From NCBI GenBank assembly GCA_950295325.1, contig OX485806.1, positions 23,314,001 to 23,378,000 on the forward strand: a stretch of DNA of 64,000 nucleotides, written 5' to 3'. Shown here one piece after another: positions 1-64,000 of this stretch. This DNA comes from Polytrichum commune. Lineage: Eukaryota > Streptophyta > Polytrichopsida > Polytrichales > Polytrichaceae. A program made the translations under genes and the position numbers. The notes below the pieces were generated by a model that was not told the DNA's origin, did no database searches, and was given only the letters and a program-made list of their open reading frames with translations. Each line of letters begins with the position of its first letter. Position 1 is the stretch's first letter.

Positions 1-2763
1 TCACATCACTTGTTAATATCCATTGGCATTGTCCGTGTAGTGAACAATCAAGTCACGATTTAAGCCAATCTTGGCATAATTCAAAACTAGGATAAACCAA
101 GAACCAATTGGGGCAACCGTTTTATGATGGTACGCTTTGTAACAATGGTAGTTCCTAATACCATTGTCAAGTGGTGTGAGTGCTACATAGTTGGCCTTAT
201 TGAAGTGTTTATTACCAAACAATGAATTCATATGTTAAAAGTAGGTTCAGCATTTACAATAACTATAAAAGTTTTCTTCACTTTTATTAACTTTTATTCT
301 TCAATATGGGTTTGTTTACCACTACCCACTCAAAGAGGTTATAATGTTCATAATGCACATTGGATCAATTGTAAGATTTGGGAGAAAAATCCTCTTCTTT
401 ATACAAGTAGAGTGGGTGTAGTGTACACGATCCATGTGGCATGTGTTAACTTGAGAATTGAAGTCATGGTAGTCATCTTGTATGTATGTGTTTGTATATA
501 ACAACTTCATATCAACACAAATCTTGTTGACTGTGGGATTGTGTTTGATTGTCTAAGTTTTATTATTATTATTATTTTAATAATAATTTCATCTTCGTTG
601 AGGTCCAAACACTTGTTGAGGAAATAGACCAACTTCTAAATACACAGTCTTGTAATTTCATGTTAACCCGCATTCTTTGCCATGAGTTAGGATGACCTTG
701 AAAATAAGGTGCACCCTATACTATCCAAGTCTAATATCATGTAATGAACTACCAACAATGCATAATCTTGTAAAGAGTGGGAAATTTACTACATTTCAAC
801 AATTGTGTAAGGTAAATGAAAGTTGTTAAATGTGGCTCTTCATGCTCTTTGCATTTGTTTCTCACTATGAGCAAGAGGAGCCATGTTGGAATTACATACA
901 AGTTTGTTGACTATGTTAATATTTAGGTACAACTAACATGCAAGTAAATTGTTTGGAATTACCTAAAATGTTGACTTTTTGGCCAATTATGGACTAGATT
1001 GCCACCGCAAGTATGTATGTATGTCTTCGTTAGGATGCCAAATGTATGCGCACACAATGTACCTACTTTTCATGCACATCCAACATGTTGGTGATCACAT
1101 TTCAAACCTCGGCCTCAACCACATGAAACACCATGCTTAGCAAAGGGGATGAGGGGAAGAGGGAAATGAGGGAGAATAACAACAATGGAGGGAGAGAGAG
1201 GAACATGGCAATGGTGTTTACGGTTTACGGTTTAGGGTTCCATATGGATTGTCTTATAAGGTAAATGCTACCCTCTTCATTGACTGCTACTATCTTACAA
1301 TCACTCCATTCACAAAATACAACCTCATGGACACCCATGCACCCAAAATGTATACCCTTAACATAGAAATAGCTACACACTGGATACATAGTGACTACCT
1401 AGTAGCTATTGCAGTGGTGATGATTACCATTCATGGTAACTATCATTGCCAAAATACATGATCTTAATCACAATTTTTTGAATTTAACCTAGTGTCACCC
1501 TCTTTGCAATTAAAAGGGCATTGGAAATGGCAATACTAGTCAAAATGGCAACCACCACCACCACCACCTAGAGTTCGTTTGGACATGATATTTTAAAGTG
1601 AAACCTACAACCTTGAGAGTCATGGCAAGTGCAACATGCACGGCAACTGCCGCCATAGCGGACCCCAAATTTAAAAAGTGGCAATGGCAAGCTCCATGTG
1701 CTAGGGCCAAAAATCTCTCTATTGTATAGCGCTCTCACATTGGTCAACATGACAATCTTATGTTGGTTTAGGGACCATAGTCATGGGAGATTTTTGGGCA
1801 TAATCGATCGAGATCCTATAGTGTTTCCAAGTCCAACCGGTTATATATTGACATCTTTCGGTTTTCTGTATTAATTTGAGGTATATTCTCTAAATTCTTC
1901 TAAAATAATGGGTGATTTTGTGAAGTCTTGAACATCAACTGGTTGTTTCTCAAATCCAACAGCGTCCTCTGTAACTAGTAGTTAGCTCCATAACATCACT
2001 CAATTGACGAGCTGTGTTCAACTACCTTGATTTCAAGTTCAATTTGAAGCAATGGGAGTTAAGCATCCAAAGCCTTTATTCTCAAATCAATTGTTATTAC
2101 CATAACACAACTCATTAGCTGAGTAACGTTATGTCTCCCCGTTCATTATTAGGGACTCACATGTTGGAAGGCGACCCTAATTGCGTGAGCTTTAAACATT
2201 GAAAGCTCCATCTAGAGTAGAGGGGTCCATAACCAATCGTTGAAGACATTATGTGCCAAATCTACACAAGTATAAGGTGGCGCAAATTTTTCCATTGTAG
2301 GTAGACAGAAATCATGAGGACTACAATTTTTTTGGTAATTTCATTCCTTAAATTAAAAATACTACGAGTTTTTGACGCCGGAAGTTGGCTCAAACGTATT
2401 AGCAATGTGAAGAGTTTATCATAACCACTCATTTTAACAGCTTATTCCTCACTTTAGCACTCAAAACCTGGACATGTGTCACGGCACTACTAGTTCCAGC
2501 CTGATTGAAATTCTGGTACCCTATAGATTACCGATGTGATTCTGATCAGGAATAGGCTCTACTATAGTCTGAATCAGCATGGCACTTCGAATCACTGAGC
2601 CCCCCTTGATCCATACTTGCAACCTTAAGTCAGAAGCACCGGAGTAGAAATGAATACTCCATATTTCAGAGCTTCAAGGTCTCTGATTTTATGGAAACAT
2701 CTGGAATGCAGATGGCAATCATGTGGTCCATCTCTTTGGGAAACACAAGATAACTCAACACCA
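1..2763. other. AT-rich intergenic DNA, no gene recognised
   Basis: No open frame here looks like a conserved protein. Small items visible: a TTA-type microsatellite near 558-592, a CAC-type microsatellite near 1552-1568, and a degenerate telomere-like patch near 1225-1240. The patch at about 965-1070 resembles 15493-15590 (shared wording around 'gccaattatg', 'attgccrccgca' and 'gatgccaaatgt'), so it is a dispersed repeat. The last part, about 2650-2763, should hold the 3' untranslated region of the MED15-like gene. Confidence 0.5.
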
Positions 2764-5327
2764 TCAATTCACTTGGACTCCAGCAGCTGCAGGAGCACCA
2801 TTACCAACTTCTGGTTGTGGATTCCGGCGCCTCTTGAAGGTATCCATGATACTTGTGATCTGCTTTTCAAAAGCCTCCACTTTCTCCATATTGAATTCTT
2901 TTGGGACTCGCTCTTTTGGTACCCGCAGATAGGGGATCATCCGATGTAGAACATCCTTGTAGTGTTTCAGCTTTTGGAGTTGTTCAGCAGGCATTGGCTA
3001 TATTGTAACAAAATTCGAATAAAGAATGATTTAGAGCAGAGGTCTTACAATCAGGTTATGCAAGCCCTACAACAAACTCCCTTCACTACTTATGCACAGT
3101 TTGGAAGTAGCTTTCTGCATCATGAATTTAATGCTTAGCAGGATGCTAAAATTGTGGCAACCTCAAAGTGATTGTTATAGAACAGAAAAAGTGCAAAATG
3201 AAAATATACCTGATTGCTCCGGTGTGTGAGCATTATGTAGAGCTCATTCATATCTGCCAAGTACTTTGTATTTAAAATTTGAAGCTTTGCACCCAAGGCA
3301 GACAGATCACAATGTCAGTTATGATCAAATAGCTCACTTAAGACATCAAGAGCTGAATCAGGAAAAAACACCAAGAAACCCAACAATAAATACTCAATAT
3401 TCAAATTATATAGTCATCGTTCAATTAGAACACACCTTCTCCCAGACGTTGTTTCGTTCGATTACTACAGGTGAAAGGTCTGCAATTTCTGCATCTTGTG
3501 TAGCTGTCAATATGCCATAATACCAATCAGTATTTATAAGACTATTCTAAATCTCTCATGTCACAATACACCATGAGACTTGTACACATTTGCTCCACTC
3601 CCCCGTACTATCTTCCGTGATTGCTACCTAAAATTCATTTTGTAAGAGGCCTGCCAAGTTTTTATTAGGTGCAAGCTAATTCTGCCCAGTATGAAATTAC
3701 AATAGCAACAGATACCCTTACAGGACCCCAAGAGCAGAGTATCAGAGCACCTGAATGTGGAAGTGTGGCAGCATTTTCATATATCTACTTGCATGCCATC
3801 GGCATCTTCCAATTGAAAATGAACCAAAATGCATAATCAAATACCTGGCTCTAGAGTATTTTCCACTCGTGCTTGCTGTAATTGCACTGGCACCTGATTC
3901 TGTGTAACACACACCGATATGTGAGAGTGCTGTACATACCCTTAGCGATAAATATTAATATTATTACTGTATATATCTGTAAGTGCAATATATATTGTGT
4001 AGACAATGTTCATAGGTATCAGTAACCAGGACCTGGAATTCTGAACAATTGACTCAGGTCAGCACGACATGAGTGTGCCATATGTCATTGGGCACATTTT
4101 CTGAGCTTTGCTTTCACAAACACCACATCACCATGAAACTGCTTCTGTTAGAAGCTTTGATGTGAACCTGTAAACCTCCTATTTTAAGAATTTGATCCAT
4201 CACCATGAAATCCCTCAAAGGTGATCCATACTTTGTTGACTAGTTAATATGAAACTCAGTCAATATAGCAGTGGTTTTTTTCACCACAAACCTGTTGCTG
4301 CGCTTGCTGCTGTGCAGGGCTTCTTAAGCCTGGGGCCTGGTTTGTAGGGTGATTCATTGGTTGTAACGAGGTTGCTGCCTGAAAAATCATGTGGCATTCC
4401 AGAAAACAGTGACATACATGAGCTGGAGATCACAAGAGATTTAGAAATCCACAAGATCCACTCCCATCAATACATCACGAATGACAGCTAGTGTGGCACA
4501 TCAACCACAACAATCTAATCCAATTCCATCGACAATCCCAAGCGGATCCCTGCAAATTTGTAGGATGAATGAACTATGACCTGGCCCATTGTACTGGATG
4601 AGCTCGACCCCTGTTCACCAACTCGAGGTTGGGAACTGTCACCTCCTAATCTCAGCCTTTTCCATTCCTCAAGTAGTCTTTCATACTGATCTTCAGTTCT
4701 GTGTCGTAATTGTAGACATTGATTGATTTTCTGCTCATAGTCACTCTGCATGCGAAGCCATTAGGCAAATGATGAGCTCTAGTAATCCTTGATAACTGTT
4801 GCTCTCCATTTCACTGATGCTTCCAGAAAGACAAATTCATAAGAGAGCTCCTACTCAAATGCTATTTCCCAATCAGGAGAAGGTTATGTAAACGTGCAGA
4901 GGGTTGCTTCAAACATGAACAGTACAGAAATACAGCACAGGTGGTGGATTGCACACGGGGAAGATCTTACCCTGCTAATTGCATTGGTATAGGCCATCTC
5001 TTCAAATATCCGTGCACGTTGCCCAATTTGGCCATCTAATTGGATGTCTGGCTGAAGGTTCTCAGCTCTGCACAGTGCATGAAACTCAGCTAACCTGACA
5101 AATTTAATATGAGAAAGACAAGAACTTAAATATAGAGATGCAGAGATGACACCTCCACATAAAACTGATGCAGGTAGGAACCAGCACCACAAGAAACACA
5201 TTAGGTCGAGATTCGCCTGTGGCGGAAGAGCAATTTGCACTTAACAGCTTCCTTCATTTACACTCAGCTCTTACAATTCTAGCCGTTTGCGCTCCCGATC
5301 TTCCGAGGTGATATCCGCCTTTGCCAT
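2764..5327 (-). CDS. MED15: MED15-like Mediator tail subunit (8 coding exons)
   Basis: This is probably a subunit of the Mediator tail module, which links transcription activators to RNA polymerase II in the nucleus. I could join eight exons in frame: 5327-5275, 5094-4971, 4745-4581, 4378-4292, 3899-3845, 3503-3436, 3284-3210 and 2997-2764. They total 861 bases (286 residues plus a TGA stop), with intron phases 2,0,0,0,1,0,0 agreeing at every junction. The stretch across exons 2-3, IFEEMAYTNAISR then SDYEQKINQC, resembles the last helix of a KIX domain. A Gln-rich linker follows (exons 4-5). The last two exons, with WEKLQILNTKYLADMNELY and EQLQKLKHYKDVLHRMIPYL, match the conserved C-terminal region of plant MED15. 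Plant MED15 is usually far longer, so this is a short form. ATG 5327 is chosen because it gives the phase-2 donor GAATT|GTAAGA. Any 5' untranslated exon is not resolved. Confidence 0.82.
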
Positions 5328-6269
5328 AGCTGAAGCCCAATTCACCAATAATAAGTTCCGCTAATTCTCCAAGCGTATAACAAGGGACGGGAGGAAGGGA
5401 ACCAGTCCTCAAGTGGCCTCGGAATAAACATGGGCCTGTGCAGCAGCAAAACACACATGAACAACAAGCCAGTAGTCTACACTCCAATTCCCACCCAATC
5501 TTTACCTTCATGCCGACCTAAACCCCCTTGAATTATCAGCCCACTCTTTCCACCTCGTAAACCCCGATACCCTGGTCCCACTACTCGTAACCAGAAATTC
5601 ATGTGCAGCAACCAAGTAGACACTTCAAGATGAAGGCGACATCCACCTTCTGAAATCCTTCAGAGAAAAGGAACCTAAATGAAAGCGACGTCCACAACCC
5701 ATATCTAAGCACCCAGATTCAGGAAGGTCAACCGCACAGACCGGCGCCTGGCCATCGTGAGCCACACCGACGAGATGCATGCAAAACCCTAGCCAGCCGA
5801 CATGCTACTTTTTCCCATGTCTCCAAACCCTGACGAAACCCTTCCTGAGGCTAGAAAAAGTCAAGCTACCAACAAGAAACCGTGGATACCAAAAGAGAAG
5901 CCAAGCCAAGCAAAGCAAAGCAAAAGATGGTCCTCACCTGATCGACACAAAGTCTCGTCACTGCTGCTACCGCTGCTGCTACCGCTGCTGCTTTCCCACC
6001 TTGTTGCGGATCTCACGACCTTCGCAGGACAAGCATCGTTTTGCAATCTCCCCCGTAGCCAGGATCCGAACTCTCAAAAAAGCATTACGGAAAGAGGTCT
6101 TCACAACTACCCTAGAGTACGCGCAAATCCAACAAGATCGGTGCTCAATAGAGTCTGTATTGGACGGCGGACACGCGATTAGAAAGACGGGTATATAAAC
6201 GTCTGTACCCGGAGTACAGACCAGACTTTACCGGGTACAGACCGAACTTTATTCAGGGGCTGTCAGATC
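5328..6269 (-). promoter_or_regulatory. 5' flank of the MED15-like gene
   Basis: Upstream side of the minus-strand MED15-like gene, with higher GC than the surroundings. It probably holds the 5' untranslated region and promoter. A GCT/CTG-rich run sits at about 5957-5993. AAACCCTAG and AAACCC words resembling plant telo-box elements lie near 5784 and 5834 on the plus strand. A TATATAAA word at 6191-6198 would serve plus-strand transcription, but no plus-strand gene follows it. The transcription start cannot be set from sequence alone. Confidence 0.35.
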
Positions 6270-6640
6270 CGGGCTGGGGCAGCTCCCCATAGTTTTTTTT
6301 TTTTAAAGAAAAAAAAGTCAGAACCAGACCGAAAACTGCTGCCCGCCCTGCCCAACTTAAAAACAAAATTGCCCTTGCATTCTTGAAGGCCGCTTGACTA
6401 CAAATCCCATATTGAGTGTACTTCACTTTCAAGGTCTAAAATCCAATACATATGTGCACTTCCAATTAATAAATAAGCAATTGATACGGATTTCATTCCG
6501 GAAGTGAAACCATCAATAAAGCATATAATTAATTTGGAGATCAAAAACATTATAAAATCCTCATTAACATTGAGGTTATAATTTTTGTGACTTACCATTT
6601 GAAATTGTCTTTGTCATTCTAAAATGAATCCTTAATTAAT
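6270..6640 (+). repeat. Dispersed repeat, family R1, copy 1
   Basis: It begins with a 'gggctggggcagct' block, then 'cttgaaggccgcttgactac', 'aaatcccatattgagtg', 'aataaataagcaattga' and ends near 'gtctttgtcattctaaaatga'. The same order recurs at about 10820-11175, and a shortened copy lies at about 35640-35815. No terminal inverted repeat or coding sequence is seen. It could be the 3' part of a longer element. Confidence 0.6.
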
Positions 6641-7033
6641 CTTTGATTTAGTATGTTCATGGATCTGCATTTGCATCCGGGAATGAAAAGTGGCCTCCAC
6701 CCAGAATGCAAATGCAGACTCAGGCAAAATTGCCACTCATTCTACCTTACTACCTCAGGGATTTCCTCTAAAATGATTTGTAGTTTTCTACGGCCCTACC
6801 ATATTGAGATGTTTTTACTTAAAAACCGCCATGAAGTTGTTTGTCCTTATCTGATAGCATGCTCCTTGCATATCTCGCCGAAATGCAGGGAGTTTTGCAC
6901 TTCCTGTATTATTTTACATCCAATTTTAGGGTATAGCAGGGTGACTGGGCCAGTATCATGCATCTGCATCCGCATCGCGGATGAGAAAGCGGAAATGCAG
7001 ATGCAGGTGCAAGGTCACTGGGCTTGCCCTCAC

Positions 7034-8405
7034 CATCAGTTTTTGTTAATGAAACTCCTCGTACCCTCATAGCTAAGAGTAAAAAGCAACCAATCACAAG
7101 GGCGGGAGGTGACACTTCTAAAGGTCCTATATTCTTGCCTCATGTTTAGGTATCGATGGGAGGGTCGGTTCTTGAGGCTTAAAACCTCCACTTTGAAGCC
7201 ATGCCACATCATTTGCCAACTAGGCTCAGCACTAGATAATGTCGATGGTGTGAAGGCCGGGTTGTTAGAACCAACTTTTAGTCTTAGGGCCAGTTTAGTC
7301 AGACCATGGAAGATGGCCTTTGTCAATGGTCCGCGTTCATGGTCCAACTTCCATGGTCCGACTCCATAAAATATTAGTTTTGAGAGCCTTGGGCCCCTCA
7401 CTAGGTGCAAACCAAATGTGGACCAAGAAAAATGACCATGCACCAAAAAGTGAAGGTGCTGATTTTTTTAATACATGCCCAAAAAGGGCAATTTTGAGAA
7501 AAAATCAAGTTTGACGATTCTCTTGTATTCTCTTGGGCTTCACTTGTCTTCACTTCTACTTAATTGTGTCAAAGATGTGGCTTGCAAATCTTCTCACAAT
7601 ACTTTTTACAAAAAATGAGAAATTTAATTTGTACATGTGAAATCTACCTTGTGTTGTCACTACACTAAATAGGATATTTAGTGTTTGATTATATTTAATG
7701 TTGTTACCACCCTACCTTGCTCAACACTAAAGTTCAATTCTTTGATAATTAGTGTTGGAAGATTTCCCGTTGCGGTTCTTTTGACCACCCTGATCTACAG
7801 TCGCCAAACGACTACAAATATTTGTTTTCGTTTTGAAACTATAATTTTAGAAATTTTTGCAGTATGTAATATATTGTTGGAAAGGTATTTTCAGGACCTC
7901 TCCAACGGTATATTACAAGCCCCCAAATTCCAAACATTGCAGTTGGTAGAGCAAAAAAACAAATGTGCACTCAAATTCTTGAGTTCTAGATGTCCCACGT
8001 TGTTTGGTGAAACACGTGGCAACTAATTTAAGGGGTAGGGCAAGGTAGAAATGGTATATCTCATGGGCTATGATATAATTAAGGTACATAGAGGGTAGAT
8101 TCATTAAGATGTTGTTAAAACAACATCTGTTTGCCATGCGCCCTTGCCTTTTCCTACCAGAGCACCTCTCTTGCCTCTCTTACTGCAAAACCCATTGGAC
8201 CATGTCAGTGTATTTATTAGGCCTTCAAAATTATATTTTGGGGACCTCGACCTTCATGATCCCTCTGACATTTTTTCCTTAATGTAAACCACAGTTGTCC
8301 CGGGACAACTTCAACAACCAATCAGTTGTCTTACAGAGGCCTCGTCCAACTTCATGGTCCATAGTGTAAACTTGCCCTTAGCTAAAGTCAGGTGGGAAGG
8401 GAGCA
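7034..8405 (+). mobile_element. Outer PIF/Harbinger-type MITE, 5'-truncated copy with nested insert
   Basis: Bases 7034-7286 and 8378-8405 match the intact 521-bp element at 58046-58566. The right end 'gggagca' is followed by TAA at 8406-8408, as in the intact copy. The left 240 bases of the family are missing; different sequence precedes 7034. The element is interrupted by a second transposon (7287-8377) at its GTCTTAGCTAAAG site. Inverted relative to the 12001-13302 copy. Confidence 0.75.
7287..8377 (+). mobile_element. Inner PIF/Harbinger-type nonautonomous element, copy 1
   Basis: It starts GGGCCAGTTTAG and ends with CATAGTGTAAACTTGCCC, a worn version of the inverted repeat seen intact at 12503-13279. 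TTA at 7284-7286 and 8378-8380 is the target duplication. The interior shares long stretches with copy 2, for example 'acaagcccccaaattc' and 'tttaaggggtagggcaagg', but it is about 310 bases longer. No transposase frame is visible, so it would depend on a partner. A 3-base T-N-A duplication with a GGG start is typical of PIF/Harbinger (Tourist) elements. Confidence 0.8.
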
Positions 8406-8408
8406 TAA

Positions 8409-11400
8409 GACCGGTACATGGAACTTGACTCTTAGGACCATGTGTGAGCCGGTCCTTAGTGTAACTTAGTTGGGCACTTTGTCACTCCAACGATAAGGTT
8501 CTCGCCTACCTGCCCATCCTGCCCGCCTTCTTCCCAAGCTCTTGCTTCGAAGTTAACTTACTTCCTCATCCTCCAAATCCAAAGGAACCAATTACTGGGA
8601 AGAACCGACCACTTTAGATGAGCCGGTTGAGTTTATGAAATATCCAGTTGAAGATCAAAACTTCAGAAAATTATGGATCGTTTCAGAGGAATCTATAGAA
8701 TTGATAAAGAAAATCCAAGAGATAGATTCAAGCATTGATGCACATACTTAAGGTATGCGGGTGGCTGTTATTTAGCTACTTTTCTTAATCAAACACTTAT
8801 ATTTGATTGGTGAGGATCAAAGAACAAATATCATCCAGACATATGTTTAAAAGAGATTGGACTAAGGTAGAGGGTGCTTAAACCAACACTTTAAGCTATT
8901 GCACATACATATGGCTATGTGGTTGATATAAATATAATTATATAATTATATATATTGATATTAGCCTTTGGGCTAAACATAGGTATCAAGAAAGACAAAT
9001 ATTTTTAGTCTCAATTCAATATTCGATGAATATTCAAAGTCAAAACTACTAGCTTCCTTAAACCAATTCATAGGTCCCATGTATGGCAACCTTGCATATG
9101 ATGAGGACCCCCACCTTCATTGCCTAGAACCAATTTAACATACTTGGGCACTAGACCCAAACTACATCAAAGCCCAAGTAGTAATGATACGCAAAGCCAC
9201 ATGGCTACCCTCATGATCCCACCCGGTTCACTTGCAAAACCCTGGGAACCGACCCCCTTGCATCTTGGGAAATGATCATGTTTTGCTTTGTGAGCTTTCC
9301 CCCTTGGCGTTGTGAATAGAATGGCTAGGATAGGCATTGACAAGCCACCCTAATCCCAGCTTCAACCAACCCGAGATAGAGTGGAGCCCATTACCTACCC
9401 TACATGGAGGTAGTGGAGGCCACTATGAAGTGGCACCATTAATGACACCTAAAACCTTCACTCCGTGGGCCCATACACTCCTACACCACCGGGTACGGTT
9501 CAAGGTCGTAGAGTGTTGGCAATTGGGAGGCGTTTATAGGTGTTGGTTTTGGATGGGGTGTTGGTTTTAGCACCCTCTACCTTGCATCTTCAAATGTTAT
9601 TAACTACTACACACTCACTACAGTGACCACAATTGGGAGGAATAATGCATTCAGTTAAATAAATCAACAAGAAAACGGTAGAATCGTGAGGTCTTGTCCT
9701 TTACTATGAAAGATTACAACTGTAGCCGTCCACTTTGCTCATGCTAGTCCATGGCTATTTACTATACCTATAATCAAATCTTTCTTGGATTTTGTGCACC
9801 ATCTTCTCAAATGTAGGTCAAGGATTGAAACTACTTAATTATCACCTGATTTTTTAAAAATAAATAATTAACAACTACCAAAATAATTGTAATTAATTAG
9901 ATTTCTCCGATACATTTTAGGGAGCAACTATAGTTGACTGAATATATATTACTATAGCTAACATCCCCATTAAACAAGAAAATGGTAGAACCGTGAGGCT
10001 CTGTCCTTTCTTATGAAAGACTATAACTGTAGTTGTATACTTTGCTCGTGCCAATTCATGGTTATTTACTATACCTATAACCAACTATAGTCAATCAATT
10101 TTTTCCAATACATTTTAGGGAACAACTATAATTAACTAGATGTATGTAACTATAGTTAACTACATTTTAGAACAACTATAGTTAACTACATTTTTGGCAA
10201 GTCAAATAGTTACGAAAGGCAACTAGTTAACTAATAGTTGAATTAGTTGGTTAGTTGTCCAAGGTATGCAAGCTTTCACTATCCACGTTAAATAAATTGG
10301 ACCAAAAATAGTAGGAACAAGTAACGTTCAAGTGTGAACGCAAAGTGGTTAAGAAATTTGCTCTTGAAACATAAAAGTTGATGCATAATCTCTATCCTAC
10401 AGACAGAGCCAACAAACGTGCATTTCCAATTACCATAGCTAAATTAGGGTAGGTCCGATTTTCAATATGATTTTGGCTAATGCTTCACCGTAGAGTTATT
10501 TGCTAATGCAACACAAGTTTCGTTGTGTAACTCTAACGAGTAGAAGGTATAGAACATGAAATTACAAACCAAGTAACACCCACATACGTCCTTGTATGTG
10601 GACAATACCTACATATGCAATAATGATACCCTCCATACTTGTCATTGAGGTACCAGGTCCAAGCATTTGCAAAAGACATCAGCATAAAAAATTGGCAACC
10701 AAATAGAATACCTAGTTTGAGTGGGGCCTCTCCCTACCAAGATACCAAAAAGCACCATCCTCTAGTAGGAGGTAGGAGCACTGGTCCCATGGAGGACGGT
10801 ATCCTACCCCCACCGAGCCTTTCCGGGGAGGTAGATTCGGGCAGGGGCAGCTGCCCCACAAAGAAACCGGAATTTTCTAGACCCGTCCGAAAACTTTTGT
10901 CCGCCCCGTCCGACTTTCAAAAAAACCATTGCCTTGTATTCGTGAAGCCCACTTCTCCACAAATCCCATATTGAGTGCATTTTCATCTCCAAGGTCCAAA
11001 ATCCAATATATGTGTTCACTTTCATTGAATAAATAAGCAATTGACGGGGATTTCATTTTTGAAGTGAAACCGACAATCAAGCATATAATTAACTTGGAAG
11101 TAAACCCTCATTAGCACTGAGGTAGTAATTTTGTGACTTACCATTAAAAGGGTCTTTGTCATTCTAAAATGAAACTAAAATTAGGTGTAATAATGTTTTA
11201 GTATGTTTATTTTATAGTATTTAAGTTTATATCTTCTATTTTCACAAAGTATTCATACACACTCAAACTAATTAAGTGTGATTATGTGTAATTAAGTCTA
11301 AATAACCGTATTTGGTTTGCTAACCAACCCATGTTAATTGCATGTTCCATATCTAAGTGAAGCAACCCTTTGAGGTTCATCGACCTTCCCCTATGGGAGC

Positions 11401-12000
11401 AGTCATGCTAGCCAACCCCCCGCTCTCCTCCTCTGTGGGTCCGACCTTTGCTTGGACGGAGGAGTAGCCCTTGCCTGACCGCAACCCCCTGCCCGCAACC
11501 AAGGCCCATAGTTGCTCAGTGTCAATCCCCACCATCGACCAAGTTGGGGTGCTCTCATGGCCTACATTGTAGTTGCGCTTGGGCTCATGGGGTGCCCTAA
11601 TGACATGGGGTCCTCCCTCCCTCTCTCCCCACAAGAGTCCAACTTGGAACTACTCCTACATCCAAACATGCTCTGCAAATTGAAACTAACAACTCTAGTT
11701 CTATGAGAAACTGAAGAATGAACATTTTGACCCCAGCTGGCAACTCTCCCTCTTAAAAAAGTTGTTTCTAAAGTGCTTCTTATACTTCTAATGGGTTGAT
11801 GACCTGCACTTTTACAATGAGAAGAAAACGTGCTTGGAAAGAGGACATTGGGAGGAATCCATTGGTGTAATTTGCCTTTGCACTTTCAAACATCATTTTT
11901 GGAAACAATTAGAAGCAATTTTCTTTTACCATAGGTCACCATCCAGAGCGACCTCCTGGATGTTGAATTTCACTTCTAAGAAAATCTATAAAATGCCTTA
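8409..12000. other. Gene-free repeat-rich interval
   Basis: No coding region recognised. About 9667-9785 and 9975-10090 are a direct duplication about 310 bases apart, sharing 'gtgaggtcttgtcctt'-like text and 'ggctatttactatacctata'. They are followed by several copies of 'aacaactatagttaacta' between about 9910 and 10195. Family R1 copy 2 occupies about 10820-11175. The GC-richer stretch 11380-11640 has open frames on both strands but nothing recognisable. Confidence 0.5.
10820..11175 (+). repeat. Dispersed repeat, family R1, copy 2
   Basis: Parallel to 6270-6640 across its length: 'gggcaggggcagctgcccc', 'aaatcccatattgagtgca', 'gaataaataagcaattgac', 'gaagtgaaacc', 'gtctttgtcattctaaaatga'. No open frame of note. 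Confidence 0.6.
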
Positions 12001-13302
12001 TGCCCCCTTCCCACCCGTCTTCAGCTAAGACTAAAAAATGGTTCTAACAACCCGGCCTTCACACCATTGACACTATCTAGTGCCGAGCCTAGTTGGCAAA
12101 TGATGTGGCATGGCTTAAAAGTGGAGGCTTTAAACCTCAAGCACTGACCCTCCCATCGGTACCTAAACATGAGGCAAGAATATAAGAGCTTTAAAAGTGT
12201 TGCCTCCCGCCCTTGTGATTGGTTGCTTTTTAGTCTTAACTATGAGGGCACAAGGAGCTCCATTAACAAAAACTGAGGGTAAGATAGATGAGTACTAAGG
12301 CATTTAGGGATGGGACAAAAACTACCCAACATGTCATTGCTTGGTAGATAAAACAATGAACATGTGTGAAAGCTACTCAACTAAAACCTACTCAAAAATC
12401 TCCGGAGCAAGTTCTTGTAGATGCATTGGGATAGCCGGATGCCTCTGCTATAACCGAGGGAGCTTTACCCGGTTTTTAGGAAATACTTTTGGTCTTAGCT
12501 AAGGGCCGGTTTACACTATGGACAATGAAGTCGGAAATGGAAGATGGCCTTTGTAATTGGTCCAAGTAGATGGTCCGACTTCCATGGTCTGACTTCATAA
12601 AAAATTAGTTTTGAGAACCTTTGGACCCTACCTTGCTCAACACTAACATTCAATTCTTTGATAATTAGTGTTAGAAGATTTCCCATTGCGCTTCTTTTGA
12701 CCACTATGATCTACAGTCACTAATCCTACATATTTTTGTTTTTTGTTTTGCAACTGTATTTTTTGAAATGTTTGGGGTTGTGTAATAAACTGTTGGAAAG
12801 GTATTTTCAAGACCTTTCCAACGGTATATTACAAGCCCCCAAATTCGAAACATTGTAGTTGGTAGACCAAAAAAACAAATCTGCACTTGAATTCTTGAGT
12901 TCTAGATGTCCCGTGTTGTTTGATGAAACACGTGCGTGCCGGTTTAAGGGGTAGGGCAAGGTAATGTTGGTATGTCTCATGGGCCATGATATAATTAAGG
13001 CGTACATACAATAGATTCATTAAAAATTTCTTGAAATGACATTTCTTTGACACGGACCCTTGCCTTTTCCTACCAGACCACCTCTCTTGCCTCTCTCACC
13101 GCAAAACCCGTTGGACCATGTCGTGCATTTATTAGGCCTAAAAAATGATATTTTGGGGACCTCGACCTTCATGGTCCCTTTGCCATTTTTCCTTTAGTGT
13201 AAACCAAAGTTGTCCCAGAACAACTTCAAGAGCCAATCAGCTGCCTTGCAAAGCCCGGGTCCATAGTGTAAACCGGCCCTAAAGTCAGGTGGGAAGGGGG
13301 CA
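12001..13302 (-). mobile_element. Outer PIF/Harbinger-type MITE, complete copy with nested insert
   Basis: The left end TGCCCCCTTCCCACC and right end GGTGGGAAGGGGGCA are inverted repeats that continue inward through AGCTAAGAC/GTCTTAGCT. TTA flanks both sides (11998-12000 and 13303-13305). Removing the nested element and its duplicated TAA leaves 522 bases, against 521 in the empty copy at 58046-58566, so the gene-free interior is full length. The orientation is opposite to that of the 7.0 and 58.0 kb copies. Confidence 0.87.
12503..13279 (+). mobile_element. Inner PIF/Harbinger-type nonautonomous element, copy 2
   Basis: Perfect terminal inverted repeats of at least 21 bases: GGGCCGGTTTACACTATGG at the left and its complement at the right. 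TAA at 12500-12502 and 13280-13282 is the target duplication. The interior aligns with 7287-8377 but is 777 bases long. It encodes nothing recognisable. Confidence 0.9.
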
Positions 13303-13305
13303 TTA

Positions 13306-14168
13306 GAAGTTTTAGTCTTTAAATGCTTAGAATACATTGAAAGAAGCTCCTGAACCCACTCTCTAAGAGCATCTCCACCCTTGGGCAGAAAGGCAGGCTC
13401 TCGAAATGCGCTTTGAAGGGCTCCAAGCATGCACTAAATTTTTTTAGGGTGGCACTCCCCCACCGTTACTTGCATACTGGCTCTTCAAGCCGAAAAATTG
13501 TCAGGAATATTCCATGTAATGACGTGATTCCCAAAAGTGGCACGATTCACTGAATCGCAAGTGGATGAGGCCCCGGAATGTGGGCGCAGCAAGAGCAACG
13601 CTCACCCGCGAGGATAGTGAGTGGAGCCGGAAGTTTGAAGAGCCTTGGCAATCAAGGCCTCGGTGTTGGGGAGGGGTGGGGCAGGTTTTTCTCCAAGGCC
13701 GCGTTAAAGGGCTTGCCAAGTCCCTTTAACGCGGCAGGGTGGAGATGCTGTGAAGCCTGCGAGTCCCCGGAATTCTGACCCCATACAGAGTACTACAGAT
13801 GCAATCTTCAATATGACGAGAGAAAGTAAACGTTCCACACCGGCGAATTGTAGCACGGAACCGATTTGGAATCTTCTCTTCACGAGCCCTCACGAGCTGT
13901 CTAATCCCTGGTTGTGAAAGTGGTAATAGAGGCCCAGCAGAGTTTCAAGACTCATGGATTTAGTTGTTCGCTCAATAACCTCCTACTCGCTCTTCGACTC
14001 AACTCAAGGGAGCAGAACTAGGGGGGTTCTGAGATTCATCGGGATCGATGTGAAGTGCGCGGCACGCTGCACTTTTGATTTCCTGCCTTGAAAGCATGGT
14101 AGAAGCTCGCCCTCCTCTTCCGAACCCCCACTTGATCATCCCTCACAAAATCTGCAATTCAGGTCGCC
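13306..14168. other. GC-richer interval, no gene resolved
   Basis: This rises in GC towards 13560-14168 and carries open frames on both strands, none recognised. It could be the promoter and leader of the broken frame that starts at 14169. Confidence 0.35.
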
Positions 14169-14327
14169 ATGGGGTCGCAACCTCAGAAATCGGCTCCTGA
14201 GCTCCTGAACACTCTTCAGTTCGTGGGATAGATCGGGTTCCATGTCGAGACCAAGGTCCTCACATTCCGACCTCCCCAGAACCTGACGTCCACCCGGAAG
14301 CTTGAGTTTGAGATTGAGGAAATTTGA
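14169..14327 (+). pseudogene. Possible broken first exon of an unknown gene
   Basis: ATG at 14169 in a reasonable context opens a frame that reads MGSQPQKSAPELLNTLQFVG, then meets TAG at 14229-14231. The same frame continues with coding-like text (IGFHVETKVLTFRPPQ) to TGA at 14325-14327. A CAG-to-TAG change would explain the first stop. I do not recognise the product and found no downstream exon. It may equally be a chance frame in GC-rich DNA. Confidence 0.25.
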
Positions 14328-15718
14328 GCTTCGGAAAGCACCTCGAATCGATTTGCACCGCGAGAGATTCGATCTGGTTCAAACCTTAATATCAGGAACA
14401 AGCTCACATCTCAAAGTTTGGGTTTTCTTAATTCTGAGTGAGCCTTTCCCCTCCTCCTTCCCCCAAGTGTTTGTGAGAGTGTTGTTGCGTTGGATGTGGA
14501 GGATAAGGAAATAATAATAAGTTAGAAAGAGCAAGGGTGGAAGGAGGGGCAGCCGGGCAGGCACGTTACGAGCCTCTTTCGGGTGGGTGGCCGTGAGTGG
14601 GGTCCACCCACCGGCCATTCTTTTAACATAAGTTCCTCATGGAAAAGATTATATATGCACATCATTTGAGATCATTTGAGATCTATGTGACATTGTTTGA
14701 GTACGATGGGTGTGTTAAAATAAGTGGTTCACGCTAATAACATGCCCACACTACGACCAATGACTGGACCACAATGGTGGGAGAGTCCCATTTTGTGGGG
14801 AGTTTTGTCTTGTATGAAGTGAAGTGAAAGGGCATTACATTTGTAGTACATTACATCTAATGAGGATATGGTGAGTAAGACAAAAAGAAAACCTTACTAA
14901 TAGAAGTAAATTTCGGAAAGAAATGAACTTTCCCTATCAAGAGGGATTTCTCTTGCTAGGAAGGAGCAGCGATTGACCCTAGTGTGGACGGACACACGGA
15001 CGTTCCAGTGACATGCATAATCTCTTTCTAATGGAGATTACAGACAAGATAACTAACAAGAGGAGAGTGGATGTCAAATCACGGAGCGGCAAGTCATCCA
15101 CCTGCTTGAGTTGGTTATCGTTCACAATCATATATTCGCTCATGGACATAATATAAGAAATATGAATGCTACCATACCCTCATGAATGAATCGTATGACA
15201 AATTTCGATAACCCTTTTGCTATTAGATGATGATTGTCATGTATAATCTTTTGAGTTGGACTTATATCATGATTGATGAGATACCATGACATGTGTTTCC
15301 AACATCGTTTTATATGTGGTGAAGGTCTTGAAAAGCCAAAGAGTAGGTGGGGCTCCACCATTAAACCACAACCTCTTATGAACCATGTATAAATCATGTG
15401 AATAGATTATTCTACAATACTCTAGGGTCCAGGGTTTCAACTTTAGAGTCAAAAATTATTTGTGATGAAGGTTTTATATCAACTGGTAATTTTGAATTTT
15501 TTGGTCAATTATGCATTAATTGCCGCCGCACGTCTACTTTAATATCTCCACTATGATGCCAAATGTCTGCGTACATTATGTCCATGGTCTTTTAGTTTGC
15601 AATCACCTACATAATGGCTACATAGCAAACACAAATAATAACACTTTGTGCATGTGTATTCACATTTCCGAAAATTGTTCACTAATTTATGAACTCAACA
15701 AAAGACGCGAATGACCTT
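14328..15718. other. Intergenic DNA, no gene recognised
   Basis: Ordinary AT-rich DNA after about 14640. The patch 15493-15590 is a second copy of the dispersed repeat at about 965-1070. Nothing else is supported. Confidence 0.45.
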
Positions 15719-15948
15719 AATACTACACTAAATATTGTATTTAATGTCACCTATTATTTGGAATTACACGATGCTATAACTAATTATTGCATATCTCAAA
15801 TTTTGCCAACAAATATTAACTTGATTATTTGAACATTAAAAACATTAACATATTTACTTGGTTTAAAAATGCATAAATAGTTTAAAAAAAGATGTAGCAT
15901 TGTGTAATTCCACATACTAAGTTACACTAAATACAACATTAATGTAGG
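15719..15948. mobile_element. Foldback MITE family M3, copy 1
   Basis: The left arm ('ctacactaaatattgtattt', then 'ggaattacacgatgc') and right arm ('gcattgtgtaattcc', then 'actaaatacaac', 'gtag') are inverted copies of about 50 bases with mismatches. Related foldbacks occur at about 20775-20990 and 58570-58800. The exact target duplication is unclear. No coding capacity. Confidence 0.65.
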
Positions 15949-16366
15949 CATGTACACAGGGTAATTGGGGGCTCGCTCGTAGGTAGACCACAACCCCTTT
16001 ATGAACCGCTTGTGAACTACATAAATAGGATGACCTATGATACTTTAGGTCTAGGATTCCAACTTTGTCGTCAAAATTTGCTAAAGGTGGATTGGTTCTA
16101 AAGTAACAATTTTTTCTATGACAAAGTGAGATATGATTATGTAGTTTATAATTACGTAACTTATGCATATGGCATGGGACAACATAAAAATGTTCCCTTA
16201 CATAAGTCTTGGGCAAAGGTCTTGATTCTTTTTCCTCATCACTACGACCGCCGGGGGTCCCAATCTCTATGAATGGGCCACGTGGCATTTGAATAATGGA
16301 GGCACATATGAAAACATAAAAACCCAACAAAGCACTACAATAATCATTCAAGAAGTTAGTGGAGTA

Positions 16367-16501
16367 TTCCCTCCGTCCCAAAATGATTGTCTTGCCCCCC
16401 GGAGTTTTACATCCCAAAATGTTTGTATGACAAACATTTTGGGCTATAAAACTCCAGGGGGGGGGGGGGGGGGCAAGACAATCATTTTGGGATGGAGGGA
16501 G
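16367..16501. mobile_element. Stowaway-type foldback MITE
   Basis: The element folds on itself almost completely: CCCTCCGTCCCAAAATGATT near the left end pairs with 'aatcattttgggatggaggg' at the right end. TA lies on both sides (16365-16366 and 16502-16503). A second inner inverted pair, 'cccaaaatgtttg' and 'caaacattttggg', sits in the middle. The CTCCCTCCGT-type end and TA duplication are typical of Stowaway (Tc1/mariner) MITEs of plants. A run of 17 G at 16457-16473 has grown in one arm. Confidence 0.85.
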
Positions 16502-17085
16502 TACACATTTCAAGCATGTTGTCTCTCAGGACCAGGTTCCCGAGTCCCAAGGAGGGGGGAATACAAAAAGTAATTTGAGCAATATATGAGAGACGTTTAG
16601 AGTGCGAACAAAAAGTCTTGGTATCTTGAAGAATTGCATGCAAAAGGGGTAAATGAGGATCCCGTGTTGTAAACCGCGTAAATAGGTTCTCATGGGAGTA
16701 ATTTGAGGTCTAGGATTCAAAAGTAGAATCTTGTAATTGAACTATCTTAAAGTAATTTGGGGTCTTAGATAGGAAATTGGAAGAATGAAAATGTAGACTA
16801 GGGTTGCGTTTCCGCATTCATGACCTTCCCCGCAAATAATGTTTTGGGAGTTTGTGAAACAAGGACTTTCATGTGGTAGGCAACATTGGCGGGTGGGCAT
16901 TCAAACCTCTTGGCGCCGATCTTGAACACATGCCAACGGAGTTTTTTTCTAATATAGTAGTGACAAATCAAAGTATGCATGTTCGTAATCTTTGACACCA
17001 AAAAGGTGTTGAAATACATCACAATTTTGACTGCAAGGTAATACAACCCGCGTTTGATAGGGTTTAAGGTAGCCAATCCATTCCT

Positions 17086-17114
17086 GAGAGAGAGAGAGAG
17101 AGAGAGAGAGAGAC
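17086..17114. repeat. GA microsatellite
   Basis: About 13 GA units in a row. The region on either side (16800-17140) has an open minus-strand frame of about 110 codons that I do not consider a gene. Confidence 0.8.
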
Positions 17115-17139
17115 CCATTTCAGTGGACCCCCCCATAGA

Positions 17140-20100
17140 GTCTCCTAAAGCCGTGAAGCTTTACACATGCTGCCATCACATCCAACATGATGGAAAAGAT
17201 AAGTTAGAAGGGCATGGAATTGGGTTCCTTGAAAAGAGCATTGATTATATTCAAGTTTTTGTCTCCTAGTTATGGGAAATAAGTTAACTTAGTATGATGT
17301 GAATATGGGTTGGAAGACAAACTTGCTCTTAGAGATTTACAATAATCTCAAAACTTGCAAATAAGTTATGATTTTTTTTTTTGTTAAACGTTGTCACATT
17401 AATTTATAGACTTATAAAAAAAACACTCTAGTATCACACATGTATTGCACTTATGCGAAACTATTTAAGTTAACAAAAATGGGTCTATCTACTCTAGAGA
17501 AATAGATAAGGAGCAATTCATATTTTCTCATAATGGTTTTTCTCAATAACCAAATCATTATGAATTTTCCAAATGAGTATTCTCTTTGGCCTATACTCGT
17601 GATGTAGGCTACCCTCTTTCTAATCACCGATCGACTAGAAAACTGAGAATGCTTAATTCTTGTAATCGATAATAATGGCACCTAAGTATGTTTGTAATCT
17701 AAACTTATTTGTCAACTTAACCATTGACATTTGACCAAGTTGGATTTCAACCATGACATGTCAACAATAATCTATATTATGCTCCATAAAAATAGGTTGG
17801 CCGAAGGCATGTGGGTGTTATTTGGTAGATTTTCCATGTTCTCCCACTTCTACCAATTAGATTTACACATCAAAACTTGTATTACTTAAAGAAGGTGATA
17901 CTAAATTTCTTTACACTATGAATTAGTGCCATTGAAAGATTTAGGAAGCATTGTTCATCCCAACACTTGGCATGAAAGTATCGGCACTTGGCATTGTTCA
18001 TCTAAGAATTTCGCACTATTTAGCGAAAGTACTAGCACTTGGGACTATTCATTGACAAGCATGTGGCACGCACTAATCACAAGCACACACTAATTTTATT
18101 GAAATCTATGGTAAATGAGCATATGATTTACCATATTCATGAATTTAGTGTCACTCGGTTAAAAAAAAGCTCTAGGTAACTTTGTGATTTGGCTAGAATG
18201 TGCATGTGACTTGAATTAGTACCACCTTCATTAATTGGGATATTTTGCTCTTTGATCCTCACATAACTACATACGGTGTACCAATCATATCTAAGGGTCC
18301 GATTAAGAGAAGTAGCCACTTAAGACCCATCTACCTTAAGCTGTGAAAATGGGGTGTTAGCCAGGAATGAGCCAGCTACCTTATCTTGACCAAAAGATGA
18401 AGTGAGGTACACCATACCTTCTGTAATGTCACTCCCTCTCTTATATCCCAAATTCATAGGGAACAGATGTGCTCAATTCAAATCTCCCTCCTTGTTGTCA
18501 CATTTCCCTCTTGTATGTCATGGGTTTTGACATTAAAGTAATCCACCAAAGAATCCAAACCACACACTCTCCCACATAACGTTGTCATCATCGTCATTTA
18601 TTATCATTATTGCAATGTTGACTTTATGTTATTCCATAACATACACACTACACGAATCCTCTATTATCACGCATCCATGTTAACAATACAAACCTCCTTC
18701 ATATCACGTGCACTTTGATTTCCACATGTGTAATGTTAGGGAGGTTAGAGTGTATACCTATTATACATGGAGGGGCCGTGCTCTTTGTCTGCAACTGGGA
18801 GACGGTTCGGCCCAAGGAAAAAAACCCACCCCTCCATCCATGCAAGCAATGAACGGGAAGAACCAACCTATTGATAGATGAACCTATTGAGTTTGAGAAA
18901 TGACCTTTTGGAGTTCAAGACTTTCAAGAAAATGATTGATCCTTCTAGAGGACTCTATAGAATATTTTGGGGTGATCACACCCCCTTATGTTTTGTAACC
19001 ACGTGCAATAATGGGGTATATTAATGGGGGGATGTTTATGCACCTCTCAATATTTTTTGCTCCCTATTTGTAAATAAAAATTTACTTTAACGTATTTTTA
19101 GTATCCTATATTTATTTTTAATTGTTTAGAGAGGCTAATTTTTGGCACAATTTTTTTAAAAATAAATCACACAAGTACCAAATAATGGATGGAATACTAT
19201 AACATTGCAAAACCAACTATGTGAGCAACAAACATTCCATATTGTTCAAATTGTCATTCATTTGGTTTCAATTAGTAACACCAATCCTAAACCATTCAAA
19301 GTACCATCCAAAACACAACCAATAACACTTGGATACTAGTTAAAGGGTTACAAATAAACATGGAGATAACAAATATACAAGCTGAAATAGACAAGTTGTA
19401 AACACAGATAGAACAAAACAAGAAATACAATCAGTTGTGACAATACATGAAATTTTGCACAACTACTTATTTAAAAAAAAATTGCATTGAAATACAAGAA
19501 AGCTAAATACTATATATATATATTTTATTGTGTTCACAAGCACATTCAACTATAGTCCCATTCAAACCTTGTAACAAATATTTACAATGTGAAGAGTTAG
19601 GATAAAACTATGCACCCTCCAATATTATCAAGATACTAGAATTTAAACTTTAAAACCTCCCTTTCTTTTAGGCGCACTCTTATGTTAGCTAAGGATTCTT
19701 CATCCTCCCCCTCAATAGTTCCAATGTAATTTGGAGATGCTTCTTTGTAACTGAGTATATACACCTTGATTTTCTTCATTCCCATGCCAAACTGTAACCC
19801 TAAATTCAAACCTTGCAAGACCATACCCAAAATCCCAAAAATAACTCACAATCACAAAACCAATAAAGAAGAGATGAATCATGAAAGCTAAACCCTATAC
19901 CAAATACACGCAGAAAACATTGTAAATGAAGTGGCCACTTTGCACCATCACTTTGCATGAAAGAAATCCTAGAAAATGCTCAGAAAATGCATGAGCTTGA
20001 CGATCGAGGATTGAAGTTGTGACAAAACCAAAACCGATCACAAGGAGTGGTTGGGGTGATGATGGAGGATGTCAGGTTCTAAGCATCCAACAAGGTCCCA

Positions 20101-21446
20101 TATGTTTAGCACCATTGTAAAACCCAACGGTCACTAAGGAGCTCCAACACATTCTTCCCCCAAAAAAATCCCTTGACATTTCCCTCCATACTAACATGCT
20201 TGATTCAAACTTGGACAAAAACTACACACTTCTTCATCCAAGTATTCAAACCCATAATTATTCTAATGATCCTACTTCACACTTTTAGGGGGATCCTATG
20301 TCTATGACCCCTATTTTTTTCTACTGATTACTAAAATGGATCAATTATCCACCACCCTATTTTACATATAATCATGTAGGGGACAAATTCCAATGATATG
20401 GTAGATCTCAAGAAGTTATAAATTCTACCCTAAATGAATTAAAATGACCTTATTTTTTTTATCTCATGTGGTTTCTAAAATTATGATAGTCACCTCCCCG
20501 AGTGGAATATACCTCAAATTCATGAAGGAAACCTGGGAGATTACAACATGTGACATGTTGGCTTTGGAAACACCACCAAGATCTCAACCGATTATGCATT
20601 CCAAAAATCTCTCTGGATACTAGATGCAAGACATGTGGATAACTTAAAATGAAGGAAAACTTCTATATTAACTGAGACTCGACTGGTTAAATTGAGACTT
20701 GACTAGTTACTACCAAAAGTTGTAGTGTTTTGAAACTCAATGTTGAGTTAAACTCGAAACTTACCGTTATACCATTTATGGTATTTAGTGTCACTTCGTA
20801 TTTGGGATTACGCAATGTTATAACTTCTGATGATAGGTTTCATTGTGTATCTACAAAGATTAAATGGGTTGTATGGACATCATATGACAAAAGTGACTTT
20901 TACTTGGTAAAAACTTATCTTCTTAGTAAAACATGCTATTTTTGTGTAACTTCAAATAGTAAGTGGTAGTAAATACCACAAACATTGTAGCCTAATAGTA
21001 TTCACCCGCATTATAAAGTTTTGGGGCCAAGGATTCACAACACAAGGTAGAAGCACCCGATTCCAACACCAACTTTTCTCCAAGGTAGATAATTACGTAC
21101 TTCAACAAGATAACTAATTGCATAATTCTATGGATTGCAAACGTAGCTCATTGGTTACTGAAGACGACATGTTAATGATCACCACTGTCCATTTGGGGGG
21201 GGCTATATCACTTGGAAGGGTCAAATGAGGTACGTGGATCAACCTAACACAGTCAACATCAAGAATAACAAGATTGAAGTGCTTTTAGAATTGTCTTCAC
21301 TTGAGCTTTATTCTCAAAAAGAGATTCAAAATATCATTGACACTCATTAATGTAAATGACAAATCCATTGTATTTTTTCAAATTTCAATATAATTTGTTG
21401 CACGATATAGTCACCGAGCACGATATTGTTCTCCCTCTTTAGTATG
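17140..21446. other. Long AT-rich gene-free interval
   Basis: I see no gene in these 4.3 kb. The only structured item is the foldback copy at about 20775-20990. The right edge at 21446 is set by the terminal repeat of the large element. Confidence 0.5.
20775..20990. mobile_element. Foldback MITE family M3, copy 2
   Basis: The left arm 'ggtatttagtgtcacttcgt', followed by 'atttgggattacgcaatg', is mirrored at the right by 'gtgtaacttcaaatagtaag', 'tagtaaatacc'. Related to 15719-15948 and 58570-58800. Confidence 0.6.
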
Positions 21447-21527
21447 ATGGGGATATTAACTAAAATGAGCCAATTGGGCCATTATGAGACAATTCGTACC
21501 AATGGGAACGTGCATTGGGAACGTGGT
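21447..21527. repeat. Left terminal inverted repeat and subterminal motifs
   Basis: The 23-base terminal repeat runs 21447-21469. Two GGGAACGTG words follow at 21504-21512 and 21517-21525. Between them lies an imperfect inversion of AAATGAG and CATTATGAG around CCAATTGG. Confidence 0.75.
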
Positions 21528-22105
21528 TCACGAGTAAATATCCGTGAATTGCCATCATTGACAAGGTTTAGAACAAGAGGAAGGTCATCAACATAGACTA
21601 GGGCACTATTTCATGCACATTGGTGTATATATATAAGCTAAAATAATGCTTATTCTAGCCCACATAAAAACTTAGCCCAGTTGTCACCATGGGTGTTCAC
21701 TCGTGACCAACCAACACCCCGCAACAGATGAGCCTAGTATATCCATAATACAACATAAGTCGATACCACTAAGGAACAACCATGCGCATGTCAACAACTG
21801 TATGCAAATATAATGGGCCTAATCATAAAAGCTATCATGGGCACTTAATACTACTCAGAGAATACAAATACATCTAACCACGAGTGAACGCCCGTGACCA
21901 ATCAACGCCATGCAACACACGATGCAAGATCCATAACACATGAAGGAAGGTCTACATATCATATCCGACTACACAAATGAGGGTCAAAAAATCATTTGAT
22001 TGAATCATAGATGCCACAGTGGGTACAAAAAATGTGAACAAAGTATATGAATTGTTGTATCCACGGGTGAACACCCGTGGAAAATCTATCACCATAAAGG
22101 TCCGG

Positions 22106-22690
22106 CTATCTACAAGAGGAGTATGAATCCTTAATCATTTTCAACATCTTGTCATGAGGTTGTCTTTGAGCTATAGTACATTGCTTGCGCTTGACTTCTT
22201 CAAGCCGTTTTTTCTCCTCCATCAAAACTGTAGCTTCTCGAAGTTGTTTCACCCTTGCAGCCACATAATCAGACATGGATGAGGTGGTATTGGGTGAACT
22301 ACACCTCCAACATCCAGAACTATTTCCCGAGCCCGTGGGCTCATTGGGGTGAGTGGTTTGGAGAGAAAGGTGTCTCTTCACCCGAGCGCGTGTGACCGGA
22401 CCCGCAACATCGACCGGAACAGCCTCCTCAACCGCGACCGGAACAGCCACCGCAACCGCGAGCGCAACATCGTGTGTTTGGAGCATATGTGTCTACCACA
22501 ACAAACGACAAATTGATATTAGAATCCCTGGGATGAAACACAACTAAAAAAATTGGGATTCATGTGGAAAATGAATTACCTTAGGGCATGGAGATGTCAC
22601 TTCGGCGAAGTCGGCGTTAGCATCCGGAGGACGTTGTCGACATGGTGGACTGGCAATATAGTTCTTAGGTCGCGTTTGGAATGGGGAATG
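22106..22690 (-). CDS. Small coiled-coil protein, 3' exons of an unrecognised gene
   Basis: Two exons join in phase 0: 22690-22580 (acceptor CCTAACAG, donor CCTAAG|GTAATT) and 22492-22106 (acceptor GTGGTAG), 166 codons ending in TAG. The first exon is Pro/Ala-rich. The second has an Ala-Val repeat, a Ser-rich stretch, and then a charged helix with coiled-coil character (VKQLREATVLMEEKKRLEE). No in-frame ATG lies in the first exon, so at least one upstream exon is missing from my model; it should lie in 22690-23175. Its position between the left terminal repeat and the large gene makes it a cargo gene of the element. I do not recognise the family. Confidence 0.5.
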
Positions 22691-23174
22691 CTGTTAGGAT
22701 ACAATAACATAAGAGTCCATGGAAGAAGGACATTATGTGCAAGAGGAGCCCGTCCGTTGCCCTTTAGTAAAGATGAACATGTTCAAAACATATGAATTAT
22801 AGCCGACTAAGTCCTACATATTAAAATTCGCTATGACAACCATAATTCCCAAAAACACAACTAACATTGTCCAAGTGGCCTGATACATTCATTGAATCAA
22901 CTACCACATTGCCACGGGTGAACACCCGTGGGACAATGCCAGACATTCACTGTGGTCGGAAATAGTCGGGTATTCTCTAACACCGCAGTGTTGCAAAGTA
23001 GTAGACTCCCAGTGAGATACATTCATGACCATGACATGTTTGCATGAAGAAAATCCACAAAACCAAAACAAGTTTCAAATGAAGTTGAAAGGCAACAAAG
23101 TTTCAGATCCACTCATTTCAAATACAATGTACCGATAGTGCAAATGTGCACTATAGGCGGCCCCAATAGGGAAT

Positions 23175-26100
23175 CTACATTAACATCTGAGCCTCTGGAA
23201 CCATACGGGCAGAAGTCAGTATTTTATGTCTAACTAATGATTGCTTATAAATCAGAGAACTTGGCAGCTCTAGATTGAAGGGTCCCTGTCCTGATGGATA
23301 AGGGTTGCTCCCCACAAAATCTGGCACATACTGTTGAGAACTCAAGAGCCTTTGCAGGTAACTATGCAGAGTATCCAAGCTTTGGTTTGACATAAATGGT
23401 ACAGGGTTAATGTAGCTCCCAGGAGGGTTTGGGATGCATTTGTAAGGGGAGTCATCAACAAGTAATGTAGTCCTATGACTGGGTTGCTTCGTATGCGGCA
23501 CTGGATGCGTCCGGCTCCACTCAAAAAATGCGCACAGGTCTTTCATGAAGAAGCTTGAATCAACATTCATAGGACTAGGAAGAACTTGTCCTCTCTCATC
23601 CTTCAGAGTGTGACACAATTCTTGCCCAAACACATACTCTGGATGTCTACAACCATTGAAGAAGTGCCGGACAATTGGCTGAAGATTCTTCATAAGCTTC
23701 GACGACCAGATGACAACATGGAAGTTTGAGAGAACAAAACGCAGAAAGCGTCCCAGTCCTCTCCTAGGTATGAGGGCACTATATGGGAGAAAGAGTGGAA
23801 CCAACTCCCCAGTTATCTGAGGGCTATGTTGTGATTCAAGAGTCTTCCTGGTGTTGACATTGTCGCACTTTGTTGACCTCACCAGGATCCCGTTCACATC
23901 CAGCACTAACCATATCTTCTCTCTCCGATGGACAACAGTGGTTGGAGAGGTGAGGATCTGGCGATGACAAAATTGAAAGTCATTGTAAAGAATTTCTATC
24001 TAAGGAAAAAGTATATTCTACATGATTTTTATCGAATGAAACAACACGTTGGGTACACATGAGTATGCAAGATAAAAGAATGCCTCCACATTTATGGATT
24101 AGTTTTGCGAGATCGAGGAAAATATCGTACCGAAGGTGGTATTCCGGCAGTGGCTGTATGACCTGTGACCACATGCACACATGACTTATGAGATCCACAC
24201 GCTCAAACCCATAATCTCCCACGGGTGAACACCCGTGGGCACAATATCAAAAGTCCCTTATATAAATATTACTCGAGAGATAACAATTTGTATGGAAATT
24301 GAAAAGTATAAACAGGTGGTCCCACGGGTGTTCACCCGTGGGACCAATTGCATTCAAATAACACTATATATGATACCTTGAGCTTGGCTTAGGGGGGGAT
24401 CCCCACCATGTGCAGGGTCGTCATGAGAACTCGGTGGAATGACATCCCGTTCTGCCGCAACCAACACCTGTTGCAAAGACACTTTTAGAAATCTTGACGA
24501 GTTTGCTTCCACCGCCAAACACAATATAGCATTGGAAAGGGAGTATGTATTACCATTTCGGACGATGCCGGTTGACCCTCAGCAACACGTTCGACATGAG
24601 GGCTTGAGGACTCCGCAACTGCAACATCGACTTCCCTCCTTGGAGACTCTGGCACTCCAGTAATGTCAATGATCTCCAACGTAGAGTCCACAACACTGCC
24701 GGCTTGAGCGGCCGAGGACCCCGCGAATTGACCTCGTTCATCACGATGTTTGGGAGCTTCGAACGCTGTCCATCTCTTTCTCATTTTCTTTAATGCAGCG
24801 GCATGAAGAATATGTTTCACCTTCACTGCTTCACAAAACGCTGGTGTGGAGAGATAAGCGAACATCTTGTGATAATCGTACGACGTGTACAAATGCGCAA
24901 GATTCAATCGCACGTTCTCGGGCACATCTACCAAGTATTTGTCCACAAATGGGGCAAAATGCACCTTGTCCTTCCCATCCGATTCCTTGCCCATGTCAGG
25001 TCTCCCAGCAAACACCGGGTGAGGGTCATCAACAAAGTTGAGTTTCACTATGTTGTACCCAGGCTTCCCATAATCCTCATCCTCGGAATCATCCGTCATG
25101 TAGTCCGCAAACGTCCCCCGAATCCGATGTGGAACTCGATCTCTCACCTTCACCCTCACGTCTAGTTCTACGCATCTTTCGGGCACATCGTCATCACTAT
25201 CCAAGCATATGACTTCGGTTCGAATAACCTCCTCTGCTTCATTGGATGGTGCCGCTACAGTAGGCTCTTCTGCAACCACAACACCAGGTGAATCACGATT
25301 TGATCGCCCATGTCCTAGCACCTCGAGAACGGCAGCGGCAACGTCCTCAACAGGTGAGCTGACGTTCAAATCTGTGTTTGTCCCTTCAACATGCACAGCT
25401 TCAGACATGATTGCATCCCGCGGAACATCCGCTTGGCCAGATTCAACCTCGCGATAAAGACCAGAATGCTCCGTTGCCTCCGAAGACCGCGAGTGATCTC
25501 CAACTCTAGCAGGACGTAGAGATGACCTTCCCCTTCGAGGAGCTTTCATTTTCTTTCTTGCAGTCGGTTTCGATGCAGACCTTGCAGCAGGATTAGCTGA
25601 CTGCGGACGCTCATCCTCCTCATATTCTTCCATAGGTTGAACATCTAGTTGTTCTTGACTTCGTCTAGATGTGTCAAACTGTGCAAACCCGCGGCCGGGT
25701 GTAGATGGGATCCCAGACGAGAAAGATCCCACAGGGTGATGGACACTGTGCTCGGCTTGTGGACGACCAACTTCCTCTAAGTTGGAAGCATCCTCTTGCC
25801 GCTCCTCCTCACCCTCCCCCTCCCCCTCCCCCACGGGTGAACACCCGTGGGGAACCTGCTCCGGGGACATGGCCTCCAAAGAGGCCTCCGCCATGGCTGA
25901 CGCCTTGTAATTGAAGGCCTCCTCCTCCACCTCTGCCATGACCTCAGCCATGGCCTCCGCCAGTGCGTCGTCCATGACCACCTCTTCTTCCTCTTCCTCT
26001 TCCTCTTCCTCTTCCTCTTCCTCTTCGTCGGCCACTTCCTCTTCCTCCGCAGACTCCCCTAGGACAACAACTGGGTCATCTTCCTCCTCCACCTCTTCCT

Positions 26101-29100
26101 CCTCCTCTTCTACGTCCTCTTCATTTATGTCATTCGCACGCTTTCTTCCAATCTCGCGCTCAATGATGGAATCCACATCGATACGCCCTTCTTCCTCTTC
26201 CAAATCCTGGGCAGCGAATTTTCCTTCCTCATTCCACCTTTGTATGCTCCAGTCAACTGCGGCAATCATCTTCGTCTTCGCCACCTCTAGCATCTCTGCC
26301 GGCACAATATTCAACACCTTCATACCCAATGCCTGCAAAAACCAAGGCATGAGATAAATAACTTCTCAATCAAATTAGTCTACATCCAAAAGCGAATAGA
26401 ATTAAACCAATAGTCCCAACTATTTGTCTACCAACTAATTGTCAGGAAAGCTATCGAGAAGGTGGCTATCAACCAGGTGGATATAAAGCAGGTGGATGTC
26501 TAGGCCCACGGGTGTTCACCCGTGGGCCTCCCAACCTGGTTTATGGTTAGGTTATCCAAAACACCATCCAAACCAACGATAATATTCAGAAATTCAAGAA
26601 CCACTTAGGGGAAAAGATGCTCATTACTTACATGTGCCACTATGTGCGCCTTATTGCCTCCACAAATATTGAGAAAAGAAGACCCCTCAAGACATGAAGG
26701 CTTGATGATATCTATGTAGGTCTGCATCCTCAACTCCCCCTTGAATAAACACTTGGCCTCCTCATTGGAATACGCCCTTTTCACTGAATAACGTTTATAT
26801 CGCCCCGGGTCATGGACGTCCAACATCTTCCGGCCTCCACAGAGCCGCACAGCCACCTCCGAACTTGATTCGCCCCTATTCGGAAAAATGCAGTTTGTAA
26901 CCCGAAGAGCATTTGATTCGAAGAAGCAATCGCGAGATGCAATTTTCTCCTCTTTAGTGCCATGGTATAAGGCGTCACAAAATCTGGCGTTGCTCGGAAG
27001 GTGCGCCTTCAGCACATTGTGAATGAAATGCCGATCCGGATATTCTGAAATCACAGTCCACAATTGGGGGGAGTTTAAAATGCCTGGGAAATCACGACGA
27101 AGACCTTGCAGAGTGGAATCCATACACTCCTTCACACGCCCCCCAGTGTCTTTTCCCGCCTGGACTCCGGGGAGAAACCTTGTGTCCATGTACGCGTGCA
27201 GGACTGGTGCAAGCACTGTCCCACCACTGATCTTGTAGTTGTTGTCAATAGACAACACGACATGCTCGGGTGTAACCTCGGTGTTATGTGTACCTAAAAT
27301 GTTCCTCACTCCTTCTTTAAACCGGTCCGGAATAGGTACTCTCTTCCTTGTGGGGTTCATAGCGCCAAGAAGGTACTCCGCTCCAAGCAAGTCTACAAGT
27401 CGTTCTCGCTGGAGTTTACCAAACTTATTCGCATACTTCCATACTCTCCAACAATCACGATCAATGGTCTCTTTCTGATCGATGTGGACAATGTACAATG
27501 GAGTCGGGTCTAGACACTGTGCCATCGCGATATAAGTTTCATTCTTCTTTTTCCTGTTCATCGCCCAATCGCGCACAGTCTTCAAGGTATGTCGAGGGTG
27601 CTCCTCTCCATCTCTGGTGGTGAGGATTTGATTCGCTGCCATGTCGAGCTCCATCTCTGTCAAGCCCCGAAATTGTTTCAGGTCGTTCTTGACCACCTTC
27701 TTCGACTTAAACCCCTTTGTCTCTTTCATAAGAGCTCCGGTCTTCGGGTCTACATAGTCACCACTCTCGTAATCCTTGAATATCCGCTCCCACTTCCTCC
27801 ATATGTCATCGCCCAATACAGGCAAGACGTGCTCCATGATCAGGTTGGTCTCCTTCTCCACGCGGAACGTCCACATGACGCACGTAATAAATGCCTATAT
27901 CAAACACCGGCAATGTATCAATCTCTATGAAAAAAACCTCCATGTATTTCCAGCAATCACCAACAACATGATAGTCGCCCACGGGTGAACACCCGTGGGA
28001 GTCACAGAAATGAGAAATTCAAAAGTCACAGGTTTGAAAAATACCTTCCACTTCTTAAAAGCTTCCGTGTTGCTGGCCTTCTCGCGTACAGTTCGGTCAG
28101 GTCTTCCTCGCCTAATCCAGGTCTTCCTAGCGTGCTGAATGCACTCCGTAAATGACGGAAAGTGCTTCCTGTACTCACTATCCAGGTTCAGAACACCAGA
28201 GAGGTGGAACAGAGGGTCGTCATCACCTTCAGGGGCCCAGACCACATTACAAGGCCATTTCGAGAAAAACCTCTTCACCTCATCTGTGCTGCTAGGGTCA
28301 TTCACATACTCGAGACAGGCTGCTAACGTGTGCTGTCCATTTACCACGTGGAATGATTTGTCCTTCACCTCCTCAAAATTGAATGGTTTAGTTCGCCTAT
28401 CCGAAGGAACGATTGTCAAGAAGTTGGGATGAATCTTCGGAATGAAGGCATAGTTGAATAACCATGTCTTGATCTCCTTCAAATGCGCCTCGGATATGGG
28501 TCGGCAATTATACCCTGCATCTCCCCGCTCTATATTGTCAATATTGACATAGCCATTCACGCCTTCACCGAATATCCACACCCTTTGGTACTTGTTCTTG
28601 AACAACTCCATATCCATCAACCTGTCTCCAACCGATTTGTCTGGAGGCCCATGCATTGATCGCTTGGGAATCTTCTCGAGTTCAAGAAATGGACTATCCT
28701 CAGGTGTTTTCTTCTTGCCTCTCTTGGAGACAACATCCTGGCCGTCAGTGTCTTCGACAATCAGTGGTTGTCCTTCATCGGGTCTCGTCTTCTTCCTAGA
28801 CGAGGTGGCACGTACATCAGCAAGATCCTTCCTCTTGCCATCGCGGATTTCCTTCTTCTTCAAAGATGCTTCCAACCTTGCCGCCTTTGCCTCCTCAACT
28901 ATAACCTTCACTCGTGCTAGAGCAGACTTGTAGTCCTGCTCGATCATTACTGACCTCTCCTCCACGGACTTCGTGTGCACATTGGTCTCGCAATATAGTA
29001 TACAATAGGTGAGGAAATCACCGTTCAATAAGCGGATGTTCTCTCCCTCATTGTTGAGCTCTTCATTCACATCCGCATATGAGAAAGTCTCCACGAGTGC

Positions 29101-30142
29101 TGCAACCTTGAAGTCCTTCTTCCGTTCAGGCGACTTGCACATTATCAATACCCGGCTCCCATCCGTTTGAATGTCCAGTACATGTTTTGCCTTCATGTAC
29201 TTTCTCCATGTGGAATTGGGCCCAGTCCTCGTGTAAAGCGAGAGCACCGTTGTCTCTCCGAAACCACTATACTGCATGAACCATTGCAAATCTGGGCCCA
29301 AAACTTCAACATCGTAATTCACCCGTCTGCCCACACCTCCCGATACTGCAGAAGACAATGCACATGTAAGTACTCAGCATAGCCCAATATTATCACGGAT
29401 TCTATAACTCATATAACATTGACGTGCACATAGGTATTGTGGTTATACCTTTACGGGCTGTTTGCTTAGTTCTTGCCATCTCAATTCAAATGAGAGAACA
29501 CTTCGACACCTCTATGTACCTGAATGAAACACCAACTGTCTATCACATGTTTATGTCTAAAACCTTCAAATGCTTACAGAGACACACCGAATTTGTCTAC
29601 ATAGAAAATCAAAAAGACATTTATCAAACAAAATCTCCCACCCAGGTGAGTGCAAAGGCTCACGGGTGAACACCCGTGGGCACTCCTAACCAGGTGAGGG
29701 CAAAGGCCCACGGGTGAACACCCGTGGGCACTTTCAACCAGATGAGGGGAGAGGCCCACGGGAGGGCTGATTTTTCACAAAGTTTTAGCTCATCCACGTC
29801 CAAAAATCTTGAATTGAAAGGCAAAAAAAATCTCAACCCGTCCCGAAACCGGTAATATCTATACAAGTTAAGTCTCCCTCAAGTTGGTACAAAATTAGGA
29901 AAAAAGAACAGAAAAAAACGAAGATGTCGACATGTGACCAAGGACATGTTAGGGACCTTGTGAAGAATCACCACTGCCCACGGGTGTTCACCCGTGGGCC
30001 TCTCCACCTTGTGGGTGCAAAAGCCCACGGGTGTTCACCCGTGGGCACTTCAAATATCCACTTTCAGATAACCGCGTTCACACTAACAGAAAAACTGGGA
30101 TTTATGTAATGGACACTCACCAGGGTTCTTTGGGGGGACCAT
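23175..30142 (-). CDS. ParB/DGQHR-like and FCP1-type HAD fusion protein (7 coding exons)
   Basis: Exons: 30142-30121, 29345-28045, 27894-26632, 26332-24554, 24467-24377, 24162-24131, 23957-23175; 5,271 bases, 1,756 residues, with phases 1,0,0,0,1,0 matching at every junction. Residues about 289-350 hold RPISEAHLKEIK and HVVNGQHTLAACLEY, resembling the NGQHT/DGQHR motif of ParB-like folds. Residues 442-862 (exon 3) are not recognised. Residues 863-1455 are acidic and probably disordered, with a run of Glu. Exon 7 is a NIF/FCP1-type HAD domain: LVLDVNGILV (Asp1516, with Asn1518 where most members have Asp), FHVVIWSSK, and LLVDDSPYK (Asp1664-Asp1665). HAD members of this type remove phosphate from proteins such as the RNA polymerase II tail; the substrate here is unknown. 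Introns carry palindromes. It lies within the 25-kb element and is transcribed towards its left end. The frame is intact, so it may still be active. Confidence 0.78.
25829..25852 (-). repeat. Palindrome translated inside exon 4
   Basis: A 24-base copy lies within the open frame of exon 4 and is read in frame as PHGCSPVG on the sense strand, between an Ala/Glu-rich stretch and a Gly-Glu run. It keeps the frame and has no stop in that reading. Confidence 0.9.
25979..26046 (-). repeat. TCTTCC microsatellite encoding poly-Glu
   Basis: A run of TCTTCC units on the plus strand gives an uninterrupted Glu tract in exon 4 of the ParB-like/FCP1-like gene. The length is likely to vary between individuals without breaking the frame if it changes by whole units. 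Confidence 0.8.
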
Positions 30143-30471
30143 GTCAAAATTCTTTCAATACGAATGTGGTTTCCTGCACAAAACAAAACACAAGAGCTAT
30201 TGTTTCAAACTATGCCTACATGTGCAATACATTCATACTCTCAAACATCTCAATAGGTAAATTCTGCCCTCACATTCTTCTTGCAATCTGGTCTCACATT
30301 TTTATGAACATAACCTCTTGTCATTCATCTTGCATTCTGATTTGAGCATTTTTCTCACATTTCAATCAACTCTTCACACCCAAGCATCACACAACTCACA
30401 TGCAAATCTCTAGTATTTTTGGGTTTGAAATTCTTCAAGCAATTCAAACCCTAGTGCACCAGAAATTTGAA

Positions 30472-30579
30472 ATGCAAGCAAGAGGAAGAATGCAAGCAAG
30501 AGGAAGAATGCATGCAAGAGGAAGAATGCATGCAAGAGGAAGAATGCATGCAAGAGGAACAATGCAAGCAAGAGGAAGA
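30472..30579. repeat. 18-bp tandem repeat upstream of the large minus-strand gene
   Basis: Six units of 18 bases, ATGCAAGCAAGAGGAAGA with small changes (ATGCATGC in the middle units). It lies about 330 bases upstream of the start codon at 30142, so it is in the leader or promoter. Being a multiple of three it stays open on both strands, but I do not think it is translated. Confidence 0.85.
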
Positions 30580-31199
30580 ATGAAATTGAAAGAGAAAGCA
30601 AAAGAGTGAAAGAGAGTGCAAAACATTGAAAGAGTTCAGAAACTTACAAGCTTGTGGGTTCTCAATTCTTCATGATTGGAACTTCCCTCCACTTGCTTCA
30701 AGGTCGCCTTCCTCTTCTCCACATCTCACCTCTACCACATGCTGGATTGAGCAAGAAACAACTATGTTCACCAAGAAACTATCACATATTCCAAGAAAAT
30801 GCACACTGAATCTATTCCAGGGTTTTCTTGAGAAGAGAATCAAGACAAGGAGTACAATAATTGAATGAAGAGAAGAGAATGAAGAGAATGAAGAGAAGCA
30901 AAGCAAGTTCAGAATTGTGGGAGAAGAGTTTTGCAAGAGCATTCCAGAAAAGTGGAGAGTGGTGAAGGAAAGAGAGAAAGAATTGGGAGAGGAGAATGAG
31001 AGAGAGGGAGAGAGAGGGAGAGAGAGGGTGCGAAATGTTGCCATAATGACGAGCGGGTGGAAGTCGCATGTCACATAATGCCTCATTAGTACGAAGGGAC
31101 ATGATGGAGGAAATCTCGGGACGCGAAGAGATATGCGATTTGGCGGCTAAAGTACGTTTTGAGGAGGGATGGGCGGTATGATGGTATTAGGACGTAGCG

Positions 31200-31760
31200 A
31201 TAAAAAATTATTGGTACTTTGTAAGGTTCGCCCTATTTGTATGATAATTATTAGTACTTAGTAAGATATCTAAGTATTAGTGAGATAATTATTAGTACTT
31301 AGTAAGATATCTAAGTATTAGTAAGACAATTATTAGTAATTAGTAAGATAACTGCGTATTAGTAAGATAATTATCAGTACTTAGTAGGATAACTCATATT
31401 AGTAAGTTCATTATTAATACTTATTAAGATAACTCATATTAGTATGATTGATATTATTTTTATTGTTAGTAAATTGTCATATTCACTCTATTGTTAATAT
31501 TAGTAATATTAGTAATATTAGTAAAAATGATTTATAGTGATTAATAGTAATTACCAGTAATAGTAACTAATAGTAACTAATAGTGACTAGTAGTGAATAA
31601 TAGTGAATGCTAGTGCTTCATAGGTCATTATAGTCATTAATAATGTTTAATAGTGATTAATAATTATGAATTACTAATGGCTGACTAGTAGTGATTTATA
31701 GTAATAATAATAATCACTTTCAATCGATAAATGGTAATAGTATTGATAATGCTTAAAATA
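31200..31760. repeat. Degenerate TTAGTA-rich low-complexity block
   Basis: Repeated text such as 'attattagtacttagtaaga' and 'aagtattagtaagataa' about every 38-40 bases, passing into looser 'taatagtgaatagtaac' text. It is a decayed tandem array without coding potential. Confidence 0.7.
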
Positions 31761-33384
31761 GGTTCATATTATAACATAGATTCCATACTTTAACATTCTA
31801 CTCTGTAACATAGATTCCTATTATAACATACCAAAGTCAATTGCACATTCTCATAATATGCGTGTAAGATGCTCAATCGCGCTTGACATCAAGCATAGCT
31901 ATGATTTCCAATTCCTTATTGATGAAGTCGTGAGCATCCATAATAGGCCCACTTTCACCTTAGCCCATGAACTCAAGTTCGATTGTTCTCTTGTTTTCTC
32001 TTGGACTATGAACCATTAGAGTTCCAAGAATTCAAAATTTTAAATATAACATATATTATGGCAACGAAAATAATGGCATGACATAAGAAGCGGCCATGGA
32101 TACTTATAAAGCATCAAAGTTGCTGGCCATTAGAAATCATCACACATAATACTTGCCGCGCATAATGGGTACATGCCCACCTCCCATACCCAATAAACCC
32201 TACTGGATAGGTAAATACTACTAGGAATGAACATAAATCGTTTAACATAAAAAAAAAATTTAGGCAATTTTAGCATAAATCTCTTTGTGGCTTTGCCCTC
32301 ACCCCCATGCATTGAGAATCACTTCATAACTTGGTTTTAAAGTCATTCTCCTAGCGTTTATTCTTGTAATTGTATCTTAAGTTATATTATTACTAGATTC
32401 ATTATGTGCTCTTCATTGGCTAAGATTTTTGACGTTCATAGTCGACATCTAATATGAACACACATGCTTGCGATAACACAAATTCAAGAATGACCTTCTC
32501 AAAGGCACTAGAGTTATCATTTATCCCACTCAAATTTTTGGGTGGGGGTTGGTTGTTTTGCATGCAACACATATGGACTTAGCCAAAATTAGCGGTCAAC
32601 TAAAGAGAAAGGACTTTGGAAACTAACATATTGAAGTACAAGGTGATATGCAAGGCCGCGGGAGACATCGGAATCGAAATCATATTGAGAGGATGACAAA
32701 GGAGGTGGCCAACGAGTGGGCCACATCAAGCACCACATGAATCTCGAGCAATATTAAGATTGCATCTCCATAACCATACCTCATCGATTAAAGGGAATTC
32801 TAAATGATGGCATAAGATTTACGGAAATGAGAACTTGAATAGGAAATGGGTCAAACACTTCAATGAATGAATTCATGTAAATCATGTGTACTCTATGAAT
32901 TGAATGGTTTGTGGAATCTCGTAAAGATACTTTAGCGAGGAGTAGGTTAGGAATACATAAAGTCTTGAGACTCTTTCAAATTGAAATATTGAAATATAAT
33001 TGAATAGAGGAAGAATAATACGTAGGTCATTCAATCCATGAAAGAGATAAAAATAACTCCATAAGTTATTAGAGATGAGAATGATTTACATGCATGAACA
33101 CTTAGCTTTGACATTAATGTCTTAGGGACTCGGGGGGGGGGGGGTGGGGCACTGGCGAAAAATGTAGGAACTACGTGCGATAAAATATAGGGTCTTGTAT
33201 AAAAATTTGGCGTAAAATTTGTAAAATTATTAGATGTAGTATAGGGTGCTTTGGGATTGTGAAACATGATTATATGTAATATAGCATTTGACAAAACATG
33301 ATTAAATTACCTAAGTGGTACATATAAAATAGCATGGACAAAAAGCGATAGTTTCAAAAATTAAATACTTTGCCACCAAAATAT

Positions 33385-33666
33385 GGCATGTTCTATATAG
33401 GAAGGGTTCAAAAGATAAGGGTGAAGGTTGGTACTAAGTGGGGCAATTGTTGGCAACCCATTGACTTGATGAAACGTGCAGTCCAGAACGGAAATAGAGA
33501 GACGCTCTTCCCAACTACTATGGCTTACCTCCATTGGTTAAAAAAACAGCTGGGTCTCAACAAATATAAGTATGTTGAGAGTGATTGTGTGTGGGTTGAT
33601 GTGGATGCTATTCTCTCAACAGTGTCTCTAGTAACAATGAATCAACTAGCAAAATCTACACCTTAG
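33385..33666 (+). CDS. Orphan short reading frame, unrecognised
   Basis: ATG at 33385 opens 93 codons ending at TAG. The composition is protein-like, with several Trp and basic residues (VKVGTKWGNCWQPIDLMKR, AYLHWLKKQLGLNKYKY). No domain is recognised, and no neighbouring exon or splice site stands out. It may be a fragment of a transposon or host gene carried into the central interval, or a chance frame. Confidence 0.25.
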   Translation, partial: GMFYIGRVQKIRVKVGTKWGNCWQPIDLMKRAVQNGNRETLFPTTMAYLHWLKKQLGLNKYKYVESDCVWVDVDAILSTVSLVTMNQLAKSTP

Positions 33667-35084
33667 ATGAGGTAGATGCAAACTCATTGAATGAGTTCAT
33701 TTCAAATAAAAAATAAAACCTGTTAAATTTGTACTATCTCACACATGTGGAGATATAATTTGGAGAAAGGGTTGAATGATCATTAGTATACCTTGAAATC
33801 TGTAGTAGCCATTTCAGTTCGATTACCCTCATATCTCCCACATGTGTAAATGGTAGCCTAGCTAGTTTAGGTGGATTTTGCTTGCATGGCGTGGGATTTT
33901 CTACCAATGTGTAGGATTGGAAGATCAAGGCATCAATTGTAGGGCTTCTGCAAACCTTGTAAATGTGACTTTGAGACACATGTGGCTGGCCTGTTCCCTA
34001 AGACCTCAAGGTTTCTAACTGTGTTATCCAACACAACTTTCATTCGTTGGCTCGTGTTGCTTAATGACATGTAATTGCAATCTTTTGTTGTTATTGTTTA
34101 GTGTTTTGCTTTGCCCGGACTTCAGTGTGACCCTGAACCCTAAACCCTAGTAAATGTTTGTTTCTCTTACTTTGTACACGTGCTTCTAACGAGAATTCTA
34201 CTGTATCATACACTTTAAGGAATGGGGGCAATCAGGGGGGAAAAATTGCATATAAGTAATATAGGGTACCATAAAATCAACCATCCAAGAATTTATAATT
34301 ACCAATAGGGTGCAAATAATCACAACAATTTACCATTATTTCAAAAATTAGCATCCCTTATAATCCTTTCTCATAGGTAAATAGCCCCCATTTTAATAGA
34401 TCATTATCGCAGGTGTATGCAAAATATACAAGGGAATGCCCCCCCCCCCCCCCGAGCTTAGGGAACATCAACTTGAATTCTAAAGGCACTGACTCACTTA
34501 AGAATTATTGGACAAGGATATCATATTGAGATTGGAAATTAGTAAACATATGATCACAGATCCTCAACATAGTTCACATGCCAACCCATACCCCATTGTA
34601 TGCCAGACTATCTCTTCATATGTGAACGCTACATGAGGTATAACTTAGAGCCATGTCATGATGATGGATGAGTTCATCCATTGACCTTCTCATGTTAGCA
34701 ACTTGTGATGCAACATTGTCATGGATGATTGCTATATTGTCTATTGTGATATAGTGATAACGTACATGTTCATATTAAACGGTTTTGTTAATTCCCACTA
34801 CATTCCCAAGGGTAAGATGCTTAAGCTCACTATTGGCAAGTGTCATGTGTTTCATTTTAATATTTAAGAGGAATACATCCTTAAGCATACTAATGGCATG
34901 TCATGTCAAGATTTTAATAAGTGCACTCAAACACCCAGTGTCATGTGACGACACTTACGGTGTTGTTGTTAATCTGCAATATAACATAGCATACCCTTCA
35001 AAATAGGGGTTTCCATTACTGTGGGTTTTTCATCTGTATATTTGGATGAAAATCCAATGTAAGGCAACGAAAGTACAATAATAT

Positions 35085-35292
35085 TACAGTGGGCCACACT
35101 AAAAATGAACAACATGACTTAGAATAATATAAGGTTTCAAAAATGGCAATGGACATCTTTAAAGTACTATAGGGTATGGAAGAATATGTAATTTGGAATT
35201 ATATGAAATGCAAGGCTTTTTCTATTAACCCAAGGTTGAAAATGCTAATGAAATAAATAACCCTAAACCCTAAACCCTAAACCCTAAACCCA
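35085..35292 (+). repeat. Telomere-tailed dispersed repeat, copy A
   Basis: Contains 'ttagaataatat', 'acatctttaaagtactatag', 'atgcaaggc', 'gaaaatgctaatgaaataaa' and ends in about four CCCTAAA units (35261-35291). Copy B at 38920-39206 has the same order and tail. Confidence 0.75.
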
Positions 35293-35399
35293 TTAGTGTG
35301 GTAGTCCACTTAGTGTTGGACCTTACTAGTTGCTCGCCATCTATTTGTGTCCTACTCATATGCAATTAGGAGTCTAGCAACAACTAATTCTCTTTTATC

Positions 35400-35590
35400 G
35401 CGCATCCATGTGCAAACAACCACTATTTTATATGGGGTTATTACTTTCAATTTTTTTCTTCACATGCTATGATTATGTAGTTTTCTTAGTCGGGTTAGTA
35501 GAAAAGGGCCTTGCATTAATTACAAATCCAAATAATCGATTTGTTCCATACCCTATAGTACTTTAATGATGCCCAGTGTCATTTTTGACA
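35400..35590 (-). repeat. Dispersed repeat related to the telomere-tailed family, copy D
   Basis: Inverted relative to copy A and only about 110 bases from it. It shares 'ccttgcattaattacaaatc' and 'ttccataccctatagtactt' with the family, but its far end carries 'acaaccactattttat' in place of telomere units, like copy C. Confidence 0.6.
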
Positions 35591-35639
35591 CCCCATATTA
35601 TATTTGCTTTAACATGGGCGGACGTTAAATACCCCCTCA

Positions 35640-35815
35640 CGAACTTTTGGAGGTATCTAATCTGGGTTGGGGCAATCTTGTAGAGAAAATTTCTAAACCC
35701 GACCAAAAATTGCATTCTTGAAGGCCGCTTGACTACAAATCCCATATTGAGTGCACTAAAATCCGCTTGACTTACCATAAATAACTTATATTTGTCATTC
35801 TAATGATAGATTAGT
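35640..35815 (+). repeat. Dispersed repeat, family R1, shortened copy 3
   Basis: Has 'gggttggggcaatc', 'cttgaaggccgcttgactac' and 'aaatcccatattgagtgca', then jumps to 'tttgtcattctaatga', losing about 150 bases present in copies 1 and 2. Confidence 0.6.
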
Positions 35816-38800
35816 GCAAGTGTTTATAAGAGAATAAGGTATAAATAAATGATATGTTATTTGGAATTAGACTCGTGGGACAATGTTATAGATGGGGTAT
35901 ATATTACTGAGAAAATCATAAGTTTCTGACTATAGCCTATCTGAATTATTTAATAATTTATCCTCATCACATATTGTATTATCTTTCAAATCACATAGTG
36001 TATAACCGTTACTTTTAAATAAATATAATTATATGATACTAATACTAATACTAATACTATTATGCAAATACTAATAATAAAAATACTAATACTAATATTG
36101 AATTGAGTTTTTTAGTTCACCAATTTATCATAAGGTGATATATATTATTGTGCCATATTACAAATGTTTGAACAATCACACATGTGCAAAATAAATGAAT
36201 TATGAACAAAAAGATGTCTATGACAACACTTCATAATTATATATTGCACACATTGATATCTTACAATATTTATCAAAATAACCATGTGAAATTCAAAGCC
36301 ACATCATGGCCTTGGAAACATCTCATGGGAGGTTGGAAAATAGGCTTAGAGCATCCAAGGCCACATCATTGCCCCTTGCCAACAAATTAATATTTATAAA
36401 ATAACTATGAGGGAGAAAGTAGGTCTTACATGCCAACTCGGAGGTATTTCACTAAAGTAAGCTCCATCCGAGCTTCTTGATGGACTCATCCGATTTTTGT
36501 TACCGGATGACTTTACTTGAGTGCCACGAATCCCCGGCCATTTCAAGTGGGCTTGTACGGTTAAGGTATTTGTTGACTTTCATATTTACGGCCTCGAATG
36601 TCCTTCCCAAAGTGCACATCTAAGGGTACTCATGTAAGTATAACCATGCTATCACATAGAGCCTTATTATAACCTAACATAGTCAATCGCACACTCTCAA
36701 AATATTTTCGGTCATTGTAGGGTCGATAGTGCACATGGATTGACAACCTAAGTACCAAAGTACTAAATTTGAGCAACAACAAATCCCACATGGATGCAAC
36801 ATCTATGGCTACACGGTCCAAAATTGAGCTTTTATATTCTCCTTAAAGGTGATTTCAAAAATACTTTATGGCAAGTCCACAAGTCATACCCATGGATTGG
36901 AGCATGACATTATGGAAAGGTTACTTAAAGGTTACTCAAAGGTATTTGACCCCGATTTTAAAGAGTAGTTTAATAATCTCTAAATAGAAATCTCTAGTCC
37001 TATTGTTACCAATGCTTTCGACTTCCCCTCCCTTGGTCTCCCTCCCCTTAGTAGATGTTGTATTGAATCATCCCATGATACCTACCTATGGTGCAACAAT
37101 TAGAGTTTATTGCATTGAGTACTGACTGTTGTTTTGAGAGCTCACATGCTACATAACTAAATAAATTCATTTTTTATTTTAGCAATTAGTTAAAAAAGAC
37201 AATTAGTTAACAAAGATAATAAATTCATTTTTTTTTTTTTTTTCCCAAAGCGGGTCACGGGGGCTTATGAGTGGGGCTATGTGCGTACATGCACATGAAG
37301 GTTTTACAGGGGCATGGGCATATGGTTTGCAAGGGTTAATGTATGTGGTTGGGTTCATGCAAGATATGAACCCAAAATGATTCATACGGACTGGTGTAAT
37401 GGGTCAGGATGGCACATGCCCAAACTAATAAGGTATGTGGGGCTCATTGATAGTTGTAGTTTGAGGAGGGAAACTTGACTAGGTTGGTATTCTAGCACAT
37501 GGAAATTGATTTTCATTTGAGCGGAGAAACCTTGGTTTTTATATACATTGTTAGTGTGAACCATAATTTGTTGTATTTACATTGAGAGTTCATGATGCCA
37601 TGTTCTTACTATTCAAACCTTGCCCAAAGTTTTCTTAATTTATGGAGATTTTGTTTTTCATTTTTCTAGCATCCCATGATTAAAAATCAATCAGTCTAGT
37701 CAATCAACAACTAAAGTGCGTCAGTACAAGGATGGCCACGTTTCAACTTGTGTTTTGGGCAACGAGCCGAATCTGCTACCCCCCCCCCCCAACCACCATT
37801 GCCACTCCACATGGGAGTGCTCAGTCCAAAAGATGCTTGAAGATACCGGCAAAACCTTCACCAACGTTAGAGAACTCTATTTTGTTTCACCAAAACGATT
37901 GGTACATGAAAGTGTGCCCTAACTTGGGCTAGACTAATTTGGGGTCAATTCAACTAAATAGGGTTTCCAATAAACTTTGAAAAATAACCTCCTTACTACA
38001 TACTAGTTTAAAGTTTCATTGTTGGATGAATGAGAGTAATATGCTCGTATGCGATAATCCCATTTCGTTGGCCAAAAAAACATTGATATGTATATAGGGC
38101 CTCACATTAGAAGCCCAAGCCCTTGAGGATGTAAATGCTATCACAAATTCCCCATGCGTAGGCAAAGCCTATCAATCCGAGGGCAAAGACAAGAAAACAT
38201 GCTCACATACAAGCACACCCAACATTCATCCAAAAACATTTTATTTAAAAATTCAATTGGTTTGACACCGTAATTAGCTTCAAAGTTACGGAATTAGTCT
38301 AAACCAAGGGGGTTTAGTTTTATATTTTCTGTCGGATCGATGAGAGGTACTCTTGAATGTGAGGTTTTTCTCCACATATGGAAGAGCACATCCTGAAAAG
38401 GGGAAGAAATTTTTATTAGGAAAAATTGAGTATGTTTGCTCTATAATGTACATGAGTTTGGGGGTGGTGGGGGGGGGGGGGGGGGGCTCATTATAGGGCT
38501 TATTGCCTTCCTTTTGGAAGCCGGGCTATGTTGGGTGCAACTATCTATTTGGGGCATCCAAGTTTGGGAAGAGGGGGTTGACATTGCAACCATTGTATCT
38601 CATTGCATCTATTAAGGGGTTGTATGTGTTTGTTTTGTATTGTTGTTTCAATGTATGTGTTGTGGCATAAGGTTTAGGTTAAGGAGTATATGTCCTCTAG
38701 CTGCATTGGGAGTTCTAATCACACACGTGGTGTCCAAACTAAGTCTACCCAAACATGTGCATTATCCAAGGACATGTCAAATGATTGGAGTCGCGTTTTT

Positions 38801-38919
38801 CTACAGCCTTGTCGATCGGTCAGCCTTAAGCCATCATTTCGACATGGGATCTCAAAACGGTCATCCAAAGGGCATAAGTGGTGGGCCCATAAGTATATAG
38901 CGTAAAACCTAGGAAGTGC

Positions 38920-39206
38920 AGCTAGAAATGTAGTGGACACATACCGGGGGGGGGGGTTGTGATGTATTGGAGTAGAAATATACGTGCGAAAAATTGAGAG
39001 GGTATATGGGGACGTAAAATGAACAAAATGATTTAGAATAATATAGGGTGTCAAAAATGGCGTTGGACATCTTTAAAGTACTATAGGGTTTGAAATAATA
39101 GGTAACTTGGAAATATAAGTAATGCAAGGCCCTATCCTACTAACCCAGAGCTGAAAATGCTAAGGAAATAAATAACCTTAAACCCTAAACCCTAAACCCT
39201 AAACCG
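38920..39206 (+). repeat. Telomere-tailed dispersed repeat, copy B
   Basis: An 11-G run at 38946-38956, then 'tattggagtagaaatatacg', 'tttagaataatatagggtgt', 'tggacatctttaaagtacta', and a tail of CCCTAAA units at 39178-39205. Confidence 0.75.
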
Positions 39207-39295
39207 GTTTATAAATGGATCAACATCTCTAGCGTAGTGCTATAAATTTGATGATTTCCCCAGTGTAAATAGGGCATTGACGCCCGAGTTGGCCA

Positions 39296-39296
39296 C

Positions 39297-39327
<31 letters not shown>

Positions 39328-39361
39328 CATACATACATACATATAGACACACACACACATA
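39296..39361. repeat. TA, CATA and CA compound microsatellite
   Basis: A TA run, then CATA units, then CA units in succession. A microsatellite only. Confidence 0.85.
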
Positions 39362-39799
39362 TTTGTGGCAAAGGAACTCTATGGTATGTTGCTACATGTC
39401 CAACATCATGATTGATAAGAATGACAAGTGATGCTAAAAGTTGAAAAATGGGTTGTGCAAATCAAAGAGGTGCCATGAAAATGGATTCTCTCTCCCTCTC
39501 TCTCTCTCTTTGGTGGCATTTTGCATGTTTCAGTCAATACATGCAAATTCATTTTGTAACATGTGGCGCTTTCAAGTCAAAGATGGATTAACCCTAGGCT
39601 TGAGCTATTGGGAGAAGGGTCGAATTGTCAAATTGTGTATAATGCCATAGTAGGAGTCTAGGTAGGTATTGAGTCATCACATCCTATATCATACTATTAA
39701 TGGGGGTGGGCGAGGCAAGGTTGTGGCAAGTTGACAAGGCTGGGCATGGTCACAAATCATTGGTGCTAAATTTGAGGTCACATGAGAAAGTTATTAAAT

Positions 39800-39998
39800 G
39801 GGCATCTTGGATAACTTAACTTGATAAAACCACCACAAGCCATTGTGAACCGTTGATGATGAGGTTGAGGTTGTTTGGGAAGAGTGTTCAACAATCATCT
39901 TGGATAACTTAACTTGAAAAAACTGCCGTGAACCATCGGGGTTTAGGTTGAGTTTGAGGTTAAGGTTGAGATTGTTTGGGAAAGGTGGTCCACTTAAC
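39800..39998. repeat. Degenerate tandem duplication of about 95 bases
   Basis: 'catcttggataacttaactt' occurs at about 39802 and 39897, each followed by 'aaaac', a 'ccgtgaacc'-like word and 'gaggtt.aggttgagattg'. Two worn units; a third, weaker 'catcttcgataactt' lies near 40052. Confidence 0.6.
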
Positions 39999-41009
39999 TT
40001 CATAATTATAAATTCAAGGTTTTATGTTTTGATGTAATAATTCTCAATGGTCATCTTCGATAACTTAAGTACATGATTGTGACCTTAGGGTTTTGATGTT
40101 TAATGTTTCAAAGTCGTGAACAAAACCAAGAGGTTTATAAAGGAAAGTGACACATACTCCTTTGGTAAGATGAATCCACAAAAGTGCAAACTCAAATTCA
40201 TGATTTAACAAAGCAATTTAGCGATAGGTTCTTCCAATTTCATTGGAAATATGAACCAAGTTCATTATTTAAACAACCAATTTCAGTACATGTTGTGAAC
40301 AATTTCATGATTTGGTACCCATATTCAAAACTTCACAAAATCAATTTTAGGAAATGCATAACTCTATTTCACAAAGAACATTACATCATGTATAGGATTA
40401 TCCTAGTAAACAAATTGCTCCCTATTCCGCACAACTATACACTACACTCCAAAAACGTTATGCGCTTTGCTCACGCTACCAACACTCTTCCCATAATCAA
40501 ACCCCCAACTACACTACGTACACTCTCAAACCCATGAGATTACGCACTCCAACTATGTTGGGTATGAGTTGTTTGCTTTGATGTACAATAATCAAAGACC
40601 AAAGGAAAAATGACATTGCTTGCTTCTAACTCCAAGGTAGTGTAATGAAGACCAAAGAAAATTTGACATCAAGGCTAGAGGCTTCCAAGTAAATACAAAA
40701 CAATGAGAAGGCAAAGAATGCGAAATGAGGCGGCGAGAATTTGAGAAATAAAAAAACCATAAAGTGTGAACTTGATATGGAAGATTCACAAAGTTGATAA
40801 AGATAAATGTCCACTATCATGAAATTGAGGTGTGCCACATGTCAAGTCGGTTAAGAAGAATGATCATGGGGATACAACAAAACATTTGCTCATGAAATAC
40901 AACATTGGACAATGGGGTGGAGCGAGGCAAGTTGACAAGGCTAGGAAAGTATAAGTATCTTGGGGGGGGGGCAGTGTGTTAAAAAGTTAAGGATATAGGT
41001 GCGAACAAC

Positions 41010-41300
41010 CATTATTTTATAGGGGGGGTGTTACTTTCAATTCTCTTATTTTTCTCACAATGATGCTATCATTATGTAAATTTCTACTTTGGGTTAATAG
41101 AAAAATGGCTTGCATTACTTATAATTCCAAATTACCTATTATTCCATACCCTATAGGACTTTAAAGCTGTCGAGCATACTGGTTGATACCCTATATTACT
41201 CTTAACTCCATTTATAATTTTTAGCCCCCATGTTTTTAAAATACCCTATCATTTGTTCGCACGTATATTGCTACTCCAACCAATGACTACCCCCCCTCGA
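41010..41300 (-). repeat. Dispersed repeat related to the telomere-tailed family, copy C
   Basis: On the minus strand it reads from a G-rich run through 'ttggagtagcaatatacgtg', 'agagtaatatagggtatc' and 'gtatggaataataggtaatt', ending in 'acaaccattattttat' text on the plus strand. It shares both flanking halves with copies B and D. Confidence 0.65.
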
Positions 41301-41945
41301 GAGAAGTATATGAAACTATTCCGAAGTTGCAACACAATGGGCCACAATGCTAGTTGCTCTAAAAGGAGCAGGCTAGTGTTGAGCTTCAAACCTTGAATTT
41401 GGGTGCAATCATATTCCCAAATTAGACTGCAATCATGAAAGATAATAGTAGCTTTGACCGGGTTATCCTTGCACCTTGCCCACAAAATAGGCATCCTATT
41501 CACAATTATAAAATATAAAGGAACTATAACTCTGGTGAGAGAATCCCATGTCGTTGTTAACTCTTGCGGATGAAACAATACCTAACCTTCATACTATTCA
41601 TTTTGCAAGGGTGCCCATCATAAGTGGTGGACCTGTTATGTGTGCACATGTCCTTATGTAATTTTGGCATGAGTATGCTTGGTAGTGGTATGAGGTGTAT
41701 GCAAAGGTTATCCAATGATCATTGGTACCGCAAAGACTCTCCTTCGCCTTGTAACAAATTTTCACTCCATGTACATACGATGTAGAACCCCACTACCGAA
41801 GGTCATCATTATTCAATATGAGGAAGGTTAGAACGTGATTAGCTAATAGCGATAGGAATTGGAGGGAATGACGTCTATGTACTTACGAATTTGGAGGGAA
41901 TGCCTTGTACTTCCTCATGAGAAGTTGATGGCCATGCTCACGACC

Positions 41946-41953
41946 TATATAAA
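41946..41953 (+). promoter_or_regulatory. TATA box of the transposase-like gene
   Basis: TATATAAA followed by GGCC, 71 bases upstream of the ATG at 42024 (context CAACCATGG). The spacing suits a start of transcription near 41975-41985 and a 5' leader of about 45 bases. Confidence 0.6.
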
Positions 41954-42023
41954 GGCCACCATTTGGAGGGTCATTTCTTTCTCCTCATTTGAGTCCACCC
42001 CCCTTCACCCTTGAGGAGCAACC

Positions 42024-45000
42024 ATGGAGAGCGTGCCTCACATGAGTGAAGAGGTTGGTTTTATAACCCCAATGTGCATCCACTTTCCCACGGGTGCACC
42101 CGTGACAACACTCTGGCCGTACCCCTCCTGTACGGCCAGTCTGCCACGGGTGTTCACCCGTGGGAGACTCTGGCACCCGGTTTGGGGCCCCCACGGGTGT
42201 TCACCCGTGGGAGACTCTGGTACCGGGTTTGGGGCCCCCACGGGTGTTCACCCGTGGGAGCTTATGGTTTTTATTTCGGTTATCCTAGCATATGTCAGAA
42301 TAGAAGTTATCCATATGCTCATGTGTGTGACAAACTTTCTAGTAGTAGATGTCAGCATGGTAGCCTCCCACGGGTGAACACCCGTGGGAGAATCCGGCAC
42401 CAGCATGGAAGCCCCCACGGGTGTTCACCCGTGGCAGTTCATGATTTGTATTTTAGTTCTCCCTACATATGTGTGGTTATAAGATAGGCATGTATCATGT
42501 GTGTGACATACTCAATAGTTGTATATGCAATTATGCTTATTTGTAAATTTCCTGCTGAGTATGTGAAATATGTTGTCAATGGGTAATTGGTACATATTAT
42601 TACGAGTTGGGAGTTTCGTGATGCATTATGATAAATGATGACGATGATATTCGTTAAACTGGAATGTTGACACTATCCTGAATGGCAACTATTTCGCTAG
42701 CACTTGGGCCAGCAGATGTGACACCTACATGCATAGTAATAATTGTACACAAGTAAGTGTTAGGGGTGATAGTTTTGGTGTTTGGGCTTTGTGGAAACTG
42801 GTAATAAGGGTCATTCTCCCAATGGGGATATGATAAGTAACACATACTTCACTTGAGTTGTGTGAAGTGAGGTGTAAAGCTCACCCCTATATGAATGTAA
42901 ATATTCTCTTGAGATGTCAATGTTGTCCCCCACGGGTGAACACCCGTGAGCTTCTGGTCAATGTGTGTTGACATACTTTGATATCGATGTTCAGATTCCA
43001 CATTACATTGGACTGTCGAGGACGGACTTGAAGGGGAAGGCCGTTGTGCTCTTTGATGATGAGGGCCATGCTTTGTGTGATGGATTGATTTGCAACACAA
43101 ATCCGTTGGATTGTGTTGACAATAGCATCCTAGGGGCTGAGGATGTTGGAGTTATTATCTTGAACCCAACTGACAATGTTATTTCGCAAGATTGGGAGAA
43201 TACGCTGCACCGATGGCCACTTTCACTCACCAAATTTGAAGGACATACATTAGCGGAAATATTGTTGGTCCATCATAATGCGACCCGCGAAGTTCAAAGT
43301 CATCGGCGCTTGCTTGGAAAACGCCAATACAACACTGTGAGGATGTGTGCACCTCGGCCACCTGGGAAGAAAATTTGGGGAGCCACTGAGGAGCATGCGC
43401 GGATGTTATCAGCGGTGGATTGTTGTTCCGAGCATTGTTGCCAGGTATTCCCAAGGCCTTTGTTGATGAGTATTCGGGAACACTACTTCGCATTGCCATT
43501 CAATGCTCGGAAGCTCATAGCCCTGTCGGTGTTCCAATCGATCCAGAAACATGAGCACAACGGACGTGAAATGGTGCAGTTGGAAGGGAGAACAATATGC
43601 ACTCGAGCATGGATGAACATCTATATGATATCAAGGGCACAATATAATAGGAACAAGGCTGAAAGCTTGATGGGGGTTAGATCTCGAGATCATGGAAATA
43701 CAGGAACTAGAAAACCACGGGCGAATACAGTGCAAGCACGAGCCACCCTTGGAGTATTGGTTGAGGGTAGGGCGGACGCCATGCCCCATATGACTCGGAC
43801 TCTTCCAACTGGTGAGAAGATAGGGACGGAGATGCTCCCTGTGGGAACAACGTGGTGCAACCTATTGCAGGAAGTGAACAACTTGGACGGAGACCTAGGG
43901 TACACGCCTATCTCCACGTCCACCTTCAGCCGCCTACATCGACAACATTTCAAGCAGTATGTTATAAAGAGCCCCGGCGACAACTTCTCGCGTTGTGGAA
44001 CTTGTGCAGCATTCAAGGATTTGTTGCGAATACACACAAAGAACACAACTGGTCACTTGGCCATCTCGAATGCTAGCCTTCGTCATCTAACATTGCAGGA
44101 GGCTCATAGAAACAGTTACTATAAAGATAGGATTTTGTCAAAGTATGCTCCCAATGAGGTGCTTTGTATAATCCATGACAAAATGGATTATGGGAAAACG
44201 GCTCTTCCCGTCTTCGCGCACAAAAACAAACGTGTTGACAAATACGAGCGATTCCCCATATCCATTGCGGGGATGATTGCACATGGTCACTCAGATGTGA
44301 ATTATGCGCATTATGTCCTTGATATGTACCCATCCGATGCCAACTTCACTATCACCTCGATGATGAAGTTGCTTTGTCAACTTGAGGTACAACCTGTTTG
44401 CTCTAGTAGACACATTCCGATTTCGTCCATAGGTGATCCTTTACACGACGCATTGGTGGTTGGTGTAGAGAAGTGTTCAGGAGTACTTCCCTTGCCACCG
44501 CCCGCAAGTATTCCTCCTACAGGTTTGCCACCCCTCCTCCTTGTTCAAATGGACAATTGTGCGAAGGACAACAAATCAAAATACAACATGTTGTTTTGGT
44601 CAGCTCTGACTGCAAAGGGAATTTTTCGGGAAGTCAGGGTGTCTTTCCTTATTGTTGGACATACGCATGAGGATGTGGATGCAATGTTTGGGAGGTTTGG
44701 ACAAAGGCTGAAGATTGAGGATTGCCATACACTCCCAGACCTCATGGCATCGTTCATGGCTGCTGGGGAACCCACTATTGTCCCGTCCTTAATCCACGAG
44801 GTTGCAGATTTCAAGGAATGGGTGAAGGGATACTACAATGAGTATGGTCAAGATCGACTTATTGGGCATTCCAAGGCGCACCAATTCCGTTTTTATGTAG
44901 ATCCTCAAGGAGTGCCATTGATGCAGTACAAAGTGTATTGTACAGATCCAAGTTGGGTGCCTGATGGAGGAATTGCTCTTTGAAAGGTGGACCCTATCAC

Positions 45001-45944
45001 AAAGAAGACCATGGTCCCAACAGGTTAGTGGGTCCCTTGTTTGTATTGCTTTGGAAGTGCACTAGAAAATACATGGTGTGAAGTATGTGGCCCACGGGTG
45101 ATCACCCGTGGGCAGTTAGTCCGTGGTATTGCTCCGAGCTCATTGTATGTTTGTTTTTGTAGGGTGCCCCCGTCCCGTTCCAAAAAGGGAGATGAAAGAT
45201 TCCGTGAACATAAAGCTTGGGGTGCAAGGTTTTATTAAGTATTGGAAGGATACGGCAGATCAAGATAGTTCGGGTCAATATATGGAGTCCATTGCACCAA
45301 CAATTTTATATTGGGAGAATGTGCTTGCGGCTATGGATCAACCTTTACTCCCAACTCCATCTGAACGTAGCGAGCCATTCTGGCCAGCTACACGGTTCTC
45401 CATTGCACCAACCCTCCATGTGGATAATGTGCATCTACTTGAGGAAAACATCACTGATTATGCTTACGTGGGGCCAGCTAGTTCTCGACCTGTTGAGACC
45501 TTCCGTCCCGGCGCACATATCAGGATTGGCCATTATGTGTTACTACGTCCTAGTGAGGATTGTCCTAATCCAGTGTGGATGGGACGAGTGATTTCTGAGC
45601 CGAATTTGGCACATATCGGTCCTAATCCTCGTTCCATTGAGATTGTCTATTATGTACCGGTCCTTGGCCAAAGGAACAAGAAGACCTTAGACGAACGTTA
45701 TGAGGAATGGGACACGGCAAAATCTTTTCGATGGACGAGGCTCAAGGACTATGCACCACAACATCAATCCCTAGATTGTGTTGTGGCATCATGGGCAAGA
45801 CAAAGGAATGCGTCCGATGACAATGTTCTCATCCCAGCTCGGCAAATTCTTTTCGCAAAGGATAATTTAGATCGATGCACTAGAGGTGAGAAAATGACTG
45901 ATGGAGATACTTTCGAGGATGGGGTACCAACAGAAGACCTCTAG
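42024..45944 (+). pseudogene. DDE/RNase-H-like transposase gene (DUF7869-like), 3 exons, one in-frame TGA
   Basis: Exons 42024-42053, 42995-45023 and 45163-45944 join in phases 0 and 1 (947 codons with the stop). The long frame has no ATG at its start, which is why the tiny first exon (MESVPHMSEE) is needed. Motifs in order: CCSEHCCQVF (about 153-162), CGTC (344-347), HDKMDYG (404-410), LLLVQMDNCAKDNK (524-537), and GHTHEDVDAMFGRF (565-578). Asp405/408, Asp530 and Glu569-Asp572 are the likely metal-binding residues of a DDE integrase core. This set resembles the DUF7869 proteins spread across plants, oomycetes and animals. Exon 3 has an SH3/BAH-like stretch (GHYVLLRPSEDC...VWMGRV). Codon 673 is TGA (44981-44983), while the frame continues to the conserved splice donor, so the gene is broken unless the stop is read through. 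It is the best candidate for mobilising the 25-kb element. Confidence 0.75.
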
Positions 45945-46230
45945 ATTAAAGTTGCCTTGCTCATTCCTGGGTATCTACGGGTGGACTCTCATGGGTGGGC
46001 TAGATGGTTGACACCATCTAGCATGTTTGGAGCTCAATTTTAATTTTGTGAGCATTAATTAGAGAGCCGTAGACATTGACATTTGTCCCACGGATGTTCA
46101 AACTACCACTTTTAAAGGCATCTTTTTTTGTGAATTTTCATGTGCATTGTCATATTAGCCAACATGTTTAATATGTGGGAGTCGTCCAATGTCGTCCAAT
46201 GTTTAATAGTCCACGGGTGTTCACCCATGG
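42087..46230. repeat. Right cluster of GC-rich palindromes
   Basis: 42089-42104 (no centre bases), 42144-42163 TT, 42190-42211 TT, 42237-42258 TT, 42366-42389 AA, 42415-42434 TT, 42931-42948 AA (core), 45090-45113 AT (so a perfect palindrome), 46087-46100 (half), 46211-46230 TT (one mismatch). The first seven lie in intron 1 of the transposase-like gene, the eighth in intron 2, and the last two after its stop codon. Confidence 0.92.
42144..42258 (+). repeat. 47-bp tandem units, each carrying one palindrome
   Basis: The palindrome plus 'gagactctggcacccggttt' and 'ggggcccc' is repeated at a 47-base spacing: two units and a third partial. This shows local amplification of a palindrome together with its flank. 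Confidence 0.8.
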
Positions 46231-46371
46231 AGTGTAGGCACAATCCTTTTGTCTTCCTTGATGGGATCCTCCATATTACAATTGATTGTTTGCCCGGTTT
46301 CATTGGAACACTTGGTTTGTGGAGGCTAAAACCTCTACGGGTATTCTCTCGTACAAAAAAATCAATCATTG

Positions 46372-46438
46372 CGTTCCCATCACGTTCCCCACATTAAAAT
46401 GAGCGGACCATTTGTCTCATTTTAGTTAATATCCCCAT
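46372..46438. repeat. Right terminal inverted repeat and subterminal motifs
   Basis: CGTTCCC at 46372-46378 and CACGTTCCCC at 46381-46390 mirror the left-end words. The 23-base terminal repeat is 46416-46438. Between them, TTAAAATGAG and CTCATTTTA form a small inner inversion. Confidence 0.75.
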
Positions 46439-46442
46439 TATG

Positions 46443-47960
46443 ACTCATTTGGGAAACACAAAAAAAAGTCATATTGTCGAGGTGTCATCTTCTCATTAAC
46501 ATGACAAATGGCATAAAGTTGTCGCATTATTGAGGGAATACAAAAACATAAGTAATATGAGCTTAAGAATATATACAACGAGTTTAAGCAATATAGATGG
46601 TATGAAATAATAACTTATAACTCCAAACAAACACAAATATTCTCAAGAACTCTTGAAATAGGAGTCCAAAGATCTCTAGTGTTGCCTACCCAAGTCAGCA
46701 ACTATCATCTTATCTAAATTCCCTACTAACTTTTGAAAACTAATATTTTCATTAACACCAAAACATAAAGAGTTCTCTAATAAGAAACTACACAATAATG
46801 ATGCATGACGTTTAGCATCAAGATACTAGTGATACTACATCACCCGTGTACAAGGCAACATACTAGACAGGAGGCCACTCTAACCCTAACCGTGTCCATT
46901 CTACATTGGTAAACCTAATTATCATGAAGTTCCCAATGATAAGTGAAATTCTCAAGTAGTTTCCAAGTGAAAATGGATGCATATTAGATGTACATAACGT
47001 AGATGAAAGGAATTTTAACATTAACTACCTCTTTAATATGACAAAACGGAGATTCTAAATGTCACATTATCAAGTTCCGTAGTCGTATAAAAGAGGGAGT
47101 TTTGAACCAAAGAGTTTGATCTCGCAAAAATGTGTCATAATATCGAGGGTGTCGTGTAAACGAGTGTCGTATTAACGCGGTTAGACTGTATAGTTACCGA
47201 ACCGGTGTCCGATCACACCAATCTTTCCATCTTATTCCAGCTGTGAAATTATTGAAGATTATGTTCAGAAGCAGATGTTGGCCCACCACTTTTCACACTA
47301 TTGCAGCCGGAGATGCCAATGAATGGATGGTGGTGTTTGAACTGGTGGGTGTGATCAACCACTCATCAGTCCATCACTAAGTATGAAACACACAGCGCCA
47401 CCGCCGTCGGTTCTACATGAAGTGGATTGCATGCATATCCGTGGTCGCCTTTCCAAGTGGCCGGCCATGCAAAGGCCCACACCTCTCAATCTCTCGCTCT
47501 GTCCCTCTCTCTCTCACACTGTCTGTCACGCATGCCAGTCAACCATTTGGACTCCAATCACAAATAGAAGTCCCCTCTCAACTCATTCATGAAACAGATT
47601 GCTTCCCATAAGGTGGGCTCCGCTCTAGTCACATCAGTGAATTGCGCATCTGATGATGAGTCGAAGCATGAGGAAGTCGTCATGGCAATCCTGGAGTCGA
47701 ATTGAAGGTGTACATCGGTTCCTCAGTAATTAGGAGCAGCTGGCAGCTCTACAAATTCGTACTCGGTTTGAGTGCATGAATGGCAGTAGTACCAATTAGT
47801 TGCTGCAACGCTTACACGTTCAAGCGAACACACGTATGTATTACGGCCGCTCTTTAGTTGCAAGCAACGTTGGATTCCTGCGATTTGGGTGGTGAGGTTC
47901 CAGCTCCAGATACCGGCTACAGATACAAAGGAATTGCCTCGAGAGTTACCTGGAGACGTG
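46443..47960. other. Gap with a possible pogo-like (Tc1/mariner) end
   Basis: Plus-strand words of the form GTCRYATTATCGAG recur at about 46468, 46520, 47057, 47127 and 47147, and the series stops at 'gcggttagactgta' (47178-47190). Read on the minus strand this begins TACAGTCTAACCGCGTTAAT, which resembles ends of pogo-type elements. No matching opposite end or transposase was found. From 47200 to 47960 lies the upstream region of the decarboxylase-like gene, with a CT-rich stretch at about 47490-47520. Confidence 0.35.
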
Positions 47961-50028
47961 ATGAAGCCGACGCCCATGCGAGCGACTCCGCCATGGACGC
48001 TGCACGGCCGAGCTTACGTCTTCCCCTTTCGCTTGCCCAAGACGGCAGCTGTGGCTCGGTATACGGCCCACGAGAGTCCTCAGGATGCCCACAATCTGCT
48101 CGCGTTTGTCGGCGGCTACGGAGGCTACATCTTCTGCGACTACCACGACAGTCCTGTGGGGCCTTACAAAGAGCTAGTGTTCGTGCCGGGAGCCTACGAC
48201 TACTACGACAGCTCCACGGGACGCTTGAGTCGAGGGAAGAGCGTCGTCAGCATTTGGGTCAACAATGAGGTGAACATCTCAAGTTCAACCTGTTGCTTGT
48301 GGTTATTCGTGAAGTCATTGCTTGTCATCTCCCGAAGATGAGGCGCAATTCAGTCGATCTATAGCTGGTCATGAACAGATCATCAGTGCACGAAGTAGGT
48401 TCGTGAAATGAATTTCCAATGAGCGAATTTGGGAAAATCCATTAGGTGGCAGTCGTCGTGAAATCATTGCTCATCATCTTCCGAAGTTGAACCCATAGTT
48501 GGTCCTGACCAGATCAGTCGACGAAGTTAGTTTGCGAAATTAATCTCCAGTGAACGAGTTTAGGAAACATGATTAGCTTGTGGTCTTCGTGAAGTTAATG
48601 CTCGTCGTCTCCCGAGCTTGAACCGCAACTCAATCGACAATAGCTGGTCCTGACCAGATCAGTCGACGAAGTTAGTTTGTGAAATAGATCTCCAGTGAAC
48701 GAGTTTAGGAAACATGATTAGCTTGTGGGCTTCGTGAAGTCATTGCTCGTCGTCTCCCGAACTTGAACCGCAACTCAATCGATTATAGCTGGTCCTGACA
48801 AGATGAGCAAACAAAGCTAAATTTGCGACGTGAATTTTCATCGAGCAAGTTAAGGAAAAATCACTAGCCTGTTTAACTCCTCCAGCAACGCCCTCGGGTT
48901 TCACCAAAACAAAGTAGACGGTGAATGCAGAGGCTTGAACACCTCTCTTCTTTCACTTATCTTTCAACACACGAAGAAAGTAAAGCGAGGATACCACTAT
49001 GATCGACCTCTGCTTCCAAAAGTGAAACCCCTGAACAATAATTCTCCAAAAATGTTTATTGAGAGAAAATGCTAATGAGGTGCGGTCTTATTAGAAAGAT
49101 GATTACGTCATTAGTCTAACATAAATGAGTCACATCTACCCTCCTTCCTTCCCTTCCTCCATCCTCGGGTTGCTTTTTCTCCACCTTTTTAAAATTCTCT
49201 TATCCTCTTGCTCCCTTCCTTCCTTATGCATTCCTGGGGTCTTCCGTTGCACTCATGTACAAGGTGTTCTATATGTCCAAAGGAAAAAAGAACAAAGAAA
49301 AGAGATGAAGTAAAGAAGGAAAATAAGTGACACGCCATTAATAGTTAGTACAAGCATTGCACAATCCCCAATTGTTCTAGCCTTGCCAGAATCTCTAGCC
49401 AGCTTCCATACCCCTCGTTGTTTGTTGTTGTTTACTATCTAAATTCGTAGGAGTTTCCCCAAACTAATGACTCCAAGTGAAATAAAGCCCACAAATTTTA
49501 TCCTACAAAGCCTCATAGCTAGTGTTACTACTTGTCATGCAGAAGAGTAAGTCGAATGGTCGATCAAATTGGGGACTCCCTAAAGAGCTTGCAGATTTCG
49601 AATGGACACAACCTTCCAGCTCGTCACAGTCAACCCGCATCACTGTCCGAAGGCCAAGTACTCCAAGCAACAAAGGAGATGTGATTATTGACTTGGTTAT
49701 AAACGACAAGTATTCACCAATCTCTGTTCCTGTAAGGACCAAGCTCCCCCTCCTCCCCATCGACCTCCTCGATCTCTTTCCTTTTCTGCAAATCCCCGAT
49801 GACGAGGCACCGTACCTTCTGAAAACTCACCTCTCCATGAGCGGGTGGGTGAAGCCAGCTGCATCGATAGAGAAACCTCAAGTAGATCCGATGATGCTAC
49901 CATCTATGGAGAGTTTGTATGGATTTGCAGTGACCAGCTTTGAGCTTGTATTCAAGAAACCCATCAAGGTCAACACAACACAATCACCACCGACTCATTG
50001 CAAGCTTGTAGACTCATATTCCAAGTAG
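47961..50028 (+). CDS. Acetoacetate decarboxylase-like protein (2 exons)
   Basis: Exons 47961-48269 and 49543-50028 join in phase 0 (donor AATGAG|GTGAAC, acceptor TTGTCATGCAG|AAG), giving 264 residues, the usual length for the family. The first exon has PPWTLHGRAYVF near its start and DYHDSPVGPYKELVFVPG, a hallmark of acetoacetate-decarboxylase-like proteins. The second opens with GRSNWGLPKELADFEW, the conserved region that holds the Schiff-base lysine in the bacterial enzyme (Lys115 there; Lys117 here). Bacterial members decarboxylate acetoacetate to acetone. Plant and fungal relatives mostly lack a proven substrate, so the reaction here is unproven. ATG 47961 is chosen because it sits 10 codons before the first conserved motif; the frame is open further upstream without an ATG. 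Confidence 0.75.
48309..48872. repeat. Four tandem units of 131-149 bases inside the decarboxylase-like intron
   Basis: Units begin at 48309, 48458, 48589 and 48734 with 'gtgaagtcattgctcgtc'-like text and share 'tagctggtcctgaccagatc' and 'gaacgagtttaggaaacatg'. Unit 1 begins 39 bases after the splice donor, so the array grew within the intron. Confidence 0.85.
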
Positions 50029-50519
50029 ACCAAACTTCATTACAACGGTAGAGCAAGAGTGTAAATACTGTAACAGAGTTAACTTGGACAAGTTTGTTGT
50101 TTAGATGTTGATATGAAGTGTACTTCAAATTTGCGACAGCACCAGAATATGGATGCTAATATGTAAGATTCTCTGGCTTTTCAGTACAAACTTATTTGCA
50201 TAGCAGATAATACAATCACACACACTATGATACATGAATTTTCCACCATCATACTATCTATTGATGGAGGACAGGACCTATGTATGTCTTCAACTCGAAC
50301 AGCAGATGTAAGAATGTCCAACTATGTCTCGATCAACTCCATCCTGATGTTGCTATTCTTTTTTGGTTCAGACAAGAACAAATTTCTCAAATCTGGTGAC
50401 ATAACATGATACACTAGGATACAATTTCTAAGAGTTACATTCACCTCTTTGAAGAAGGATTTTCTAGTCTACAATGCCTACTACGACCAATAGCATGAAT
50501 AAATAATGTATGCACCTCC
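50029..50519. other. Space between two convergent genes
   Basis: The decarboxylase-like (plus) and lipase-like (minus) genes end facing each other about 490 bases apart. The DNA probably contains both 3' untranslated regions. No other feature seen. Confidence 0.5.
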
Positions 50520-53500
50520 CTAGTGATGCGCAGTTTGTAATACTGATGTGAGCCACGGATCCTTTAACTCCTCCGGCCACTGATACCTCTGCCATACAAT
50601 TTCACTCAACAAGTCAATAAGAAAACCCCTACTTTTACAACATGCTGAAGAAAAGTTCAGTACAAAATCTCCCTCTCGCATTATAAATAGAATAAGCATT
50701 TCTACATTTGATCGAGTACAGAAGACAATGAATGAATCCATTAACTTGCTTGAGATACCTTCAAATGCTTTGTCAAAGTCAAAATGAAATGGTTGGACGT
50801 TGTTGCAGATGAAGAAAGAACAAGGCGCTCGAACCTTCCTTTGACATTCTCTGCAGGAACTACACGTGCTCGAATGGGCCGATGCCCAGGGTGGCCAGGC
50901 TGCTTGTAAACAAAGTGATAAATTCTCCCTGGTGGATACAGACGCTTAACATCCTCTTGAACCTTGTCTGAAACAGCCTGCTTCACCCAGAAAATAAACA
51001 CCACTGGTCCAGTCCTGCCAAAGGAAAGGAGAGAAGAATACCCAAAAATGAACACTTCAACAAACGAACCTTCCATCTGGTAACCCTTCTTCTCAGTTAT
51101 TCCTCTAAATAGCAAGTACATCAAGTGTTTATGACATATATATGGACAAGTAGGTCACAGAAAGTAGTGGTTTGCAGTCATCATCCATTAAGTTCAAAAG
51201 ATGATCATAGAAGCCACCAGGTACATGATTCATTCTGAGCTGAAGGTTTGGCCCAGGTTCAACTGTAGTAGCTTTCAACCACAAACTGAACTCTATTACC
51301 CTCGTTGCATATTTCAGATGTCTTTCTCTTGTGATATTCACTCATACTCTTGCAATAAAGCATGAAAAGACATTGAGGGGTTTAGGAACGTACAATGCAA
51401 ATGTGGTAAGGAATAATCTTTTCACGGATTCTGTCGATACCCTCGGTAAAAAGTCATCCTGCAATTGACCGAAAACAGTAACTAAATAATTGGTCATAGC
51501 AATTTTGAAAGTATGCACTTCAAAAGTCCATATTTCTCGCCCAGTATGGACTTCAAGAGTCGATTAGCCATTACATGTCACTAGAGAACAATAAGAAACG
51601 CATTCTTATTATAATATATGATCCAATGAAACATATAGCCACCTTAGAAACTTAAGCGCCTGCCAACTTCCTCAGCAGGTCTAAAAAAGGATCCACGCAG
51701 TAGAGATTTTGGATAAAAATTGAATTCCTGGACGTCCTAGAGTAGTGCAGAATAGAACGAATTCGTTGAATTCAACAAAAGAGGTATTCAGTGAAGCATT
51801 TGCCTGGTAAATTATACTGTTGAGATGAGAAGAATATTTCTCTGAAAGATCTAGTGACATGATTCTTGGTGGAGCGAAAACAATTGCTCGAATAAGGTGT
51901 GCCGGAATGCCTCCCAACACCTCTCTATTCTTGACAAGCAAAATTGTAAATAAAGCAGCTACCCCAGCTCCAAGTGAGTGCCCAACTATTGTCAAACGAT
52001 ACCTGCACAAAAAATTGCATGACTTGTGTTCTTTTGGCAATAATGAAAAATACCAATCCATAATTCATCATATAAATCATTGAGGAGCAGTTTTCCTTCC
52101 AGGCCATAAGGATGTTCTACCTTCCCCGCACACTTTTCAGTGACAATAGTCCTCAGCCTCTTACTTCGTATCTGATTTAGAGAAGCACTAATATTCTTCT
52201 TCCCTATTGGTGGACCTGAACTCAAGTAGAAAAGCATTTTGCGCATTTGACCAAGTATTGAAAATCCACAACCATGCTCACCAAAGATTAAGAGGACCAG
52301 ACTTTCATAAGACATTTGATGTCCAAAGCATCGATGAACCTTGAAAAGGATATTAAAACACCTTAGTTCCAGCATTAGTTCTAGACGTACCCGTCATACG
52401 ACAGAAGTGCGTTCTTCAAAACCGGTCCTGCATTCGCGACTGCCCATTCAGCAGGCCCAAACATCCCATTGTGCACGTAACCCCCATCAAATGGCTGGCA
52501 ACAAAGCACTTGTGCGTCAAAACAATACTACCTTTCTCATTTTAGGATCTCATGGAGAAAGCTAGAAAAGCTGCACTATCTTCAGAAGTGATTTAGATGC
52601 CAGTGTTTCAAGCTTCAGATGAAGGTTATAGGTTTGATAGTCAGACCTTTTCACCCTTTCGATTATTCATGAGTGCGACGTAGTCCTGGCGATGGATGAG
52701 GTTCAGGCCACGAATATACATGCTCACTTCCCTATGTTCATGGTCCATGTAGATAAAGTAGGGCGGGCATGCACCTGACTCTTTTGGATGCTGGAGATCG
52801 AGAACTTGCTTCGGATCAAACATCGGATCGTGCTCTTGAATATCTTTCGCAAGAGCCCCCAGGTCACTTCCATATGCTCCTAATGTCTGGAACAGCAAGG
52901 TTTAGAGTGAGTTAGAAAGGCTCTCATTTGTTCCAATACTCTTCAGTAATTTACACATCTGTCTTTCGCAAGCTACCTTACAAGCTATTGTTTGATAAGA
53001 ATTGTGAATGCGGCTGTTTCAATTGAACCTTGCTGGAAATCACCTACTAAGGCCCGCAACTGTCTACAGCTTGAAGTTCCATCTCCAAGAAATTGCAAGT
53101 AACCAATTTGTGCCCATCTTGCCATTAACTCATAAGCCCCCTTCCGCAGCAAAAAAGTGTCAGGCGTTAGAAGTTCGGGATTATCTTACACCAGACGATA
53201 CTCCTTTCATAGATACTCAAATCTCGGCTCCGTAGGAGATACAAGATTTTCTTTAAGACTCCATTTGAACGAACTACTGCCTCAAATATAGCTAATAGAT
53301 TAATAAACATTCAATTGCAAGAGAAATCGCAAGAGAAAATCACCCTGATACAGTGCCGGAAAATGTCCTTGACTTCAATAGATTGGGCCGTCCTGAATCC
53401 CTGAGAATCCAATGAGCCTTTCCAAAAAATACGTTTCATGCCAAACCTTCTCTCCTTGCCAATGAGATCTTGATCACCGATCTCTTCCCAATGTTGTTTT

Positions 53501-54586
53501 TCTTCCTCCCTCATCTTCGTTTTTGTTCTGAAATACCCCCTGATATTTTCTGCAGGGTTATTGATCCACGATGGTCCACTGCCATCTCCATTCTCAGTTG
53601 CCTCTGGACCTGCTCCTGTGCCAATCCATGTACCCCTCAATATTATACATGACGTCGGTGAAGGATGGACATATTGAAGAGAGTAGAATTTTTGGCTTGA
53701 AAGGACACATATAGGTGAACACGAAGCAAAATATTATATCAATGCATCTTACAAAACTATTACACCCATTTACTGACAGTTGAAAACAACAATTAGCAGA
53801 TTAGACAGAAGGCAATGGGAGTGATTAAGGTTCTTTAACATTTTGAGCACAAAGTAAATGGATCCTATGGACAACAAGCAAGCCCAAATAAGATTTGCTT
53901 TGCTGCAAAAATAAGCAAATTATCATACAACTGGAAATATACAAGCATTATAGAAGTTCTTCCTCTACAAGTCTGAACATGAACAAGCATTCAAGGAATG
54001 TAAGCTAACTTACCCTTCTCTCCAGGAATAAGGTCGACAGCATCTGCGTATGAAGGATGGACATGTTGAAGAGAGAACACATATAGGTGAACACGAAGCA
54101 AAATATTATATCAATGCATCTTACAAAACTATAACGCCCATTTACTGACACTTGAAAACAACAATTGGCAAATTAAACAGAAGGAAATGGGAGTGATTAT
54201 GGCTCTTTAACATTTTGAGCACAGAGTAAATGGATCCTATGGATAACAAGCAAGCCCAAATAAGACTTGCTTTGCTGCGAAAATAAGGAAATTATCATAC
54301 AACTGGAAGTATACAAGCATTATGGAAGTTCTTCTTTACAAGTCTGAACATGAACAAACATTCAAGGAATGTAAGCTAACCTACCCTTCTCTCCAGGAAT
54401 AAGGTCGACAGTGTCTGCGCCCAAATTATGGACCTCTTCATTTTTTCTTTGGAGATGCCTCTCTCTTTCCTCTTCAGCTTTCTCTTTATAAAGACTATCT
54501 TCTTGCACTTCACTATCCGTCACATCACTAAACTTATCACCTACGCCCTTAAGGTGCAAGTCCTCCGTCATCTTTGCACAATCCAC
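50520..54586 (-). CDS. Class-3 lipase, sn1-specific diacylglycerol-lipase-like
   Basis: An alpha/beta-hydrolase that should release a fatty acid from diacylglycerol or similar lipid. Exons read with agreeing phases: about 54586-54385, 54043-54014 (optional), 53615-53344, 52886-52647, 52494-52391, 52002-51804, 51458-51394, then one exon I could not fix within 51350-51130, then 51014-50759 and 50588-50520 (TAG stop). The core reads YFIYMDHEHREVSMYIRG, PFDGGYVHNGMFG, YRLTIVGHSLGAGVAAL (nucleophile Ser in GHSLG), IRAIVFAPPRIMSLDL, DDFLPRVS (likely catalytic Asp) and YPPGRIYHFVY (likely catalytic His). The N-terminal part is charged and Glu/Lys-rich without a clear signal. The start is not resolved: near 54586 two different frames both look coding. 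The intron 51803-51459 appears to use a GC donor. Confidence 0.72.
53700..54413. repeat. Tandem duplication of about 350 bases, including a mini-exon
   Basis: About 53700-54045 and 54066-54413 are near copies (shared text from 'acacatataggtgaacacga' to 'gaataaggtcgaca'). The duplicated part contains the end of a lipase exon with its splice donor, so a second mini-exon has been made at 54043-54014. Confidence 0.85.
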
Positions 54587-54589
54587 TGT

Positions 54590-57500
54590 GCTGAGATCGA
54601 ATATAGATCCAGACCCTCAGAGGCAAAAGGAGGTACCTCAGAACTATCTACCTTTCTAAGATGGTAACTAAAAAATACTAAGTAAATTAATGTGTCCACT
54701 CCAGCCTCCGTATCTGCAAATTGAAACAACATATGAGTACCTGCTTATAACATGAAAACAGACGTAAGGATTAGTATGCATGACCAAAGCCTCACACATC
54801 ATCTAATAACGTACATTCCTCCAGAAAAGAACAATTATGCTCCAACTTGAGCACGAAAGATATTCAAGAGTTGAAATTCTGTAGCATTCTTTAGTCGAGA
54901 TCTCTAGCCTTCATTGATTCTTTCAACCATCAACAATGAATACTCACATATCTATTGCAAATTTAATCTACTTGCTTCCAAATATACGGAACTCAGAAAC
55001 ATTAGACCTGAAAACGTATACTCTTAGATAAGTCTTCCGCCTTGAGAATAAAGCAGGCACTGCTTCAGTACAGAAAATTCAGCCCCGCTCCAAAAAGTAC
55101 TTCTGGTTAGGATTTAGGGTTTAACTTCCTCTGTTGTGCAGGAGCTGGCCACTGAACGGTTCGAACAGAATAAATGGAAAAATTGCAGGGACAATTGGTA
55201 GGTTTTTCCGTCCCTGATCTAAGCACACGGAGACAGGGGAGAGCTGATAAAATTTGCGTCATACTGCTTCTCGAAGTGAGAAGCAGTCGAGACCACTTTA
55301 AAAGATTTAAAGATTAGGAAGAGGTTACTCGACGAGGAAGAAAACTCACTTAACCCTTCTCTATCAGTTCCGCGTGTTCAAACTTACCAATCCCAATCTC
55401 CCATTGCACGTCCTTCGCAAACGAACCTAGTATCTCCTCACATAATCTAATGACTGCATTTATTGAAGGAACAGAATATAATGACTTGATCCTTCAAGGC
55501 AGAACTAATAAACTATCATTCCTGCTCAATAACTGACAAATATACTCGCCTCTCTCGCTCATCTCAAACGGGTTTTAAATCCTCTCCGTTTCATGCTGGT
55601 TCTCCAAAGAAAACGACGCCTGCATGTTTAGCCATACCAACAACGAACTGCCGAATTCCTCGTCGACCGGAATTTCAGAAAACAAATTAAATTACTTTAA
55701 CTTTCTCAAGTTCTTGTATCCCTCGCCCCCGCACGAGCCTCAATCAGGCCTTAACCAATGTTCGACCGGTATATAGGTGAATACCAGTCACATATTGATA
55801 CTTGGTGGGGTACCTCAACATGAGAGAATCTTTGTATACCCGAGTGATTATTTGGGTCCACACCAGTCTAGACCATACTGACACTAGGACGATTTTACCT
55901 AGGAGCACAATCCCCGCACCAATCAACCGGAAATCGATGAGGATAGCACACTGTCCATCGGCTCAACACGGTTGGTTTACGACTCCCCGACTATCCACTG
56001 TTCACAAACTTTCATCCTCTATGTGCAACTAACAGTTCAGCACATTTCACATTCTCCGGCACCGACGACGACAGATCGATGAGGATAGAGGACTGTCAAC
56101 CTGCTCAACCCACCGATGATTGTAATCTTTCAGGCTCCTTGTACACCTAACTTACCACGGAATTTCAAAATCATTCATCCTCTGTATATATGCAACTAAC
56201 GGTTTAGTACATTTCGAATTCCCCGGCACCGATTGAAGCGCAGATACATAGGCTAGAGCTCCATCAACCTGCTCAATGCACTGACACTGACAATCTTGCA
56301 TCCTCCTTATGCACCTAACTTAGCAGGGGACTTCGAATTCCTTTCAGAGTTCCGGCGCCTGGACTGAACTACAAATCAACGAGGAAGTTTTACAAGACCG
56401 TCCAATAAGTATTCTGCTATCAAATAAGAATGTCTAATAAGCACCGATGATTGTAAGGTTGCAGGATCCTTGTGTACCTAACTTACCACGGAATTTCAAA
56501 ACCATTCATCCTTTGCGTGCAACTAACGGCTTAGCACATTTCGCAATCCCCGTCACCGATGAGGCGCAAAATCCATAGTATAGAGCTCTGTCGACCTGCT
56601 CAATGCACTGATACTTACAATCTTTCATCCTCCTTATGCATCTACCTTAGCATGGGGCTTCTAAGTTGATTCCAGAGTTCCGGCGCCTGGAGTGAGCTGC
56701 AAATCAACGAGGAAAAGCTACAAAAGCGTCTCACTTCATAAGTTATCTGCTCAATGCGTTTTTTGCAATTTCGCGGTGACATGGCCTGCCAATAATTTGG
56801 AGGAGGCTGTATTTTAGGAGCTATTTCTACGCAAGTGCAAGGCAGAGCAGGTCGTACAGCTCCTCGTCTTTCTCCGAAATGGCCCCCACAATGCAAGGAA
56901 ATTTGTCCAAGTTAGGGCAGGAGACCATCTGACGCCGCCCGATAAAATATCGGACGGTAGGAAACCCGACCTGACAGGATCTTAACAGGTAAACGTGACG
57001 GTGGCTTCGCTCGTTTCAGTTGCTCCATTGGCAGAAGAAGTCCACGTGTATCACGACCCTATATTCTGAAACACCTGGGAATTCCTTTAGTTTAGGGGGG
57101 AATGCCTTTAAAAGGGTGCACAGGTACCAAGGGCAGCCAGTGTATATTTTTGACAAAGTTTTTGCAAGTTTTTTACATTTGACACTTCAAAACTTGTAAA
57201 GAAATAAAATGCACGTCATCCTACACACACAATTTAGATTTTGACATGTCGTGTGAGTTGTGAAGAAAAAACACCACACGTCAATTGACACTTTAGAAAT
57301 TGAACTGACACATTTTACTAGGGATGTGACATTTTAGAAGGAAATATAGATGCCCATTGATATTCATTTTTGTTTTTGAAAATGTCATGTGACACTTTGG
57401 ATTTGAAGTTGAACGTCAAATGAGATTTGTCAAACATACACATTGAGGGCAACGTCCGAGACGCGATTCCCTGTGTAAAGAAACTTGTTGGATTTTCGTA

Positions 57501-58045
57501 TTCACCTTCGTAATTTTAGCTTCTCAAGTGTGACATTTGGACCTTGACAATTGACAATCTATGTGATTTGCAATCGCTAACTGGACATGACAAATCTTGA
57601 GTTTATCCGATGGTCGTATACCTAAATCAGTCAAGTAATTGACAAACTTATAAGTGACAAATTTCGGTTGATCTTGCGACCATTTCGATCATGTGAAACA
57701 ATCAAAGAGGAACAGTCATATGTGAGCATACCTCTCACCCATCTTGTCTCAATTGGGTTGTCAAATAACCTGGAAAAAACGAAATCCACTGGATAATCTA
57801 TGATCTCCACTGGTTGCCCTTGATGAATGAGAGTTAAGCTCATATGCATGTAAACCCCCTCCCCCCCCCCCCCCAAAAAAAGCCAATATGAGCTACCTTG
57901 TTGAGCGTATGAATCTTTATGTTATAAAAATGTGAAACAACATCTTATATGTGAAGTTCAATAGCATCATAAATTAGTTAGGAAGAGCTTGAGTATCTTC
58001 ATTGGAGTAGTAACATTGTTATGAACATAGCAACAAGTACATTAA
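54590..58045. other. Upstream of the lipase-like gene, no gene resolved
   Basis: The first exon and promoter of the lipase-like gene should lie here, but I could not place them. About 55925-56730 is an array of worn units of about 320 bases: 'cctaacttaccacggaattt' occurs at about 56146 and 56477, and 'agttccggcgcctgga' at about 56350 and 56676. 57100-58045 is AT-rich with nothing recognised. Confidence 0.45.
55925..56730. repeat. Worn tandem units of about 320 bases
   Basis: Two good units (about 56109-56400 and 56440-56725) and a weaker one before them share 'tgctcaatgcactgatac', 'catcctccttatgca' and 'gagttccggcgcctgga'. No frame runs through them. Confidence 0.75.
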
Positions 58046-58566
58046 TGTCCCCTCCCCATCTGACTTTACCAAATAACCAAAGTCTTTCCTAAAACCCATG
58101 TAAAGCTCCCTCAGTTATAGGGGAGGCATCCGGCTATCTCAATGCACCTACAAGAACTTGCTCCAGAGATTTTTGAGCAGGTTTTAGTTAAGTAGCTTTC
58201 ACACATGTTCATGGTTTTATCTACCAAGCAATGAATGTTGGATAGTTTTTGTCCTATCCCCAAATGCCTTACTACTCATCCATCTTACCATCAGTTTTTG
58301 TTAATGAAGCTCCTCGTGCCCTCATACCTAAGACTGAAAAACAACCAATCACAAGGGCAGGAGGTGACACTTTTAAAAGTCCTATATTCTTGCCTCATGT
58401 CTAGGTACCAATGGGAGGGTCGGTGCTTGAGGCTTAAAACCTCCACTTTTAAGCCATGCCACATCATTTGCCAACTAGGCTCGGCACTAGATAATGTCAA
58501 TGGTGTGGAGGCCATGTTTTTAGAACCAACTTTTAGGCTTCGCTAAAGTCAGGTGGGGAGGGGGCA
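58046..58566 (+). mobile_element. Outer PIF/Harbinger-type MITE, empty complete copy
   Basis: The ends TGTCCCCTCCCCATCTGAC and GTCAGGTGGGGAGGGGGCA are inverted repeats. TAA at 58043-58045 and 58567-58569 is the target duplication. At the point where the other two copies hold the inner element, this copy reads 'aggcttcgctaaagtcagg' without interruption, so it shows the site before insertion. Confidence 0.87.
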
Positions 58567-58569
58567 TAA

Positions 58570-58800
58570 TATATTGTATTTGGTATCACTTACTATTTGG
58601 AAATATGCAATGTCATAACTATTTATTGCATATCTCATTTTTCGCCAACAAAAGTCAAATTGGTTGTTTGGACACTATAAAACATTAACATTTCTCACGG
58701 ATAAAAAAAGGTTGCACCGATAATAATAATAATAATAATAGAAAGTTTAGCATTGCGTAATTCCAAATACTAAGTGACACTAAACACAATATTAGGTATT
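58570..58800. mobile_element. Foldback MITE family M3, copy 3
   Basis: It directly follows the previous element. The left arm 'tattgtatttggtatcactt' and right arm 'aagtgacactaaacacaata' are inverted copies. An AAT microsatellite lies at about 58721-58740. Confidence 0.65.
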
Positions 58801-61800
58801 GGATGCCAATATATTAGCATTGAAGATAGTATGGGTTTTAGTATATCCCGTTAGCGAGGATTTTTTGGCCTCATATTTTGCATGGAGTACCTCTCCTACT
58901 CACAGATTGTTTCCAGGCTCATAATTCACCATGCATTTGTTTATTTCACTTTTTGCATACACGTTTAGGAAGAGTCTTCACCTTCTTGGGGTTGTGTGGT
59001 TTCATTATGTGCACCCCAAAGAGTTGCCTCTGGGTTTCTGTGGCCTTGTTGATCTTTTGGCAATGAAATAAAGTGGTGAAAAAAGGGAAGGGTGACGGGC
59101 AAAATGGCAATCTACCACAGTGAATTTGTCGGTGGTTACTGTAGAATTATCCTCATGAGGCTCATCAGTGGGTCCTTTTTAAGCTATTATAACACACATC
59201 TTCCCAGGTCACCTGCTAATAATGCGGCCAAACGCGTTGCTTGTAAACGTCATGGAATATTCTCCTAATTGACGTAATTCTCTGCAAATATTCTCCTTAT
59301 TGACGTAATACAATAGAACCGTCGGCTTGAGGTTGAAGAAACGCCGTTCCCTTTTGATGGAAAAGAAAATATGCCATTCTTCGTAGCTTCTTCGACAATT
59401 TGAAGTTCGCAAACATCATGACTTTGCCTTCAAGTGACCCCCACTTCAAATTATGCCACTATTCCACACGGACACTACTCCCATGCACGTTTCCGTGCAC
59501 CGGTGCTTACATGTGAGGTGCTCATGTGGAGGAGGCCACATACATTCAACAACCCCGGTTTCAAAACGGAGTTTGGTAAGTCAACGTAACACATTTGCAG
59601 CCTTCACATGTGCCTAACTTCGAGGAGTTTGGTTTCAAGGTTGCACCCTCTTTTATTGGGTATAAACATCTAGTTTCAACTCCAACCTAAGACAACGGTT
59701 TTGCAAGTTTTAAAACCTCCACTGCTTATCGGAGTTGAAAATAGACGGTTTTAGTTCTCCTCCCCCCCCCCCCTCCTTTTCACTAAAATCATGATTGTAG
59801 TCTCTCTAGATTCTTTGGAGTTCCCATAAGTCATAGGTGCACTATCCTCGGTCAAAGGACGAGTTGTGTACACCAATACGTGCAATAAGGTTGACTTTGC
59901 ATACAGGTGTAGCAGGTCAAAAGGCGATGTGAATAGGCGTCATTTTTGACCTATGCAAATCATCTTGGGTCAACTTAACCAGATCACAAAAAAAACTGTT
60001 AATTCTATTTATCCATTTGTATAGTGATCGCCGTACAAACATATTTCGTATATTTTGTAAATGTGATAATAGATATTCAAAATAGTGTCTAATGTTGATA
60101 AATTAGCGTGGGTCAACCTAATTGCACATATGAATGTCGAAACTCACTTCTTGTTACTTATCCAAATCATGTTTATGAATCACACACTCAAATGAGAAGA
60201 GAGAAAAACTTCGGTCTCCGGAGAAGACCGACGTGAATTAAGTGTCTGTTCGATCCACCCCCAATCCGATGCCCACATGACAAAGGTATGGAAGTAAAGA
60301 TCTACTCCCCTCTTTCGAGAGTAGACACTATAGTCACAATTAACTAGTAACAAGGACCAAAATGGTTAGTGTTTTAGGTATCATTAATATGAGTTTGGTC
60401 ACCGAGTCCCTAGTTCATTATTGATTACTTGAATGAAGTAGCTTTGGTTTTAGTATTTGTTTAGCTTTAACTATGGGGGATCTAGTGTTTGGGGTAGCGG
60501 TTGGTGGTTCTCTATTCTTCTTTTGTGGAGGAGGATAGACATAGCATATTTTATAGCGATAGTATTGATGTTTTGAAAGGTATTTTTAATGATAGGCATA
60601 GATATTTTGAAATTATTTTCGAGTGATTTCATTGATGGAATGTGTGTAGTGACTATGGCGCCTGCAGTGACTCAAATGAGAATGTAAGATCGTTTGATAA
60701 GGCCTCCCGTTGACCATGCACAACCCTCATCCAATGACATTGCATTAACATTAACATTGCACGTTTGATCTCATGTAGGATGGTACCTTCATGTAAGGTA
60801 GGGTGCATGTCCATCGAGAAGCGAAAACGTAATGTTGATGTCACCTTGGTACCACCCACGTCAACTAGGTACACTCAATAACTATGATCTTTAGTGTTAC
60901 TACATTAACTTTTTGGATGACACTTCTTATAAATAAGTGAACGAATATTGCCATGGAGGATGGATGAGTTCATCCATTGGCCAAAACCTTACCTTCTCTT
61001 GTCACAAACTTTGAATTTTCAGACCCCCAGTTGTATGTAACTTTGCGTTCGCCCTTGCAAAACAAGTGATATTCAAGTTGAGTATTGTTCATTTTGCAAA
61101 GGTGGCCCAAAATAAATAGGATGTCATTTTTATATAGTTCCCAAAATTTTTGGAAACACTCTAGTGTTGAATAATGTAGAAAATTGTTATGATTGCTTAT
61201 GACAATAAACATTCAACTCATCATCCATCCATCCATAATATCAACACATATTAAATAATGCATTGATGTTCAATCAATGTCTCCTTGTCACTCAGCATGA
61301 ACATGGTGCATTGAGGGTGCATTCCACGTGTGTCATTTAGGAGCCATCAAAAGTTTAAATTTTGTGTCGAATGTTTAGTATCAAAGTGATGGCGTGTTGA
61401 CATTAAATATCACCTTTTTGACAAGTCCTAAATGATGATGGTTTGTCCAATGTCCAATGTTCCATGTTGGAAGAGCATGACATGTTAAATGGTCATATAG
61501 GTCCCCCAATTATGTTGACTATTGAGCCTAGAGTGATTATTGTGTATTAAGCCAAAACTAACCACATATCACTAGAAAATAGGTGTCCAATTAAGATAAG
61601 TAATCAAATTAGGCATGTTTATCATAAGTAGTGTATACATAGGTTATTAAAGATATCGATAAAATACGAAGGACCGAGGGCACTATTTCAAGGCTTGACT
61701 ATCTCAATATGTGCAGCCTCCCTTCACAACCATCCAAAAAGGTCAAGAATTCGGAATTGAATTCAAAGCATGCACATATTGCATGAGCTAGTGCAAAGAA

Positions 61801-64000
61801 CTCCATGAGTGAGCTTGGAGTATTGAGTATCGTCCCACAAAAGGCACTGAGGGCCAACTCACCTACCGCAAGGTAAGGCACTAAACCCTACGTTGGTGCC
61901 AAGGAACTCTTGAATAGGACAGGGGCAATGGGCTTAACCTCACGTCAATAGAAATTGATGTTCATATTTCTTTTCTTTACTAAGGGCCGTGTTGATGTAT
62001 ACATTACAAGTCATTGGTTTTGACAGTGACATCCACATGCCCACCGTACATACCATGAGAAACATCCCAAAAGTCTGAATTGCCTTGGATAGTGAGTGCT
62101 ATGACAACTACATTAAATTGTCGCCTTTAGCAGTGTGGGCTAGAATAACGAGAATTAATATGAGGCATGTGAAAATTAAACCCAAGTCAAATCTCTAGCT
62201 TCAAATCATTAGTGCATGCCACATTAATTGTTGTCTTGGAAAATTGATGTGAATTCATATTCTAATTTTATGCTACATTTGATGTAAGGTGTTAGGAAGA
62301 CTTTGGTAAAGACTTAGGACCTTGGACTCACGTTATTTTGACATTGACTAGACACTTAGAATGCCCACATTCATTATTACGCATTGTCCCACCCACACTA
62401 ATAGGACAATCTAGTGTATATAACTTTATGTGTAGACGTTAGGTTTTGGTGGGCCATCTTCTTGTCATCACATTCACGTTGGTGGTTTGTCTTTGACACT
62501 TAGTTCTTAATCTTAGTGAGTCTCATTACATGTTGAGTTGATTAGGTGTTTGTACCTCGAACAAGGGCATTACTAGTCATAACATGGTGAGTTCCAATAG
62601 AAAGGACAAACTTACCTCTTATTGTAAGTCATGAGTCTCTCACAATGAGTTTCATTACGCAATGACATTGAGATGACGCCATAGTTGCTTCTTCCTTGAG
62701 GCATAGGCTAATCGTTCCCTTTACCTAAATTTGACTTGACCAATACATTATAACGAATTTACTGTTGTAGTTGCTTGTACCGTCAAGGCTAATCAAAGAT
62801 TTAAGTAAAGGAAATTGTGTTTTTTGTTTACTCTCATTATTACCAATCTCGTGGCATTCAATTGCCCTCACGTGTTAACATGATTTTAGTGTTGAACTTA
62901 ACTAGTAGAGATAGTCTTGAATTCTCCAAAACCTAACTAGAGGGAGAGAGAATTGACGCCAATTGTATGTTGGCATGAATGGTGTTAAAATGAAAGCCTA
63001 GCTAAACTTTTTATTATCTTTAGTGTGGGTTCTATTGCTCTAAAGTTTTGTCACTAGTCTACTTAATATCGAAGTGGAGCACGTGACTATAGTAGAATAC
63101 CACATTAAAATTTTAAGAATATTGATTGGTGTAGGGTGAAAGATATTGCAGTTCATAATTTAATGCGAGCTCTACAAAAGATAATCCAAAACACAACGTT
63201 CATATCAAGCAATGGTGGCATCAAGGCATGACAACCCCATGACAGACAATAGTGAGTTTTGTAGAGACTTTTTCACTTTGAGAGTGGTGGCAACACGGTG
63301 TGCAAGGAATGGTGGTAATACAATGTTGGCAGAAACCCACACAATGGTTCAAGTGGACAATATTTATATTACTAAGCCACTTGTTTCACATAAATCTTCA
63401 ATTAAAGAGCATGCCACCCTAATTTGATGACACATTATTTAAGCAATGTGGGAGCACCATCCATACTAAAGAGAAGAAATAATTAAGTTTATAATACGCC
63501 AAGTGTCAATTCTCATCATTGGCAAACAAGTTTTTTGACAATTTGCTCAAAGTTCAAAGTTTCATTGTATGCAAAAGGTTGATTGGATTTTATGTACAAT
63601 AGTATGTTGGAAAGATCTTGGAAATAGCGACAACATATACTCTTCAACAAATGCATAAAATAAATATTTGAGAAAGATGTGAGCAACATGTGAATTTAAC
63701 TTGAAACCTCAATAAATGGTTGAGTGGAATCCATGTTTTGGTTGCTTGAATTTATTGGAACATTGTGTACCAAATTTTGTATATCAAAATGATTGTAAAG
63801 ATTACACTTACTCCAAGACCCATACGAGACCATCTAGTTCTAGTTGCATCAAAAAAACATGAGCAATAAAACGAAATAATAAGAGGAAACATTTCACATG
63901 TCTCAATCAAATATGAACTAAATACTAAATAACCAACAAGAGGAGACTGGATGACGAGCATCAAGGGTGACAAATCATCCACCTACTTGAATTGATTATC
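58801..64000. other. Gene-free AT-rich interval to the window edge
   Basis: No open frame here looks conserved and I see no RNA gene. A 12-C run lies at 59762-59773. Nothing further is supported. Confidence 0.5.

Follow-up and report, generated by a model that had tools for sequence, protein, structure and literature searches.

Comparison with known elements

The closest published kind of element, judged by its gene layout as described, is Sola1-1_Ec32 of brown algae, a giant Ectocarpus Sola-1 transposon of >20 kb with one transposase gene and a long, oppositely oriented gene for a ParB-like and then an N4/N6 DNA methyltransferase domain (PMC12477816). The 25-kb element analyzed here, which lies within a 64-kb stretch of the Polytrichum commune genome (the window), has in common with that description a size above 20 kb, a single transposase, and a long ParB-like gene on the opposite strand. 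As far as the published description goes, the second domain there is a methyltransferase, whereas exon 3 of our long gene has no recognizable methyltransferase, and our element adds a histone H3 tail, an FCP1-like domain and palindrome arrays. The element extends giant transposons with a ParB-like gene, published for algae, to a land plant. New here are the H3-tail first exon in a ParB-like/FCP1-like gene and the family-specific palindromes in introns and leaders.

A second point of comparison is provided by the VANDAL elements, whose VANC motifs are described as sitting in introns and upstream regions (PMC5735166). From that description, the two systems share an element-encoded protein and family-specific noncoding motifs that change together within a family, but the VANDAL motifs are 9 bp long and in a single orientation, whereas ours are 20-bp palindromes. 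VANDALs belong to the MULEs and generate longer target duplications, and the DUF7869 transposase and 4-bp target site duplication (TSD) of our element rule out membership: it would work like a VANDAL without being one. The preliminary description of this locus knew of no plant family combining a ParB-like/FCP1-like fusion with a DUF7869-like transposase, and we found none in the literature searched, where we also found no mention of DUF7869.

A giant transposon with many copies

The span from 21447 to 46438 (24,992 bp) is a real mobile transposon with many near-identical copies in the genome. Its ends form a perfect 23-base inverted repeat (ATGGGGATATTAACTAAAATGAG; left terminal inverted repeat (TIR) at 21447..21469 on the plus strand, right TIR at 46416..46438 on the minus strand), their end points being set by alignment with a second copy, C2, and termini in the element family read ATGGGG...CCCCAT. 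TATG flanks the element on both sides (21443..21446 and 46439..46442), and just inside each end lies a pair of GGGAACG words: on the left at 21504..21523, plus strand (words at 21504 and 21517, offsets +58/+71), and on the right at 46372..46389, minus strand (CGTTCCC at 46372 and 46383, offsets +50/+61). The whole window contains six such words, and the pair recurs at equal offsets (+/-1 base) in 7/7 ends examined from four families. The 23-base inverted ends, the GGGAACG pairs and the TATG flanks, as given in the preliminary description, were confirmed on the sequence.

In the 408-Mb genome there are 81 occurrences of the exact 21-mer of the TIR and 0 of a control word, which excludes a chance origin of the ends. 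Of the 81 words, 74 have a gene 1 or transposase match of the element's kind no more than 35 kb away, and 7 have no matching gene within that distance. There are 31 adjacent +/- neighbors, of which 24 are <35 kb apart (16 of them spaced by 24.5–25.6 kb) and 3 are >100 kb apart; the smallest spacing is 22,005 bp. Pairs <35 kb account for 48/81 words, and 26 of the remaining 33 also have a matching gene within 35 kb. With 48 words paired and 74 near a matching gene, the TIR cannot be read as a solitary repeat.

A 4-bp TSD is a defining trait of the Sola (Sola-1) superfamily. In our sample, consisting of the window element and 20 of the 23 other TIR pairs <35 kb, a perfect 4-bp TSD was found in 18/21 pairs, and its sequence varies between copies; three pairs, those that start with L001, L007 and L013, are exceptions. 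The one other copy covered by full-length comparison, C2, matches the whole span 21447–46438 in a single alignment of 99.6% identity (25,022 columns, 14 mismatches). Of the 20 other insertions, 4 have paralogous empty sites (71–77% identity), one of these insertions being L013, which lacks a perfect TSD. The end-to-end copy, the varying TSDs and the empty sites support the earlier proposal that the element transposes as a whole, and a genome search from the ends, as had been suggested, did recover inverted pairs with 4-bp duplications. We conclude that the element belongs to a recently active family of giant DNA transposons with two outward-facing genes.

The DUF7869 transposase

The rightward gene is predicted to have three exons on the plus strand: a short first exon (MESVPHMSEE, 42024..42053), a second that contains the DUF7869/DDE-like core (42995..45023, from a Pfam match and the gene model), and a third at 45163..45944. 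The DUF7869 identity proposed for its product holds, with a profile match at E 2.2e-46. In the window copy, exon 2 contains a premature TGA (44981–44983).

The predicted structure (pLDDT 58.7) shows the RNase-H order of elements. Its best Foldseek match was the Mos1 transpososome (E 7.7e-4, low coverage, TM 0.22–0.28), and its best VIA match was an integrase core (Z 8.8 over 122 residues, 3.2 A), a score nearly equaled by Argonaute PIWI, which also has an RNase-H fold (Z up to 7.8). With moderate confidence, these models point to an RNase-H/DDE-like fold. Such a transposase would act by cut-and-paste via the TIRs and GGGAACG pairs, and damaged copies might be mobilized in trans.

Gene 1

The leftward gene, on the minus strand, has a predicted product of 1,759 aa, a putative chromatin protein, and its exon junctions are in phase with GT donors and AG acceptors. 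Exon 1 (29449..29479) is only 31 bp long, encodes MARTKQTARK followed by a GT donor, and is kept in copies; neither it nor transposase exon 1 was part of the preliminary description. The models continue with a ParB-like region in exon 2 (28045..29345, VVNGQHTLAA), a conserved domain of unknown fold in exon 3 (26632..27894), an acidic, basic and SIM-like low-complexity region in exon 4 (24554..26332), two short exons (exon 5, 24377..24467; exon 6, 24131..24162), and, in exon 7 (23175..23957), a NIF/FCP1-like phosphatase domain and the stop codon.

The label FCP1-like is borne out by a match to PF03031 (E 4.5e-11, 43.1 bits versus a cut-off of 21.8). DxDx(T/V) is the catalytic motif of NIF/FCP1-like phosphatases. 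Here it reads LVLDVNGILV, with Asn replacing the second Asp; phosphatase activity is therefore doubtful, and we class this only as a NIF-like domain. The label ParB-like fared less evenly: the NGQH motif (invariant in 8/8 members of each alignment) and the published analogue speak for it, but there is no Pfam match and the predicted structure of the exon was too poor for use (pLDDT 36). More broadly, comparison with Pfam, PHROGs, NCBIfam and PDB sequences gave no ParB match for the region. PDB searches with the profiles A1 and A2 yielded no match below E 0.6. Among possible relatives, 0/29 pattern matches in viral contigs were confirmed, the 14 phage records were at chance level (best E 0.4), and 2/15 pattern matches in bacterial genomes were confirmed, both (L060 and L061) in one cyanobacterial MAG. 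As those two are split by an apparent intron, they probably represent algal contamination of the MAG. The exon 3 domain, which has no Pfam match, to methyltransferases or otherwise, is possibly a degenerate DNA methyltransferase; the sole methyltransferase-like trace is a weak GDKVVSVYAGSK in the relative L061, which we take to resemble motif I.

A histone H3-like N terminus

After the initiator Met, exon 1 encodes residues 1–9 of histone H3. All nine (all 10 with Met) are intact in 36/55 copies, MARTKQT lies upstream on the same strand in 52/55, and K4, Q5 and K9 are unchanged in 55/55. A7 is replaced by T or S in 15/55 copies, and two more copies, also altered at R2, have T7. Residue 10 is V rather than the S of H3, which may weaken recognition of K9. 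Four families encode an identical tail, with only synonymous DNA differences. Because the copies are related, neither palindrome counts nor substitution P values are independent evidence, and the latter should be read with that in mind: 13 minimal changes in the tail exon include 2 amino acid replacements, both of A7 (P 1e-5), or 5 of 16 when four singleton haplotypes are added by hand (P 2.5e-4).

It is very improbable that this exon is merely a captured, functionless fragment of a histone gene. By codons and distance from gene 1, 17/54 sites in this genome do look like starts of host H3 genes, but at R2 these have CGN codons instead of the AGA found in the elements, and most differences between families are silent; both features indicate that the tail exon is old and constrained. 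The gene 1 N terminus appears, from sequence, to be an H3-tail mimic, identical to H3 1–9 and under constraint. Known histone mimics, among them influenza NS1, the automethylation site of G9a and SNAG domains, have a short H3-tail-like peptide; here the full residues 1–9 are present, N-terminally, on a transposon protein. To our knowledge, VANC carries no H3 tail.

The H3-like start suggests histone mimicry as the element's way of evading the plant silencing machinery. Removal of Met would expose an N terminus identical to H3(1–9), whose invariant K4 and K9 could occupy or recruit readers and writers of the H3 tail. The tail might instead recruit activators, such as H3K4 methyltransferases and PHD readers, or steer integration, with no role as a silencing decoy. 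The free N terminus with K4 preserved would suit that alternative, as would V10, which makes the K9 part the less faithful copy; K9 is nevertheless as invariant as K4 (55/55), and we regard the alternative as possible but rather unlikely.

Family-specific palindromes

A scan allowing <=4 mismatches found 21 sites for a 20-bp palindrome (CCACGGGTGWWCACCCGTGG; variant, CCACGGGCGWWCGCCCGTGG), 16 of them perfect and none with more than 3 mismatches. All 21 are inside the element, in agreement with the earlier remark that the palindrome family is confined between the ends, and 20/21 are noncoding, almost only in introns and leaders. One cluster lies upstream of gene 1 exon 1 (29660..30044; sites at 29660, 29708, 29978 and 30025) and another in transposase intron 1 (42144..42434; 42144, 42191, 42238, 42368 and 42415). 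Single sites are found in the left part (21687..27998; 21687 and 21878, with 3 mismatches each, 22061, 22912, 24219, 24322, 26506 and 27979) and in the right part (42930..46230; 42930 and 45092, both intronic in the transposase gene, and 46211, which is close to the right end and in neither predicted gene). The coding site, at 25831, is in frame within gene 1.

Genome-wide, the two palindrome types have 805 and 208 sites, and none has a TA center. Each family has its own palindrome sequence, the change from T/A to C/G being symmetric at most sites, and distant relatives have different palindromes near or within the same gene. The distant families that were read have palindromes but lack the H3 tail, so the palindrome system does not require the tail.

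Bacterial ParB–parS systems and phage stoperators likewise place dispersed palindromic or repeated sites on an element. Our element has in common with them a ParB-like protein and sites of that kind, but the sites are different, the gene is a spliced eukaryotic one, and we infer the binding. In our preferred reading, the gene 1 protein would bind these family-specific sites in the intronic and leader sequences of the two genes. Alternatively, the palindromes could serve in cis as internal enhancers, acting in transposition or binding the transposase, with gene 1 encoding an accessory transposition protein. The minimum spacing of 22,005 bp between inverted TIR neighbors, which could reflect a need for internal sequence in cis, and the concentration of palindromes in elements (of the first 50 sites listed, 42 have an exact TIR word less than 30 kb away; 1% expected) speak for such a role. 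We nevertheless think it unlikely, given that the palindromes are clustered not at the ends but in each gene's leader or first intron, and that the ends have their own conserved GGGAACG pair.

Less probable still is that the palindromes act as intronic RNA hairpins controlling splicing or RNA fate. Nearly all sites do fall in predicted introns, leaders and other noncoding parts, and the RNA is predicted to fold stably (8-bp stem, GWWC loop, -13.5 kcal/mol, z -3.3). However, AA and TT centers are equally frequent on one strand of the element (9 and 9), the balance that a strand-symmetric DNA site would show; moreover, the site at 25831 is coding, and that at 46211, near the right end, belongs to neither predicted gene. 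Rfam gave no match anywhere in the window.

A possible anti-silencing mechanism

Taken as a whole, the reading of the element as an active giant transposon whose gene 1 protein binds the palindromes and uses its H3-like tail against silencing seems to us evenly balanced between right and wrong. SHH1 is described as reading H3K4me0 with K9me, and ZMP as reading H3K4me0 (PMC7617993). Readers of the SHH1/Pol IV type could be those occupied or recruited by the tail, and the outcome would be an element that resists silencing or keeps its own genes transcribed, in a VANC-like form of anti-silencing. In a more speculative version, which we consider doubtful, the ParB-like protein with its covalent H3 tail would coat the element as artificial chromatin, via palindromes dispersed over its gene-bearing parts, and block RNA-directed DNA methylation, the coat displaying H3K4/K9 decoys that titrate SHH1/Pol IV, ZMP or the H3K9 methylation machinery. 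If so, the related families with the palindrome system but without the tail would mark the tail as a weapon acquired in an arms race. Should the tail work, this would be a transposon with an exact N-terminal H3 mimic that family-specific DNA sites link to the element, and it would offer a natural H3K4/K9 decoy. Transposon counteraction of RNA-directed DNA methylation could be tested directly with it.

Other features

A first look at the genome gave >1,000 candidate DUF7869 loci. Distant NIF-domain copies and DUF7869 loci form 13 pairs within 40 kb (random expectation 2.3, maximum 9 in 1,000 draws), in a set of 58/149 listed NIF matches and 187/235 listed DUF7869 places that omits most of the element's own families. 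This hints at a conserved linkage beyond those families, but weakly, as the orientations are mixed (5 divergent, 3 convergent, 5 same). None of 7 ORFs scanned matched Polinton or virus-like genes (capsid, polymerase, integrase). A small basic/coiled-coil ORF on the minus strand (22109..22492), for which the model is uncertain, shows ~60% amino acid identity in the 74% family.

A mobile element with its own transposase

The 23 bases at 21447 and at 46438 match perfectly in inverted orientation, and several observations support the proposal in the preliminary description that the span between them moves as one unit. We searched the 408 Mb genome (64 contigs; the window is G000:C4:23314001-23378000) with the exact 21-mer of the terminal inverted repeat (TIR), GGGGATATTAACTAAAATGAG, and found 81 occurrences and none of the reversed control. 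Among 31 adjacent plus/minus neighbors, 24 lay less than 35 kb apart, 16 lay at 24.5-25.6 kb, and the shortest spanned 22,005 bp; three, given their spacing of more than 100 kb, are not real pairs. Pairs under 35 kb account for 48 of the 81 words, and 26 of the other 33 have a gene 1 or transposase match no more than 35 kb away, leaving only seven near neither, which argues against a solitary repeat unrelated to these genes. In 21 pairs (the window's and 20 of the 23 others under 35 kb) we read the bases just beyond the ends: identical 4-bp words stand immediately outside ATGGGG...CCCCAT in 18 and are absent in three. These words vary from copy to copy; that of the window element is TATG. The only other copy fetched whole, on contig C2, aligns to 21447-46438 in a single piece, at 99.6% with 14 mismatches and 9 gap openings. 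Of the joined flanks of the 20 other pairs, four (L013, L019, L025 and L027, the first being among the three pairs lacking a perfect duplication) match sequence elsewhere straight over the junction at 71-77% with small gaps, and we interpret these matches as paralogous sites without the element.

Related families are named here by their identity to the window element (84%, 74% and 70%). The paired GGGAACG words previously noticed just inside the ends (+58/+71 on the left, +50/+61 on the right) recur with offsets kept within one base in all seven ends read, from four families, and have the form expected for transposase-binding sites, which they may be. In the 74% family the TIRs of both ends read ATGGCCTTATTAACT instead. 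Beyond the limits of the element, a different repeat family contributes a 345-bp inverted pair (88%; 11988-12332 and 58235-58579), with related copies at 7029-7287.

The plus-strand transposase gene is predicted to have three in-phase exons (42024-42053, 42995-45023 and 45163-45944), the first of which is conserved in four families together with a TATA-like box. Its suggested likeness to DUF7869, a word found in none of the openly licensed papers searched, is clear (E 2.2e-46). A structural model from 13 sequences (pLDDT 58.7) shows strands and helices in the RNase-H order; acidic residues, placed by eye, occur in HDKMD after strand 1, QMDN after strand 4 and GHTHEDVD near the last helix. Foldseek ranked the Mos1 transpososome first (E 7.7e-4, with a TM of only 0.22-0.28) and Argonaute PIWI next (E 1.9e-3), while VIA gave an integrase core as its best match (Z 8.8, 122 residues, 3.2 A) and Argonautes at up to Z 7.8. 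The window copy carries a premature TGA at 44981-44983; the C2 copy, free of it, keeps its transposase frame open, but its gene 1 has lost 7 bases from exon 3. A copy 95 kb away (C4:23456544) shares the window's shortened frame of 677 aa (692 aa in most copies), which suggests local movement in trans, later than the lesion. First-look searches for DUF7869-type transposases genome-wide gave 1,491 and 1,869 candidates, at least 85 of one family being at least 95% identical, and giant transposons may make up a large share of the Polytrichum commune genome.

Domains of gene 1

On the minus strand, seven exons with GT donors and AG acceptors are predicted to join into a single frame of 1,759 aa. 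Of the ParB-like/FCP1-like fusion proposed earlier, the second part is an NIF/FCP1-like domain in exon 7 of this predicted frame (PF03031, E 4.5e-11). The ParB-like assignment of exon 2 is by the motif NGQH(S/T)xAA, whose NGQH is invariant in both 8-member alignments; no ParB match was found in Pfam, PHROGs, NCBIfam or PDB sequences. The catalytic motif position of exon 7 reads DVNGI, which we take to depart from the NIF/FCP1 motif, making phosphatase activity doubtful.

Exon 3, conserved together with exon 2 in relatives (20-27%), sits where Sola1-1_Ec32, a giant Sola-1 transposon of Ectocarpus, has its methyltransferase (PMC12477816); the correspondence is one of position, and Pfam gave no methyltransferase match. 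That element, of more than 20 kb, has one transposase gene and, on the opposite strand, a long gene in which a ParB-like domain precedes the methyltransferase, so the general frame seen here is already known. In L047, a 70% family copy (C1:33080700-33090699), exons 2 and 3 form one continuous exon; the intron that separates them in other families, and that carries a palindrome there, is missing, and intron and palindrome appear to have been gained or lost together. The same pair of ParB-like and exon-3 segments, with an apparent intron between, occurs on two contigs of a cyanobacterial MAG (CADCWO010000243.1 and CADCWO010000269.1), which are probably algal contamination.

A predicted histone H3-like N terminus

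Exon 1 of gene 1, ATGGCAAGAACTAAGCAAACAGCCCGTAAAG, encodes MARTKQTARK, which minus its methionine is residues 1-9 of histone H3. Predicted splicing gives the N terminus ARTKQTARKVSGG; the corresponding stretch of histone H3 is ARTKQTARKSTGG. The exon 1 protein is identical in the 84%, 74% and 70% families, with differing codons. A degenerate 30-mer for it has 54 sites genome-wide (control 0), 17 of them away from gene 1 with codons as in ordinary H3 genes, and a 20-mer for MARTKQT has 73.

We examined 55 ParB-like copies, all those among 95 search rows with a match beginning at residue 15 or earlier. MARTKQT lies upstream on the same strand in 52, within 150 bp in 50 and at 1.4 and 2.4 kb in two. 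All ten residues are present in 36; the other 19, read individually, comprise 14 with A7T, one each with A7S, R8H and T6I, and two with R2K plus A7T. K4, Q5 and K9 are retained in all 55. Thirteen haplotypes require 13 minimal changes, of which two, at position 7 in each case, alter an amino acid (75% expected; P 1e-5), and with four singleton haplotypes added by hand there are 16, five of them amino-acid changes (P 2.5e-4); these P values serve only as a guide, because the copies are related. Within exon 4 (24554-26332) there is a second stretch resembling H3, PTARKKMKAPRR, which the 84% and 70% families preserve loosely, together with a conserved SUMO-interaction-like segment, VICLDSDDD. Just outside the window, 1.9 kb to its left (G000:C4:23312133), is another MARTKQTARK start, written in host-type codons; its nearness is probably coincidence.

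Palindromes and a possible anti-silencing role

All 21 palindrome sites that we found in the window fall inside the element, as the preliminary description had it. Twenty lie outside predicted exons and one is in frame in the acidic region of gene 1; clusters, spaced partly at 47-48 bp, stand ahead of the first exon of gene 1 and within the first transposase intron. In the whole genome, CCACGGGTGWWCACCCGTGG occurs 805 times, CCACGGGCGWWCGCCCGTGG 208 times and the form with a TA center not at all; among the first 50 listed, every one of them on C1, 42 have an exact TIR word no more than 30 kb away, with 1% expected. The bases beside the core are T/A at 19 of 20 sites in the window element and 25 of 27 in the 84% family, and C/G at 26 of 35 in the 74% family (T/G at six others) and 17 of 18 in the 70% family.

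A protein encoded by the element, sites in introns and leaders that are particular to each family, and joint change of those sites are also the anatomy published for the VANDAL transposons, with their VANC protein and its motifs (PMC5735166). According to PMC7617993, SHH1 recognizes methylated K9 together with unmethylated K4, and ZMP recognizes unmethylated K4, so the residues kept in the gene 1 tail are ones that plant silencing reads. For these two reasons we favor the reading that gene 1 encodes an anti-silencing protein: once expressed, it would bind the palindromes and act against silencing by presenting its H3-like tail. Our searches of openly licensed papers turned up no transposon described as carrying an H3-tail mimic.

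In distant families (exon 2 at 22-29%), the protein begins MEREV or MDKVV where the start was read, and the stretches scanned contain no H3-like start. Even so, they have perfect palindromes of their own, located 5' of the gene or in the stretch that separates exon 2 from exon 3: TTCCACTCGATCGAGTGGAA in L051, CTTTCACTCGATCGAGTGAAAG in L057 and L058, the core AGGTTCCTCTCGGCCGAGAGGAACCT one to three times each in L052-L056, and AGGCCTCGGATCCGAGGCCT twice in L049. For L049/L050, the sole distant pair checked, a DUF7869 transposase lies 28 kb away, arranged as in the window element. The 20-bp palindrome of the L051 family is also the center of a perfect palindrome of more than 100 bases (L051:1602-1709).
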